Assembly: GCA_022414725.1 (NCBI GenBank)
Contig: CM039466.1
Coordinates: 39,696,771 to 39,760,770, forward strand
Direction: 5' to 3'
Origin: Microglena sp. YARC
Lineage: Eukaryota; Chlorophyta; Chlorophyceae; Chlamydomonadales; Chlamydomonadaceae
DNA: 64,000 nucleotides
Both the position numbers and the translations under genes were made by a program. Under the pieces are notes generated by a model, which saw only the letters and a program-made list of their open reading frames with translations, was not told the DNA's origin and did no database searches. This document shows positions 1-64,000 of this stretch, in pieces. How positions within the stretch are numbered: position 1 is the stretch's first letter; each line of letters opens with the position of its first letter.

Positions 1-420
1 TTATCATATGATATTGTATACAAATGGTGACTGTAGTCTTGTCAGACTGCCTGCATCATATGATATCGTATGATGACATGATATCATATAATATCATATT
101 GCCGTTCCCTATGTGTAATTAGTAGGGATAGGCAATATGATATCATATGATATCATGTCATCATACGATATCATATGATATCATATGATGCCGGTGGTCT
201 GACTAGGTAACTTTGGCCTGGGGCATAATATCATATGATATTAAAGCATATGATTTGTGTATGATGCCGGTGGTCTGACTAGGTAACTTTGGCCTGGGGC
301 ATAATATCATATGATATTAAAGCATATGATTGTGTGTGATTTCATATGATATCATACTCGTCTTTGGTCAGCATCATATGATTTGCCGTTCCCTAGTAAT
401 TAGTCAACATGCATAGGTAT
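1..420. repeat. AT-rich palindromic block
   Basis: The block is built from overlapping ATCATATGAT and ATATCATATGATATC palindromes. A unit of about 76 bp starting at 188 is repeated once from 264, with shared text such as GGTCTGACTAGGTAACTTTG. The same palindromes reappear inside the satellite region at about 14.19-14.31 kb. No coding potential is visible. It could be a decayed MITE cluster or a cruciform-forming repeat. Confidence 0.7.
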
Positions 421-776
421 ATCCACTATTCCGCTGTCCACCGCCTCCCTCGCCCCACCAGGCGTTATCATTACTTTTCCACTTTTCCACTCACAAATTA
501 TGCTTATCTAATTTGATATTTCTGGGCAAAATACGGTAGTAAACCTTTTCCTGCATGACCAAATGATTAGGACTTTCCTGAGCCATTTCCCTCTTAATTA
601 TGCTGAAAATGAGAACAACCATTTGATTTGGAATTGATACCTGCCGGATATATCACAGCTCTACCCACTGTTCAAACTCTAAATTCTGCTCAAAATCTAT
701 AGCCTATGTTCGGGTTGTCATATCTTTTTCTCGGGTGCCACCAGATACGACTTAATATATCCTGGATACACTCGGT

Positions 777-1321
777 TTAGATATTCAGGTCGTCACAATT
801 TATACCTACTACGAATTCTCGATACGCAGCCACGATATTCAGCTCCAGACCATCGACAAGCGAAGATATGAGACCCACGACCAAGGAAGAGATGAGAGCC
901 ACATCCAGGAAGTTTTCCGCCAAGTGATCCTGGCACGAGCTTACTTTGTGCGCCATAATGGGGGACTTGTCGAGAAACGAGAATAACGCGAGAAGGGGGT
1001 GGGAAAAGCTCAACAGGAATGCCCCTCCTGGATGACTGGATTCCTCATCATTCTCAGGGATGCAAGTGGTGTGGAGAAACAGCAGGCTGAATGAATGAAT
1101 CAACAAAGCTCCAAACTCGACCACTGTAATTGCTATGGATAGATGGGCAAGAGCTGTACGAACCGACCAGTCAAGGTTGCCGATAAAGTTATCAAAGAAG
1201 ATTAGCTCCATGATGGACACCAATTGGGTTGAGAAATGATTTTCAATACGATCTATGCTCGATGCGTACAATTCTTTGGGCACAAAAATGTGTTGTGTAT
1301 TGCTCTTAATTTTTGGCCAAG
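777..1321 (-). CDS. 3'-terminal exon of an unknown membrane-like protein
   Basis: The frame stays open for about 181 codons on the minus strand and ends in TAA at 777-779. There is no convincing ATG at its start. The frame instead begins behind a good splice acceptor (CTTGCCTCTACAG, exon from 1321, entering with two bases of a split codon), so I read it as the last exon of a gene whose 5' part lies upstream on the minus strand or is not recognised. The peptide has a hydrophobic stretch of about 40 residues (around TALAHLSIAITVVEFGALLI), then an acidic patch (CIPENDEESS), then a second mostly hydrophobic half (FLLSFSHPLLALFSFLD and FLDVALISSLVVGLISSLVD). That looks like one or two membrane segments. 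I do not recognise the family. Balanced composition and absence of repeats set it apart from the surrounding low-complexity open frames. Confidence 0.5.
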
Positions 1322-2774
1322 CTGTAGAGGCAAGAGGTGTCCGTTGTTTATCTCTATTAGCTGCAAGAACTATAAACCCTACACTTTTCTGATAAACTCT
1401 GTAGAGAGTAGGTGGACTTAGAATTGGAGAACGATGAGCAGACCAGAGTTGGCTGAAAAACCGTGTAACGATTAAAGTGATGAAAGAAATGTCGATTTTG
1501 TTTCGTAGAGCTAGACATCAAAGAAACCTACTTATCATGATGGATTCTCGCTATTTCGATCAGTTCCTCTAGGTCCTGCCTTACGGCATCCCAAGGCAAG
1601 GTTACGACATGTCCTTCATGTGATACCTTCTACGATACCTTGACGTCAGACGTGTCAATATGCAAGCTGTTACGGGATCACGTCGCGACAATATTGCTCG
1701 ACCCAGTTGTTCAGCAGTTATTTTTCTTGTTGGAGCATCCACACACAACATGCATGTCAGTTTGTGCTGGCAGTCTAGTCAGCTACCCAGCTTAGCTGTC
1801 AGACTGTCAACCAGGGTATAAGAGTTGCCTACGGGTTTCTTAAGGGAGGACCGCAGCACTGGATTTTTATTGCGATTCTGTTTCCTCCCCCAAAATACAA
1901 GTAGTGAGTTTGAATGTTGTTCTTTTCAGCGCTCAGACCCGGGTCAGACCGCACTTGTTTTCAAAGTCAAATAGACTCGTCAGTTTTTAGGGTTTACAAG
2001 CCCAATTTGTATTTACTGTTTGGAAGATGGCTAACAGCCAAGTTACTCTGGAGGCATGTAGCCACGTAAAAAGCAGGTTACAAGGCAGAACAGACGTGTT
2101 AACAAGGCCACTACCGATATATAATATTGTTGGAAACGATTTAATCACATCAACAACATTATTATTCGTAAAAATTAACTTGCGATACACTTAAATGATC
2201 AAATGAGTTGCATCAAAAAATCAGACCAAGGGCATATATTTGCAGGATTCCCCACAAGGCCTAAAAGTAGAACCGTTATATTTACCTCGCAAGTGCACTA
2301 TGTAATGTTGTTGGAAACCATCTAACACAATCAACAACATTAAGATAAAGCAAGCCATGAAGACATCAAACAAGCTAATCATCTGGCAATCTGGCTGGGC
2401 CAGCTTTCTCTCTGCCCCTCAGCCTTGTGGCCCTGTGATCGCAGATCTGGTTACAGACCCGCGATTTTTCTGCGGTCAGACAGCAACTCGTCGGCTCCAG
2501 TTCAGCTAAATCGACAATTAACTGCGGTCAGACCGCAGTAATTTTGGATTCTTTGGAAAGAACCGCAGAACCGCGAGGGCTGTCCTACCCTGCTGCCCAG
2601 TGCCGACCTCTGTTCTGATACTTTCGACAAGCTTTCTATACATGGAGGAATGGAATTAATGTCGGCAATATTGCGGTTTCTGCTCTGATTATAATTATTG
2701 GCTCGATATTAAAGTAATAAGGAATTAGGTACCCAGGAAATAACGAATCAATTTGTACGCCCGAACTCAGAAGA
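1322..2774. other. Intergenic, no gene seen
   Basis: No open frame with splice support is visible. Two weak copies of the dispersed GAAGACGG...GGCTGAA repeat lie at about 1.40-1.47 and 2.01-2.06 kb. A duplicated fragment of about 30 bp (GTTGTTGGAAAC next to CAACAACATTA) occurs near 2.13 and 2.31 kb. Confidence 0.4.
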
Positions 2775-2935
2775 AATGATCCCTGTTGCACGAACTCAGG
2801 GCCCCCGTCGGTTGTATGGGGTTCAGTTCATCAATGCTTTTTATTTTGAAGCCCTTTCTATCGCGGTTGGGCAAGTCCCCTTAGCCTGTTTGGCCTCTAC
2901 CCCTGGACCGTAACATACATACATACATACATGCA
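2775..2935 (-). repeat. Dispersed repeat family A, near full length
   Basis: On the minus strand this copy reads TCCAGGGGTAGAGGCCAAAC, then GGGACTTGCCCAACCG, then a run ending in TGATGAACTGAACCCC, and finally CCGACGGGGGCCCTGAGTTC. The start is fused to a (TATG)n tract. At least nine related copies lie in the window, in both orientations (about 3.13-3.40, 6.84-6.93, 9.27-9.31, 28.95-29.06, 30.53-30.64, 43.93-44.13, 48.36-48.47 and 50.85-50.99 kb). The length is about 145 bp. The class is uncertain: it is SINE-like or MITE-like, with a simple-repeat end. Confidence 0.7.
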
Positions 2936-2964
2936 ATAATGTATGATGATGACTGATGATGATG

Positions 2965-3035
2965 ACTTGTTTTTCCAAATGTGCCCGCGTCTTGACGGAG
3001 CCAAGGGCGGGGGACTTCAGAACATCACGCAAAAG
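2965..3035. repeat. Dispersed motif CCAAATGTGCCCGC...TTGACG
   Basis: The motif (CCAAATGTGCCCGCGTCTTG followed by ACGGAGCCAAGG) recurs at about 27.62-27.68 and 32.76-32.83 kb with the same neighbouring ACTCC/GGTGC text in the latter two. It is a short dispersed repeat of unknown class. Confidence 0.5.
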
Positions 3036-3124
3036 AAAAAGTGGACCTACATGTGGACACATGATGCACATTGACGACCTTATTCAATCGCCTGAATCCA
3101 CACAGTATGCTCCCTGATTATCGC

Positions 3125-3400
3125 ACTGGGTTCATCAATGCTTTTCTTTTTAAGCCTTTCATGTAACGGTCAGGGTACTACAAAGCGCGCGCGGCAGCGT
3201 GATTTTGCGCACGCTTTTTGAGCCCCACTGCGCGTTTCGCACAGTTTTTTAACCCCCTGTGGGTGCAGCGCGCAGTTTTTGCGCTTTTTGCACTACAAAG
3301 CGCTGACCAATTTGACAAAATGTAGTACCTTGGTAACGGTTGGGCAAGTTCCTTTAGCCTATTTGGCCTAACCCTGGACTGTAAGAAACGTACATGGGTG
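3125..3400 (-). repeat. Family A dispersed repeat split by the MITE
   Basis: The 5' and 3' parts of a family A copy lie on either side of 3171-3332. They read GGGTTCATCAATGC...TTTC before the element and TGGGCAAGTTCC...CCTGGACTGTAAG after it. The insertion shows that family A was present before this hAT MITE moved. Confidence 0.75.
3163..3340. mobile_element. Non-autonomous hAT-type MITE with 8-bp target duplication
   Basis: The element spans 3171-3332 (162 bp) and is flanked by the perfect 8-bp direct repeat GTAACGGT (3163-3170 and 3333-3340). Its ends are inverted: CAGGGTACTACA on the left and, read in from the right, CAAGGTACTACA. It interrupts a family A repeat copy exactly, because removing it with one target copy restores the family sequence. 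An 8-bp duplication with CAGGG-like ends is the signature of the hAT superfamily. The GC-rich interior (AAAGCGCGCGCGGCAGCG) has no coding potential. Confidence 0.85.
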
Positions 3401-3596
3401 ACTTGGAATTGGAAGACGGTGAGCAGCCAATACTTGGCTGAAAACCTATCCAGCAATTCAGATTCAATAAAAACACATCCAGTCAGGTATTCAATCCTCT
3501 AAAGTTCCACCAAGGTGCCACATAAAGTACAATTAAATGGCTGAACCTCTCGGTAGGATTTGAGGAGCTCAACACTCCTGATAGTATACAATTATC

Positions 3597-3815
3597 GTGG
3601 TTAGCACTGTTTTCCTTTTCGGCTACTAGCAGCAGCTTCTAGGCAGCTCCCTGAGCCAGCCACTGGGCTAAGCCTCAAAATTTCAGCAGTGCTAGAAAGC
3701 TGAATACGTCAGCTTCAAGGTGCACTAGGTTGCTTTAGGTTTGGCTGATTAGCCATCCAGGGGAGCTGCTTAGAAGCTGCTGCTTGTAGCTGAAAATAAA
3801 AACAGTGGTGGTTAT
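3597..3815. mobile_element. Fold-back hAT-type MITE, family B
   Basis: The element spans 3605-3807 (203 bp) with terminal inverted repeats of about 50 bp. The left end reads CACTGTTTTCCTTTTCGGCT and the right end is its near complement, ending AAAAACAGTG. The flanking 8-mers are GTGGTTAG and GTGGTTAT (7 of 8 match). The subterminal text CAGCAGCTTCTAGGCAGCTC is shared by all family B copies (4.77, 43.21, 53.03-53.19 kb and fragments at 5.0, 6.99, 7.2, 33.46, 38.69 and 60.6 kb). Confidence 0.8.
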
Positions 3816-3879
3816 TCGAGGTAGGGCAAATCCATTTTGTCTGAGTTGGCGACCTCTGGACTGTTACATAAGTAAAGCC

Positions 3880-4620
3880 CTATAGGCTTCCTTCTGCTGC
3901 TTTCTTACTACCAGAACCTGGAGATCCGATATCTGCATCAGCAGATACATCTGCGCCATTCCCTTCTTCAGCTACTCTGTCTGAAACCCCCTCAGCTACA
4001 TTTGCTTCTTCAGCTACTCTATCTGAACCTCCCTCAGCTACATTTGCTTCTTCAGCTAGTCTGTCTGAACCCCCCTCAGATACATTCGCTTCTTCAGCTA
4101 CTCTATATGAACCCCCCTCAGCTACATTCCCTTCTTCAGCTAGTCTGCCAGAACCTCCCTCAGCTACATCACTAGCACTCTCATCGTCCATCTGCTGATA
4201 AATATCAGGTGACTGTGGGCCCCCCCTTCGATCTGTAGATGCCGATGGGGATGGGGATTGGGGATGATCTCCCTCTTCCACATTCTCGCCGTGCTTCTCA
4301 TGCTCCTCTTCAGCTACATCAGCTTCATCAGGATCAGGTGATAAAGAGCCATGCACATCATGGAACGACCCCTCTTCACGTACCGCCTCATGCAATGGGG
4401 CCCCAACACCATTCAGCCCGAAGCCTCCGTTGGCCGAAGTATAGTGGTCAAAACTATCATCTTGGGCAGCGTGGGTGTATGCGTGGGGTCCCCTCTGAGG
4501 GATAGAGTGGCTGCCGTGGGGCACCTCTGGACCTGCGTAGTGTGTACTGCCGATGGTAGTGCCGGCTGTGCTGAAGTCTGTTGGGGAATCCATGTGGGAT
4601 GAGTGGTGCGGCCCAGTACC
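3880..4620 (-). CDS. Terminal exon of low-complexity Ser/Gly/Glu-rich protein gene
   Basis: This is a 741-bp minus-strand exon of 246 codons plus the TAG stop at 3880-3882. It starts behind a strong acceptor (CCACCCCTCCTGCAG, exon from 4620) in phase 0, matching the phase-0 end of the exon at 5379-6182. The N-terminal half is His/Ser/Gly-rich (PHGSHSIPQRGPHAYTHAAQ). The C-terminal half carries five to six copies of a 14-residue acidic repeat of the form RxAEEANVAEGGSD, encoded by 42-bp DNA repeats. The segment DEADVAEEE is also the source of the minisatellite at 5.09-5.38 kb. No known domain is visible, so the function is unknown. The protein is probably largely disordered. Confidence 0.65.
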   Translation of the reverse strand, partial: GTGPHHSSHMDSPTDFSTAGTTIGSTHYAGPEVPHGSHSIPQRGPHAYTHAAQDDSFDHYTSANGGFGLNGVGAPLHEAVREEGSFHDVHGSLSPDPDEADVAEEEHEKHGENVEEGDHPQSPSPSASTDRRGGPQSPDIYQQMDDESASDVAEGGSGRLAEEGNVAEGGSYRVAEEANVSEGGSDRLAEEANVAEGGSDRVAEEANVAEGVSDRVAEEGNGADVSADADIGSPGSGSKKAAEGSL

Positions 4621-4756
4621 CTGCAGGAGGGGTGGAGGAGGGGGGGAGGGTCAATTCAAAATTCAAAATTCACACCCTGCAGGGGGCGGTGGGGGGGGAT
4701 TTCCGATGCTATGGTAATTCACGAAGTTAGCAGTGCTAGACAGCTGATTATGTTGG

Positions 4757-4970
4757 CTTTCAGGCATAGCTTTTCTTTTCAGCTACCAACAGCAGCTTCC
4801 AGTCAGCTGCCCTGGAGTGCTACCCAACCAAACATCTGGAAGAGCATCTGGAAACTGACAGCATTGACTTTCCAATACTATTGAGATCTTGGGGCTTAGC
4901 CCAGTGGCTGGATCAGGGGGCTGCCTAGAAGCTGCTGCTTGTAGCTGAAAATCAAAGGTACGCTTTCAGT
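4757..4970. mobile_element. Family B MITE with target duplication
   Basis: The element runs from 4765 (CATAGCTTTTCTTTTCAGCT) to about 4962 (GTAGCTGAAAATCAAAGG...ACG) and is flanked by CTTTCAGG (4757-4764) and CTTTCAGT (4963-4970), 7 of 8 identical. It sits in the intron between the exons at 3880-4620 and 5379-6182. A related fragment follows at about 5.01-5.09 kb. Confidence 0.7.
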
Positions 4971-5089
4971 TGCACAAAATAAAATTGAAGGAACTCAATC
5001 AGGTGCTCTAGGCAGCTTGCGCTTTGGCTGGATAGCAAGCGAGGGGAGCCGCCTAGAAGCTGCTGCTTACAGCTGTAAAGAAAAGCGAT

Positions 5090-5378
5090 GATCCTATCCC
5101 ACACCCAGCTGAAACCCACCTGTATCTTTCCTCCCTTCAGCTACATCAGCTATATCAGCTACATCCCACACCTAGCAGAAACCCACCTGTATCATTTCTC
5201 CCTTCAGCTACATCAGCTACATCCCACACCCAGCCAAGGCCCACCTGTATCTTTCCTCCCTTCAGCTACATCAGCTTCATCAGCTACATCCCACACCCAG
5301 CCAAGACCAACCTGTATCTTTCCTCCCTTCAGCTACATCAGCTTCATCAGCTACATCCCACACCCAGCCAAGACCAAC
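5090..5378 (-). repeat. About 67-bp minisatellite derived from coding sequence
   Basis: About five units follow directly behind the exon ending at 5379. On the minus strand each unit carries GATGTAGCTGATGAAGCTGA (coding DVADEAD), a GAAGGGAGG...ATACAG segment equal to the end of the upstream exon, and GTTGGTCTTGGCTGGGTGTG, the donor region. So the units repeat an exon edge plus its donor, and the coding text matches DEADVAE in the terminal exon. Confidence 0.75.
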
Positions 5379-6182
5379 CTGTATTTTCCCTCCCCTCAGC
5401 TGAGGAAGGGCTACCCCACTGGTCCTTGGGGACGTGGACAACTCAGAGTTCCGCGGTGACACCAGCCGAAACATGGAGTCCATTAAGTGCTTATCCTGCA
5501 CATTTTCACCCCCTTGCCTATCCCCACTAGCCCTCGGCTCCTTAGGCCTGTTGCTTGGGGACGCGTGGGCGTGGGCTATTACTTCTGCCAGGTGTGCCGA
5601 GTAGCTGTTTGAGGTATAGTCCTCAGGCGGGGAGGAGGAGTTCTCCCCAAACTGCTGCTGGGCGCCACCCCCCAGGAAGCCAGGGGAGGTGGTGAACTGC
5701 TCTGTTGTCTGTGATCTCAAACATTCCGCATAAGCTATGGCTCGACTTCGCGTATCCCCAACTAGACCTCCGCTTCGGCTGGCTACGCCCCCCCGGCTAG
5801 CCCCCCTGGCGCCCCCTGCATGACCAGGAACGGGGGACTGCGGCGGGACTAAGCCACCTGCGAATCCCCAGGGGCTGGTCGTCGGCGTAATGGGCTCCGG
5901 AGAGCCGGCTTTCAAGCCACCTGGGGTGTACAATGAGGCTGCAGTGCCAGGTCTGGACATGCTGGAGTACAGGCTGGGATCCAGCACACCATTGGGGGGG
6001 TCTGCGCCCTCAAAGGGGGCCTTGGGCAGGGCTTCTGGACCAAGATGGTAGTCTAATTCAGTGGCAAAGGTCGAGAAGCCAGGTTGGGAGGAGGGGGTGG
6101 TGACGCCTTTCTTTGCATGGGACGCGCGCAGGGCAGGCGGCAGAGAGACTATGGAGCGAGAGAACTTGAGGTCAAGATTGGC
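5379..6182 (-). CDS. Internal exon of low-complexity Ser/Gly/Pro-rich protein gene
   Basis: This is an 804-bp (268-codon) open exon with both borders in phase 0. The acceptor is ...CCATGCAG before GCCAATCTTGACC (exon from 6182). The most likely donor is ACAG/GTTGGT at 5379/5378, a non-consensus site that is repeated downstream. The peptide begins ANLDLKFSRSIVSLPPAL and continues with TELDYHLGPEALPKAPFEGA, MSRPGTAASLYTPGG and AYAECLRSQTTEQF, and ends near SPRTSGVALPQLRGGKIQ. Composition is diverse enough to look coding, unlike the poly-Gly/Pro/Thr frames next to it. I recognise no domain. It joins in phase to the exon at 3880-4620, so the two belong to one minus-strand gene. Confidence 0.65.
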
Positions 6183-6204
6183 CTGCATGGGCAGAGTTTT
6201 TGTT

Positions 6205-6345
6205 CTTCTTTTTGTGGTGGTGGTGGTGGTGGTGGTGGTGGTGGTGGTGGTGGTGGTGGTGGCGGTGGTGGTGGTACTGGTGGTGGTAGTCTTGGTGGTG
6301 GTGGTGCTGGTGGTAGTCTTGGTAGTGGTGGTGGCAAAATAGGCC
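6205..6345. repeat. (GGT)n trinucleotide tract at an intron end
   Basis: An imperfect GGT/GTG tract lies immediately upstream (minus-strand sense) of the acceptor at 6183. It explains the poly-Thr, poly-Gly and poly-Pro frames here, which are not genes. Confidence 0.9.
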
Positions 6346-6494
6346 TGCATGGCTACTTTCTTTTTAATGGATCAATTATTAAACAAATAATTAATTAGTA
6401 CATGACGCAATTTGTCTGCAATTTATTAACATTCAAATTAATAATGTTTTCTATTTTGATATGTATGTACTTTGTATTCAAAGGGTTGCCAAAT

Positions 6495-6625
6495 AGGCTA
6501 GAGGTCAAGATTGGCCTGCATGGGAAGAGTTTTCGTTTTTGTTTCTGTGGTGGTGGTGGTATTGGTGGTGGTGGTATTGGTGGTGGTCTTGATAGGCCTG
6601 CATGGGAAGAGTTTTTGATGTTTAA
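6495..6625 (-). repeat. Duplicate copies of the 6182 acceptor region
   Basis: GGTCAAGATTGGCCTGCATG, which spans the exon start at 6182 and its acceptor, is repeated at about 6.50-6.54 kb with the same GGT-rich neighbour. A shorter copy (GGCCTGCATGGGAAGAG) lies at about 6.59 kb. These are exon-edge duplications, not extra exons with a usable frame. Confidence 0.7.
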
Positions 6626-6839
6626 TGAATCAATTATTTAAAATGTAATAACTTAATTAATAAATGATACAATTTATTAACATTTAAATTAATACTGATA
6701 ATTAAATAATTAATATTTTAGATTTTGAGATGTATCTCAATACATATAGAGATACGTATTTTGTATCCAAAGGGTTGCCAAATAGGCTAGAGTTCAAGGT
6801 TGGGTTACATGGGATAGGGCAGGGTGGGGCAGGACATTT

Positions 6840-6935
6840 CATCAATGCCGTTTCATTTTAAGCACTTCATATCACGTTTGGGCAAGTCTCTTTAGCCTAT
6901 TGGGCCTATCCCTGGACTGTAATATTAATACACAC
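6840..6935 (-). repeat. Family A dispersed repeat, partial
   Basis: The copy holds TTCATCAATGCCGTTTCA, TTTGGGCAAGTCTCTTTAGC and CCTATCCCTGGACTGTAA, the family A core in minus orientation, next to a CATA-type simple tract. Confidence 0.7.
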
Positions 6936-7044
6936 ATATATGCATACATACAGGGCATGTGACAGGGGCACAATGGAGTGAGATAATTTGGCTTAGCCCA
7001 GTGACTGGCTCATGGAGCTGCCTAGAAGCTGCTAAGCCCTACGG

Positions 7045-7188
7045 CAGCCTGCACCCTGTTCAGGTTGTTAAACAGGTCTCCAGGGTGTTAACCACCTGTT
7101 TATGTACATCACTGGTTAAACATGCAGTTGTTTAACAGGTGTTTAACACCCTGAGCACCTGTTTAACAACCTGAACAGTGCAGGCTAC
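7045..7188. repeat. Nearly perfect fold-back element
   Basis: The left arm AGCCTGCACCCTGTTCAGGT...TAAACAGGT and the right arm ACCTGTTTAACAACCTGAAC...GTGCAGGCT are complementary over about 55 bases with few mismatches. The whole would form a 144-bp hairpin. It lies between two fragments of family B (6.99-7.03 and 7.20-7.23 kb), as if inserted in one of them. I could not fix a target duplication. Confidence 0.75.
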
Positions 7189-7362
7189 CTTTGGGGAAGA
7201 GCTGCCTAGAAGCTGCTGCTCATAGCGAGAAAGACAAGTTCTATGCAGCGTCGCCTGCGACGCTAAAAAATGGCGGAAAGTGATCGCGAGGGAGCGACAG
7301 GTGGCAACGGAAGCGAGTTAGTTACGAGAACGTTGGCTGACGTGTCGGGCTTCATCACGGTC

Positions 7363-7423
7363 AGACGGATGGATGGATGGATGGATGGATGGATGGATGG
7401 ATGGATGGATGGATGGATGGATA
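7363..7423. repeat. (GGAT)n microsatellite
   Basis: About 14 GGAT units in tandem. Confidence 0.95.
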
Positions 7424-9270
7424 GTCGAACGGACAAATGGGTAACACTGGGGGCTCCGCAAAAAAGCTACGGTATGTCCCAGATGTACTATGCCGCCCTA
7501 TGAACAAAACATCCATCCCAACACACTCACCATTGAAGCTTGCAGGATGTCTTTCTTGTCCACTACAAGTGACTGAACACTGAGATTTCTAGATGTACTA
7601 GGTCGCCTGATTACCAGAACACACACCCCAACACACTCACCATTGAAGCTTGCAGGATGTCTTTCTTGTCCACGATGAGTGACTTGACACCGAGAGTTTC
7701 AGATGTACTTAGTCGCCCGCTGTACAAAACATCCATCCCAACACACTCACTGTCAAGGCTAGCAAAATGTCTTTCTTGTCCATGATGAGTGACTGAACAC
7801 TGAATTTTCTATATGTACTAGGTCGCCCTATGACCAGAACATCCACCCCAACACACTCACCATTAAAGCTTGCCGGACTTCTTTCTTGTTCACTACAATT
7901 GACTGGACACTGAGAGTTTCAGATGTACTTAGTTGCCCGCTGTACAAAACATCCATTCCAATACACTCACCGTCAAGGCTAGCAGGATGTATTTCTTGTC
8001 CTCTGCAATCAGCTGGACACAGATTTTCAGATGTACTAGGTCACCCTATGACCAGAACATCCACCCCAACACACTCACCATTTGAGCTAGCAGAATGTCT
8101 TTCTTCTTCACTACAATTGACTTGACACCGAGAGTTTCAGATGCACTTAGTTGCCCGCTGTACAAAACATCCATCCCAACACACTCACCGTCAAGGCTAG
8201 CAGGATGTCTTTCTTGTCCACGATGAGTGACTGAACACTGAGATTTCTAGATGTACTAGGTCGCCCTATGACCAGAACATCCACCCCAACACACTCACCA
8301 TTGAAGCTTGCCGGACTTCTTTCTTGTCCACTACGAGTGACTGGACACCGAGAGTTTCAGATGTACTTAGTTGCCCGCTGTTCAAAACATCCATCCCAAC
8401 AAACTCACCGTCGGGGCTAGCAGGATGTCTTTCTTGTCCACTACAATCGGCTGGAAACAGATTTTCAGATGGACTCAGTCGCCCTATGACCAGGACATCC
8501 GCCCCAAAATAATCACCATTAAAGCTAACCAGACTTCTTTCTTGTCCACTACGAGTGACTGGACACCGAGAGTTTCAGATGTACTAGTTTGCCCACTGTA
8601 CAAAACATCCATCCCAAAACACTCACCGTCGGGGCTAGCAGGATGTCTTTCTCATCTACTACAATCAGCTGGACACTGTAACTTTCAGATGTACTCAGTC
8701 GTCCTATGACCAGAACATCCACCCCAACACACACTCACCACTTAAGCTAGCAGAATGTTTTTCTTGTTCACTACAATTGACTGGACACCGACAGTTTCAG
8801 ATGTACTTAGTTGCCCCCTGTACAAAACATCCATCCCAAAACACTCACCGTCGGGGCTAGCAGGATGTCTTTCTCATCTACTACAATCAGCTGGACACTG
8901 TAACTTTCAGATGTACTCAGTCGTCCTATGACCAGAACATCCACCCCAACACACACTCACCACTTAAGCTAGCAGAATGTTTTTCTTGTTCACTACAATT
9001 GACTGGACACCGACAGTTTCAGATGTATTTAGTTGCCCGCTGTGCAAAACATCCATCCCAACACACTCACTGTCGGGGCTAGCAGGATGTCTTTATCTCC
9101 GACTAAAATCAGCTGGACGCTGTGACTTTCAGATGTACTCGACCGCCCTATGGAAAGAACATCCACCCCAAAACACTCACCATTGGTGCTAGCAGAATGT
9201 CCTTCTTGTCCACTACGAGTGGCTGGACACTGCGATTTGTAGATGTACTAGTTCGTCCTGTGTATGTTAC

Positions 9271-9315
9271 AGTCCAGGGGTAGGCCAAATAGGCAAAAGG
9301 GACTTGCCCAACCTT
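9271..9315 (+). repeat. Family A fragment inside the 110-bp array
   Basis: The text GTTACAGTCCAGGGGTAGGC and the following GGGACTTGCCCAACC match family A. It interrupts the array between units. Confidence 0.65.
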
Positions 9316-9469
9316 GCCCTATGAACTAAATATCCATCCCAACACACACACCATTGGAGCTTGCAGGATATCCTTCTTGTCCACTACAATTGACTGGATG
9401 CTGACATTCCCAGATGTGCTAGATTGCCCTGTAATCCAATAAGCAGAACATCCAGCCCAACACACTCAT

Positions 9470-9550
9470 CATTGGAGCTACCAGGATGTCTTTCTTGTCC
9501 TCTACAACCGGCTTGACACTGAGATTCACGGATGTGCCAGAGCCAGAGCC
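9470..9550 (-). CDS. Possible 81-bp in-phase exon copy
   Basis: Behind the acceptor TTGTTCATAG lies a 27-codon phase-0 stretch coding GSGSGTSVNLSVKPVVEDKK followed by DILVAPM. It follows the phase-0 end of the exon at 9584 across a mini-intron of only 33 bp. The expected donor GTGAGT is mutated to ATGAGT here, so use of this exon is doubtful. It is the only array unit whose length and frame fit a real exon. Confidence 0.3.
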
Positions 9551-9583
9551 CTATGAACAAAATATCCATTTATAAACACTCAC

Positions 9584-10151
9584 GCTTGGGGCTCGCAGTA
9601 TATCCTTCTTGTCCACCACAATTGACTGGATGCTGACATTTCCAGATGTGCTAGGTCGCCTAGTATGCCGCAGCATCCAGGTGGAGTCCCAGGGTGAGGT
9701 CCCAGGACGGTAGTTGGGCGTGTGAGGGGGCCCAGCCCCCCCAGCCCCCATGCTACTCGCAGTCCCCAGCCGCCCCTGACCCTGTTGTGGGGTCCATCTG
9801 CCTTGTCCCTGGCTGTACCCCCCGGAAGGGGTAGAGGGGGGCCCAGCCCCCCCAGGTCCCCCTCTGCTGGGGGCCCTTACACTGGGGCCCCCAGGTTGGG
9901 AGTAGGAGAAGGACGCTACCCTGTGTACGTGAGCTCCATAGTTTCTGTGGCCAGCCCCCCCTGCGGGGGCAGAACTGCGGGCACGACGTGTAGGAGACAG
10001 GTTTGTACCGCACATGTGGGGGCCTGAGGCAGTACCATGAGGCCCCCCCCTAGAGGTTGGTGCAGTAGCTGCAGATCTAGACGTGAGAGGGCCATGCCTA
10101 GAGGCGGTGTGTTGGGGGCTTTGGGCGAGGGATGACAGCCCAGGGGGAGAA
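9584..10151 (-). CDS. Gly/Pro/Ser-rich exon upstream in the same minus-strand gene
   Basis: The exon starts behind GATCGCAG (exon from 10151, one base of a split codon) and ends before the good donor GTGAGTG at 9583. About 189 codons are open, with GGPSVRAPSRGGPGGAGPP, SYSQPGG and a well-mixed C-terminus ending STSGNVSIQSIVVDKKDILR plus APS. The last 25 residues are the source of the 110-bp array. The order, strand and style agree with the exons at 5379-6182 and 3880-4620, so I infer one gene. The function is unknown and a largely disordered protein is likely. Confidence 0.5.
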
Positions 10152-10336
10152 CTGCGATCAGGTTGCAATTTTCAAAGCTGGCTTCAGATTTGAATTCGAA
10201 TCATTACTGCAAGTAAATTAATAAAATAAAATAAAAACGAGAAGAAACGAGAGGAATAGATAAGACAAGGAAATGAGAAGAAGAAACGGAAGAAAGAAAG
10301 GTTAAATGGGAAGGGGAGATAAGAGGACCAGTCTAC

Positions 10337-11425
10337 CTATGTGTCGCTTGCCCTCTCAGTTCCATTTCTCCCTCCTAGTGCTTCAATCCTCTGACCAAGC
10401 CCAAAAATGAAAAAAATGAAAAAAAGAATGGGATTTACAAAACAAAAAGAGGAACAGAGGCAACAGATCAACAAGAAGAAAATAAAACCAATGGCCCTGT
10501 CTACCTGTGTGCTGCTTGCCCTCTCAGTTCCATTTCTCCCTCCTAGTGCTTCAATCCTCTGACCAGGCCCCAAAATGAAAAAAATGAAAAAAGAATGGGA
10601 TAGACAAAAAGAGGAAATGAGAGGAACAGAGGATACAGATCAACAATAAGAAAATAAAAACCAATGCCCCTGTCTACATGTGTGCTGCCTGCCCTCTCAG
10701 TTCCATTTTTTCCTCCTTGTGAATCAATCCTCCAGCAGGGCCCAGAAATGAAATAAGGAAGGGGAAAAGAAAGGAAAAGAAATAATAGAAAGAAATAATG
10801 GGAAGAAGAAACGAGAGGAACATAGGAAACAGATCAATGAGCAGAAAATAAAAACCAATGGCCCTGTCTGCTTCTGTGCTGCTTGCCCTCTCAGTTCCAT
10901 TTCTTCCTCCTTGTGAATCAATCCTCTGGCCAGGCCCAGAAATGAAAAAAGAGAGAGAAAAAGAAAGAATGGAAAGAAGGAATGGGAAGAAGAAACGAAG
11001 GGAACAGAGGAAACAGATCAATTAGCAGAAAATAAAAACCAATGGCCCTGTCTGCCTGTGTGCTGCTTGCCCTCTCAGTTCCATCACTTCCACCTTCTGC
11101 ATCAATCCTCCGACCAGGCCCAGAAAATGATAAGAGGAATGAAGAAAAAATAGGAATGGGAAAAAATGCCTGCCTGCCTGCCTGCTGCTTGCCCTCTCAG
11201 TTCCATTTCTTCCCTCTTGTGGAGCAGTCCTCCGGCCAGCAATGAAAAAGGAAGAAAGAAGGAAGGGAAAGTAGGAATGGGAAGAAGAAACAAGAAAAGA
11301 GACAAAGAAATGAGGAGAAGAAATGAGAAGAAAAAACTAGTGTACCCTCCTATGTATACCTGTGAGTCGCTCGCCCTCTCAGTTCCATTTCTTCCTTCTT
11401 GTGGAGCAATCCTCCGACCAGGGCT
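10337..11425 (-). repeat. Array of about seven units, each with a 54-bp exon-like core
   Basis: On the minus strand each unit has a T-rich tract, then (C/T)TGGTCAG, then a 54-bp core coding RIEALGGRNGTERASSTQ or variants, then GTAGAC. The best cores are 10337-10390 and 10505-10558, both exactly 54 bp, in phase, with AG before and GTAG after. Later copies at about 10.68, 10.87, 11.06, 11.18 and 11.36 kb have lost an acceptor or donor, or shifted frame. The spacing is about 125-185 bp. This is a duplicated cassette exon with its splice sites. Confidence 0.8.
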
Positions 11426-11469
11426 TGCTCCTTGGGCGACAGAAACGACAAAGCATCTGCCGATCGGCT

Positions 11470-12180
11470 TTTGATCTGCAACACAAACAAGCACATTTTG
11501 TTTATTATTATTGGGCTCAGGTTGAGGAAAGAGTTGAGGGAAGAATGGTCAAAGAGCTCCAACTTGAAGTTCGGTGTCACATTCAGGTGCGATCAGTTTT
11601 TAATCTGCCACAAAAACAAGATTGCACATAGGTTGAGGAAAGAGTTGAGGGATGAATGGTCAAAGAGATCTAACTTGAAGTACGGTTTCGCATTCAGGTG
11701 TGATCGGTTGTTGGTCTGCCCCACAAACAAGATTGCACATAGGTTGAGGAAAGAGTTGAGGGATGAATGGACAAAGGTGCCCCAGCTTGAAGTTCGGTGT
11801 CACATTCAGGTGTGATCGGTTGTTGGTCTGCCTCACAAACAAGATTAAGCATAGGTTGAGGAAAGAGTTGGGGGATGAATGGTCTAAGAGATCTAACTTG
11901 AAGTTCGGTGTCGCATTCAGGAGTGATTAGTTGTTGACCTGCCACACAAACAAGATTGCGCATAGGTTAAGACAGAAACGACATTGCATCGGCCAATCGG
12001 CTTTTGATTTGCCACACAAAAAAGATTGGGCAGATAAGTGGTTGAGGGATGAATGGTCAAAGAGCTCCAACTAGAGATTCGTTCCGCATTCAAGTGTGAT
12101 CGGTTGTTGACCTGCCACACAAACAAAATTGCGCATAGGTTAAAGAAAGAGTTGAGGGACGGATGGTCAAGGGTACCTTC
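11470..12180 (-). repeat. About 125-bp minisatellite with acceptor-edge units
   Basis: About six units. On the minus strand they read TTGTTTGTGG(G)GCAG, an acceptor, followed by ACCAACAACCGATCACACCT and GTTAGATC, then CTCAACTCTTTCCTCAACC. The unit nearest the gene (acceptor TTTGTGTTGCAG at about 11477) starts ATCAAAAGCCGATCGG and runs on into the last 54-bp core. Confidence 0.75.
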
Positions 12181-13110
12181 ACTTCAAGTTTGGTTTCGCA
12201 TATCTCTGCCCCTGTCCCCTTCCTGAAAAGGGGTTGGAGAGAGAGTTGGGTGTAACATTGAATAATGTGCTATAACTTCAAGTTTGGTTTCGCAATCAGG
12301 TTTGGTGGTCATATCTCTGCCCCTGTCCCCTTCCTTGACATAGATTGGGAAGAGAGCTGGGTGACAAATGGACAAATGTCCTCCTAGTTAAAGTTTAGTG
12401 TCGAATTCAGGTTTGATGGTCATATCTCTGCCCCTGTTCCCTTCCTGGACACAGAAGAGAGTTGGGGGACAAATTGTCGAACATGCCCCAACTTCTGTTG
12501 AATGCAGGCGTGGTAGCCACATATCTGCCTCTTTTCCCTTCCTGGACAGAGGTTGGGAAGAGATTTAAGGGACAAATTGTCAAACATGCCCCAGCTTGTG
12601 TTGAATGCAGGCGTGGTAGCCACATCTCTGTCTCTTTTCCCTTCCTGGACAGAGGTTGGGAAGAGAGTTAAGGGACAAATCGTCAAACATGCCCCAGCTT
12701 GTGTTGAATGCAGGCGTGGTAGCCACATCTCTGCCTCTTTTCCCTTCCTGGACAGAGGTTGGGAAGAGAGTTAAGGGACAAATCGTCAAACATACCCCAG
12801 CTTGTGTTGAATGCAGGCGTGGTAGCCACATCTCTGCCTCTTTTCCCTTCCTGGACAGAGGTTGGGAAGAGAGTTAAGGGACAAATTGTCAAACATGCCC
12901 CAGCTTGTGTTGAATGCAGGCGTGGTAGCCACATCTCTGTCTCTTTTCCCTTCCTGGACAGAGGTTGGGAAGAGAGTTAAGGGACAAATCGTCAAACATG
13001 CCCCAGCTTGTGTTGAATGCAGGCGTGGTAGCCACATCTCTGCCTCTTTTCCCTTCCTGGACAGAGGTTGGGAAGAGAGTTAAGGGACAAATTGTCAAAC
13101 ATGCCCCAGC
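12180..13110 (-). repeat. 103-bp minisatellite, about seven close copies plus diverged ones
   Basis: The period is 103 bp between 12.54 and 13.06 kb with nearly identical units. Diverged copies extend back to about 12.2 kb. On the minus strand a unit has CCAACCTCTGTCCAG, an acceptor-like sequence, then GAAGGGAAAAGAGGCAGAGA (coding EGKRGRDVATTPAFNTSWGM). No matching donor is seen. Confidence 0.85.
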
Positions 13111-13630
13111 TTGGTAGGCGCATCTCTGATCCTGTCTCCTTCCTGGAAACAGGTTGGTGAGGAGTTTTGGGAAGCGCTGCTGGTTACCCCCTGCCCCCCC
13201 TGCCTCTCTGCTGCTGGCCGACCCCATCATCCACACCTTTGCCTGGCATTCTGCCATGATTCCTTTGCTCATATGCTTCTAGAGATATTTGTAACCTGCC
13301 AACACAGCCTGTTTACCCGCAACACCGCTCCCATCATCCACACCTTTGCCTGGCGTTCTGCCATGATTCCTTTGCTCCTTTGCTTCTGGAGATATTCGTA
13401 ACTTGCAAACGCAGCATGTTTACGTACACCACAACTCCCCCCTGGCCCTCGCCCCCCCCCCCCCCCCCCTGCCACCTACCCCCCTGCCTCCCTGCTACTG
13501 GCCGACCCATCATCCACACCTTTGCCTGGCGTTCTGCCATGATTCCTTTGCTCCTTTGCTTCTGGAGATATTCATAACTTGCAAATACAGCATGTTTACC
13601 CGCACCGCCGGTGGTATCCAGCATTGACTG
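13110..13630 (-). repeat. Three diverged copies of a 110-180 bp unit
   Basis: Copies share CCATCATCCACACCTTTGCC and TTCTGCCATGATTCCTTTGC. On the minus strand they code YLQKQRSKGIMAERQAKVWM in one frame. A (C)n tract at about 13.45-13.47 kb separates two copies. Confidence 0.7.
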
Positions 13631-13639
13631 CTCTTTCTC

Positions 13640-14180
13640 TGCAATATAGGAGGTTCAGGTTTAGGCCAAGTTGTATTGTGATAAACTTAGGGGACACTCT
13701 GCGGTGGTCACACAGCCTGTTTACCAGCAGCACCCCATGTGTCCAGCATTTGCTGCTCCTTTTCTGCAATATAAGAGGTTCAGGTTTAGGCTAAGTTGTC
13801 TTGTGATGTGCCTATGGGACACTCTGCGGTGGTCACACAGCCTGTTTTCCAGCAGCACCCCTTGTGTCGAGCATCTGCTGCTCCGTCCCTGTATTATAAG
13901 AGGATCAGGTATAGGCCAAGTTGACTTGTGATAATCTTAGGGGACACTCTGCTGTGACCACACAGCCTGTTTACCAGCAGCACCAATTGTGTCCAGCATT
14001 TGCTGCTCCTTCTCTGCAATATAAGAGGTTCAGGTTTAGGCTATGCTGTATTGTATTGCGCTTAGGGTACACTTCTGCACCGCTGCCTGTTCACCCGCAC
14101 CACGGCCTGTGTTCAGCACTTGCTGCTCTTTCTCAGATAGGACAGAATTGGAGCTTCAGAGGCTAAGGTAGTTAGGTGTA
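13640..14180. repeat. Diverged flank of the 132-bp satellite
   Basis: Four older units of about 125 bp share CACTCTGCGGTGGTCACACA, CCTGTTTACCAGCAGCACC and AGGTTCAGGTTTAGGC with the main satellite. Edge divergence of this type is usual in satellites renewed by unequal exchange. Confidence 0.8.
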
Positions 14181-14189
14181 TTATGTATT

Positions 14190-14320
14190 TATGTTTAGAG
14201 ACCGTCGTATCATATGATGTAGACCAAATGAGGGTATGTTATCATATGATATCGTACAATCAGACTGCCAGTATCATATGGTGACATGATATAATATTGT
14301 CGTACCCTAATTATGTTGCG
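14190..14320. repeat. AT palindromic insert between satellite blocks
   Basis: CATATGATATCGTAC, TATCATATGGTGACATGATA and related palindromes match the block at 1-420. They separate the older 125-bp units from the 132-bp units. Confidence 0.7.
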
Positions 14321-15262
14321 GGTAGGGGAAACTCTGCGGTGGTCACACTGCCTGTTTACAAGCAGCACCCCATGTGCCCAGCACTTGCTGCTCTTTCTCT
14401 GGTATGACAGAACGTGATGTCCAGGTTTGGGCTAAGGTGTATTATGTTGCGGTTATGGGGAAACTCTGCGGTGGTCACACTGCCTGTTTACAAGCAGCAC
14501 CCCATGTGCCCAGCACTTGCTGCTCTTTCTCTGTTATGACAGAACGTGATGTCCAGGTTTGGGCTAAGGTGTATTATGTTGCGGTTATGGGGAAACTCTG
14601 CGGTGGTCACACTGCCTGTTTACAAGCAGTACCCCATGTGCCCAGCACTTGCTGCTCTTTCTCTGTTATGACAAAACGTGATGTCCAGGTTTGGGCTAAG
14701 GTGTATTATGTTGCGGTTATGGGGAAACTCTGCGGTGGTCACACTGCCTGTTTACAAGCAGCACCCCATGTGCCCAGCACTTGCTGCTCTTTCTCTGTTA
14801 TGACAGAACGTGATGTCCAGGTTTGGGCTAAGGTGTATTATGTTGCGGTTGTGGGGAAACTCTGCGGTGGTCACACTGCCTGTTTACAAGCAGCACCCCA
14901 TGTGCCCAGCACTTGCTGCTCTTTCTCTGTTATGACAGAACGTGATGTCCAGGTTTGGGCTAAGGTGTATTTTGTTGCGGTTATGGGGAAACTCTGCGGT
15001 GGTCACACTGCCTGTTTACAAGCAGCACCCATGTTGCCCAGCACTTGCTGCTCTTTCTCTGTTATGACAGAACGTGATGTCCAGGTTTGGGCTAAGGTGT
15101 ATTTTGTTGCGGTTATGGGGAAACTCTGCGGTGGTCACACTGCCTGTTTACAAGCAGCACCCCATGTGCCCAGCACTTGCTGCTCTTTCTCTGTTATGAC
15201 AGAACGTGATGTCCAGGTTTGGGCTAAGGTGTATTATGTTGCGGTTATGGGGAAACTCTGCG

Positions 15263-18200
15263 GTGTCACACTGCCTGTTTACAAGCAGCACCCCATGTGC
15301 CCAGCACTTGCTGCTCTTTCTCTGTTATGACAGAACGTGATGTCCAGGTTTGGGCTAAGGGTGTATGTTGCGGTTATGGGGAACTCTGCGGTGGCTCACA
15401 CTGCTGTTTACAAGCAGCACCATGTGCCAGCACTTGCTGCTCTTTTCTCTGTTATGACAGAACGTGATGTCCAGGTTTGGGCTAAGGTGTATTTTGTTGC
15501 GGTTATGGGGAAACTCTGCGGTGGTCACACTGCCTGTTTACAAGCAGCACCCCATGTGCCCAGCACTTGCTGCTCTTTCTCTGTTATGACAGAACGTGAT
15601 GTCCAGGTTTGGGCTAAGGTGTATTATGTTGCGGTTATGGGGAACCTCTGCGGTGGTCACACTGCCTGTTTACAAGCAGCACCCCATGTGCCCAGCACTT
15701 GCTGCTCTTTCTCTGTTATGACAGAACGTGATGTCCAGGTTTGGGCTAAGGTGTATTTTGTTGCGGTTATGGGGAAACTCTGCGGTGGTCACACTGCCTG
15801 TTTACAAGCAGCACCCCATGTGCCCAGCACTTGCTGCTCTTTCTCTGTTATGACAGAACGTGATGTCCAGTTGGGGGCTAAGGTGTATTATGTTGCGGTT
15901 ATGGGAAACTCTGCGGTGGTCCACACTGCTGTTTACAAGCAGCACCCCATGTGCCCAGCACTTGCTGCTCTTTCTCTGTTATGACAAACGTGATGTCCAG
16001 GTTTTGGGCTAAGGTATTAGTTGCGGTTATGGGGAAACTCTGCGGTGGTCAAGCAGCACCTCCTGTGCCCAGCACTTGCGCTCTTTCCTCTGTTATGACC
16101 TGTTTAGAGCAGTCACGGTTTGGGTAAGGTGTATTTTGTTGGCATGGGGAACCCCATCTGGCGGTGCCAGCACTTGCTGCAAGGCAGCACCCAAATCCCA
16201 GCACTTTCTCTTTCTCTGTTTTATTGACAGAACGTGATTGTTGCGGTAGCACCCCGCATTGCCCGGCACTTGCCTGCTTCTTTTCTCTGTTATGACAGGA
16301 ACGTGTCGGTTTGGGGCTAAAGGTGGTATTTTGTTGCGGTTATGGGGAAACTCTGCGGTGTGTCTAAGGTGTACAAGCAGCAGCCCCATTTTGTTTGCCA
16401 CACTTGTGGTCTTTCTCTGTTCTATGTTGCCGGTTGTCCAGGTGGGATTTCTGTTGCGGTTATGGGGAAACTCTGCGGTGGTCACAACTGCCTGTTTACA
16501 AGTGTGCCCAGCACTTGCTGCTCTTTCTCTGTTTATGATGTTTTTGGGCTAAGGTTATTATGTTGCGGTTATATGGGAAACTCTGCGGTGGTCACACCAC
16601 CTGTTTACAAGCAGCACCTTGCTGGTTAATAAGGTTGCCTCAGTTCTCTGCACCCATTAGCACCCTTGAGTTTGGGTTAAGGTTAATTAGTCTATGAACG
16701 CTGCGACACCTAGGGTTGGGCTAAGGGTGTATTTTGTTGCGGTTATGGGGAAACTGCTGGCGGTGGTTCACACTGCCCTGTTTACAAGCAGCACCAATGG
16801 ATGAGTCATGTGCCAGCACTTGCTGCTCTTTCTCTGTTATGACAGAACGTGATGTCCAGGTTTGGGGCTAAGGTGTATTTTGTTTCCGCGGTTATGGGGA
16901 AACTCTGGCGGTGGGTCACACTGCCTGTTTACAAAGCAGCAACCCCATGTGCCCAGCCACTTGCTGTCTCTTTCTCTGTTATGACAGAAAGGTGTATTTT
17001 GTTCGTGATTCTGTCCAGGTTTGGCAACCCTTGCCCAGCACTTGCGTGTCCTTCTCTGTTAAGAACGTGTGTTCTCATTAAGGTGTTGTTGCGGTTATGG
17101 GGAACCCTGCTGTTTACTCTGCGGCTGCTCTTTTCTCTGTTTGAAAAGTGGTCAGGTGTATTATGTTTGCACTGCGGTGGTCTGTGTTACAAGCAGCACC
17201 CCATGTTGCCCAGCACTTGCTGCTCTTTCTCTGTTATGACAGAACGTGATGTCCAGGCGTTTGGGAAACTCTGCTAAGGTGTACCAACCGCACCTTAGTT
17301 GCGCTCCTTCCTTCAATGTTATGGGGAAAGTGTCTCTCTCAACAACTCTACGCGGTCACACCTGCCTGTTTACAAGCAGCACCCCATGTCCCAGCACTTG
17401 CTGCTCTTTCTCTGTTATGACAGAACGTGATGTCCAGGTTTGGCGCTAAGGTGTATTTTTGTTGCGGTTATGGGGAAACTCTGCGGTGTCACACTGCCTG
17501 TTTACAAGCAGCACCCCATGTGCCCAGCACTTGCTGCTCTTATCTGTTATGACAGAACGTGATGTCCAGGTTTGGGCTAAGTGTATTATTGTTGCGTTAT
17601 GGGCGAAAAACTCTGCGGTTCACACTGCCTGTAGTTACAAGCAGCACCCCATGTGTGCTCCCACATCTGGCTCTTTCTCTGTTATGACAACTTGTTCCAG
17701 GTTGGGCTAAGGTGTATTTGTTGCGGTTATGGGAAAGCTCTGCGGTGGGGCACACTGCCTGTTTTACAACAGCACCCCTGTGCCAGAACCAGGCACTTGC
17801 TGCTCTTTCTCTGTTATTGAACAGAACGTGGATGTCCAGGTTTGGGGCTGAAGGGTGTATTTTGGTTGCGGTTATGGGGAAACTCTGCGGTGTAACACTG
17901 CCTGTTTTAACAGCAGCACCTCATGTGCTCCAGCACTTGCTTGCTGCTTTTCTCTGTTATGACAGAACGTGATGTCCAGGGTTTGGGCAGGTGTGTATGT
18001 TTGCGGTTATTTGGGGAAACTCTGCGGTGGTCACACTGCTGTTTACAAGCAGCACCCCATGTGCCCAGCACTTGCTGCTCTTTCTCTGATTATGACAGAA
18101 CGTGATGTCCAGGTTTGGCTAAGGTCTATTAGTTGGTTGCGGTTATGGGGAAAAGCTCTGCGGTGGTCACACTGCCTGTTTACAAGCGCAGCACCCCATG

Positions 18201-21200
18201 TGCGCCAGCACTTGCTGCCTTTCTCTGTTAACAGAACGTGATTGTCCATTTGGGCTAAGATGTATTTGTTGCGTTAGGGGGAACTCTCGGTGGTCACACG
18301 CCTGGTTTTACAACACACCCCATTGCCAGCACTTGCTGCTCTTTCTCTGTTATGACAGAACGTGATGTCCCAGGTTTGCGGCGTAAGGTGTATTTTGTTG
18401 CGTTATGGGGCAAACTCTTGCGGTGGCACACTGCCTGTTTTAAAAGCAGGCACCCCATTGCCCAGCACTTGCCCTGCGCTTTCTCTTTTATGACAGAACG
18501 TATCGTCCAGCGATTTGAAGGCGCTAAGGTAAATTAGATTATAGCGGTTATGGAATACTCTCAATTGCGGTGAACAGTCACCATCTTCCTGAATATACAA
18601 GCCAGCACCCCCATGTATGACGCCCAAGCACTTGCTACCTCTTTCTCTGTTATGACAGAGCCGTGATGTCCAGTTTCGGCTAAGGTGTATTATGTGCGTT
18701 ATTGCGGGAAAACTCTGCGGTTGGTCACACTGCCTGTTACAAGCAGCACCCAGTGCCCAGCACTGCTGCTCTGTCCTTGGTTATTACCAGAACATCTGAG
18801 ATGTCACGTTAGACTAAAAGCCGCTGATTATAAGGTTCCCGTTCATGCGCGTAAGAACTCTGCCGGTGGCCACCACTGCCGTTTACCAAGCAGCACCCCA
18901 TGTGCCAGCACTGCTGCCTCTTTCTCCTGTCCCCGCTACCAACCAGAACGTGATGTCCCACGTTGGCTAAGGTTATTTTAGTTGCGGTTATGGCGTAAAC
19001 TCTGCAACACGGTGTTCACACCTGCTCGGTTTACAAAGCAGCACCCCATGTGCCAGCACTTAGCTGCTTCTTTCTCATTTTATAACAGAAGTCCACGAAG
19101 CTCCAGGTTGGGAAATAAAGGTGTATTTTGTTCGGTTAGTGGGAAACGCTCTGCGGTGGGTCAACACTGCCGTTCACAAGCAGCACCCCATTGCCTCCCA
19201 GCATTGCTGCTCTTCTCTCTTGTTATGACACAAGACGTATTTCAGACAAATGTACCAGTGGTATGCCTAAGGTGTATTTGTTAACGCCGGTGTCATGAAG
19301 GGAAACTCTGCGTGTCCACTGCCGTTACAAGCAGCACCCATTGCCCAGCCCTTGCTGCTCTTTTCTCGTTATGACAGAACGTGGATGTCCAGGTTTGGGC
19401 TAAGTGGTAATTAGGTTGCGTGTTATGGGGAAACTCTGCGTGTCACACTGCCCTGGTTTTACAAGCATTCCGCANNNNNNNNNNNNNNNNNNNNNNNNNN
19501 NNNNNNNNNNNNNNNNNNNNNNNNNNNNNNNNNNNNNNNNNNNNNNNNNNNNNNNNNNNNNNNNNNNNNNNNNNNNNNNNNNNNNNNNNNNNNNNNNNNN
19601 NNNNNNNNNNNNNNNNNNNNNNNNNNNNNNNNNNNNNNNNNNNNNNNNNNNNNNNNNNNNNNNNNNNNNNNNNNNNNNNNNNNNNNNNNNNNNNNNNNNN
19701 NNNNNNNNNNNNNNNNNNNNNNNNNNNNNNNNNNNNNNNNNNNNNNNNNNNNNNNNNNNNNNNNNNNNNNNNNNNNNNNNNNNNNNNNNNNNNNNNNNNN
19801 NNNNNNNNNNNNNNNNNNNNNNNNNNNNNNNNNNNNNNNNNNNNNNNNNNNNNNNNNNNNNNNNNNNNNNNNNNNNNNNNNNNNNNNNNNNNNNNNNNNN
19901 NNNNNNNNNNNNNNNNNNNNNNNNNNNNNNNNNNNNNNNNNNNNNNNNNNNNNNNNNNNNNNNNNNNNNNNNNNNNNNNNNNNNNNNNNNNNNNNNNNNN
20001 NNNNNNNNNNNNNNNNNNNNNNNNNNNNNNNNNNNNNNNNNNNNNNNNNNNNNNNNNNNNNNNNNNNNNNNNNNNNNNNNNNNNNNNNNNNNNNNNNNNN
20101 NNNNNNNNNNNNNNNNNNNNNNNNNNNNNNNNNNNNNNNNNNNNNNNNNNNNNNNNNNNNNNNNNNNNNNNNNNNNNNNNNNNNNNNNNNNNNNNNNNNN
20201 NNNNNNNNNNNNNNNNNNNNNNNNNNNNNNNNNNNNNNNNNNNNNNNNNNNNNNNNNNNNNNNNNNNNNNNNNNNNNNNNNNNNNNNNNNNNNNNNNNNN
20301 NNNNNNNNNNNNNNNNNNNNNNNNNNNNNNNNNNNNNNNNNNNNNNNNNNNNNNNNNNNNNNNNNNNNNNNNNNNNNNNNNNNNNNNNNNNNNNNNNNNN
20401 NNNNNNNNNNNNNNNNNNNNNNNNNNNNNNNNNNNNNNNNNNNNNNNNNNNNNNNNNNNNNNNNNNNNNNNNNNGGTGCTGTCACACGTGCCCCTGTTAC
20501 AAGCAGCACCCCATGTGCCAACAGCACTTGCTGCTGCATTTCTCTGTTTATGAGCAGGAATCGTCGAGTCAGTTTGGCTAAGTTTGCGATTGCGTGTTGC
20601 CGCCCGGACTATGGGAGTGGATATACCTCTTGTGGGTGTAGTGTCAGACACTGGGAACCTGTTTACAAAGCAGCACCACATGTGCCCACACTTTGCTGCT
20701 CTTTCTCTGTTATGACAAGATACGATGATGTCCAGGTTTGGCTGAAGGTGGATATATTGTTCATCTGGGATTATGGGGAAACTCTTGCTGGTCACACATG
20801 GCCTGTTCTCACAAGCAGACCCCATGGCCCAGCACTTGCGCTCTTTCTCTGTTATGACAGAACGTGATTGTCGAGTTTTTGGGCTAAAGTGTTATTTTGT
20901 TGCTCTGGTATATGGGGGAAACTTTTCAGCTTTGAGTCACACTGTACTGTTTACAAGCAGCACCCCATTTGCCAGCACTTGCTGCTCCTCTCCTCTGTTC
21001 TGAAGAAGTTGATGTCCAGGTTTGGAGGCTAAGGTGTTATTTTGTTGCGGTTCCTTGGGGAAACTTGCGGTGGTCACACTCGCCCATGTTTCTCCAAGCA
21101 GGTCGAGCCCATGTGCCCACTCAGCACTTGCTCTCTTTCTCTTCTTTCATATGACAAAAACAAAGGACACATCCACATGGTGCCAGGTTTGCGGTTGTAA

Positions 21201-24200
21201 GCTAAGGGGCCCCCGGTATTTTGTTGCAGCGTTTAGGGGAAACTCTGCCGGCTGGTCACTCTACGCCTTGTTGTTCATAGTCAGCACCTCCATTGATTGT
21301 GCAGCACTTGCTGCTCTTTCTCTGTAATATACAGCACGTGATGCTCAGGTTGGGGCCATAAGGTGTCTATATTTTATCCGAGTCCGCACTATATGGGGGA
21401 AACTCTCGCCTAGGTTCGGTCACACTGCCTGTTTACAAGCAGCACCCCATGCCCAGCACTTCTGCTCTTCTATCCTGTTATGGACAGGAACGTTTGATGT
21501 CCAGGTTTGGGCTTAAGTTGTGTATTTTTGTTGCCGTATGGGGAATCTGCAGGGGTCACACCCTGTATTACAAGCAGCACCCCATTGTGCCAGCACTTGC
21601 TAGCTCTTTCTCTGTTATGACTCAGAACGTGATGCTCAGGTTTGCTAAGGTGTTTTTTGCGGTTTATGCAGGATACTTGCCGGTTGGTCACACTGCCTGT
21701 TTACAAGCAGCAACCCCATGTTGCCCAAGCACTTGCCTGCTCTTTCTTTTAATGTAACTAATGAGGAACCAGACAGTCAATAAAAATGAGTCAAGAGTAA
21801 TCGAGAGAACTAAAAGAATTAAATTAAGTTAAAGCGCAAGGCCTGATGGGGCTGAAACTCGCGGTGCGGTCACATTCCTTTTACAAGCACACCAATGTGC
21901 CAGCACAGTGTGCTTGCTTCGTGCTGTTATGACAGAGTCTGTGTGTATGTCCAGTTTTGGCGCTAAGTAGTGTATTATGTTTGCGGTGTATGAGGTAAAC
22001 TCCGGCGCGGTGGGCACCACTGCCTGTTTTACAAGCAGCACCCCACTGTCGCCAGCACTGCTGATCCGTTTCCTCTTTGGATTATGACCAACCGTTGTAT
22101 GTCCAGGTTGGGCCTAAGGTATTATGTTTGCTGTTATGGTGGAAAACTTCTCGTTGTCACCACTGCTCTGTTTTACAAGCTAGCACCCCTCATTGCCAGC
22201 ATTGCTTGCTTCTTTTCTTCCTGTTTTGTTGTTATGACCAGAACTTGATGTCCCAGGTTTGGCTAGGTGTGGTTATTTTGTTGCGGTTATGGGAAACTTT
22301 TGCCGTGGGCACATCTTTCTGCATCTGTTTACAAAGCAGCCAACCCATGTGAGCAGCTACTTGCTTGGCTTCTTTCTTTTCTGTTATTGTATTTATCATG
22401 TGAAAGTGATCGTCCAGGTTGGCCGCTAAGGTGTATTTGATTCTGCGGTTATGGGGAAACCTGCGGTGGTCACACTGCTTGTTTACAAGCGCACCCATTG
22501 CCAGCACTTTGCTGCTCTTTCTCTGGTTATGAAAGAACGTGAGTCCGGTTGGGGCTAAGTGTATTTTGTTGCGGATGGGAAACTCTGCGGTGGTCACACT
22601 GCACTACCTGTTACAAGCAGGCACCCCATTTGTGCCCAGCACTTGCTGCCTTTTCTCATGTAGAAGAAGTGATTGTCCAGGTTTGGGCAAGGTGTATTGT
22701 GTTGCGGTTATGCGGAAACTCTGCTTGGTCACACTGCCTGTTTACAAGCAGCACCCCATGTGCCCAGCACTTGCTGCCTTCTCTGTTATGAACAGACACG
22801 TAGATGTCCGGTTTGGGCCTAAGGTGTGTTTGTTGCGGTTATGGGAAACTCTGCGCGGGTCACACTGCCTGTTTACAAGCAGCACCCATGTGCCCAGCAT
22901 TGCTGCTCTTTCCTCTGTTATGACAGAAGTGATGTCCAGTTGGGCAAGGTGATATTCATGTTGCGGTTATCGGGGAAACGTGCGGTTGGTCACACTGCCG
23001 TTTTACAAGCAGCACACCATGTGCCCAGCACTTGTGCTCTTTCTCTTGTTATGACAGAGCGTTGATGTCCAGGTTTGGGCTAGTTATTATGTTGCGGGTT
23101 ATGGGAAACTCTGCGGTCGTCACGACTTGCCTGTTTATCAAGCAGAACCCCATGTGCCCAGCACTTGCTGCTCTTTCTCTGTTATGACAGCAGCCGTTGA
23201 TGTTCCAGGTTTGGGCTCAAGGTGTATTCATTGTTGCGGTTATGGGAACCCGGTGGTCACAGCCGTTACAAGCAGCAACCCATGTGTCCCAGCACTTGCT
23301 GCTCTTTCATCTTTAATGACAGGAACGTGATAGTCCAGTTTGTGGCTAAGGTGTATTTTGTGCGTTATGGAAACTCTGCCTTGCGGTGTTCACACATGCC
23401 TGTTTACAAGCCAGCACCCCATTTGTCCAGACTTGATCCTCTCCTCTATCTCTGTTATGACCCAAGAACCTGGTGATGTCACCAGTTTGGCTTCCCTTTG
23501 CAGTAAGGATACGTACACTTATTATTTTGTGGCTGAGATTATAGAGAAAACTCTGCGGTGTCACAATGCCGTTTACAAGCAGCAACCTTCATTGTGTCCC
23601 AGCACTTGCTTCTCTTTCTCGTTGTCCTATGACAGCACGTGATGTCACGGTTTTGGATAACTCGTCTTAAGCAGGTACTGCGCGTGACGTATTTCGTTGC
23701 ATGTCTTACCTTATCGGGAACTCATCGTCGTGTTGATCCGAACTGCCTGTACAAGCACAGTCACACACCATGTGCCAAGTTGTCATCTTTCTCTCCTGTT
23801 ATTGAAGCAGAACGATGATTCGTCCAGATTGGGTAAGCGGTATGTATTTCCTCTGCGGTTATGGGGAAACTTGCGGGTGTCACACTTGCCTGCTTTACAA
23901 GCAAGCCAGCACCTCATGTGCCCAAGCACTTTTGCTGCTCTTTCTCTGTTATGACAGAAGCGTGATGTCCAGCGTTCTGGCCGGCCAAGGTGGTATTATG
24001 TTGCTGTTATTATTTGGAAAACTTAGCGGTTGTATGGTTCAACTGCTGTTTACAAGCAAGCACCCGTGCGCTTTTCCCAGCACTTGGTGCTCTTTCGGTG
24101 GTACCTATTAGACTAGAAGTGATGTCCAGTTGTGGGCTAAGGTTAATCTATGTCATTGGGCACAACACGGGATGGAAACTCTGCGCCAGCGTTCCCGGTC

Positions 24201-26770
24201 ACAACTGCCGTTACCAAGCAGCACCCCATGTGCCAGCACTTGCCTGCTCTTTTCTCTGTTATCGACAGAAGTATGTCCCATTTTGTGGACGCTCAAAGGT
24301 TGTGTTTGTACTGCCGGTATTATGAGACAAGGACACACCTCTAGCCACGCCACAATGCGGTAGGAAGGTGGGTCACACTGCACCTTGTTTACAAGCAGCA
24401 CCCCATGTGACCAGACCACCCTGCTGCCTTTCTCTTTATGACCAGATGACGTATGTCCAGTTGTGGCTAAGGTTGTATATTATTGTTGCGTTATGGGAAA
24501 CTCTGCGTGGTCAGCACTTGGATCCTGTTACAAGGCCAGACCCCACCGTCCGTGTGCCCAGATTGCTGACTCTTCTGTACGTTATGAAGCGCGTGATGTC
24601 CACAGGTTTGGGCTAAGAGTGTATTATTGTTGCGGTATGATGGGGAAACCTCGTACGGTCACATCTGCCTGTTTTACAACAGACCATCGTGCCACACTTC
24701 TGTCTTTCTGCTGTGTATGACAAGAGTCCGTGATGGTCCAGTTAATGTGCAAGGTGTTATTATGTTGCGGTTCTATGGTTGGGGGCAAATACTCTTTTTT
24801 GATGCGGTCGTCACACCCACCTGCCCTGTTTACAAGCAGCACTTATCCATGTGACCCAGCACTTGCTGCTCTTTCTCTGTTATGAAGAACGTGATGTGCC
24901 AGGTTGGGCTAGAGCTAAGGGTGAAGTTATATGTTGGAAAGGTAATGGGGAAACTCTGCAGGTGGTGCACACAACTGACTGTTTTACAAGCAGCAACCCC
25001 ATGTGACCCAGCACTTGCTGATCTTTCTCTGTTATGACAGAAAGCGTGATGTCCAGGTTTGGGCTAAAGGCTGTATTTTGTTGCGGATTCATGGGGAACT
25101 CTGCGGTGGTCACTGCCTGTTTACAAGCAGCACCCCATGTGCGCCAGCACTGCTGCTCTTTTCTGTTATGTTCATGATGTCAGACGTTTCAGGTCAGAAG
25201 GTGATAATTATGTTTTGCAGGGTATGGGGAAACTCTGCGGTGGTTACACTGCTGTTTACAAGCAGCAGACCCATGTGCCCAGCCACTTGCTGCTAAGGTG
25301 TATTTGTTCGGGTAGGGAAAACTTCTCTGCCTTGACAAGCGCACCATGACTTGCGCTCTTCTCTGTGTGATCAGAAAGCGTGATGTCCAGGGTTTGGGCT
25401 AAGGTGTATTTTGTTGCGGTTATCGGGAAACTCTCGGCACGGTCGAGAAAGGTGGTCACACTGCCTGTTTACGCAAGCAAGCACCCCCATGTGTCCAGCA
25501 CTTGCTGCTCTTTCTCTGTTATATGAAGAACGTGATGTCCAGGGTTTGGGCTAAGGTGTATTCATGGTTCCGGTTATGGGGAAACTCTGCGGTGGTCACA
25601 TTGCCTGTTTACAAGCAGCACCCCCATGTGCCCAGACTTGCTGCTCTTTAATCTCTGTTATGACAGAATCTGTTCGCGTGAGGTGTTCCAGGTTGTTGGC
25701 TGTGCGGTTATGGGAAACGTCCAGGTTTTTGCACCAGCACTGGCTCTTTTCTGACAGAAGGCGTGATGTCAGGATTGGGCTAGGTGTGGTCTTTGGGTGT
25801 TAAGGTTGTATTTTGTTGCGGTTATGGGGAAACTCTGCGGTGGTCACACTGCCTGTTTTACAAGCAGCACCCCATGTGCCCAGCACTTGTTGCTCTTTCT
25901 CTGTATGACAGAACGTGATGTCCAGTTTTTGGGCTAAGGTGTATAATTGATATTGTTGCGGTTTGGGGAAACTCTGCTCACACTTTGGTTACAAGCAGCA
26001 CCCGCTGTGCCCAGCACTTGCTGCTCTTTCTCTGTTATGACAGAACGTGATGTTCAGTCTTGGGCTAGGTGTATTATTAGGTTTGCAGGGTTACTGGGCG
26101 ATCTCTGTCACAACTGCCTGTTTACAAGCAGTACACCCATGTGTCCAGCACGTTGCTGCTCTTCTCTGTTTGTATAGACAGAACGTGATGTCAGGTTTGG
26201 GCTAAGGTGTATTTTGTTGCGGTTATGGGGAACACTGCCTGTTTCATGGTGACCAGCATGTGCTGCTCGTCCAGGAACTGTCCCTAAATTAGTTTGCAAC
26301 TTGCCCACCTCTCATGTTGTGCCCAGCAGCTCTTTCTCTGTTGACCAATGTCCAAAGGGTGATTAGCGAAACTGCACTGTTTGTGCCCAGAGCACGTTGT
26401 GCTCATTTCTCGGTGTTATGACAGAGCGTTGATGTCCCAGAGTTTGTGGCTAAGTGTATTATTGTTGCGGTATAGTCGGTTCTGCTGGTGACAACTGCCT
26501 GCTGTAATTTTGTTGCGGTTTATGGGGAATACGTCGCGTACACTGCCTGTTTTACAAGAGCACCAAATTCCAGCAAGCCACTCTTATGTGCCTAGTTTTA
26601 CACAGTCACACTAGTGATGTCAGGTTTGGGCAAAGGTGTATTATGTTGCGGTATGGGGAAACTCTGCGGTGTCTACTTGTGCCTGTTTACTTAGCAACAC
26701 CATGTGCCAGCACTTGCTGCTCTTTCTCTGTTATGAACAGAAGTGATGTCCAGGTTTTGGGCTAAGGTTG
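15263..26770. other. Indel-ridden, low-quality part of the satellite
   Basis: From about 15.26 kb single-base insertions and deletions appear in nearly every unit, then whole units become scrambled. From about 26.8 kb units are again close to consensus. Random indels dominating over substitutions are what uncorrected long reads give, not what satellite evolution gives. Open frames in this stretch are not meaningful. Confidence 0.8.
19475..20474. other. Assembly gap, exactly 1000 N
   Basis: A run of exactly 1000 N lies inside the satellite. The round length suggests a placeholder of unknown true size. Open frames crossing it are artefacts. Confidence 0.99.
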
Positions 26771-27764
26771 TATTTTTTGTTCGGTATGGGGAACTCTGCG
26801 GTGTCACACTGCCTGTTTACAAGCAGCACCCATGTGCCCAGCACTTGCTGCTCTTTCTCTGTTATGACAGAACGTGATGTCCAGGTTTGGGCTAAGGTGT
26901 ATTATGTTGCGGTTATGGGAAACTCTGCGGTGGTCACACTGCCTGTTTACAAGCAGCACCCCATGTGCCCAGCACTTGCTGCTCTTTCTCTGTTATGAAC
27001 AGAACGTGATGTCCAGGTTTGGGCTAAGTGGTGTATTATGTTGCGGTTATGGGGAAACTCTGCGGTGGTCACACTGCCTGTTTACAAGCAGCACACCATG
27101 TGCCCAGCACTTGCTGCTCTTTCTCTGTTATGACAGAACGTGATGTCCAGGTTTGGGCTAAGGTGTATTTTGTTGCGGTTATGGGGAAACTCTGCGGTGG
27201 TCACACTGCCTGTTTACAAGCAGCACCCCATGTGCCCAGCACTTGCTGCTCTTTCTCTGTTATGACAGAACGTGATGTCCAGGTTTGGGACATAAGGTGT
27301 ATTTTGTTGCGGTTATGGGGAAACTCTGCGGTGGTCACACTGCCTGTTTACAAGCAGCACCCCATGTGCCCAGCACTTGCTGCTCTTTCTCTGTTATGAC
27401 AGAACGTGATGTCCAGGTTTGGGCTAAGGTGTATTATGTTGCGGTTATGGGGAAACTCTGCGGTGGTCACACTGCCTGTTTACAAGCAGCACCCCATGTG
27501 CCCAGCACTTGCTGCTCTTTCTCTGTAACGGCGGAATGGGATGTTCAGGTTTGGTCTGAGGTGTATTGATGCTGATGCTGCTGATGCTGAAGCTAGTGCT
27601 GATGATTACATTTCCCTGGTGCTCAACTGGACTCCAAATGTGCCTGCCGCTTGACGAATTCAAAGAGGACATCCTGAACATAAACGTAACAAGAAAAAGA
27701 GGTTGCACCCCATATAAGTAGTGAAACGTTTCCTTGGTTTTCTGGGTACACAGTGCTCATTTAA

Positions 27765-28400
27765 GCGACACTCTGGCACTTCCACTTCACCCTTTACTCA
27801 TACTTCCACTTCACCCTTTATTCATACTTCCACTTCACCCTTTATTCATACTTCCACTTCACCCTTTATTCATACTTCCACTTCACCCTTTACTCATACT
27901 TCCACTTCACCCTTTATTCATACTTCCACTTCACCCTTTACTCGTACTTCCACTTCACCCTTTATTCATACTTCCACTTCACCCTTTACTCATACTTCCA
28001 CTTCACCCTTGACTCATACTTCCACTTCACCCTTGACTCATGCTTCCACTTCACCCTTTACTCATACTTTCACTTCACCCTTTACTCATACTTCCACTTC
28101 ACCCTTTACTCATACTTCCACTTCACCCTTAACCCATACTTCCACTTCACCCTTTACTCATACTTCCACTTCACCCTTTACTCATACTTCCACTTCACTT
28201 CCCCTTTACTCATACTTCCACTTCACCCTTTACTCATACTTCCACTTCACCCTTTACTCATACTTCCACTTCACCCTTTACTCATACTTCCACTTCACCC
28301 TTTACTCATACTTCCACTTCACCCTTTACCCATACTTCCACTTCACCCTTTACTCATACTTCCACTTCACCCTTTACTCATGCTTCCACTTCACCCTGTG
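27765..28400. repeat. 24-bp minisatellite, about 26 copies
   Basis: The unit is CCACTTCACCCTTTACTCAT plus ACTT. It gives a Ser/Thr-rich open frame on the plus strand that I reject as a gene. Confidence 0.95.
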
Positions 28401-28689
28401 TTGTATGTATGTTCCTGTCCAGGGGCTGCCCACTTGCCCAACTTGAATGATCAAGATTATTATAGATCGTCCAGGGGCTGGGTTAAAATTCATAGTTGAC
28501 CTGGCAATCCATGTTACATGCCCAATCTATATTACACACCCAAGCACAAACAATCACTCTACGGCACTGTGTGAGTGCTTACATTTCTGCCATATTGCCT
28601 TGAAAAATAGTACACCATGCCACAGGCGTGAGATTGAGGGAACCCTTCTGTTTGCATGCATGTGTACAAACTGGAGAATAGCTACCATG

Positions 28690-28895
28690 TTGGTTTTATT
28701 TGATTTTGCAGGCCCTCTGCGCCTGAGCTTGGAATGCCGCACTACAGCACGGAGGGAAGTTCTCTACCTCTTCCAAGGCTGCAAATCTGAGATTTGGTGA
28801 ACCCGGTTTCCTGGCCAGGGCTCGAACCTCAGACCCGTCTGATCGTTGACTGGGTAATACTATACCATGCAGCCCAGAGCTCGAAACTTGATACC
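28690..28895 (-). mobile_element. Candidate tRNA-derived SINE
   Basis: On the minus strand from about 28895 the text GGGCTGCATGGTATAGTATT has an A-box-like core (TGGTATAGTAT). About 40 bases later GGTTCGAGCCC matches a B box, followed by CTGGCCAGGAAACC. A non-tRNA body follows. No full cloverleaf can be drawn, so it is a tRNA-related repeat rather than a tRNA gene. Confidence 0.45.
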
Positions 28896-28944
28896 TTTCT
28901 GCCATATATTATATAATTAATTGATCACTCTGGCAAAAATTCAG

Positions 28945-29065
28945 GGCCCACGATGGTAAAACGATTGTTTAGGGTTCAGTTCATCACTGCTTTTTCTATT
29001 TAGCCGTTCCTAGCGTGGTTGGGCAAGTCCCTTTAGCCTATTTGGTCTACCCCTGGACTGTAACA
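28945..29065 (-). repeat. Family A dispersed repeat
   Basis: The copy includes GGTAAAACGATTGTTTAGGG, TTCAGTTCATCACTGC, TTGGGCAAGTCCCTTTAGCC and CTACCCCTGGACTGTAACAT, the family A sequence in minus orientation. Confidence 0.75.
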
Positions 29066-29194
29066 TACATACACATTACCTTTCTGACGCCGTAGGTCTT
29101 CCAAGTTTTTTCTCTCCTCAATCTGCAAAAACGCAAGGATGTCACTTCAGCGGCCAACAAGCAGATGCAGTAGGTTTTGGTCCTACAAACGAGC

Positions 29195-29268
29195 TTAGGC
29201 TTGGTTGGTGCAGTAGCACCAGCTTTGACTGGCAGGTCTGGGGTTCAAACCCATTCCTAGGTTCATGA
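29195..29268 (+). mobile_element. Second tRNA-like repeat head
   Basis: GGTTGGTGCAGTAGCACC resembles a D arm, CCAG...CTGG an anticodon stem, and GGGGTTCAAACCC a T arm with a B box. The acceptor stem is poor (CTTAGG against CCTAGG). It is followed by an A/T-rich stretch. Probably a SINE head or tRNA relic. Confidence 0.35.
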
Positions 29269-29289
29269 TTGCCAACCTGCCGCCTCGAT

Positions 29290-29760
29290 TTTTTTTATAT
29301 ATATACATGTATATTCCCCTCATCAAAACTGAAAATACATTACGCATGCTCCCTTCCCTTCCCTACTCTCTGTATATACCCCCCCTCCCCCCCCCCAGGA
29401 CCTACATGATCCCCTACTTTGCCCTAAATCTTCCTGCGCCCCATTGCCACCCCCTTGACACACACCCTCTTTCTCCCCCCTACCCCACCACCACCACCCA
29501 GCCATTTCTACCCTTGCTGTATGCTCCCTTCCCTTCCCCCCCATCTCGCCCACACACACAGAAACGTACACCATTTCCCCGTAACTCTACCCCTTCACTT
29601 CAGCAGCCCCCCCACCCTGTGTCACGCATGCATGCCATTCCAACCACCCCCAGAAAGACCCATATTATCCCCTACATTACCCGACCTCTCCCTACCCATC
29701 ACCCACCCACAACCACACAAACACAGCCATCCCCACGCAGGGTGGGCCACCCTTGACCCT
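29290..29760. repeat. C-rich polypyrimidine stretch
   Basis: Low-complexity C/T/A sequence (runs such as CCCCCCCTCCCCCCCCCC). The long Pro-rich open frames on the plus strand reflect composition. A similar stretch lies at 34.08-34.50 kb with shared phrases (TACATTACGCATGCTCCCTT against GTATCGCATGCCCCCTT). Confidence 0.7.
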
Positions 29761-29840
29761 CCCCCGAGAACCTGCGAACGCTTGCATAGCTATCGACCCC
29801 GCAGAGAAAACCATACCTGCGCGATCGCAAAGCTACATAC

Positions 29841-29911
29841 CTGAAGCTTGTTCTTCGCGCTCATTTCCCCGGTCGGGCCAATGGTGTTGACCGAAAATCC
29901 ATTTATCACCG
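29841..29911 (-). CDS. Isolated 71-bp exon, unknown gene
   Basis: This minus-strand stretch is bounded by the acceptor GATACCTTCCAG and the consensus donor CAG/GTATGT. The frame with two leading bases reads VINGFSVNTIGPTGEMSAKN plus KLQ. It could be a 3' exon of the EF-hand gene on the same strand 3.6 kb upstream, or of another gene. The frame alone does not decide. I do not recognise the peptide. Confidence 0.4.
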
Positions 29912-29946
29912 CTGGAAGGTATCATTGAACAAAATTTGCCTAACAG

Positions 29947-30207
29947 GTGCAACAGCTTCTGCAACTGTTGGACAGTAGTCATGAATCATCACAAATCCTG
30001 TTGCTTCTTGCACAACTCGAAGTCGAGGAAGGAAGGATCAATGGAGACAAATCTGTCACCCACTCGCTATCGCACAATTTGCCTCAGCAGATTTCTCGAT
30101 GCATTGGGAAGAGGCTGCAGACATCGAATGGGCGGTTTAAGGGCGAGAACGTTCAGCAAGAAGGAATGGCGACGAACGAATCGAGAAATTCAAAGAAGTG
30201 GCAATAA
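29947..30207 (+). CDS. Possible exon or fragment, unknown
   Basis: Behind CCTAACAG an 87-codon frame is open: VQQLLQLLDSSHESSQILLL at its start, ending in TAA. The first third is amphipathic and Leu-rich. There is no start codon and no downstream exon that I can attach. An overlapping frame also runs to 30283, so coding status is uncertain. Confidence 0.25.
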   Translation: MQQLLQLLDSSHESSQILLLLAQLEVEEGRINGDKSVTHSLSHNLPQQISRCIGKRLQTSNGRFKGENVQQEGMATNESRNSKKWQ

Positions 30208-30427
30208 CATTGCAAAGGCCATGCAATGGTGGGGAGATATGGCGCATCCAGTGCGCATTCGCGAGGCTAATGGTGGCTCTTGATTCAGTCCCTTTGGGCT
30301 GGTAAAGTTTGTCAAGTGAAGTTTGAACTTGTTGGTAGTACAGGACCGCAATTGTTCGTGCACACACCCTGCCCCCCGCCCCGGGCCCCTGCCCCTTGCC
30401 CCCCTGTGACACGAGGAACGAAAAAAA

Positions 30428-30530
30428 AAAAAAAAAAAAGCGAAAATCCCTGTATGTTTACATATATATAGATGTATGTATGTATGTATGTATGTATGTA
30501 TGTATGTATGTATGTATGTATGCATGTATG
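30428..30530. repeat. Poly-A plus (TATG)n tract
   Basis: A run of 19-20 A at 30.42-30.44 kb is followed by about 13 TATG units. The tract abuts a family A copy at 30530-30645, as at other family A loci. Confidence 0.9.
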
Positions 30531-30645
30531 TTAGAGTCCAGTGATAGGCTAAAGAGACTTGCCCACAAGTGATTGGAAGGGCTAAAAAAAACCTTGATTA
30601 ACTGGACCCAGACAATCGTTTTACCGACGGCTAATATAAAAGCTG
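30530..30645 (+). repeat. Family A dispersed repeat
   Basis: The copy reads GAGTCCAGTGATAGGCTAAA, GACTTGCCCACAAGTGATTG and CAATCGTTTTACCGACGGC, the plus-strand family sequence. Confidence 0.75.
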
Positions 30646-30649
30646 AAGG

Positions 30650-31225
30650 CAGTCATGCTTTCCTCCCATGGTTCCTCTTCCCCTTCCTCTCCCCCCCCTT
30701 TCTTTCCATGTGTGACTCATCAGTTCAATAAAGCGTGCTCAAGGAAATCACAGTTTCCTCCCATGATTTCCCTTCCTCTTCCCTATCATGTGTGACTCAT
30801 CAGTTAAATACACTATGCTCAAGGAAATCACAGTTTCATCGCATGATTCCCCTCCCTCTTCCCCACCCCCCTCTTTATTGCCATGTGTGACCCATCAGTT
30901 CAATAGAGCATGCTCAAGGAAATCACAGTTTCCTCCCATGGTTCCCCTTCCTCTTCCCCTCGCCCCTCTTCCTCTCCTCCCTCTTCCCCTCCTCCCTCGT
31001 CCCCTCCTCCTTCTTCCCTTTTCCCGTCTTCCCCTCCTCTCTCTTCCCCCTCCCTCTTCCTCTACTCCCTCTTCCCCTCCTTCCTCTCCCCTCCTCCCTC
31101 GTCCCTCCTCCCTCTCCCCTCCTCCCTCTCCCCCTCCTCCCTCTTCCCCTCCTCCCTCTTCCCTGTCATGTACAACTCACCAGTTGAACATGCTTCAGGA
31201 AATCACGGTTACCTCCCATGATGCC
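30650..31225. repeat. Minisatellite of about 90-bp units in a C/T-rich matrix
   Basis: Five copies of CATGCTCAAGGAAATCACAG, TTTCCTCCCATG and TGTGACTCATCAGTTCAATA are separated by CCTCTTCC-rich filler of growing length. Confidence 0.8.
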
Positions 31226-32030
31226 TGACAGAAACCTCTTGCGCTTGTATGCTGTAGACATCAAGGAGAAGGGGACCTGCAATGACGGTTGAGCATGATC
31301 AGGGGTGCCCATTAACAACCGGTGTTGTTAAAAGGAAACATATTGCTCCTGTATGCAGAACACATCAAAGAGATGGGGACCTAGATGATGGTGAGCATGA
31401 TGAGTGGCGTCCATTAACAACAAGTGCTGTTTAAATGAAGCATATTGCGCGTGTATGAAGAACACTTGAAAGAGAAGGAGACCTGCAATGATGTTTAGCA
31501 TGATGAGTAGCATCCGCATTGTTGTGTGCATTGTTGTTCTTTATGCTTGGAAGTGAAGTACACATCGAGGAGAAGGGGACCTGCAATGATGTTGAGCATG
31601 CTGAGTGTTGCCCTTTGTGTGTGTGTGTGCTGTTGTTCTTTATGTTCATAAGTGCAGTCAACATAAAGGAGAAGGGGATCGGCAATGATGGTTGAGCATG
31701 ATGAGGGCTGCCCTTTGTGTCTGAGAGTTGTTGTTATTATGTCCATTAGTGCAGTCAACATAAAGGACAAGGGGACCTGCAATGATGTTGGGCATGATGA
31801 GTGGTGCCCTTTGTATGTGTGTATGTGTGTATGTGTGTGCTGTTGTTATTTGTGCTTATAAGTGCAGTAGACATCGAGGACAAGGGGACCTGCAATGATG
31901 TTGAGCAAGATGAGGGGTGCCCTTTGTGTGTGTGTGTGTGTGTGTGCTGTTGTTCTTTATGCTCATAAGTGCAGTCAACATAAAGGACAAGGGGACCTGC
32001 AATGATGGTTGAGCAAAGTGAGTGGTGCCC

Positions 32031-32068
<38 letters not shown>

Positions 32069-32720
32069 GTTTTATATGTTCACAAGTGCCGTCAACATCA
32101 AGGAGAGGGGGACCTGCAATGATGTTGAGCATGATGAGGGGTGCACTTTTTGTGTGTGTGTTATTAGTGTTCATAAGTGCAGTCAACATCAAGGAGAAGG
32201 GGACCTGCTTTGGTTGTGAGCATGATGAGTGGCGTCCATTAACAAACAGTGTTGTTTAAAGGAAACATATCGTGCTTGAATGCAGTGGGCATTAAAGAGA
32301 AGGGGATCTAGATGATGGTGAGCATGATGAGTGGCGTCCATTAACAAGCAGTTTTTTTTTAACGGAAGCATATTGCGCTTGTATGCAGAACACATGAAAG
32401 AAAAGGGGGCCTGCAATGATGGTTAGCATGATGACTGCTGTCCATTTGTTGTTGTTGGCGTTGGCATTGGCATTGCTGTTGTTGTTGTTGTTGTTCTTGT
32501 TTTCGTTGTTGGTGTTGTTGGTGTTGGTGTTGGTGTTGGTGTTCTTGATGCACATAAGGACAAGGGTACAATGATGTTAAGCATAATGAGTGACGTCCAT
32601 TTGTTTGTTGCTGCTGGTGTTGGTGTTGGTGGTTGGTGGTGTGGTGTTTCTTGATGCTTCTGAGGAGAAGGGGACCTGCAATGATGTTAAGCATAATGAG
32701 TGACGTCTATTGTTTTGTTG
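31225..32720 (-). repeat. About 105-bp minisatellite, roughly 14 units, acceptor-edge type
   Basis: On the minus strand each unit has CTCAACATCATTGCAG, an acceptor-like sequence, then GTCCCCTTCTCCTTGATGTT (coding VPFSFMLTALMNI or variants), then a variable (CA)n, GTT-rich or oligo-A part. The source exon was not found with certainty. A related piece coding CSFMYEL lies at about 33.11 kb. Confidence 0.8.
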
Positions 32721-32835
32721 ATGTTTGTGCTGATGTTGGTGGTGTTGGTGTTGGTGGTGGTCTTGACGATCATAAGTCCCCTTGACTCCGTTTAGCCGCG
32801 GGCACATTTGGAGTCTAGTAGGGCACCAGGGAATG

Positions 32836-32837
32836 TG

Positions 32838-32874
<37 letters not shown>

Positions 32875-32875
32875 T
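32836..32875. repeat. (ATC)n microsatellite
   Basis: About 12 ATC units in tandem. Confidence 0.95.
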
Positions 32876-33121
32876 ATTGAAGTCCATTAGGGCACCAGGA
32901 AAAATAAAATCATCAACATCATTCACAATCCTGTGGTACATCTAAGATGAAGGACAAGACCATACATCTCAGGAATCACTTTGAACACCTTGAGTATCAC
33001 GTTGCATATCACCTTGCACATTGCCAGCACCAATCGTCCTATCTATAACCCTACTTATCACCCTACCCATGGATAGAGCATGACGAGTGGCATCCATTCA
33101 AAATCATGAGGTAGCTCGTAC

Positions 33122-33410
33122 ATGAAGGAACAGACCCAGACAATACCAGACCAACCCAGACCAGACCAGACCAGACCAGACCAGACAATACCAGACAATA
33201 CCAGACCAACCCAGACCAGACCAGACCAGACCAGACCAGACAATACCAGACCAGACCAGACCAGACCAACCCAGACCAGACCAGACCAGACCAGACCAGA
33301 CAATACCAGACAATACCAGACCAGACCAGACCTGACCATACCAGACAATACCAGACCAGAAAATACCAGACAATACCAGACCAGACCAGACCAGACCAGA
33401 CATATCAGGA
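33122..33410. repeat. (GACCA)n pentanucleotide array
   Basis: CCAGA/CAATA-type pentamers run for about 290 bp with slight higher-order grouping (ACCAGACAATACCAGA). Five-base periodicity makes all three frames of one strand open (QTRPDQTRPD). None is a gene. Confidence 0.95.
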
Positions 33411-33556
33411 ATCAATTTGAACACCTGACATGACAGGGGCTCTTATGCTGCTGAAAGCTTTGGGCTTGACCCAGTGGCTGGCTCATGGAGCTGGCTGGAT
33501 GCTGCCATGCGTAGCCCCCAAGAGAAATCATCCCTATCATCCCTCGAGATACCTAC

Positions 33557-36500
33557 CATTCCTGCCTGTCCCCCATCTCCGTTCTCCTCAGCCTCCTTGG
33601 CCGCCTTCTCCAGGGTGTCCGTCATGATGCGAATAAACTCCTCATACTCCACTTCTCCTGACCCATCAGTATCGACCGCACCCACCCTATCTGCCACCTC
33701 CTTCTTGGTGTTGATGATACCTACGCGGGTTATGATTGATTATGTGAGGACTCCATTGTAGGGCAGGCGGACATGTAACCGTGTGTAAAAGGGTCGCAAC
33801 CCACTCAGGAATAACTCATCCACAATCTCCGCCACCTCCTTCTTGATGGTGTGGATACCTACAAGGGTTTTGATTGATGGTGGGAGGACTCCAATGTAGG
33901 GCAGGACATGTAACAGTGTCTAAAAGAGTCTCACCCACTCAGTATTAAGTCATCCACGATTTCTGCCATCTCCTTCTTGGTAGTGTGAATATCTACAAAG
34001 GTTATGTATGTATGTATGTATGTATGTATGTATGTGTGTATGTATGTATGTATGTATGTATGCATGCATGTACTAGCAAGGTAGCCTGTGTGGCCAATGG
34101 CCACCCCCCACCCCCGCCCACCCATGTCTTGGTCTGGGTTACAGAACGGATAACGCCCTTGTATGTACCCCCCCCCCCCCCCCCCTCCATTACCCCCTTC
34201 CACACACTCAACCGCACACAACCTCTCTTCCTTACATACACACAGTCAAGAATTTCCCGCTTTGCGACTGAAAATATGTATCGCATGCCCCCTTTCTTTT
34301 TCCTACTATATATTTATATACCCCCCCCACACACACACACCCCTTGAAGCACAATCTGTTTCCCCCCCCCCTGCACCCCCTACCTCACACCACCCAGCCA
34401 TCTCCAATCTTGCTGGACGCTACCCTCCCTCTCCCCTGCACCCACAGACGCCCACAAGTACACCCATTTCCCCTACCTGATCCCCTTCACTCCAGCTGTG
34501 GGCGTGGATTGTGCAGGAAGACAAAGGGGATTGAAGTGCAGGCTGCGGATACAACCTATCGAAAACTTGCAATGCATTTGAGCTGCTTGGTAGGTGCAGG
34601 GGGGTGGGATGGAGTAGGGTGGGGTGGGGGTGGAGAGGGGTGGGGGTGGAGTAGGGTGGGGTGGGGGTGGAGTGGGGTGGGGTGGGAATGCATTCGAGCT
34701 CCTTGGTAGGTTCAGGGGGGTGGGCCACCCCAACCCAACCCCACCCCACTCCATCCCGACCCCGTGCACCAAAAATGCAGCTTGAATGCATCCCCCCTCC
34801 CCCCACAACACCGCACCCCACTCCATCCCACCCCCCTGCACCTACCCCCACTCCACCCCCCTGCACCTACCCCCACTCCATCCCCACCCCCACCCCACCC
34901 CCTGCACCTACCCCCACTCCACCCACCCCACTCCCACCCCCCTCCATCCCAACCCCCCTGCACCTACCCCCACTCCACACCCATCCCCTCCATCCCATCC
35001 CTCTGCACCTACCCCCACTCCACCCCACCCCACCCCCTCCATCCCAACCCCCTGCACCTACCAAGCAGCTTGAATGCATTGTCCAGCTCGTCCACATCGA
35101 TGGCTCCAGAACCATCTTCGTCCATCAAGTTGAAGCATTCGCCGAAGTCTTTTGTCTGCTGCTCAGTTAGCTTGACAGGTATATGCTGTTGTACAGTTCA
35201 GGGGTTTAGGGCTATATGGGTGTGTGTTGGTGTGTAGATGTGCAGGGGTGCAGGGGTGTACGGGTGTAGGCGTGCAGGGGTGCAGGGAAGTCATGGGTCT
35301 GCTGCTCAGTTACCTTGACCGGTATGTGCAGCGGTACAGTACAGGGGTTAAGGGCTATATGGGTGTGTGTTGGTGTGTAGATGCGCAGGGATGCAGGGGT
35401 GCAGGGGTGTAGGTGTGTAGGTGTGCAGGGAAGTCATAGGTCTGCTGCTCAGTTAGCTTGACAGGTATTTGCTGTTGTACGGTACAGGGGTTTAGTGCTA
35501 TATGGGTGTGTGTTGGTGTGTAGATGTGCAGGGTTGCAGGGGTGTACGGGTGTAGGTGTGCAGGTGTGCAGGGAAGTCCTGGGTCTGATGCTCAGTTAGC
35601 TTGACAGGTATGTGCTGCGGTAAAGTACAGGGTGTTAGGGCCATATGGGTGTGTGCTGGTGTGTAGATGCGCAGGGGTGCAGGGTTGTAGGGGTGCAGGG
35701 AAGTCCTGGGTCTGCTGCTCAGTTAGCTTGACAGGTATGTGCAGCGGTACAGTACAGGGTGCTAGGGCTATATGGGTGTGTGTTGGTGTGTAGATGCGCA
35801 GGGGTGCAGGGGAGCAGGGGTGTACGGGTGTAGGTGTGCAGGTGTGCAGGTGTGCAGGTGTGCAGGGAAGTCCTGGGTCTGATGCTCAGTTACCTTGACA
35901 GGTATTTGCTGCGGTACAGTACAGGGGTTGAGGGCTATATGGGTGTGATGGTGTGTAGATGTGCAGGGGTGCAGGGTTGTACGGGTGTAGGTGTGCAGGG
36001 GTGCAGGGAAGTCATGGGTCTGAAGCTCAGTTATCTTGGCAGGTATGTGCAGCGGTACAGTACAGGGGTTTAGGGCTATATGGGTGTGTGTTGGTGTGTA
36101 GATGAGCAGGGATGCAGGGGTGCAGGGGTGTAAGTGTGCAGGGGTTCAGGGAAGTCATGGGTCTGATGCTCAGTTATCTTGGCAGGTATGTGCACCGGTA
36201 CAGTACAGGGGTTTAGGGCTACATGGTTGTAAAGGTGCCCAGATGTGGAGGGGTGCAGGGTTGCAGGGGTGCAGGTGTGCAGGAGTGCAGGGAAGTCCTG
36301 GGTCTGCAACCCTGTTAGCTTGGCAGGTATGTGCTGTTGGTCAGTACAGAGTTGTAGGGTTGTATGGGTGTGCAGGTGTGCAGATGCGTACCACACCACA
36401 TAGGTTTGCAGGTATGCGGATGTGTAGGTGTGCAGGTGTATCGGTGCGTAGGTGTGGAGGTGTAGCGGTGTGTAGGTGTGTATAGATTGTGTATGTGGAT

Positions 36501-37093
36501 GTGTATACGTGTGCAGGTGCGTAGGTGTATAGATGTGCAGGTGTAAAGTTGTATAGGCGTGCAGGAGTATGGGTGCACAAGTGTGCAGGTGGCATTCCTT
36601 GCCTCTCTTTTTCAGCCATCCTGCTAATTGCGGAGTCTGGTGCACATATATACACCCAAACACCTGCACACCTATACATCTACACACCAGCACACCTATA
36701 CACCTGCACACCTGTACATGTACAAACCTGCACACCTATACACAATAAACCTGCACACCTTTACACCTGTACATCTACACACCTATACACCCATACACCT
36801 ATACATCTACACACCTGCACACCTATACACCTATACATCTACACACCTGCACACCTGTACACCCATACACCTGTACATATACACACCTATACACTCCCAT
36901 GCAGGTGGCATACCTTGCCTCTCTTCTTTAGCCATCCTGCCACTTGCACAAACAAGGGGGCATTGACATCTGCCAGTTCCTTTGAAAAGGAAGAGGGCAT
37001 CTTGGGTGTCCCATTGGCCCCGTCCCTACGCACAACATGCAACAAGTTGTTCGGCCTCAGCAGCATCAAACGCCGATAATCATCACAATCCAT
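33557..37093 (-). CDS. EF-hand calcium-binding protein, 5' three exons
   Basis: Three exons join in phase on the minus strand. Exon 1 (37093-36914, 60 codons) starts at ATG right after an in-frame TGA. It reads MDCDDYRRLMLLRPNNLLHV and ends VAGWLKKRGK before donor GTATGC. Exon 2 (35185-35062) follows ACAACAG and reads HIPVKLTEQQTKDFGECFNL. It carries EF-hand 1 at about residues 82-93 (DEDGSGAIDVDE) and ends with one base of a Gly codon before GTAGGT. Exon 3 (33720-33557) reads IINTKKEVADRV and holds EF-hand 2 at about residues 118-129 (DTDGSGEVEYEE), then MTDTLEKAAKEAEENG, ending at ATG/GTAGGT in phase 0. Both loops have full calcium-ligand residues and the spacing of a calmodulin/centrin-type pair. 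Further 3' exons must exist below 33.5 kb but I cannot assign them. A role as a calcium sensor is inferred. The gene is unusual because exon edges are amplified into minisatellites in its introns. Confidence 0.8.
33770..34002 (-). repeat. Two degenerate copies of the EF-hand exon 3 start
   Basis: Behind CCTTGTAG and CCTTTGTAG lie copies coding IHTIKKEVAEIVDELFLSG and IHTTKKEMAEIVDDLILSG. They match the start of exon 3 but run into other sequence before the second calcium loop. They may preserve an older form of the exon, because KKEVAEIVDE is nearer the family norm than the KKEVADRVGA of exon 3. Confidence 0.75.
34003..34070. repeat. (TATG)n microsatellite
   Basis: About 15 TATG-type units, with one TGTG variant. 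Confidence 0.95.
34565..35060. repeat. G-rich then C-rich arms with inverted copies of the exon 2 donor edge
   Basis: The plus strand carries GCATTTGAGCTGCTTGGTAG at about 34.57 kb and GCATTCGAGCTCCTTGGTAG at about 34.69 kb. These are inverted copies of the true exon 2 3' edge and donor, which is on the minus strand at 35.06 kb. They are followed by GGGGTGGGATGG-type repeats, and the true edge by CCCCACTCCATCCC-type repeats. The two halves can pair into a long hairpin. Confidence 0.7.
35186..36350 (-). repeat. Array of eight extra copies of the EF-hand exon 2 start
   Basis: On the minus strand each unit of about 125-165 bp contains TAGCCCTAACCCCTGTACTG, an acceptor (GCAG or ACAG), and CATACCTGTCAAGCTAACTG AGCAGCAG, the first codons of exon 2 (HIPVKLTEQQT). 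Copies of the TTAGCTTGACAGGTA core lie at about 35.30, 35.45, 35.59, 35.72, 35.89, 36.03, 36.17 and 36.31 kb. The coding match fades after about 16 codons (TQDFPE in place of TKDFGE), and the calcium loop is never included. Confidence 0.85.
36360..36900. repeat. CA/TA-rich minisatellite with a copy of the exon 1 donor edge
   Basis: CACACCTATACACCTGCACA and CACACCTGTACATCTACA variants fill the stretch, in opposite senses left and right of about 36.6 kb. At 36.58-36.65 kb a copy of the exon 1 end (coding AGWLKKRGK) is present, but its donor GTATGC is changed to GAATGC. Confidence 0.75.
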
Positions 37094-37555
37094 TCAGGCA
37101 AATGAAGGCAAAAGCACATTGAGAGAATTCGCAGGGCTTGTATCATGCTCGCGGTGGTGGGCCAGAGACCCCACCCCCCACCCCACCACACCCCAATGCC
37201 AAATTCGAGGATGGGAATAGAAAGCTGAAGCGAACCAGGTTCTTACATCGTGAACGAGTGGGTTGAAGAAGCAGACTTGGGCTACCAACAAGGTAATAAG
37301 AATACGGAATTGTTGAGTGACAGGGCGTGCTACAAAACTGAAGCTATCATCATTGAGGTGCGAATCCAAGGGCAGTGGTCGACGGATGATATCGAAGGCA
37401 AAATGCTTACGTTTATTGTGTATCTTACGATCCGTGAGTCTTACTCCAGTGACTACTCGAACTTCTGAATTGAGAATATAAGGCTGTACATGCAGGTACA
37501 TGCGCCCCCCGCCCCCGCCCCCGCCCCCGCCCGGGGGCAGGGGCTGGCGTACATA

Positions 37556-39794
37556 ATTATTCCCAGAGGGGAGGGGTGACACGAGGTGGGGGGGCTACGA
37601 ATTAGACCTGGACTCGGCATGATAGGGTTTCGAAGGGTGAGGTACCTGTCTGAACAGCTTCTCGCGAGCTTCAATTTTCAGAGCTTGCAAACAAAACTTC
37701 GTCGCTTTCGACTTGCTCCCCCCCAGAAACTCATTTCCCGGCCTTCTGATCCTCCTAGGTTTCGGTATGAAAGTGGCCAGCCAACGCGTATCGGCTCATG
37801 GTGCTTCGCGCCGTTACTTGCCGTTGCGCAAATACTGCGTAGGCTGTAGGCAGGAGCCTCATGCGCCCCTCATTTGATTTGTTTGGTTAGATAGCGCCAT
37901 TTCGTCACAGGCGAGTCTTCGCGCAGGGGTGGGTGGGTTTCCCAGGTAGACGAGGCAGCCTCACCAAGGCAGGGCTGAGGCTCATCGCCAGACATGGGCC
38001 TGGCTTGCTTCTTGTACCCTCCCCCCCCCCCCCCTCCCCAACCCATTCACTCGGTGATTCAGGCAGCTAGCTGTCTCACAGTTGGAGGGGATCTCAAATC
38101 AGGGTGGCAAGCGAGGACTCCATCAAGGCAAGGAGGGGGGGGAAGAGAAAGGGGGTAGTGGTTACACCATTGTTTTAGACCAAATGAGGCATTGTTCTCT
38201 CCCCATTACGGTATTATGGATCCCTTGCTTCGCTGGTGGTTTAGTTTATTTTGCTTCCTGGTGCTGACTTAGTTTGTCTGGGATTTAAATTGAAAAGCTG
38301 TCAAACAAACGGATATGCACACAAAAACAATGCCATTATCATCAATTGGGTACTTCAATCAGAAAGGTGCGTCGTCGCGCTTGTGCCTGGGCAAAATACT
38401 CATATTCCAGAGGGCCACCTACACGTATCTCACATTTTAGAGATAAATTTCGTGTTTTCAGGTGTTTTCAGAACTAGTCCCCTAATCCCGCACATACTGA
38501 AATGTGTGGTAAATCCAGTCTACCATAGCTTGTAACCAGTGCCACCACCAGGTCTTGAAAGATGTCAATGGATGCAATAAGGAGACTCATTTCGGGACAC
38601 ATTCTATCGCAAATGATCGCATCGACATGAGCCATCTCATCACATGTCCGTGATGTAAACACAATTTATTTTTGGGGCCACACGTTGCAGCTTCTAGGCA
38701 GCTCCCCCCTTCCTTTCTTTTGGCAGAACCTGAAGCTAGTTAGCGAGCACCACATTTTGAGTGGCCTTGCTAGCAGCCGACTTGGCACATGCCAGCATAT
38801 CGGAGTATTGTTAAGTCAAACACATTTTCAAAAGGGCTTGAAGTACCCTGAACCCCACCGTCACCATCCCTTGATCATCATCAGTTCATCACCACAACCA
38901 TCATCACCTAGCACTTCCGTGCAGCTCCACTCCACTTGGCTGAGCGGGCAGCAAGGCAATACTCCCATCATGGGCTGCCAACTTAGCAGCTTTTCTATGC
39001 TCTCTCTTCCTTGTGGCATCCTTCTCAAGGGCTGCTTTACGTTTCACCTTGCTAGCTAGTTTGCAATTTTTCGCTTGTTCTAGTCTTGCTGCCCTAAGCA
39101 GGATGGCAGACCACAGTGGAGCCACCTGCGACATAGTGAAGAGGCTGATTGAGTTGATAATTTATATGGAAGATTCTAGGTTACAGAGGCACAGAGCAGG
39201 GCAAACAGGGCAGATAGGGGGCAGCAGAGGGGGGCAGAGGGAGCCAAGCCGAGCCATCTCGGAAGCGTCCAGACAGTTTTCCGGGAGCTAAAATTTCTGC
39301 ACTGGACAGAACAGCGCCATAATGAGCAGGTGTTTGAGAGAGCTCGAGTTGCATGCAGCGCAATCCCTCGGGCTCATCAGCGCATCTTCAGCACAAGCTA
39401 CGGGAGCCGATTGGCACAATTTTCAGACAGATTGCTCTCGTTGCCATTGCGAGCTATATCTGAGGGGCCGCTGCTCCCATCGGCAAGTTAAAAAGCAGGT
39501 GCTCGGGGCAAAGAAAAAAACGTCCAGCTTATTATTCTGATATTTTCCTCACCTGCGGCAACCGAAGAAGCCGGAGGTGACTCCATGGGGGCTAGAATAC
39601 CGAGTTGCAACTTGCGCAAAGTTTCCCAGAAGAGATGCTTGATCCTGGAAACAATAGTCGGTCTGACAAAACGGGAATTCGAAGGTTCTGGGGCAGAGGT
39701 TCACCTTTCCAGCCCTTCGAAACCCTATCATGCCGAGTCCAGGTCTAATTCGTAGGCCCCCCACCTCGTGTCACCCCTCCCCTCTGATTATTCC
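37556..39794. mobile_element. hAT-like DNA transposon, non-autonomous, 2.2 kb
   Basis: The element spans 37564-39786. Its ends are inverted for about 74 bp with almost no mismatch: CAGAGGGGAGGGGTGACACG, then GACCTGGACTCGGCATGATA, up to TTTCGAAGGG. The flanking 8-mers are identical (ATTATTCC at 37556-37563 and 39787-39794), which fits a hAT insertion. Inside I find no transposase. There are short frames (for example a Lys/Arg/Ala-rich one at 38904-39134), a family B fragment at about 38.69 kb and a poly-C tract at about 38.02 kb. It lies between the divergent EF-hand and RWP-RK genes and may therefore separate their promoters. Confidence 0.85.
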
Positions 39795-40090
39795 TGTACA
39801 GCAGGCCAGGGGCTACCCTCCGACAAACTTGAGTCGAACGAAAAAACTCTGTACAGCAGGGCTACTCTGTAGGGTAGGGTACAGCAGATGCCAAACTTTG
39901 TACCGACTGAGATATCAGGAATGAAATCCTCAGCGTCAAATAGCAGGTTATCTTCGATTCGCAACTAGCTCGCGACCCGTCCGACACAAATTCGCATCCC
40001 GTCCGACCTCAACGTAAAGCGAGTAACCGAATATTGCTCAGCACGGATCTCCAAGATTGTTATCCCCACTTCAGGATTGCCTGAATTGCA

Positions 40091-41040
40091 TTCACGACGT
40101 AGCATTCCTGAGCTCTGCACTTTCCCAACCTGTGAAGTCGTTGCTGAGCCTATTAGTTCGCGACCTGCTGTGTAAGCGTTTCCCAAGTCCCAACCACTGA
40201 ATCTGCTGTATCGCAATTACTAAAAAGCGTTTCTTCACCCGCTTCTTGACCCGTTTCCAACCTGTGCCTGTGCCTGTGGCCCGCTGTGGCCTGTGTATCC
40301 CTGCGCTACGAACTAGGGTACTAGAGTTAGGAAGTACTGCGAGTACGGCTCACTTCCTGCTCCTGGGCGACGCTAGCGCTGGCTCTGGCGCGCATGACAT
40401 TATGACATGGCACGCGGGTGCCGTACTGCCGTGTCTGAACAAACTGCCGTGCCAGCAGCAATCTCTAACAATGACGCATAATAAAGCAGTACAAATGGGA
40501 AGATGAAACATCGGGAATCTCCGGCTGTTGCGTGTGCCAAAAGGGCGCGAGACGAGCATTTCCAGGTACAGTAATCGGGAGGAGAGGAAAACGCAAAGTG
40601 GTAGGCTTGCAACAACCTACATGCTCGGGCACGGGAGCATAGCTCCCATTGTGCAGGGGTCCGAGACATTGCCAGATAACGGAACGCAAAGAAAGCGCTG
40701 GGCGTAGAGGCAAGGAAGTAGGTGGAGTATGCGACTTCAAAAATTTACGGAGGAGATGAAATTTTGAAAGAGTATAGCGAGTAGAGTTTGACAATTAGCG
40801 GAGGAAATGTGCCAGATCAGCAGGAAAATGCTTGTCAGATATGCGGAACCGTTGCCCGGCAAGCCCTGAACCCCGTCCGTGCGATAGAAGGGTTGGTAGG
40901 GTGGGAGTTTTAGACCATTGCATTCACGATTTGGCATTCCTGAGCTCTGCCCTCTCCCAACCTGTGGAGCCGCTGCTGCGCTTAGTTCACGACCAGTGTA
41001 AGCATTTCCCAATTACTGAATCTGTATCGCGTTTCCTAAT
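40091..41040. repeat. Diverged direct duplication of about 130 bp
   Basis: GCATTCCTGAGCTCTGC, TCCCAACCTGTG, TTAGTTC(G/A)CGACC and GTAAGC(G/A)TTTCCCAA occur at 40091-40225 and again at 40919-41040. The sequence between (40.23-40.92 kb) shows no recognisable gene. Confidence 0.6.
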
Positions 41041-41834
41041 AGAGGCTTCTTGACCCGTGCGCCGTTATTTTTCACCCTGTGTGTCCCTGCCCCGCTTACT
41101 TCCCGCCCCGTGCTTCCCTCCACTTATCGATGCACCCCAAACAGCGCTTGGCCAGGACAACATCATCACCGACATCAACATCATCAACATCGCCAGCAAT
41201 TACCAACCTCACCAACACCACCTACTGCGTGACCTGGGAATCTCGCTCATCAGTAGAGCCCGCGTGCTCAGGATTGCGCGCTCTTCTGTGCACAGCGCTG
41301 CATTGCACGCATTCGGCGCCCCGCTTCCTGCACTCGCCGCATACTTAACGACCTGCGCATCCCTTGCCCCACTTCCTCCCGAAATTCACAACCCACGCCC
41401 CTTGTTCTTCACCACGTGAGTACATCCCTCACCCTGCTTACTTCAGAAATACGCATCCCCCACCCTGCTTACTTCGATACCTGTGCATCCCCCACCCAGC
41501 GAATCCTTCGACAAGCCTTCTCTTTGACCTGATCATCCATAGGCAAATCTGTGCCTCCCTCGCCCTGCAACCCTGCGCCTTGTATTTCCCCGACACAATC
41601 TTTGCAGCCCTCGCCTTCGCGAAAAGATTGCCTCCCCTTCGCGAAAAGATTGCATTTCTTTCCAGACCTCTGCATCCTACGCCCCGCTTGCTTCACGACC
41701 TGCGCATCTCATCCCTGACTTGCTCCTATCATCACTATCATCACGCTTGCCTAGAATAGCAGTCATAATGTTGTTCCAAGGACGAATGATATGATCAATC
41801 AATCTAATCCATCTTCTATCTTGTGTCTCCGCAG
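41041..41834 (+). other. Upstream region of the RWP-RK gene
   Basis: No gene is seen. CACGCCCCTTG, TGCGCATCCC and similar C-rich phrases repeat loosely (GACCTGCGCATCCCTTGCCC against GATACCTGTGCATCCCCCAC). A promoter or leader for the gene starting at 41.8 kb may lie here, but no TATA-like site stands out. Confidence 0.3.
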
Positions 41835-44800
41835 ATTGCTCTTGTACAACTTATCATCTCGCGCTCAGAATCTGGACACACTAGCTAAAGAAGAACCAGG
41901 ACAACCATGGTGAGTACTGTTAGCTATTCCCGCATGCTGTTGTCCTTTGTCGCAACTTGATCGGCACTAAGTCCCGTAAGACCTACGGGCAAACATGGGA
42001 CCGCTGGGGAGCTGCCGGAATAGCGCTTTTCCTAGCTATGCTGCGCCAATGTACTCCCGATCGGCTGACACTTAAGTACATTGGCACAGTGTAGCTAACA
42101 CGTCCTTTAGCATTCCTGCTTGTTTGCATCTCTTTAGTTGCTCAGATGTGAGGGACGCTGTTCCGGACATCCATGTCCCATAGTGTAGCGTAGGAGTTCT
42201 TTGTAATGCCTTGGTTGATGCCTTGGACCGTACGCACCGTTCTCGTTTCCTGAAAAGTGCACGCGTACGGTCCGTACTCACGACACTCTTGCATAGTCAG
42301 TTCCATGATACCAAGTGGCTTTACTTTTTGCTGCCTTCGAACATGATCAGCATTAGACCAGTACCATATCCATAATCATCAAACCTGATTGCTCGTGACT
42401 CCTCTCTCCACCTGCAGACACCGAGCAGCTTGCAAGCTGATACTTCAAGAAATCAAAGACCCCTTTCATTTCGACTCTTTCACATCCACTCACTCATCCC
42501 GCCAACCCCAAGTGTGCCTACTCTTTTGTAGGAACGTGAACACCATTTAAACTGAATCCTCGGTGCCGCTAGTTTGTGTCGGGAGATCCATCCCCTGGGG
42601 GGAACTTCATTTCATTAAAAAAAAAAAATCCTTCACCTATGTGCAGTCGTCCATCATCCACCAGAAGGTTGCGGACGACAGCTGCCATATACCTGTGGAT
42701 GCGCCAGATGTCAAGCCAAGTGGGCAGAGTAACTGGCTTGACAAGGGCAATACCGATGGAGGCAGGACAAAGAATCGCAAGATGTACCGCAAGGATATTT
42801 CCCCCGCCCAGGCCGTGCGAGATATTGCATCTGAGGTAAGGTCCATGATGTATTCCCTCTCACCCTTGTTTGATTCAATGCTTGAAGGGGAACCTATGAC
42901 GAGGTCTCCAAACGAGGCAGTGGTGTACACAACCAACAGCCTCTTTCAGTGATATACATCGGTCTACTGGTAGACTAATTCACTTTAAGAATGAAGAGTC
43001 GGGGGTTCGACTCCCCCTTCGGTCGCTCTTGGGGTTGCAAGTCGTCGTCAACCGCGAAGGTAGCTTTTCCAGCTGAGGTAGGAGACCGCTCCCCACCCGC
43101 GTACAACGGGCTCCCTTAACACTACGCCCCACCAGGCGTTATCATTATCATTACACAACTAACACAACTTCATGAACTGGTCCCAAACAAATAAGTGTGT
43201 ACACGTCTCCACCATAGCTTTTCTAATCAGCTACAAGCAACAGCTTCTAGGCAGCTTCCCTAACCGGCAGCTTCCCTAACAGGCAGCTTCCCTAGCTTTT
43301 ATAATCAGCTTCTAGGCAGCTCCCCTAATCGGCTAGTCAGCCAAACCTGATGCAACCTAGTGCACCTTGAAGCTGACCCAACCAGCTTTCCTGTATTGTT
43401 GCCATCTTGGAGCTTGGCCCAGGGGCTGGCTCAGGGAGCTGCCTAGAAGCTGCTGCTCGTAGCCAAAAAGAAAAGCTATGGTCTCCGCTCTACATAAATC
43501 TACTGCTCATACAAATTATACAACCCATAAGCAGACTCAGAGAACATGCTCCTTACCCTTAATTGTATTGGCTGCAGGAAAAGGCTGTCGGTAAAGCTTT
43601 ATTTAAAAGCAAAGCAGGCTCAAACATTATCGAGCGTGAAAAACAATTGCTGGGCGTGAAAGGAGAAGGTAAGTACGCACCCTCACAGGTCGCTTGTCTA
43701 CCGTGGTCAATATGGGTAATGGTGAATGTTTGTTTGGTTGAGGGTCGGTATCTCCCGCCGACCCTAAGCGGCCTACTCTTTTGTAGGAGTGGCAACGCCA
43801 TTCGAACTGAATCCTCAGTGTTGCTGGTGTCTGTTGTGAGACCCATCTCCTGGGCTGAAATTTCTTTCACAACTTAAAAACAAAAATAGGGGGCAGCTTT
43901 ACTCTCAGATGTATTGTCAGGTACATGTATGTATATTCACAGTCCATGGGTAGCCAAATAGGCCCAAAGGACATGAAAACAGGAAAGGCAGTTGAAAAAA
44001 CAAGCACTAGTGAACTGAACCCCAACAAATCGTATACAACGGGGGCATGTAGTTCGTACTATGCAGTTGATTTAACTTCTGGTGCTACAAGTTCCATTAC
44101 CCTACTTGGCTGCCCCAGGACTGTAACATACGTACAATGCATTGCAATTATGTACCAACCCTGTCTAGTTTATGCTTACCTTAACATGTATCCAGGTTTA
44201 GTGTGGCTTAGCAGATGTTATACTTCCCATGTTCAATCCACCCGCAGACGGTGATCAGCCTGGAGGCTGACAGCCCTTGCCATCAACCCAACTGAAAGAG
44301 CTATAGAACCTCTGAATTCACCTCACTCACATGGCCCACATGACCTCGCTCACATGGCTGGCTGCAGAAACTACGAAGGAGGTTGCCATCACCTACTTGA
44401 TTGGTACCCTGGCCACCTGTCAACCACAAAATGTCTAAATTCACCTCACTCACATGGCTGGCTGCAGATACTACCGAGGAGGGTACCATCACCAACTTGA
44501 TTGATACCCTCGCCACCTTTCATGCAAAAAATCTCTCCTCAGAGGATCTACAAGCCAGAAAAGAAGCTACCATGAAGCTCTGGGCGCCCTCACAGACCTC
44601 CGGCCTCCTCTCCACACATGATGCTACTACCAAGAATGGAGCCCCTGCAAGTTTAGAGCCCTACAACACAGCGATCGCCACACCAGAGCATATCACTGCT
44701 ATGGCTGCCAACGTTCAAGCCCGCCATAATCTCGCTGGGGAAGCTGCGTTTTGGGCCGCCCCCCAAAATCTTGCTGGAGAAGCTGAGTTTTGGCCCGCCC

Positions 44801-47800
44801 CCCAAAATCTTGATGGAGAAGCTGGGTTTTGCCTGGGCAACAGGGAGACAAGTCAGCTTGACGCATCTGGGTACAACATGCTCGGAAGCTCCGCTTGTAT
44901 GATGGAGGACAAGGAGACAATTCCCATGTTCCAGGCTGTGCTGAAGGAGTACAACATGGCTGCACAAGAGATGGTAAGTGCTGATGATGTGGCTGTTCAT
45001 ACCTGAGACAATTATGTATTTTTATGACTCCCAATTGACTCATGCCCTTGGCTCTTGCCCCCTGCCCTTGACTCCTGCCCCCTGCCCATTACTCCTGCCC
45101 CTGCCCATTACTCCTGCCCCCTGCCCCTTGACTCCTGCCCCCTGCCCCATTACTCCTGCACCCTCTCTCCTGCCCCCTGCCCCCTTACTCCTGCCCCCCG
45201 TCCCCTTACTCCTGCCCCCTGCCCCTTGACTCCTGCCCCCTGCCCCATTACTCCTGCACCCTCTCTCCTGCACCCTGCTCCCTTACTCCTGCACCCTGCC
45301 CTTGACTCCTGCCCCCTGCCCATTACTCCTCCCCCTGCCCCCTTACTCCTCCCCCCCTCTCCTGCCACCCCCCCTCACTCCTGCCCCCTTGACTCCTTGC
45401 CCCCTGTCTCTGACTGCAGACCTCTGCTTCCAACGGCTCCCCATCCAGCAATGGATCCTCAAGAAGCTCCACTACGATTGCCAATGCCAGTCCAGTTCAC
45501 CAAGCTCACGCTGCAACCAACTTTCCTGGGATGGCGATGTCCGGTGATGACCTACACCACCTCGAGGCGGGTGACTGCATTGAGGACCTGATTCCCATGT
45601 GGTCTTTGGACTGTTCCAACATGATTCTGGGTGGTGGTGCGGATGATGAGCTCAACCCTCAAGACTTCCACCATCTCTTGGACATTGTTCCCCACAAATT
45701 GCAGCCAGCCTTCCAGGATTCCACTTTTTCCACTCCTGCTTCCTCTGATTTTATCCAAGAGGTGGTCTACACAGGGCTGATGCAAGTCAACCGTTCCGAC
45801 AATGTTGCTCCCTTGTTGATTGTGTCGGACCATGCCTCGGCATGCAGTGAGGACAATGGCAGCAACGTGAATGATCTGCCTCGCATCCTTAATTTGGCGA
45901 CCGGCTCCGACTTTGGTACAGCTCCCGCTGCCGACGGTGACCACAGTCCCAATTTTCAGTTCCACATCTGGCATAATCAGCATGATGAAGAGGAGGACGC
46001 AGCGATAGAGCTTCTAATGACCCAGATCTCTTATTTCTTGCCTCTGCAGCACCAGGTCCACGCCCCCCAAATGGGCCAAGGCCAAACACACCCGCCCCCC
46101 TGCCTGCGCCCTGCTGGCGATGGTTCTGACTCTGCCCCTCTCTTTGATACCTCTGCGCAAGGGGCGATGAAGAAGATATGCTACCGGGACTCCAAGAGCT
46201 ATGAGATCTCAGATACCCACTGGAAGGTGATGGACACCCGAGGCATGTTTTTGCATGATGGTATCTCCCTCGTTGATCGTGTCAGCTCCATGGTGGCTGA
46301 GGTGGACCTCCTGGTGCCTACAGACAGTCCAGTCAGGGGCATGAAGAGGAGCTTAAGCAGCATCATGACGGAGGTCCCTACTCTGGCTGGGCATGCTGGA
46401 TTCAGAAGTGAATCAATGACCGAGTCGCAGATACATTACCTGGTGAGGGAGTCTCATAAGAGTACCGAGGACAGGGAGTGCTATGACCACGCTGCTAATG
46501 CCCAGCAGCAGGTTCCAGTGAATGTGAAGACAAAGGATCGAAACATCACCAAAGCTGACTTTGAGGAGGTAGGTGATGTAGACTGATATCGTCCCCTATG
46601 ATCTATTTCCTGTCCGATAGCCATGCCTTACCCTATCTATTGCCCATGCTCTATTCGTTGCCCATGCTCTATCCATTGCTTATGCCCTATTGCTATATCC
46701 ATAGCTACTGCTTATGCTTAATCCATAGCTACTGCTTATGCTTAGTCCATAGCTACTGCTTATGCTAATCCATAGCTACTGCTTATGCTAATCTATAGCT
46801 ACTGCTTATGCTAATCCATAGCAACTGCTTATGATCATCCATAGCTACTGCTTATGATAATTCATAGCAACTGCTTATGCTTATCCATAGCTACAGCTTT
46901 TTCTCTATTAGGATCCCTGACACCTACCAGTGTTCAACTGCCCTCTGATTAAATTACCCTCTGTCCCTCATGCCCCTTGCATACTCACCCCCCCACACAC
47001 ACCACCGCCCCTGCCACATGCAGGTGTACCACCTTCACAATCACCTCCCCAACCACCTCCCCAGTCACCTTCCACAAGACAGTGTACCACCTCCCCAACC
47101 CCTTCCCCAATCACCTTCTACCCGCAGATGTACCACCTTCCCTTGGCCGAGGCTGGTCAAAGGCTTAATTATGGGAGTACCGCTATGAAGGATCTCTGCC
47201 GCCGCTTCAACATCGACCGCTGGCCATACCGCAAGCTCTCCTCCCTCGATAGTCTCCTCCGTGACGTTGAGGCTGGAATTGTGGATGACCCAGGAAGAGG
47301 ACACGTAAGCATACCCATTGCTTGCTTGCTTGCTTGCTCGACTACCTGCTTGCCTACCTGCTTCTCTCCCTTGCTCCCTCCCTCATTCCATCCCTCACTC
47401 CCTCAATCCCTCCCTGCCTCCTTTCCTTGTTCCCTGCCTCCCTGCCACCCTACATCCTTCTCCCCCTGTTTCCCTCGTTCCCTCCCTGCCACCCTCCCTC
47501 CCTCCCTCCCTTCCTCGTTCCTTCTCTCTCTCATTCTCTCCCTCCATCATTCCCTCCTTCATTCCCTCAATCCCTCCCTGCATCCCTCCCTCGCTCCTTC
47601 CCTCCCTGCCCCCCTCCCTCTCCCCCCCTCCCTCTCCCCCCCTCCCTCGTTCCCTCCCTGCCACTCTCCCCCCTCCCTCCCTCGTTCCTTCTCTCTCTCA
47701 TTCTCCCCCTCCCTGCCTCCCTCCTTCATTCCCTCCCTCTCTCATGCCATATCTTGCAGATGATCAAGAACACGATTATAAAACTCAAAGCAAAGATCAG

Positions 47801-47906
47801 GGAGGATCCCAACACCCCCATCGATCCAGAGGTGAAAAATCTGAGGCAAACCAACTTCAAGAACAAGTACAAGCAAAAGCAGGGAAGCTGCAAGACCAGG
47901 AAATGA
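41835..47906 (+). CDS. RWP-RK domain transcription factor
   Basis: Exons with consensus borders: 41835-41909 (leader, ending exactly in ATG before GTGAGT), 42418 to about 42513 (MTPSSLQADTSRNQRPLSF, weak donor), 42647-42835, 43578-43668, 44468-44973, 45420-46568, 47128-47304 and 47760-47906 (stop TGA). Phases agree from 42647 onward, giving about 750 residues for those exons. The exon at 47128-47304 encodes the RWP-RK DNA-binding domain: HLPLAEAGQRLNYGSTAMKD, then LCRRFNIDRWPYRKLSSLDS. The last exon is basic (IKNTIIKLKAKIRE ... KNKYKQKQG). The 44468 exon has three 13-residue repeats of QNLAGEAEFWPAP type. RWP-RK proteins of green algae and plants control nitrogen responses or gametes/sex. The large N-terminal region has no domain I recognise, so the subgroup (NLP or RKD) is open. 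The start codon at the exon 1 end is inferred, because other frames meet a stop at the splice. Confidence 0.85.
42955..43160 (+). mobile_element. Candidate tRNA-derived SINE in an RWP-RK intron
   Basis: CGGTCTACTGGTAGACTAA resembles a D arm. TTCA...TGAA flanks an anticodon-like loop TTTAAGA. CGGGGGTTCGACTCCCCC is a perfect T arm with the B box GGTTCGACTCC. The 3' acceptor strand (TTCGGTCG) has no 5' partner, so this is not a working tRNA. A body of about 100 bp follows, ending in a hairpin CGCCCCACCAGGCG and TTATCATTATCATTAC. That end also occurs at about 456-475. Confidence 0.5.
43205..43488. mobile_element. Family B MITE with target duplication
   Basis: The element spans 43213-43480 (268 bp), with left end CATAGCTTTTCTAATCAGCT and right end AGCC...AAAAGAAAAGCTATG. 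The flanks are GTCTCCAC and GTCTCCGC (7 of 8). It carries an internal duplication of GGCAGCTTCCCTAAC. It lies in the intron between the RWP-RK exons at 42647 and 43578. Confidence 0.85.
43930..44130 (+). repeat. Family A dispersed repeat, diverged
   Basis: CAGTCCATGGGTAGCCAAAT, AGTGAACTGAACCCCAACAA and GGGGGCATGTAGTTCGTACT match family A with extra bases. CCCAGGACTGTAACATACGT follows, suggesting a second fragment in the opposite orientation. Confidence 0.65.
44330..44467 (+). repeat. 100-bp duplication of an RWP-RK exon edge
   Basis: CTCACATGGCTGGCTGCAG, the acceptor of the exon at 44468, occurs exactly 100 bp earlier (ending 44367), followed by AAACTACGAAGGAGGTTGCC in place of ATACTACCGAGGAGGGTACC. 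The copy has the same coding start (TTKEVAITYLIGTLAT against TTEEGTITNLIDTLAT). Confidence 0.8.
45045..45415 (+). repeat. Intronic CTCCTGCCCC minisatellite
   Basis: About 17 units of 20-24 bp (ACTCCTGCCCCCTGCCCCTT and variants) fill the intron up to the acceptor of the exon at 45420, so they also form its polypyrimidine tract. The Pro-rich frames are by-products. Confidence 0.9.
46620..46905 (+). repeat. Intronic 23-bp minisatellite
   Basis: About ten units of ATCCATAGCTACTGCTTATG plus CTA in the intron between RWP-RK exons 45420-46568 and 47128-47304. Confidence 0.85.
47310..47755 (+). repeat. Intronic (CCCT)n polypyrimidine tract
   Basis: Almost pure C/T sequence (CCCTCCCTCCCTCC and CTCGTTCC variants) with an internal duplication of about 180 bp around CGTTCCTTCTCTCTCTCATT. 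It is the last RWP-RK intron and ends at the acceptor ATCTTGCAG. Confidence 0.9.
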
Positions 47907-48189
47907 TTGCTCTTCTACTGGGCTTCTTCTTCTTGCCCCCCTCCCCACCACCACCACCACCATCAGCCCAGCCCAGACCTAGAGCTACCACCCGAACCAT
48001 GGTGTGTGAGTGTGTGTGTGGTATATGTATGCCTCCTAGCCCTCACACGACTCCTGAACAAAGGTGTTTCTGATCTTTGAGTTGCCATGTCAGGCCTGGT
48101 GTTTCTATCCTTGTTCATTATTCCAGGATCAAGTTTCTTTTCGTCGTTATCTGTTGTGCCCATTGAGCCTTTGATATTTGATATAAGAA

Positions 48190-48295
48190 GTGCATGTTGC
48201 CGTGCTGAAATGCGTCCTTCCCTGCTGAAATGCGTCCTTCCGTGCTGAAATGCGTCCTTCCGTGCTAAATTGCGTCCTTCGGTGCTGAGAGGCAT
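48190..48295 (+). repeat. 20-bp minisatellite
   Basis: Four to five units of CGTGCTGAAATGCGTCCTTC, downstream of the RWP-RK stop codon. Confidence 0.85.
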
Positions 48296-48359
48296 GTTTC
48301 CATGTTTCCGTGCATGTTTTGGATAATTGGGACTCCCACCCAGTGTATGTGTCTGTATG

Positions 48360-48470
48360 TTACAGTCCAGGGGTAGGTCAAATAGGCTTAAGGGACTTGC
48401 CCAACCGTGATAGGAAGGGCTAAAAAGAAAAAGCATCGATGAACTGAACGGCAATCGATCGTTATACCGC
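48360..48470 (+). repeat. Family A dispersed repeat
   Basis: The copy reads TACAGTCCAGGGGTAGGTCA, GGGACTTGCCCAACCGTGAT, AGCATCGATGAACTGAAC and CAATCGATCGTTATACCG. Confidence 0.8.
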
Positions 48471-48800
48471 CTATGTCTATTGCACTATGCCTGGCGTAGG
48501 TAGTGTCTGAGCTGTATCAAATGCTTGGTCTTGTATCGTTATACCGCCTATGTCTAGTAGTGTCAGCTGTATCAAATGCTTGATCTTGTATCGTTATACC
48601 GCCTATGTCTAGTAGTGTTTGAGCTGTATCATGCCTGGCGTAGGTAGTGTCTGAGCTGTATCATGCCTGGCGTAGGTAGTGTCTGAGCTATATCATGTCT
48701 GGCGTAGGTAGTGTCTGAGCTGTATCAAATGCTTGGTCTTGCACTTTATCATGTCTGGCGTAGGTAGTGTCTGAGCTGTATCAAATGCTTGGTCTTCAGA
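48471..48800 (+). repeat. Nested 30-60 bp tandem repeats
   Basis: TGGCGTAGGTAGTGTCTGAG plus CTGTATCA recurs about six times, mixed with ATGCTTGGTCTTGTATCGTT blocks. Confidence 0.8.
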
Positions 48801-49189
48801 CTACTTATGCGAGCAAGCTCTTGATGATCTGGGTATGGTACTTTATTTCCATTAGACTACGTTGAGCTCTTCCGAGATGGACTAATGACACATCTGGGGG
48901 CTATTCACACATTTTAGTATTTGTATGATTAGGGTGCGGCCAAGGACCGGTATACATATATAGATATATTGTATATTTTATATATATAGGTACAGATTTA
49001 TCAGCGCCAAGCCAATTGATCTATCGATACCCCTTGTCCAATGCCCTCCTGGTTCCAATACATCTATATAGATGTATCTAGGCAGACTGTTTTGTCGACT
49101 CTTGCTGAAACTTCCAATTATATTTCCCTTCATGCATTCATTTTCATATTTGTGCATCAGCACATTTTGCATTCCTTACTGCCTGGTAC

Positions 49190-49860
49190 TGAGCCTCCTT
49201 ATAGTACCATTCACTTCTAACTATTTATTTGTGTATCTTGTGTTTTAACATTCACACCTAACTAAGTATTTGTGTATCTGGGTTAATCAACAGTCACATC
49301 TACCTATTTATTTGTGTATCTTGTGTTTTAACAGTCACATCTAACTATGTGTTTGTGTATCTTGCGTTTACTTAACAGTCACATCTAACTATTTATTTAT
49401 GCATATTGTGTTTTAACATTCACATCTAACTATGTATTTGTGTATCTTGCGTTTTTACATTCACATCTAACTATGTGTTTGTGTTTCTGGGTTTCTTAAC
49501 AGTCACATCTCACTATTTATTTGTGTATCTTGCGTTTTAACATTCACATCTAACCTGCATTTAAATATGTATTTGTGTATCTGGGTTTCTTAACAGTCAC
49601 ATCTAACTAAGCATATTTCATCTGCGCAAGTACACCTTACTGATTTGAGACGGCCTGTTTCGCTTCTGAGTGTTTGTAGAATTGTATCTGGGTATTTTTA
49701 GACCTGCGTCACTGTCATGAGAAGACCTGTGATCTGTGATCTGTAGACCTGTGTCACTAGCATTAGAAGACCTGTGATCTGTAGGCCTGTGTCACTGTCA
49801 TGAGAAGACCTGTGATCTGTAGACCTGTGTCACTAGCACCAGAAGCATCTTAAACTGCAT
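49190..49860. repeat. AT-rich minisatellites
   Basis: Nine to ten units of ACATCTAACTATTTATTTGT plus GTATCTTGTGTTTTAACA occupy 49.19-49.62 kb. A shorter array of GAGAAGACCTGTGATCTGTA-type units follows at 49.72-49.85 kb. Confidence 0.85.
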
Positions 49861-49870
49861 TTTTTACAGC

Positions 49871-49871
<1 letters not shown>

Positions 49872-49907
<36 letters not shown>

Positions 49908-49915
49908 ACTAAAAC
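49872..49915. repeat. Poly-C tract of 44 bases
   Basis: An uninterrupted run of 44 C. It is the longest of several such homopolymers in the window. Confidence 0.95.
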
Positions 49916-50224
49916 TTTACGCGTCAATGAATACTGGTAAACGTCATTCAATGCACCAGGGTTTTCATTTCACTTCCAATGCCATTCAACAACGTCGCAC
50001 TCATATGAGATGACTCGTAGCGCAACTGGGTATTTTTGTCTTCTCTAGACTTGAGTCGCTATATTGAAAAGCGTCATTAACTGCATTGTTACTTGCAACT
50101 ATGTTCCAATATTGTGGGACTGGCTGAACACAGACTCATGTATCTGGGGGGTGCTCAGCAGTCACCTTTGATTGTGGATGTATATCTGCACAACTGCGTC
50201 GCACTAATCTTATGCATTTCTTTT

Positions 50225-50830
50225 ACTTGTGTTAACTCAGCACTCGTGCCCCAGGATTGGATTTGATACGTCGTGCAACGCTACCAACTTTATTCTTTCA
50301 AAATCCATATGTCTATCTAGGATTGATTAGGCCTGGTCCTAATCTGGTACTAGTGAATCACATGCTGCTACCATCTTCATTATAGCTTATGCTACTCATG
50401 CCCCAGGATTTGATACGTCGTGCAACGCTACCAACTTTATTCTTGAAAAATCCATGTGTCTATCTAGGACTGATTAGGCCTGGTCCTAATCTGGTACTAG
50501 GCAGTTGCATGCTGCAACCACTGTCATTATAGCTTCTGCTACTAATGCCCCAGGATTGGTTTTGATACCATCATGCAACGCTACCAACTCTATTCTTGCA
50601 AAATCCATGTGTCTATCTAGGATTGATTAGGCCTGGTCCTAATCTGGTGCTAGTCAGTCGCATGCTGCTACCATCTTCATTATAGCGTATACTACTCATG
50701 CCCCAGGATTGGGTTTGATACCATCATGCAACGCTACCATCTTCATTTTTGACAATTTCATGTACGGTATCCCTATCTTGCACTGATTTGGCCTTGTCCT
50801 AATCTGGTAATGGTATTCAGTCGCGTGCTG
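50225..50830. repeat. About 150-bp tandem repeat, four copies
   Basis: GCCCCAGGATT recurs at about 50.25, 50.40, 50.55 and 50.70 kb, with TTGATTAGGCCTGGTCCTAA and GCAACGCTACCAAC in each unit. Single copies of the TAGGCCTGGTCCTAAT-type phrase continue to 51.16 kb. Confidence 0.85.
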
Positions 50831-50845
50831 TATGCATGGATGTTT

Positions 50846-50985
50846 CAGTCCAGGGGTAGGCCAAATAGGCTAAAGGGACTTGCCCAACGGTATAGGAAGG
50901 GCTTAAAAAAGGAAAGGCACTGATGAACTGAGCCCCAAACAATCGTTTTACCGACGGGGGCCCTGAGTTCGTGCTACAGTGATAA
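50846..50985 (+). repeat. Family A dispersed repeat, near full length
   Basis: CAGTCCAGGGGTAGGCCAAA to GGGGGCCCTGAGTTCGTGCT. With the minus-strand copy at 2.78 kb it defines both ends of the family. Confidence 0.8.
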
Positions 50986-51224
50986 TTTAATTATACACTA
51001 TAATGTGCTATATAACGTGCTTCTACCATCTTCATAAGATCGAATGCTTACACATTCCATATGTCCCTATCTTGTACTGATTAGGTCTGGTCCCCTAGTG
51101 GTCCTAGTCAGGCTTGGTCCCAACCTGATCCTGATTAGGCCTCGGTGCTAATTAGGCCTGCAGCATCGTATGGTCCTAGTTTCCTTCTGTCCTTGAATGT
51201 AGCGATCACTACCCTATTTTTTAA

Positions 51225-51760
51225 GCCTGTTTAGGCCGAAGGCGATTCAGTATGTTTATGTGGATACCGCAATTGGATTGCCATGGAACTTCGAGGAGTC
51301 AGTGAGCTATTAACTTCATTAGCCTTACAGGCCACCAAGTTGAATAATAATGCCATGCCATGCTTAATTGATTCTTGACCCCCAGGTCCCCTGGCAGGTC
51401 TCCTGGGCCGGCCTCCAGGGCACCCGCCAGGGCACCCTACCATTTTGGCCAAACCTTAGGCTTGGGCACCGACTTCCATTTAGCATGTTTATTTGGATAC
51501 CGCAATTGGATTGGATTGTTGCATGGTTTTTCAGCCAACTCTGAGCTGCCCACCGTCTTCCAATTCCAAGTCCTTTGTGGGATACCCATGGAAACCTGGG
51601 AGCTTCCTAAGCTGCTTAGACAGTTTAAAGACTTGATAAGGTCCAGGATACCGCAATATATAGTTATTTTCAGAAAGAAGGCATGGTAGGAAGGGAAGCA
51701 CTTCTGATACGTGATACAAACCTTTTACATACTTTTTCTGAGGCACTACGTACATGCTTA
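51225..51760. repeat. Repeat-derived stretch, no gene
   Basis: GTTTATGTGGATACCGCAAT and GTTTATTTGGATACCGCAAT are about 240 bp apart. CACCCGCCAGGGC(A)CC recurs at 58.89 kb. A dispersed family C copy lies at about 51.52-51.58 kb. Open frames here are not convincing. Confidence 0.5.
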
Positions 51761-52340
51761 CTGTTACAGACTTACTACGGAGTTACCTCTGTAACAGGTC
51801 TGTAACTAGGTATGTAACCGTTGGTAAATGGCCTAATTATTAATAGCCTGATGACTTAACTATGTGCACCTTACCTTGACTTTAAAAATGGGCGTGAAGT
51901 ATTTACTTAGCGCCCATAGTTGAGGTCGAGTTAAGGGCTTTTTATGTGATGCCCGCCCTGGCCTCCTAGCCATTGTTTAAACTACTTCTGGTATGAAAGG
52001 TGAAAGTACCGCTACATTTGCGTACGGTAGCTAGCAGCCTTGTACTATATATACTCCTCGTGCTATGAGAAAGTCTGAGCCCTGGTCTGAGCTATGTAAA
52101 GTTGTTAGTTGCCCTTAGTGTTGGAGCACGACTACGTGTGTGTGTACTGCTAGGGGACAGGACCCCTGTACTGCCCAAGTAGCTAGTTAGCTACCCTTCT
52201 TAGTAGGCTCGTTACTCATATTACTGAAAGAGTAATGTAATATGAAGTAGCTTGTACTTCTACCCAGTCTTCTATATTGCTGCATCACTATGGGCTTGTA
52301 ACAAAAAATGCCTCCAGACCTAGACCTCCTTATTGCCATC
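51761..52340. other. No gene seen
   Basis: I see only AT-rich single-copy-looking sequence without splice-supported frames. Confidence 0.3.
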
Positions 52341-52402
52341 TAAACTTGAACTTGGTTATATATCTTCAGCCAGCAATTTGGCTGCTCACCGTCTTCGGCA
52401 AT
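52341..52402 (-). repeat. Dispersed repeat family C
   Basis: On the minus strand it reads TGCCGAAGACGGTGAGCAGC, then CAAATTGCTGGCTGAAG, then AACCAAGTTCAAGTT. Close copies lie at about 59.56-59.63 (+) and 62.08-62.14 kb (+). More diverged ones lie at 3.40-3.45, 51.52-51.58, 1.40-1.47 and 2.01-2.06 kb. The core CAGCCAAATTGCTGGCTG is a hairpin. Confidence 0.75.
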
Positions 52403-52458
52403 GAAAATAAATTTACCATGAAAAAATGTAAACGTGAACAATTTGTGTGTTATCTCTA

Positions 52459-52720
52459 GGGGGGGGGGGGGGGGGGGGCAGAAAACAAAATCTGACCCCA
52501 TGCCCCAGGTGTGTAGAGCTTGTTGGGAGGATGAAGTTTTTTTTTTTGCCCAGTAGGAAAACAGTTATGGGCCTCCAAAGCTGGGGTGGGTGGTGAGGGA
52601 AAAAAACTGGAATTTAAGAAAACATAGGTACTTCTCAACAGGGGGGGGGGGGGGGGGGGGGGGGGGCAAAACAAAAGTGAAATACACCATCACAAAAAAG
52701 TGCTGAGGCACCTTCTGCAG

Positions 52721-52761
<41 letters not shown>

Positions 52762-53725
52762 CTCTGGAACCCACTGAACAGCCACTATCTCAGCCACCAC
52801 TTAGTGTTATGGTGTCTAATTAGGCTCATTTTACAGGGTTTTCAAAGGCCTATCCATTGAGGTTGGTCTAGAGACCATTGGAAATGTTTGAAACATAGAA
52901 AATCATCATCATCAATGTTACATTGTTTGGTAGGGCTCGGGGGTCGGGGCCCCTTGGCCCCTAATGTGCCCACCTTCAATACTCTGCAGAGGGGGTGCTA
53001 TACCCAAATATGTCAGCCCTTCTGGATAGCTGATTGTGTCAGCTTCAAGGTGCACTAGGCCGCCCTGGAGCACTGGAAAGCTTTCGATATGAGCTTGCAG
53101 GTGCACTAGGTTGCCTAAGGTTTGGATGAAGAGAGAGCCCAGGGAGCTACCTAGAAGCTGCTGCTTGTAGCTGAAAAGAAAAGCATTGCAGCGGGTACAC
53201 AACAGCGGTTGGAGTGCATGCTGTATGTGGCAACACTCTCACCGTTTCACCAGCAGTTCGACACAAGGGCAAAAGCCATGGCTGCCCCCCTTCGACCCCT
53301 CGAGCCCCACCCCACCCCACCACCCACACACACACCACCACCCTGGACCCCCTGCATCGTATCAAGCAAAGGCCAGCCGTAGAAGAGAATACGGTAGTTT
53401 AGGTGGCAACACACTCACCGTTTGACCTGCAGCTCGACGCCAGGGCAAATGCCATGGCTGCCCCCCCCCTCACCCGCCCCCACCCCCACCCACGCACCCA
53501 CACCACCACCACCCTCTGCCCTTTGCATAATATGTGGTGGATCTCTACCCCAATAGCATAAATGGACTGGTATTTAGTAGAGGAACACTTGGGGGAACAC
53601 CCTAGTTCCACTCCCATGTCATTCTGAGGGCTAGAAAAAAGTGCTTGGAAAGTACCTAATTTTTTGAAAATGTCAGATTTTTCCCTTGACCCCCCCCCCC
53701 CCCCCCCCCCCCCCTCCCCCCCCCC
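52459..53725. repeat. Cluster of long poly-G and poly-C runs
   Basis: G runs lie at 52459-52478 (20) and 52641-52666 (26). C runs lie at 52722-52759 (38) and 53690-53714 (25, then T and 10 more C). Between them are a family B fragment (53.03-53.19 kb) and a duplicated block with CAACACTCTCACCGTTTCAC and GCCATGGCTGCCCCCC (about 53.23 and 53.41 kb). Confidence 0.9.
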
Positions 53726-53887
53726 GCGGCCGCAAACTTTGGAGAACCAGCACTTTTTTTATACTGGGCCAAATTAAGAGATAAAACCGGATTCTTCATC
53801 CTCTTAATGATAACTACAATGTTGGGTGATGGTGTCATTTTGGTTCTCAATATTGTTTTTCATAGCCCACAAAAGGACATGGGAGTA

Positions 53888-54009
53888 TTTAGCTTTCCGG
53901 AGCGATATGTCTTGAGCACTCTCACAGGGAAGGGACTAGGGCGTGTGCTTACAATCGTGATAGCATGTCAGGCGACATGCTAGGTATAAGAAGGGAAAGG
54001 CGACAGTAC
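53888..54009. repeat. 122-bp direct repeat, left copy
   Basis: The sequence is identical to 58432-58553 by eye. It contains the hairpin CATGTCAGGCGACATG. It flanks the retroelement and could be a short LTR, but no target duplication or TG...CA ends were found. Confidence 0.85.
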
Positions 54010-54720
54010 TCCAGGGTACTGCCGCCGGTAGGTGCCGGCCCTAACGGGCGGAGGCACTACTATGGAAGCTTCCAGGCGGAAGGCCTGGCGCCCCAAGACA
54101 CTCTAGCTGGACCGAGAGAACCAGTCTATAACACCCCCCCCCAATTCCTGGTATTCTTCATATACGGTATAAGAATCCCTGGAATTAGGAGGTTCTAGGG
54201 AAGGGAAGCTAGAGTGAAAATAAATGACTGGTGCATAAAGAAGCACAAGGGCGTAGGCTTCTGACTGGCCAGTATTTACTAATGAATGGTGCTTGGCCTT
54301 GTAAGGCATATGCAAGTACATTCAGGAGAGAACAAGGGGCAATGGCAGTACAGATCATCTATTGTCTATTATGCATATAGGACTGGATTCCAGCTGTGGA
54401 GCTGCCAGGAAGGTACAGCCATGGAGCTTTGTTCGGGCAAAGGGGGACTGGATAGCAATCTGTGTATTTAGCCATTAAGGTAAACAACTTTTAAGGTAGA
54501 CGTCCCCCGCTAGCTCATAACTGTCAATCTATGGGAAGGACATGATGAGGTACATCCATTATCATCTATAAAGTGTCACTTAGTCTGGATCTCAGATAGA
54601 TACTAGGGAAACCTATGTTCTATAGTCTATATCAGTTTAGGAGCACAAGTCTGGATATTCCCCCCTATGATAAGAGATTTATCATTGTAGGAGATCTTGT
54701 GCTAGTATAGGGGCCCTCAA

Positions 54721-57700
54721 TTATGCTGGGTCTGCTGGGGCCTGTGCTGGGTTGCCTGGGTTGTATGGCACTTGGTAGAAGCCATCTTGCTTGAGCCTCT
54801 TGGTGATGCACTGGTGGAAGTCATCCCACAGATCAGGAGTAGGAATGGGGTGGAACTCATGTGGGAATGAGTTGAGGATGAAGTAGTCCTGGTGGTTCCA
54901 GGGGAGGATGATCTCATCAATATAGACGAGAAAGGGAATTGGTTCATTATCAACTCTGATATGGTGGGAATGCAAGAGTATGCCAGGCTGTCTGTGAGCT
55001 GCTGTCTGTGATGGTCCACTTGAGCTGGTCCTTGATGTGTGGGGAGCAGGTGTCATACTGGTGAACTAGGGTAGCTAAGCTGCTGGTGTGGAGATGGAGG
55101 GGGGAAATGATGATGGCTGGGTGTTTGGGCATGTCTGATGTTGACCATATGGCATTGGGCAGTGATCTGAGGTTGGGGTACTGGGTAAAGAATGCTGTGA
55201 TGAGTTGATACATGGGAACTCTGAACATGTTGACCAGGAGCTGAGGTGGTACTGAAGTGGGTTGGCATATCTTTTCAAGGATTGTCATGAGTTCACCTAG
55301 TGGATAGTGACCTGGGTGGGTTCCTACTAGAGACTTGAAACTGATTCTGCATGCATTGCTGTTGTTTTGGATGTCATCAGGTTCATAGTCATATGATGAA
55401 GGGGAGGGGGTGGGGAGAAGTTTGTGATGCCAACTGGTTTGAATATGGTTGGTGGGTGGATGTTGGGTTGAAGTGGTGGTGTGAGTTGTGCTGTCTGCAG
55501 GGTTTGGGGAAAGGGATTTCCACTGTTGGTCTGGAGGGCAACTATGCCACTGTGGTACATGTGGGTCAAGGTTGCATGCATCTTAGTCAGGTGGCCAAGG
55601 ACCTTGGTTGCATCTGCACTGCGTTTCTTGGTTGCTGACCTGGTTTTCTTTGTAGGGATAGTAGGTGGTGTGGTGAGGTTGGGAGTGGGGGTGAAGCCAG
55701 CTGCTCTGCAACACTCTGCCCATGTGGAGGGCAGGTCTTGAACTGTAGGCCAGTCTAGGGGTTCAGCTGGAAATCCTGGGGGTGCTTGCAGGATTTTGTG
55801 AGATTCAGTGGGTGTTGCAGGGGATGTGAGGTGGCCTAAGAAACCTTGAATAAAACCTTCGATATCTGCTTCCTTGGGTGCCTGTGGGTGGGGGATAGGG
55901 ATTTGTACCTTGGGTGGTCTGAAGGCAAGGTTGGTAGGGTTGCTAGGACATATTGTTGAGTTATGACCATATCCTCCTCAGTTCCAGCATGTCACAGGAG
56001 TAGGGGGTGTTCTGTCTTGTGGGCATTCTTTCCTATGATTGGGGTGAGGGGAAGGTACAGGGGGGGTGGAGGTGGAGGTGCAGGGGGAGAGACAGAGGGA
56101 GGTGCAGGGGGAGGGAGGGTGGAGGAGGAGGTGGGGAGGTGGTGGAGGAGGTGGGGCCGGAGGAGGGGAGGTGGTGGAGGAGGTGGGGCTGGAGAGGGAG
56201 GTGCAGGTGGAGGGGGAGTTGTAGGGGGAAGGGAAATGAAGCGTTGCCTCCATTTTGACTTGCCTGCTGGCGCCAGATGATGGACCATGGTGTAGGGCTC
56301 AAGGTACCATGGGTCATCAGGGAAGTCGTTGTCTGGGTGGTCAGATGGGGAGGGCTGATACAGACTTGTGGTGTAGAGTCCACTGCCTGATGATACTGAG
56401 CACTCCAGGCCAGTGGTGTAGCAGACCAGACCGTCTCCATGCTGATAGGGCAGTTCAATCTGTGCTGTACAGCAATCAGTGTGGATGTGTATGTCTTCAT
56501 CATAATCCATGATGGCAGGGGCACTGATGAGATTGAAGGAGTTTGACACGGGCACAAGAAGGACATCTAGAAGTGTCACTACAAGCCCTATACCCTGAAG
56601 TACAGCTGTACCAGTATAGGAGCAGACAACTGGTGCTGAGGAGTTTGGGAGGATGACTGACACTGGTGGGTTGAGGGGTGTGATCCTAATGAGGCAATCA
56701 GCATTTGAAGTCATGTGGTAGATGGAGTCTGTGGTGAGGCACCAATGGCCGTGGAAACAAGTAGATAGGTCACTGGGGGGAGTCTCGTGAGTGGGGGGGT
56801 ACTTTCCTAGCTCAGAGTCAGTGGTATCAGGGTTCTCACCGGTGGTGTCTTTGCCATCTCCAGAATCATCTCCAGAGTCCTGGGGTGGAGACTCCAGTGT
56901 GGGGGTAGCCACGCAGGGGTTAGGGCATCTTGACACATGGTGCCCATATCCTTCACAGCGTGCGCAAGTCCTGCTTGTGGGGTTGACTCTGGTGGATGAG
57001 AAACATTGCTTCCCATAGTGTCCTCTACCATTGCAGTTGACACAAAGTTCAGTCAGCTTGTTCCCATGGGGGGTGAGTGACGGACTGCTTGGCCTCTGGC
57101 AACTGGAGCATTGCCCCTCATGGTGCTTGGTCCCCCCACAGTTGGCACAGTTGTGAATTTGTGAAGCAAATGGGGAGAGGTTCGGGCAGTAGGAAGGGGT
57201 ATGCCCAAGTCCTGTGCATATGATGCACTAAGGGGTAGCTGGTGGCCACATACTTTGTAGAGGGTTTGCAGGTCTGTCCTCAGGTGGCACTGGATCATCA
57301 ACTTGGTAATTGATTCCAAATGTACTGAGCATAGGGATGGCCCTACGCAGTAGGTCCGCGGCTGCTGCCGCATCCTGGAAGGCTCGGAGGTCAGAAGGCT
57401 CCCCGTCCGAGGTTGGCGAAGGTGGTCCAGTAGATTCATCGTTATCAGACGAGGATGAAGGTGGCCGATGAACAGGAGTAGATGTGGGAACAGCAGCATC
57501 CTGGGCAGAGGCTGGATAGATGTCGCAGAATGGGGGAGTTAGAGTTGTGAATGAGTCGTAGTACGGGTTTACGCCTTTGTAGAGGTTTGGCATTAAGGTG
57601 AACCCCTGGCCCCAGTCTTTTCTAATGTAGCGCAAAGCTCTAGCTGCGTTGTTAGTGTACGCGTCTAGAATTGCAGCAAGGGGGGGGGTGCAATTTTGCA

Positions 57701-58511
57701 GAATACGGTCCATAGCCAGATAATTGGATACAGGTGTGATTCTGCTGTCCCTAGGGTAGTGGTAACCATTGGATGGTTCATCAATGGGCTGATAGTCTAG
57801 ATCGCCATCGATAACTGAGAATACCGAAGATCTCTCGAGCAGGGGAGCTACAAGGTTCCTGTACCAGCTTGCGAAGACATCGTAACCACCCTTACCATCG
57901 TATGGCGCTTGTTGCATCGCGGCGGCTTGGGTTGAGGCAGGGGAGGTGCGGAAGTGACGAATCTGGCAAGAGAGAGCGGAGAAGAGTAGGGGAGGAGGAA
58001 ATGGAGATCTTCTACAGGAAGTAGTTGACGGGAAGTAGACGGGAAGGGGGGGGGGGGCAGGAGTTTTGGCTTGCGGGGCCGACGGGGGTAAGGAGGTGAC
58101 GGAAGGGTGTGAGAGGGGAACGGATGGGTAGACGCAGTGGGGAGGTTTGTGTTGCAGGGGCAACGTGCTGGCGGTCCAGCGGGGTCTTGGGTAGACTCGG
58201 GGGGGGGGTGGGTGGGTGGGGGGGGGGGGGGGGGGGGGCTGGTGTTCCAGCGGGGGCCTAGCAATCAGAGAAGATTCTGCAACTGAGATCCTTTTCCTTC
58301 GGTTGTTGCGGCGGCAACTGTAGAAGGCACTGCAGGTGCGCGGGAGCTCGGGATCTACGGACAGGGTAACAGGCTTGATGCGCTCAAGTCTGTTGCAGTG
58401 GAACACGGGACGGCAGTGATGAGCGATAACCTTTAGCTTTCCGGAGCGATATGTCTTGAGCACTCTCACAGGGAAGGGACTAGGGCGTGTGCTTACAATC
58501 GTGATAGCATG
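54721..58511 (-). pseudogene. Retroelement gag-protease remnant with several breaks
   Basis: The frame is open from 58511 down to a TAG at 57228-57230, then continues in the same frame to 55992. Features in order: a basic start (KTYRSGKLKVIAHHC), a Pro-rich linker, a gag-like region at about 57.6-57.95 kb (GGYDVFASWYRNLVAPLL), then four CX2CX4HX4C zinc knuckles (CIICTGLGHTPSYC, CANCGGTKHHEGQC, CVNCNGRGHYGKQC, CARCEGYGHHVSRC). A copia-type protease-like domain follows at about 56.4-56.8 kb (YHMTSNADC and LLDVLLVPVSNSFNLISA). The catalytic D-S/T-G site is missing: the aligned positions read T-T-D. A frame change occurs in the Pro-rich tract near 56.05-56.24 kb. A fifth knuckle at 55948-55989 has TGA in place of its second Cys. 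More frame changes follow near 55.3 and 55.0 kb before the end at 54721. It is not functional as it stands. Confidence 0.7.
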
Positions 58512-58553
58512 TCAGGCGACATGCTAGGTATAAGAAGGGAAAGGCGACAGTAC
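58432..58553. repeat. 122-bp direct repeat, right copy
   Basis: Identical to 53888-54009. Here it overlaps the start of the gag-like frame (part of YRSGKLK lies in the repeat), which is odd for an LTR and would fit a duplicated element start equally well. Confidence 0.85.
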
Positions 58554-58636
58554 CTCAGGGAAATATACAATACATTACATATACATGCGGCTCTCCATCA
58601 GTTCTCCAAGTTTTACAAGTACAAGAATACCATCGG

Positions 58637-58993
58637 ATGCCAATCCCAGACATAAAACATAACATAACAATCTACGTTAAATCTTTCAAACAATCAAGTT
58701 GTTGGCAATTGCAATTAGCGAATGTACCGTATCTTGCTGCACGTCGTATCAACTTGGCATATCCACGTAGACAACTTCGTCATATTCTTCAACATTCAAT
58801 AAGAAATGTAACACTTGTTTACAACTTAACTACAAATCCAGACGCCACTGTGTACCATACCCCACCCCGGGGCCGACCTCAAGGGAACCCGCCAGGGCCC
58901 CTTACTATTTTAATCTGGCAGACAACTGGAGCAGAGTTCGTTGTTTCATGGTACGTCTTTTTTATTGGGTTTCGGAGCCAACCAAATCAATAA
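58637..58993 (+). other. Open frame of uncertain status
   Basis: A 118-codon frame starts with ATG and has well-mixed residues in its first 80 codons (YVKSFKQSSCWQLQLANVPY, RRQLRHILQHSIRNVTLVYN), then enters a repeat (CCCGCCAGGGCCCC, also at 51.43 kb). No family is recognised. It may be a gene fragment next to the retroelement. Confidence 0.3.
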
Positions 58994-60160
58994 TAAAAAT
59001 CAAGAACTGTACGAAACGAAAACCCCCGAATCATGTAGTGTAGCCTAGGCTTATCTATCGTAATATGCTGCATGTTATATGCAGACGCTAATTTGGGAAG
59101 GTCCGTTGCATCTCAGAGGTTCTGAGTGCGTCGCAGATGCGGATTTAACACCAGTTACGTCTCGAGAAGTAGATTTTGAAGCAGGCTGCGTCTCGAGAAG
59201 CAGATTTGGGCCCCGCCATGAACAACTCTCACCTTGACCCTTGCCCGCTAGCACGCACCTGATGGTCCATTCCGCCTGCAACAGTATGCAAGGTGCCCAC
59301 AGCAATCACTGGAACTCACCTAGTATGCTCCCTCTTACTATGAGCACTTCCAGGGGTATGGCACTGTGTTACTCGCATAGTTGCAGCTAAGAGAACAAAC
59401 ATGTACCGTCTATGTATCCACGTTACAATACAATCACTCAATTATGACTATGTTCCATACGGAGATCCACAGGGAGACACAACGTTGATCGGCCATGCAA
59501 TCAAAATCCAAAAATATCCAGGACTGGCAGAAACGTGGGTGATCCAAGAGATATGTTTATGCTGCCGAAGACGGCGAGCAGCCAATTTGCTGGCTGAAGC
59601 TCTGTGACCAAGTTATAGTTCAAGATCCAAGAGATATGTTACACAAATTAATGTATCGTAATAAATTATGTACTATGGTAACACACTGGAGGTTAATGAT
59701 TGCATTTAGAACTCATGAGTGGGGTGGACGACTACACTAAATTAGCCACATTTGCCCCACGTGCAGCTGGTGTAATGTAATCCAACCACCAGAAGTACGG
59801 CACTCCATTTTTATTCGTGCCACAATGAGGCCACAATTATAAATATGATGTCAGGTCTGCTTCGCAATAAGAAGCGTTCTGAAAACCCTGACCTAGGTCA
59901 ACCCAACTCGTCGGCAGGTAAAAGATTCAAGCGGATATGTAATTTCAAGTTTTTAATAATGACCTGCACCCGAGACCACGCCCAGGTACGTCTACTCATG
60001 TTCAAGACGTGCGGCGAGTCATGCCTCATATACAGAATGGCCACGTACTATGTTGTAGACACCCAGACACTCCAGTTGACATCACCACCAATCCTACCCT
60101 AAAACCATTGTCTAGCCACCCAAAACAAGCGCGCTGCATGACTCAAGCATTCCTGTTTCT
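58994..60160. other. Intergenic, only fragments
   Basis: Two short frames with mixed composition lie at about 59.40-59.61 kb (DYVPYGDPQGDTTLIGHAIK) and 59.85-60.10 kb. The first ends in a family C copy. Neither has splice or homology support that I can see. Confidence 0.3.
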
Positions 60161-60167
60161 ACCGGGC

Positions 60168-60193
60168 GGGGTTTAGGGTTTAGGGTTTAAGCG
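60168..60193 (+). repeat. Interstitial telomere-like TTTAGGG repeats
   Basis: GGGTTTAGGGTTTAGGGTTT contains three tandem TTTAGGG units, the telomere repeat of land plants and many green algae. It lies about 50 bp downstream of the thioredoxin stop codon. Confidence 0.8.
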
Positions 60194-60241
60194 GTGGTGA
60201 AACCGTTGTTTTGTGACACTGTTTACTGAGCGAGGCTCTCT

Positions 60242-63200
60242 TCAACCCTGTTTTGTGACACCATTGTCCGTCAACCACTTCGTGAATACTGCCTTTGTGA
60301 AAGCTCCCTCACGCTTGCTTCCGGGGACAAAGGCTCCATCCTTTACCATAATGAGGGCTGGCAGACCGTAGACCTACAGCACAGCAGCCAGCAAGACATA
60401 AGGTTAACATACGCACACGGGTTCAATTGTGAGAATGTTTGACCCCAGGAGCACCTGATGACCCAATCGAAAAAGGGGGGCGTGTATTTGGCCGGTGAAG
60501 CTGCTTGTTTAAAGACTTCTCCAGTGAGGTACCAATGTGATGACCTAGGTGCCCCCCCGAAGCGCAGCCCCCTGGCAACAAAGTGCATCTGGGAACTGAT
60601 TGAATTATCTCTCCAATACTGTTGAAATCTTGGGGCTTCGCCCAGTGGCTAGCTACTCCCCTATCCCCATCCTTGCCACTTGCCCCACAGCCACACGCAC
60701 ACAGTGTGCACGAGCTCATGTGTATCTGCTGCGGGCCTGCCTCCAGGATTCCGTGGCAGTTGAATTGCATGATTTCGGAACTCCGAGCCCATGGTGTGGA
60801 TGTATCGTACAGCATAATATCGGATGGCCAGGAAAAGATTAGACATGACATAGAAGGAGAAAGGCATCAGGTATTTGTTTTATATCGCTTGTTTTGCCCC
60901 GTTTCACTAAAAATGTAAAAACACAGGGGGCAGTGAGGCAGTTTTTTTCACATACCTGCGTCGGAAGATTTTAAAATCTGCCTTACCCCCCCCCCACCCA
61001 CCCCCAAAGGTCCATATCTCCTTCAGGAATTATAATTAGGGGGTCAAAGTAGTGTCTATAGTGATCCACTCAACGAGCTCTATCCATTTGTGATCTTAAA
61101 TTTGGATTTGATCAAAGTTTGACAACACGGTCAAGCAAACACCCTTTCTTGGTCCTGATTCTGAGCTGGGCTAGCTAGTATTGATGTTTGAGAATTTGAA
61201 GGTTGTGTTTAACCTACGTTGCATGCCCAAGTACCCTCCTTTTACCCAAGAAGTTTGGGGATGAAATATTGAGTTCCTGTTTTGACTCAACTTGGTGTAC
61301 TTGGAACCTGTGGAGGTCACTACTCGAGCACTACCACGACACATCTACTCAGTCTCGAAAACAAGCGCGGATTCGAAATGCTCTCGTCCAACCAGTTTCG
61401 TGAGTATGCTTACCTTAGTCAGATTCCGTCTGGTGAGGAAGTTACAAAGATATTTCCGAAACCGGCTCGACTTCTGTACTAGGAACTGCCAGCCTGGCAG
61501 GTGCCCCGACTTGGATCTACAGGATCACGCCTCCATATTTACTCGTTGTCGGAAATAAGCGTGGATTAGGAGATCTTGTCGAGCTTGTGTCATAGGTATG
61601 CTTAATTATATCAGAGACCGAGTCCTGAGGAAGTTTTGGCCTCTAATAGTTTTCACCAGAGGATATTTCTGAAAGCCGTCAGACCCCCCCCCCCCCCCCC
61701 TCCCTCTTTTCAAGGGGTCGATATCTTCCCACCCCCCACCCGACACATGTTTTGCCCTTTTCGGGGGCTTATGACCCCTGTAGCCCCGGATTTCACCGTG
61801 CGGTACACGAGCAACTTCCCCACTGCCCCCCATAAAAACAACTGTTTTTTGCTTGCCCTAAATGGTCCTAAAAAGCTGTTCCTAGGGGAGGCCTCAAACC
61901 ACCAAGCTAGAAATAACCCACTTTCGGATTTGAAAACAAATCCCGAAAGGCATGACAGGATCTCCAGAGGATTCCATGCGTGTATTTGTTTCATATTACA
62001 AGATTTAACATTTTAAATGAAATCTTGTAAAATGAAAAAATAAACTGTTCACGTTTACATTAACCTGGTATTTGTTTTAACTGCCAAAGACGGCGAGCAG
62101 CCAAATTGCTGGCTGAAGCTATGTAACCAAGTTCAAGTTCAATCTAGTACAGCATACGATCTGTACAGCAATCTAATCCAATATAATTATTTTGCTGGCT
62201 GATTTGCAAGCTAATTTTTCAGACCCCTGATTTGCCCCTGACTTTTCAGGCTGATTTGACCCTGATGTAGCAGGCCCCTGATTGGCCCCTGATTTTGCAG
62301 GCCGATTTGCCCCTGATTTAGCAGGCCCCTGATTGGCCCCTGATTTTGCAGGCCCCTTCCCTTTTTCTGCATGCACACATGCAGACAGCCCCTCAACCAT
62401 CAACACACCACATAAGCATGGGAGGATGAGGAAGCATGGGTTCCTTGGAGATCATAGTAAACATTATTATTTTCTTCTTTGTCCGACCCTCTTGCACCAG
62501 ACGCTGTGCATTGGGAAGCTGCATTTCACATATAGCAATACATATATATAATTTGGAATTAGTGCTGATAATAGTGCTGCTTGCTGCAATATTTCTGTTC
62601 TATTACTGAAGTATTGTTGGAAGACCCCTCCCGGATTTTGTGGAGCTGGCTTGGCATGGACCAACAATGGTCTGTTGATGATAATGTAATGTAGTTGATG
62701 CCAATTGAACGCATGCTGCATGCACACAGTGATGCACACAAGCATGCAAAAGCGGGTTTGGGTGAGCAATTACACAGGCAGACAAAATTGTGGGTGTTGA
62801 GGGGCATGGACTGATGGATGGATGCATCTCCATGCTTGGATACCAATTGAGTCGGACATATCAGAGATCTAGCTCCGTGCATGATGGGATCTTCAGAAAG
62901 GTCTGGCTAATTGGGGTCGTAAATCCTTAGTTCCCAACACTGCTTTACCTTGAACTCTTCAATCAACTTGGGGTTCGCGTCATGCTCGACCTTGACGACC
63001 TTTATGGATGCCCCGTACTCCTGCAAGGACATGCATTCACGTTGTTTGAGGTGAGTCGAAACTAGGCAACTAGGCAGGGGCAGACATGCAGGGGTAGGGG
63101 TCGCCGAGGCCTGGGCAACTGCATCGTGCCTCGCCTCGGCGCAGGTATTCGAGGGATCTACCTAGATCACGTTTCTATGTAGCTGCACTGGTCCCAGCGT

Positions 63201-64000
63201 CCTCCCATCGGAGTAGCATGCGTGTTTATCACATAGCATTTTGGGAGATCCCGAACGACGGATCTGTGGGATTGTGGTATTACTACCGTCCTGCGGTCCG
63301 GTTGAGCTTTGGTAACAGGGCCCACTTGCACCTGGTTCAGCAGCCGCACGCATCGACATGGCAGCTTGTGTCTCACTCGCGCAACAGTAAGCAGTGTTTG
63401 GTAATTTTCTGGTGAAGCCTGTTCCGAGGTATCGCACTGATTCTGCATGCATCTATGCATGGGAGAAACATCATATCGCTAGGGAAGCTTTCCAGACGTC
63501 ATGCGATGCAAGAACAAGCAGTGGCCCATGTCAGCAATGTCGTCGTAGTACATAACGACTCAGCATGCATGCCTACAATTCCCTGTGGACCAGCTAAAAT
63601 TGGATTACTGAGCCAACGACCATGCATCGACCCGGTGTTTTCATACGATACAACTTAGCGTCTCTCAACGCCCCCTGAACTACGAGTTGAAACGCCTTCG
63701 GACATTCTATCTTATATTCCCAACCATTCAAGAGATGCCCATTTGATCAGAAAGCACTGAAACGCACTAGAGACGCTCGCACCCGACCAACCGAGTGAGG
63801 GAATATCACCTAGTTCCACCCTGGCCGTTAGGTGTTGTACAACTACGACTTCGGACCACAGAGCACCACACAGCAAGCGCCGATCTTACCTCTTGTGCCC
63901 AGTCCATGATAGGCGACACGAGCTTGCAAGGTCCACACCATGTGGCCCAGAAGTCGACAATAACGGGGACATCGGACTGGCGCGGAGGAGACGGAGGTGA
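60242..64000 (-). CDS. Thioredoxin x-type, chloroplast, 5' end beyond window
   Basis: Three exons on the minus strand join in phase 0: 63890-64000 (cut by the window end), 62949-63020 and 60242-60373 (stop TGA at 60242-60244). The visible 104 residues have the redox site WCGPCK (visible residues 21-26, after VIVDFWAT), the conserved Asp of the fold (VDFW), and the cis-Pro in VYGLPALIM (residue 66). The segments [20 protein letters not shown] and [13 protein letters not shown] are characteristic of plant thioredoxin x, a plastid enzyme that reduces 2-Cys peroxiredoxins by dithiol exchange with ferredoxin-thioredoxin reductase. The Ser/Pro-rich text before SDVPVIV may be the end of the transit peptide. 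All donors and acceptors are consensus (GTAAGA/TTGCAG, GTAAAG/TGTAG). The 2.6-kb second intron carries repeats and an exon-like stretch on the plus strand. Confidence 0.92.
60691..60870 (+). CDS. Exon-like stretch antisense in the thioredoxin intron
   Basis: A plus-strand frame of exactly 60 codons lies between a good acceptor (CACTTGCCCCACAG) and a donor (CATCAG/GTATTT), entering and leaving in phase 0. The peptide is well mixed: [20 protein letters not shown], then [20 protein letters not shown], then [21 protein letters not shown] do not recognise it and see no second exon near it. It could be an exon of a gene nested in the intron, or a captured fragment. Part of a family B repeat precedes it (60.60-60.66 kb). 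Confidence 0.4.
61255..61640 (+). repeat. Diverged direct duplication in the thioredoxin intron
   Basis: AACCTGTGGAGGTCACTACT with CAGTCTCGAAAACAAGCGCG is matched about 200 bp later by GATCTACAGGATCACGCC with CGTTGTCGGAAATAAGCGTG, then GTATGCTTA in both. No gene is supported. Confidence 0.45.
61684..61700. repeat. Poly-C tract
   Basis: A run of about 17 C followed by TCCCTC. Confidence 0.9.
62075..62140 (+). repeat. Family C dispersed repeat
   Basis: CTGCCAAAGACGGCGAGCAG, then CCAAATTGCTGGCTGAAG and AACCAAGTTCAAGTTCAA, close to the copy at 52.34 kb. Confidence 0.75.
62200..62360 (-). repeat. Minisatellite of CCTGATTTTGCAGG units
   Basis: Five or six units of GGCCCCTGATTGGCCCCTGA, TTTTGCAGGCC and GATTTGCCCCTGATTT alternate with a period of about 15-30 bp. 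On the minus strand the unit reads CTGCAAAATCAGGGGC. Confidence 0.8.
63021..63889 (-). other. First visible thioredoxin intron
   Basis: Donor GTAAGA and acceptor TCCTTGCAG bound this 869-bp intron. I see no repeat or gene in it. The short open frames on either strand (63.16-63.66 kb) have no support. Confidence 0.7.

Follow-up and report, generated by a model that had tools for sequence, protein, structure and literature searches.

The window analysed here, a 64-kb stretch of a 568-Mb eukaryotic assembly (2390 contigs), contains three genes that carry tandem arrays: gene A (~3.9-11.5 kb, reverse strand), which encodes a low-complexity protein; gene B (33.6-37.1 kb, reverse strand), which encodes an EF-hand protein; and gene C (42.6-47.9 kb, forward strand), which encodes an RWP-RK protein. 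Arrays with a period of at least 20 bp covered 30% of the window. Across 20 stretches of 10 kb, spaced evenly along the genome (loci L009-L028), the mean coverage was about 27%, with a range of 0-69%, and the genome is repeat-rich and uneven in its tandem-repeat content. Coverage at this level indicates that tandem duplication is common genome-wide, and it means that chance overlap of arrays with exon borders has to be weighed seriously. An Rfam scan of the window gave no match. A 132-bp satellite forms several blocks over ~13 kb of the window (14310-27567), outside the annotated introns, and a dispersed element with inverted arms (4764-5104) had 39 further places in the genome among the 40 candidates scored.

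Arrays at the exon borders of three genes

The spliced models of genes A, B and C were open and kept their frame, and the exon borders assumed in them are, judged from the sequence, sound. In gene A the reading was open across four exons, and in gene B an EF-hand pair spans the junction of exons 2 and 3 (EF-hand_7, 3.9e-12). Spliced gene C, the first exon of which is partial, was open to a terminal stop; the only relatives found for it were three EukProt proteins (P0001-P0003), which gave four alignments at 40-57% identity with junctions inside them, some with gaps. The exons and arrays, with the evidence for each, were as follows.

Gene A, reverse strand
11519..11968: 111-bp array beyond exon a1 (TRF)
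11360..11475: exon a1 (open frame and GT/AG junctions in spliced gene A)
10448..11126: array of the a1 end and donor, ~184-bp unit, 4 copies (TRF, border copies, exon-only homology)
9584..10151: exon a2 (spliced gene A)
7480..9583: array of the a2 end and donor, 110-118-bp unit, 18 copies (TRF, border copies, exon-only homology)
6497..6617: a3 acceptor and exon start, two partial copies with borders near 6515 and 6597 (border-copy search)
5379..6182: exon a3 (spliced gene A)
5096..5401: array of the a3 end and donor, 67-bp unit, 4 copies, reaching 23 bp into exon a3 (TRF, border copies)
3901..4620: exon a4 (open through the 720 bases read; 3' limit provisional)

Gene B, reverse strand
36914..37093: exon b1 (spliced gene B)
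36584..36631: b1 end and donor, one copy, 48 bp, 90% (border-copy search)
35154..36372: array of the b2 acceptor and exon start, 143-bp unit, 8 copies (TRF, border copies, exon-only homology)
35062..35185: exon b2, EF-hand (spliced gene B, EF-hand profile match)
34726..34791: b2 end and donor, one copy with its border near 34773 (border-copy search)
33690..34006: array of the b3 acceptor and exon start, 138-bp unit, 2 copies (TRF, border copies, exon-only homology)
33557..33720: exon b3, EF-hand (spliced gene B, EF-hand profile match)

Gene C, forward strand
44343..44536: c3 acceptor and exon start, 100-bp unit, one copy (TRF, border copy, exon-only homology)
44468..44973: exon c3 (spliced gene C, alignment to P0001)
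47042..47142: c5 acceptor, 46-bp unit, borderline (TRF)
47128..47304: exon c5, RWP-RK domain (Pfam RWP-RK 4.5e-16 in the containing ORF; spliced gene C)

Defining a border copy in the window as a local copy that extends 10 bp or more past the border on each side, we found such copies at 10 of the 23 borders, with 1 to 18 copies each: at 5 of 7 borders in gene A, 4 of 5 in gene B and only 1 of 11 in gene C. The original prediction had described tandem units joining exon edges to their splice sites in three unrelated genes, and every example was re-found by TRF and the border-copy search. In the EF-hand gene these comprised eight copies at the acceptor of exon 2, two at the acceptor of exon 3 and one at the donor of exon 1; the acceptor of the RWP-RK exon at 44468 had one copy at a period of 100; and the low-complexity gene had 4 donor copies at 5.1 kb, 2 acceptor copies at 6.5 kb, 18 donor copies at 7.5-9.6 kb and 4 donor copies at 10.4-11.1 kb. 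Two borders were added to this list, the donor of EF-hand exon 2 and the acceptor of exon a1, where one border-spanning copy lies near 11983 (reverse strand), just outside the 111-bp array. Two details of the prediction had to be corrected. Most arrays were said to include the acceptor side, but donor and acceptor borders with copies were equal in number (5 each), and the units were said to reach 15-40 codons into the exon, but the reach measured in six window arrays was mostly shorter, at 15-71 bp (5-24 codons). At the c5 acceptor the border-copy search gave no border copy, and the exon-edge score was 24 against a control maximum of 23 (23 against 23 in another run). Tandem repeats also occur in frame within coding exons, at 3957-4169 (unit 42 bp) and 44719-44831 (39 bp), both units being multiples of three.

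Exon-edge copies in kinesin introns

A kinesin profile search of the genome, in which 122 of 325 candidates were scored, gave 128 matches, some of them being extra partial exon matches adjoining full ones. Kinesin genes were taken in E-value order where two profile-contiguous exons lay within ~3 kb (L033-L041 and L043-L050), yielding 25 introns (50 borders) with junctions set by homology and splice consensus. This rule was applied by eye with the extra copies in view, and the sample is near-complete, at least three qualifying pairs having been overlooked (C2:19976894-19979937, C5:30610026-30612874 and C1:20635081-20635983). L042, a near-copy of L038, was left out of the kinesin counts. The introns of L029 and L031, picked for their visible copies, were kept apart, and L030 and L032, picked for the same reason, stand outside the counts; the codon counts, gradient tests and splice-site scoring given below take in the families of the biased loci L029 and L031. 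Six splice junctions were set by hand from the sequence, four of them in the unbiased set, and L047-L050 had all five of theirs read by eye. L047-L050 are part of the 25-intron counts, and counts for the first 20 kinesin introns were made without them.

The first 20 kinesin introns have 40 borders, and copies were present at 10 on the donor side and 15 on the acceptor side. In an exon-edge test, each intron was matched against 60 bases of exon-only edge from its own gene, the edges of other genes serving as controls. The own edge scored above every other-gene control at 34 of the 50 borders in kinesin introns and 10 of the 20 in window introns, and the alignments reached within 10 bp of the border in 31 of the 34 and 9 of the 10 cases, respectively. 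Pieces lying wholly inside exons beat the controls at rates that fell with depth: 6/55 at 80-140 bp, 4/52 at 100-160 bp, 1/46 at 120-180 bp and 1/29 at 150-210 bp. When arrays with units of at least 60 bp were considered, 14 of the 18 in the first 20 kinesin introns matched the edge of their own exon better than any control. The remaining four were L038, which tied only with its paralogue L042, L037#3, which was ambiguous, and L034#1 and L036#1, which held no such sequence. All seven such arrays in the window held own-exon-edge sequence, two of the seven being one family. Exon-edge copies in introns are a real feature, common in the sampled genes and found well beyond the window. With the dynein AAA_9 profile, 37 genome matches were obtained, among which inspection by eye picked out only one or two additional partial exons; since HMM matches need long exonic parts, this count weighs neither for nor against the pattern.

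Border preference and intron length

Arrays had been predicted to be in excess at exon borders. By base coverage they were not: 9 of 20 window borders had a local copy against 12.4 expected, and intron-interior positions had one in 66-68% of cases, compared with 9/20 borders in the window and 25/40 in the kinesin introns. Because the same arrays fill the intron interiors, this coverage test was dropped and we switched to family counts. In raw placement, borders were touched by 15 of the 28 arrays whose units measured 40 bp or more, against 5.9 expected (P=5.7e-5), a result that was weakened by intron collapse. None of the 55 arrays with units of 8-29 bp touched a border, which, with 0.3 expected, is no evidence either way.

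Repeat families were defined as grouped long-offset repeats of at least 40 bp, filtered for complexity. The 25 kinesin introns contained 28 border-linked and 2 unlinked long-unit families, and the window 6 linked and 3 unlinked, one of the families scored as unlinked holding the a3 acceptor copies. Border-linked repeats made up about 16,680 of the 28,998 kinesin intron bases, more than half of the sampled intron sequence, so that border-crossing tandem duplication can supply a large share of intron length. Uniform placement at present intron lengths predicted 8.9 of 39 families at a border, and 34 were seen (P=3.6e-19). The arrays have themselves lengthened the introns, and the expectation rose to 19.8 when long families were collapsed (P=7.7e-8, or P=0.00028 with a twofold detection weight that allows for slower decay of border copies), to 25.3 when all repeats were collapsed (P=1.9e-4) and to 29.2 when all repeats were collapsed and the twofold weight was applied (P=0.024). 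For the window alone, no excess was left after these last two treatments (P=0.11 and P=0.39). The predicted excess thus appears by family count and shrinks after intron collapse. The median kinesin intron is 968 bp long now and about 240 bp with all repeats collapsed, and in an intron of the latter length a random duplication of ~125 bp would straddle a border more often than not. Short ancestral introns may account for most of the border excess, a residual preference for borders being possible.

We also considered where the units break. The exonic part of the unit measured 15-140 bp, the upper value coming from kinesin locus L031, and the intronic part 31-128 bp. The exon share of the unit (0.22-0.76) was not clearly non-uniform (KS p 0.079, n=18 including 3 from biased loci; p 0.25, n=18, with a minimum of 31 intron bases, a limit taken from the same data). 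A lower limit on the intronic part would fit the requirement that the last copy keep a functional acceptor. As to the predicted duplication process tied to splice borders, the family excess speaks for it but is mostly lost under collapse with the detection weight (P from 3.6e-19 to 0.024), and a process tied to exon-intron borders is only weakly supported. There was no sign of a lariat- or splice-site-defined endpoint, the breakpoints being not clearly non-uniform relative to the border.

Evolution and origin of the copies

Copies differed from the exon edge by 0-27%, with overall difference rates of 0.066, 0.079 and 0.200 at codon positions 1, 2 and 3, a bias that, taken by itself, would point to coding sequence. 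Changes private to one copy numbered 27/30/32 at these positions (P=0.81 vs even), changes on the branch of the real exon or stem 2/1/16, and changes common to several copies 21/24/51; two families of ambiguous frame, L044#1 A and c2don-c3acc A, are absent from these counts. Since the private changes are even and those on the exon branch are biased to the third position, the copies as a class change like non-coding sequence, being partial exon edges and apparently not exons, and the real exon is constrained. The suggestion that the arrays feed exon gain finds no support in this non-coding mode of change, and no case of exon gain was seen. Third-position-biased changes in several copies would fit changes in the exon between successive copying rounds. 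The array at 7.5-9.6 kb, the frames of which are mostly open, had been considered as a set of tandem functional exons and was ruled out as such by the codon-position test. In 18 of the 23 families with at least three copies, a set that includes four families from biased loci, the nearer copies were more exon-like (sign test p=0.011), and deviating copies lay farther out, the family-weighted values being 0.72 at codon positions 1-2, 0.61 at intron columns and 0.61 at third positions (permutation p 0.002, 0.014 and 0.08, respectively). These patterns would fit stepwise growth of the arrays next to the exon.

The donor GT was preserved in 56 of 59 copied donors and the acceptor AG in 79 of 91 copied acceptors, above the mean of flanking sites, but family-weighted GT/AG retention fell among the values of individual flanking positions. 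A simple weight matrix was built on 40 introns, among them the duplicate L042 and the biased loci L029 and L031. By this matrix, 52 of 61 copied donors and 65 of 91 copied acceptors scored within 2 bits of the real site, and the best copy equalled or exceeded the real site in 15 of 20 donor and 17 of 27 acceptor families. Because many copied sites score like real ones, splicing would have to pass over strong decoys. As modelled by this score, site strength does not separate real from decoy sites in these families, and recognition of whole exons (exon definition) likely picks the real ones. Decoys that are in many cases as strong as the real site by a simple score offer a natural test of splice-site choice.

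Structures of this anatomy, called mirages, are described in amphioxus as minisatellite-like tandem copies of the exon-intron boundary in Adh3, the globins BflGb6 and BflGb9, PGBD5 and troponin C (TnC) (PMC3087553, PMC3902484). According to these accounts, mirages lie on the donor or acceptor side, have units of 10-160 bp and in many cases carry splice signals, and Adh3 data and globin RT-PCR suggest that splicing is undisturbed (PMC3087553, PMC3902484). As in our genome, the tandem unit spans the boundary and both donor-side and acceptor-side forms occur; the mirages, for which length instability between alleles is a further trait, are described in a handful of genes, whereas in this other eukaryote own-edge copies mark 34 of 50 sampled kinesin borders, a much higher density. 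We found no report of border-spanning arrays outside amphioxus in the open-access library searched. The lineage and the density of the arrays appear to be new, as does the evolutionary test applied to their copies. Mirage-type arrays, earlier known from a few cephalochordate genes, occur here at the majority of the borders sampled in a gene family unrelated to those. The copies preserve non-coding relatives beside a conserved exon, which makes them useful for timing and for measuring mutation.

We consider it probable that the arrays are mirage-type and reflect neutral tandem duplications that straddle the border, combined with exon definition, short ancestral introns and purging inside exons. 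Duplications, mostly of about 60-240 bp, would arise broadly along genes, and those within exons would be purged. Those that straddle an exon-intron border would survive, splicing presumably reading whole exons and not single sites: the gene would retain one intact border, extra partial copies would end up in the intron, and further rounds would build the array and lengthen the intron. Border arrays would dominate since introns were short at the onset of the duplications, and most of the border excess would arise because random duplications in once-short introns were filtered by selection. Against this neutral account stand the residual border excess (P=0.024) and the GT/AG dinucleotides, which are intact above the flanking average, something not required of neutral copies.

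A tenable though doubtful alternative is that mutation itself favours borders, through a process such as repair linked to transcription or chromatin, which would start the duplications and go on renewing them out of the exon. The linkage of 28 of 30 long-unit kinesin families to borders, the excess over uniform placement that survives collapse of all repeats, the closer likeness of nearer copies to the exon and the outward position of deviating copies would all follow from it, but most of the excess is gone if ancestral introns were about 200-250 bp long, the breakpoints look uniform, and any stepwise tandem array can give a distance gradient. Its boldest form, in which border-preferring duplication is a main engine of intron growth in this lineage and the arrays, built from the exon outwards with the older copies farther off, are a time-ordered record of past exon sequence, with up to 18 decoy copies passed over at one border, is speculative, and we doubt it. 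It seems unlikely that duplications were uniform and that border arrays merely last, or stay recognisable, longer through a slowly decaying exon copy that re-homogenises its neighbours. The exon branch does have few changes at codon positions 1 and 2 (2 and 1, vs 16 at position 3), and the nearest copies are the most exon-like, but the twofold detection weight alone leaves an excess when long families are collapsed (P=0.00028), and the copies diverge from one another too. That the copies are real tandem cassette exons is very improbable: their splice dinucleotides are mostly intact, only 13 of 146 contain a stop codon and frames are mostly open over the short aligned part, but private changes are even over codon positions and the observed copies are partial exon edges. 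A dispersed satellite, transposon or assembly artefact, conceivable in so repeat-rich a genome, deserves almost no credence, given that copies at 44 of 70 borders match their own exon edge above all 25-34 other-gene edges, that the main part of the 5.1-kb array has no match elsewhere in the genome (40 candidates scored; simple or very common words skipped), and that a copy-exon difference of 0-27% is unlike a collapsed or duplicated read stretch.

Border-straddling duplication has also been linked to new introns, and a model attributed to Rogers reportedly derives intron gain from tandem genomic duplication. The preferred reading, neutral duplication across borders, has two further points of comparison. 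In a potato RdRp gene, a tandem duplication across an intron-exon border is described as having given a spliced intron and exon (PMC4974935); the border-crossing event is alike, but that copy became spliced, whereas the copies here, as a class, evolve as non-coding sequence. Earthworm metallothionein genes have an intron minisatellite and exon 4 duplications that are absent from transcripts, and share with our genes a repeat-filled intron beside exons; unlike the arrays here, the repeats are not described as spanning exon borders in the part of that account that deals with them (PMC12783039). At L034, near 1999 and 3736, a kinesin intron starts with GTGCCACGG and the downstream exon starts with GTGCCACCGG, a pattern that may go back to an AG|GT-type duplication from which the intron arose, or to the mirage copies.
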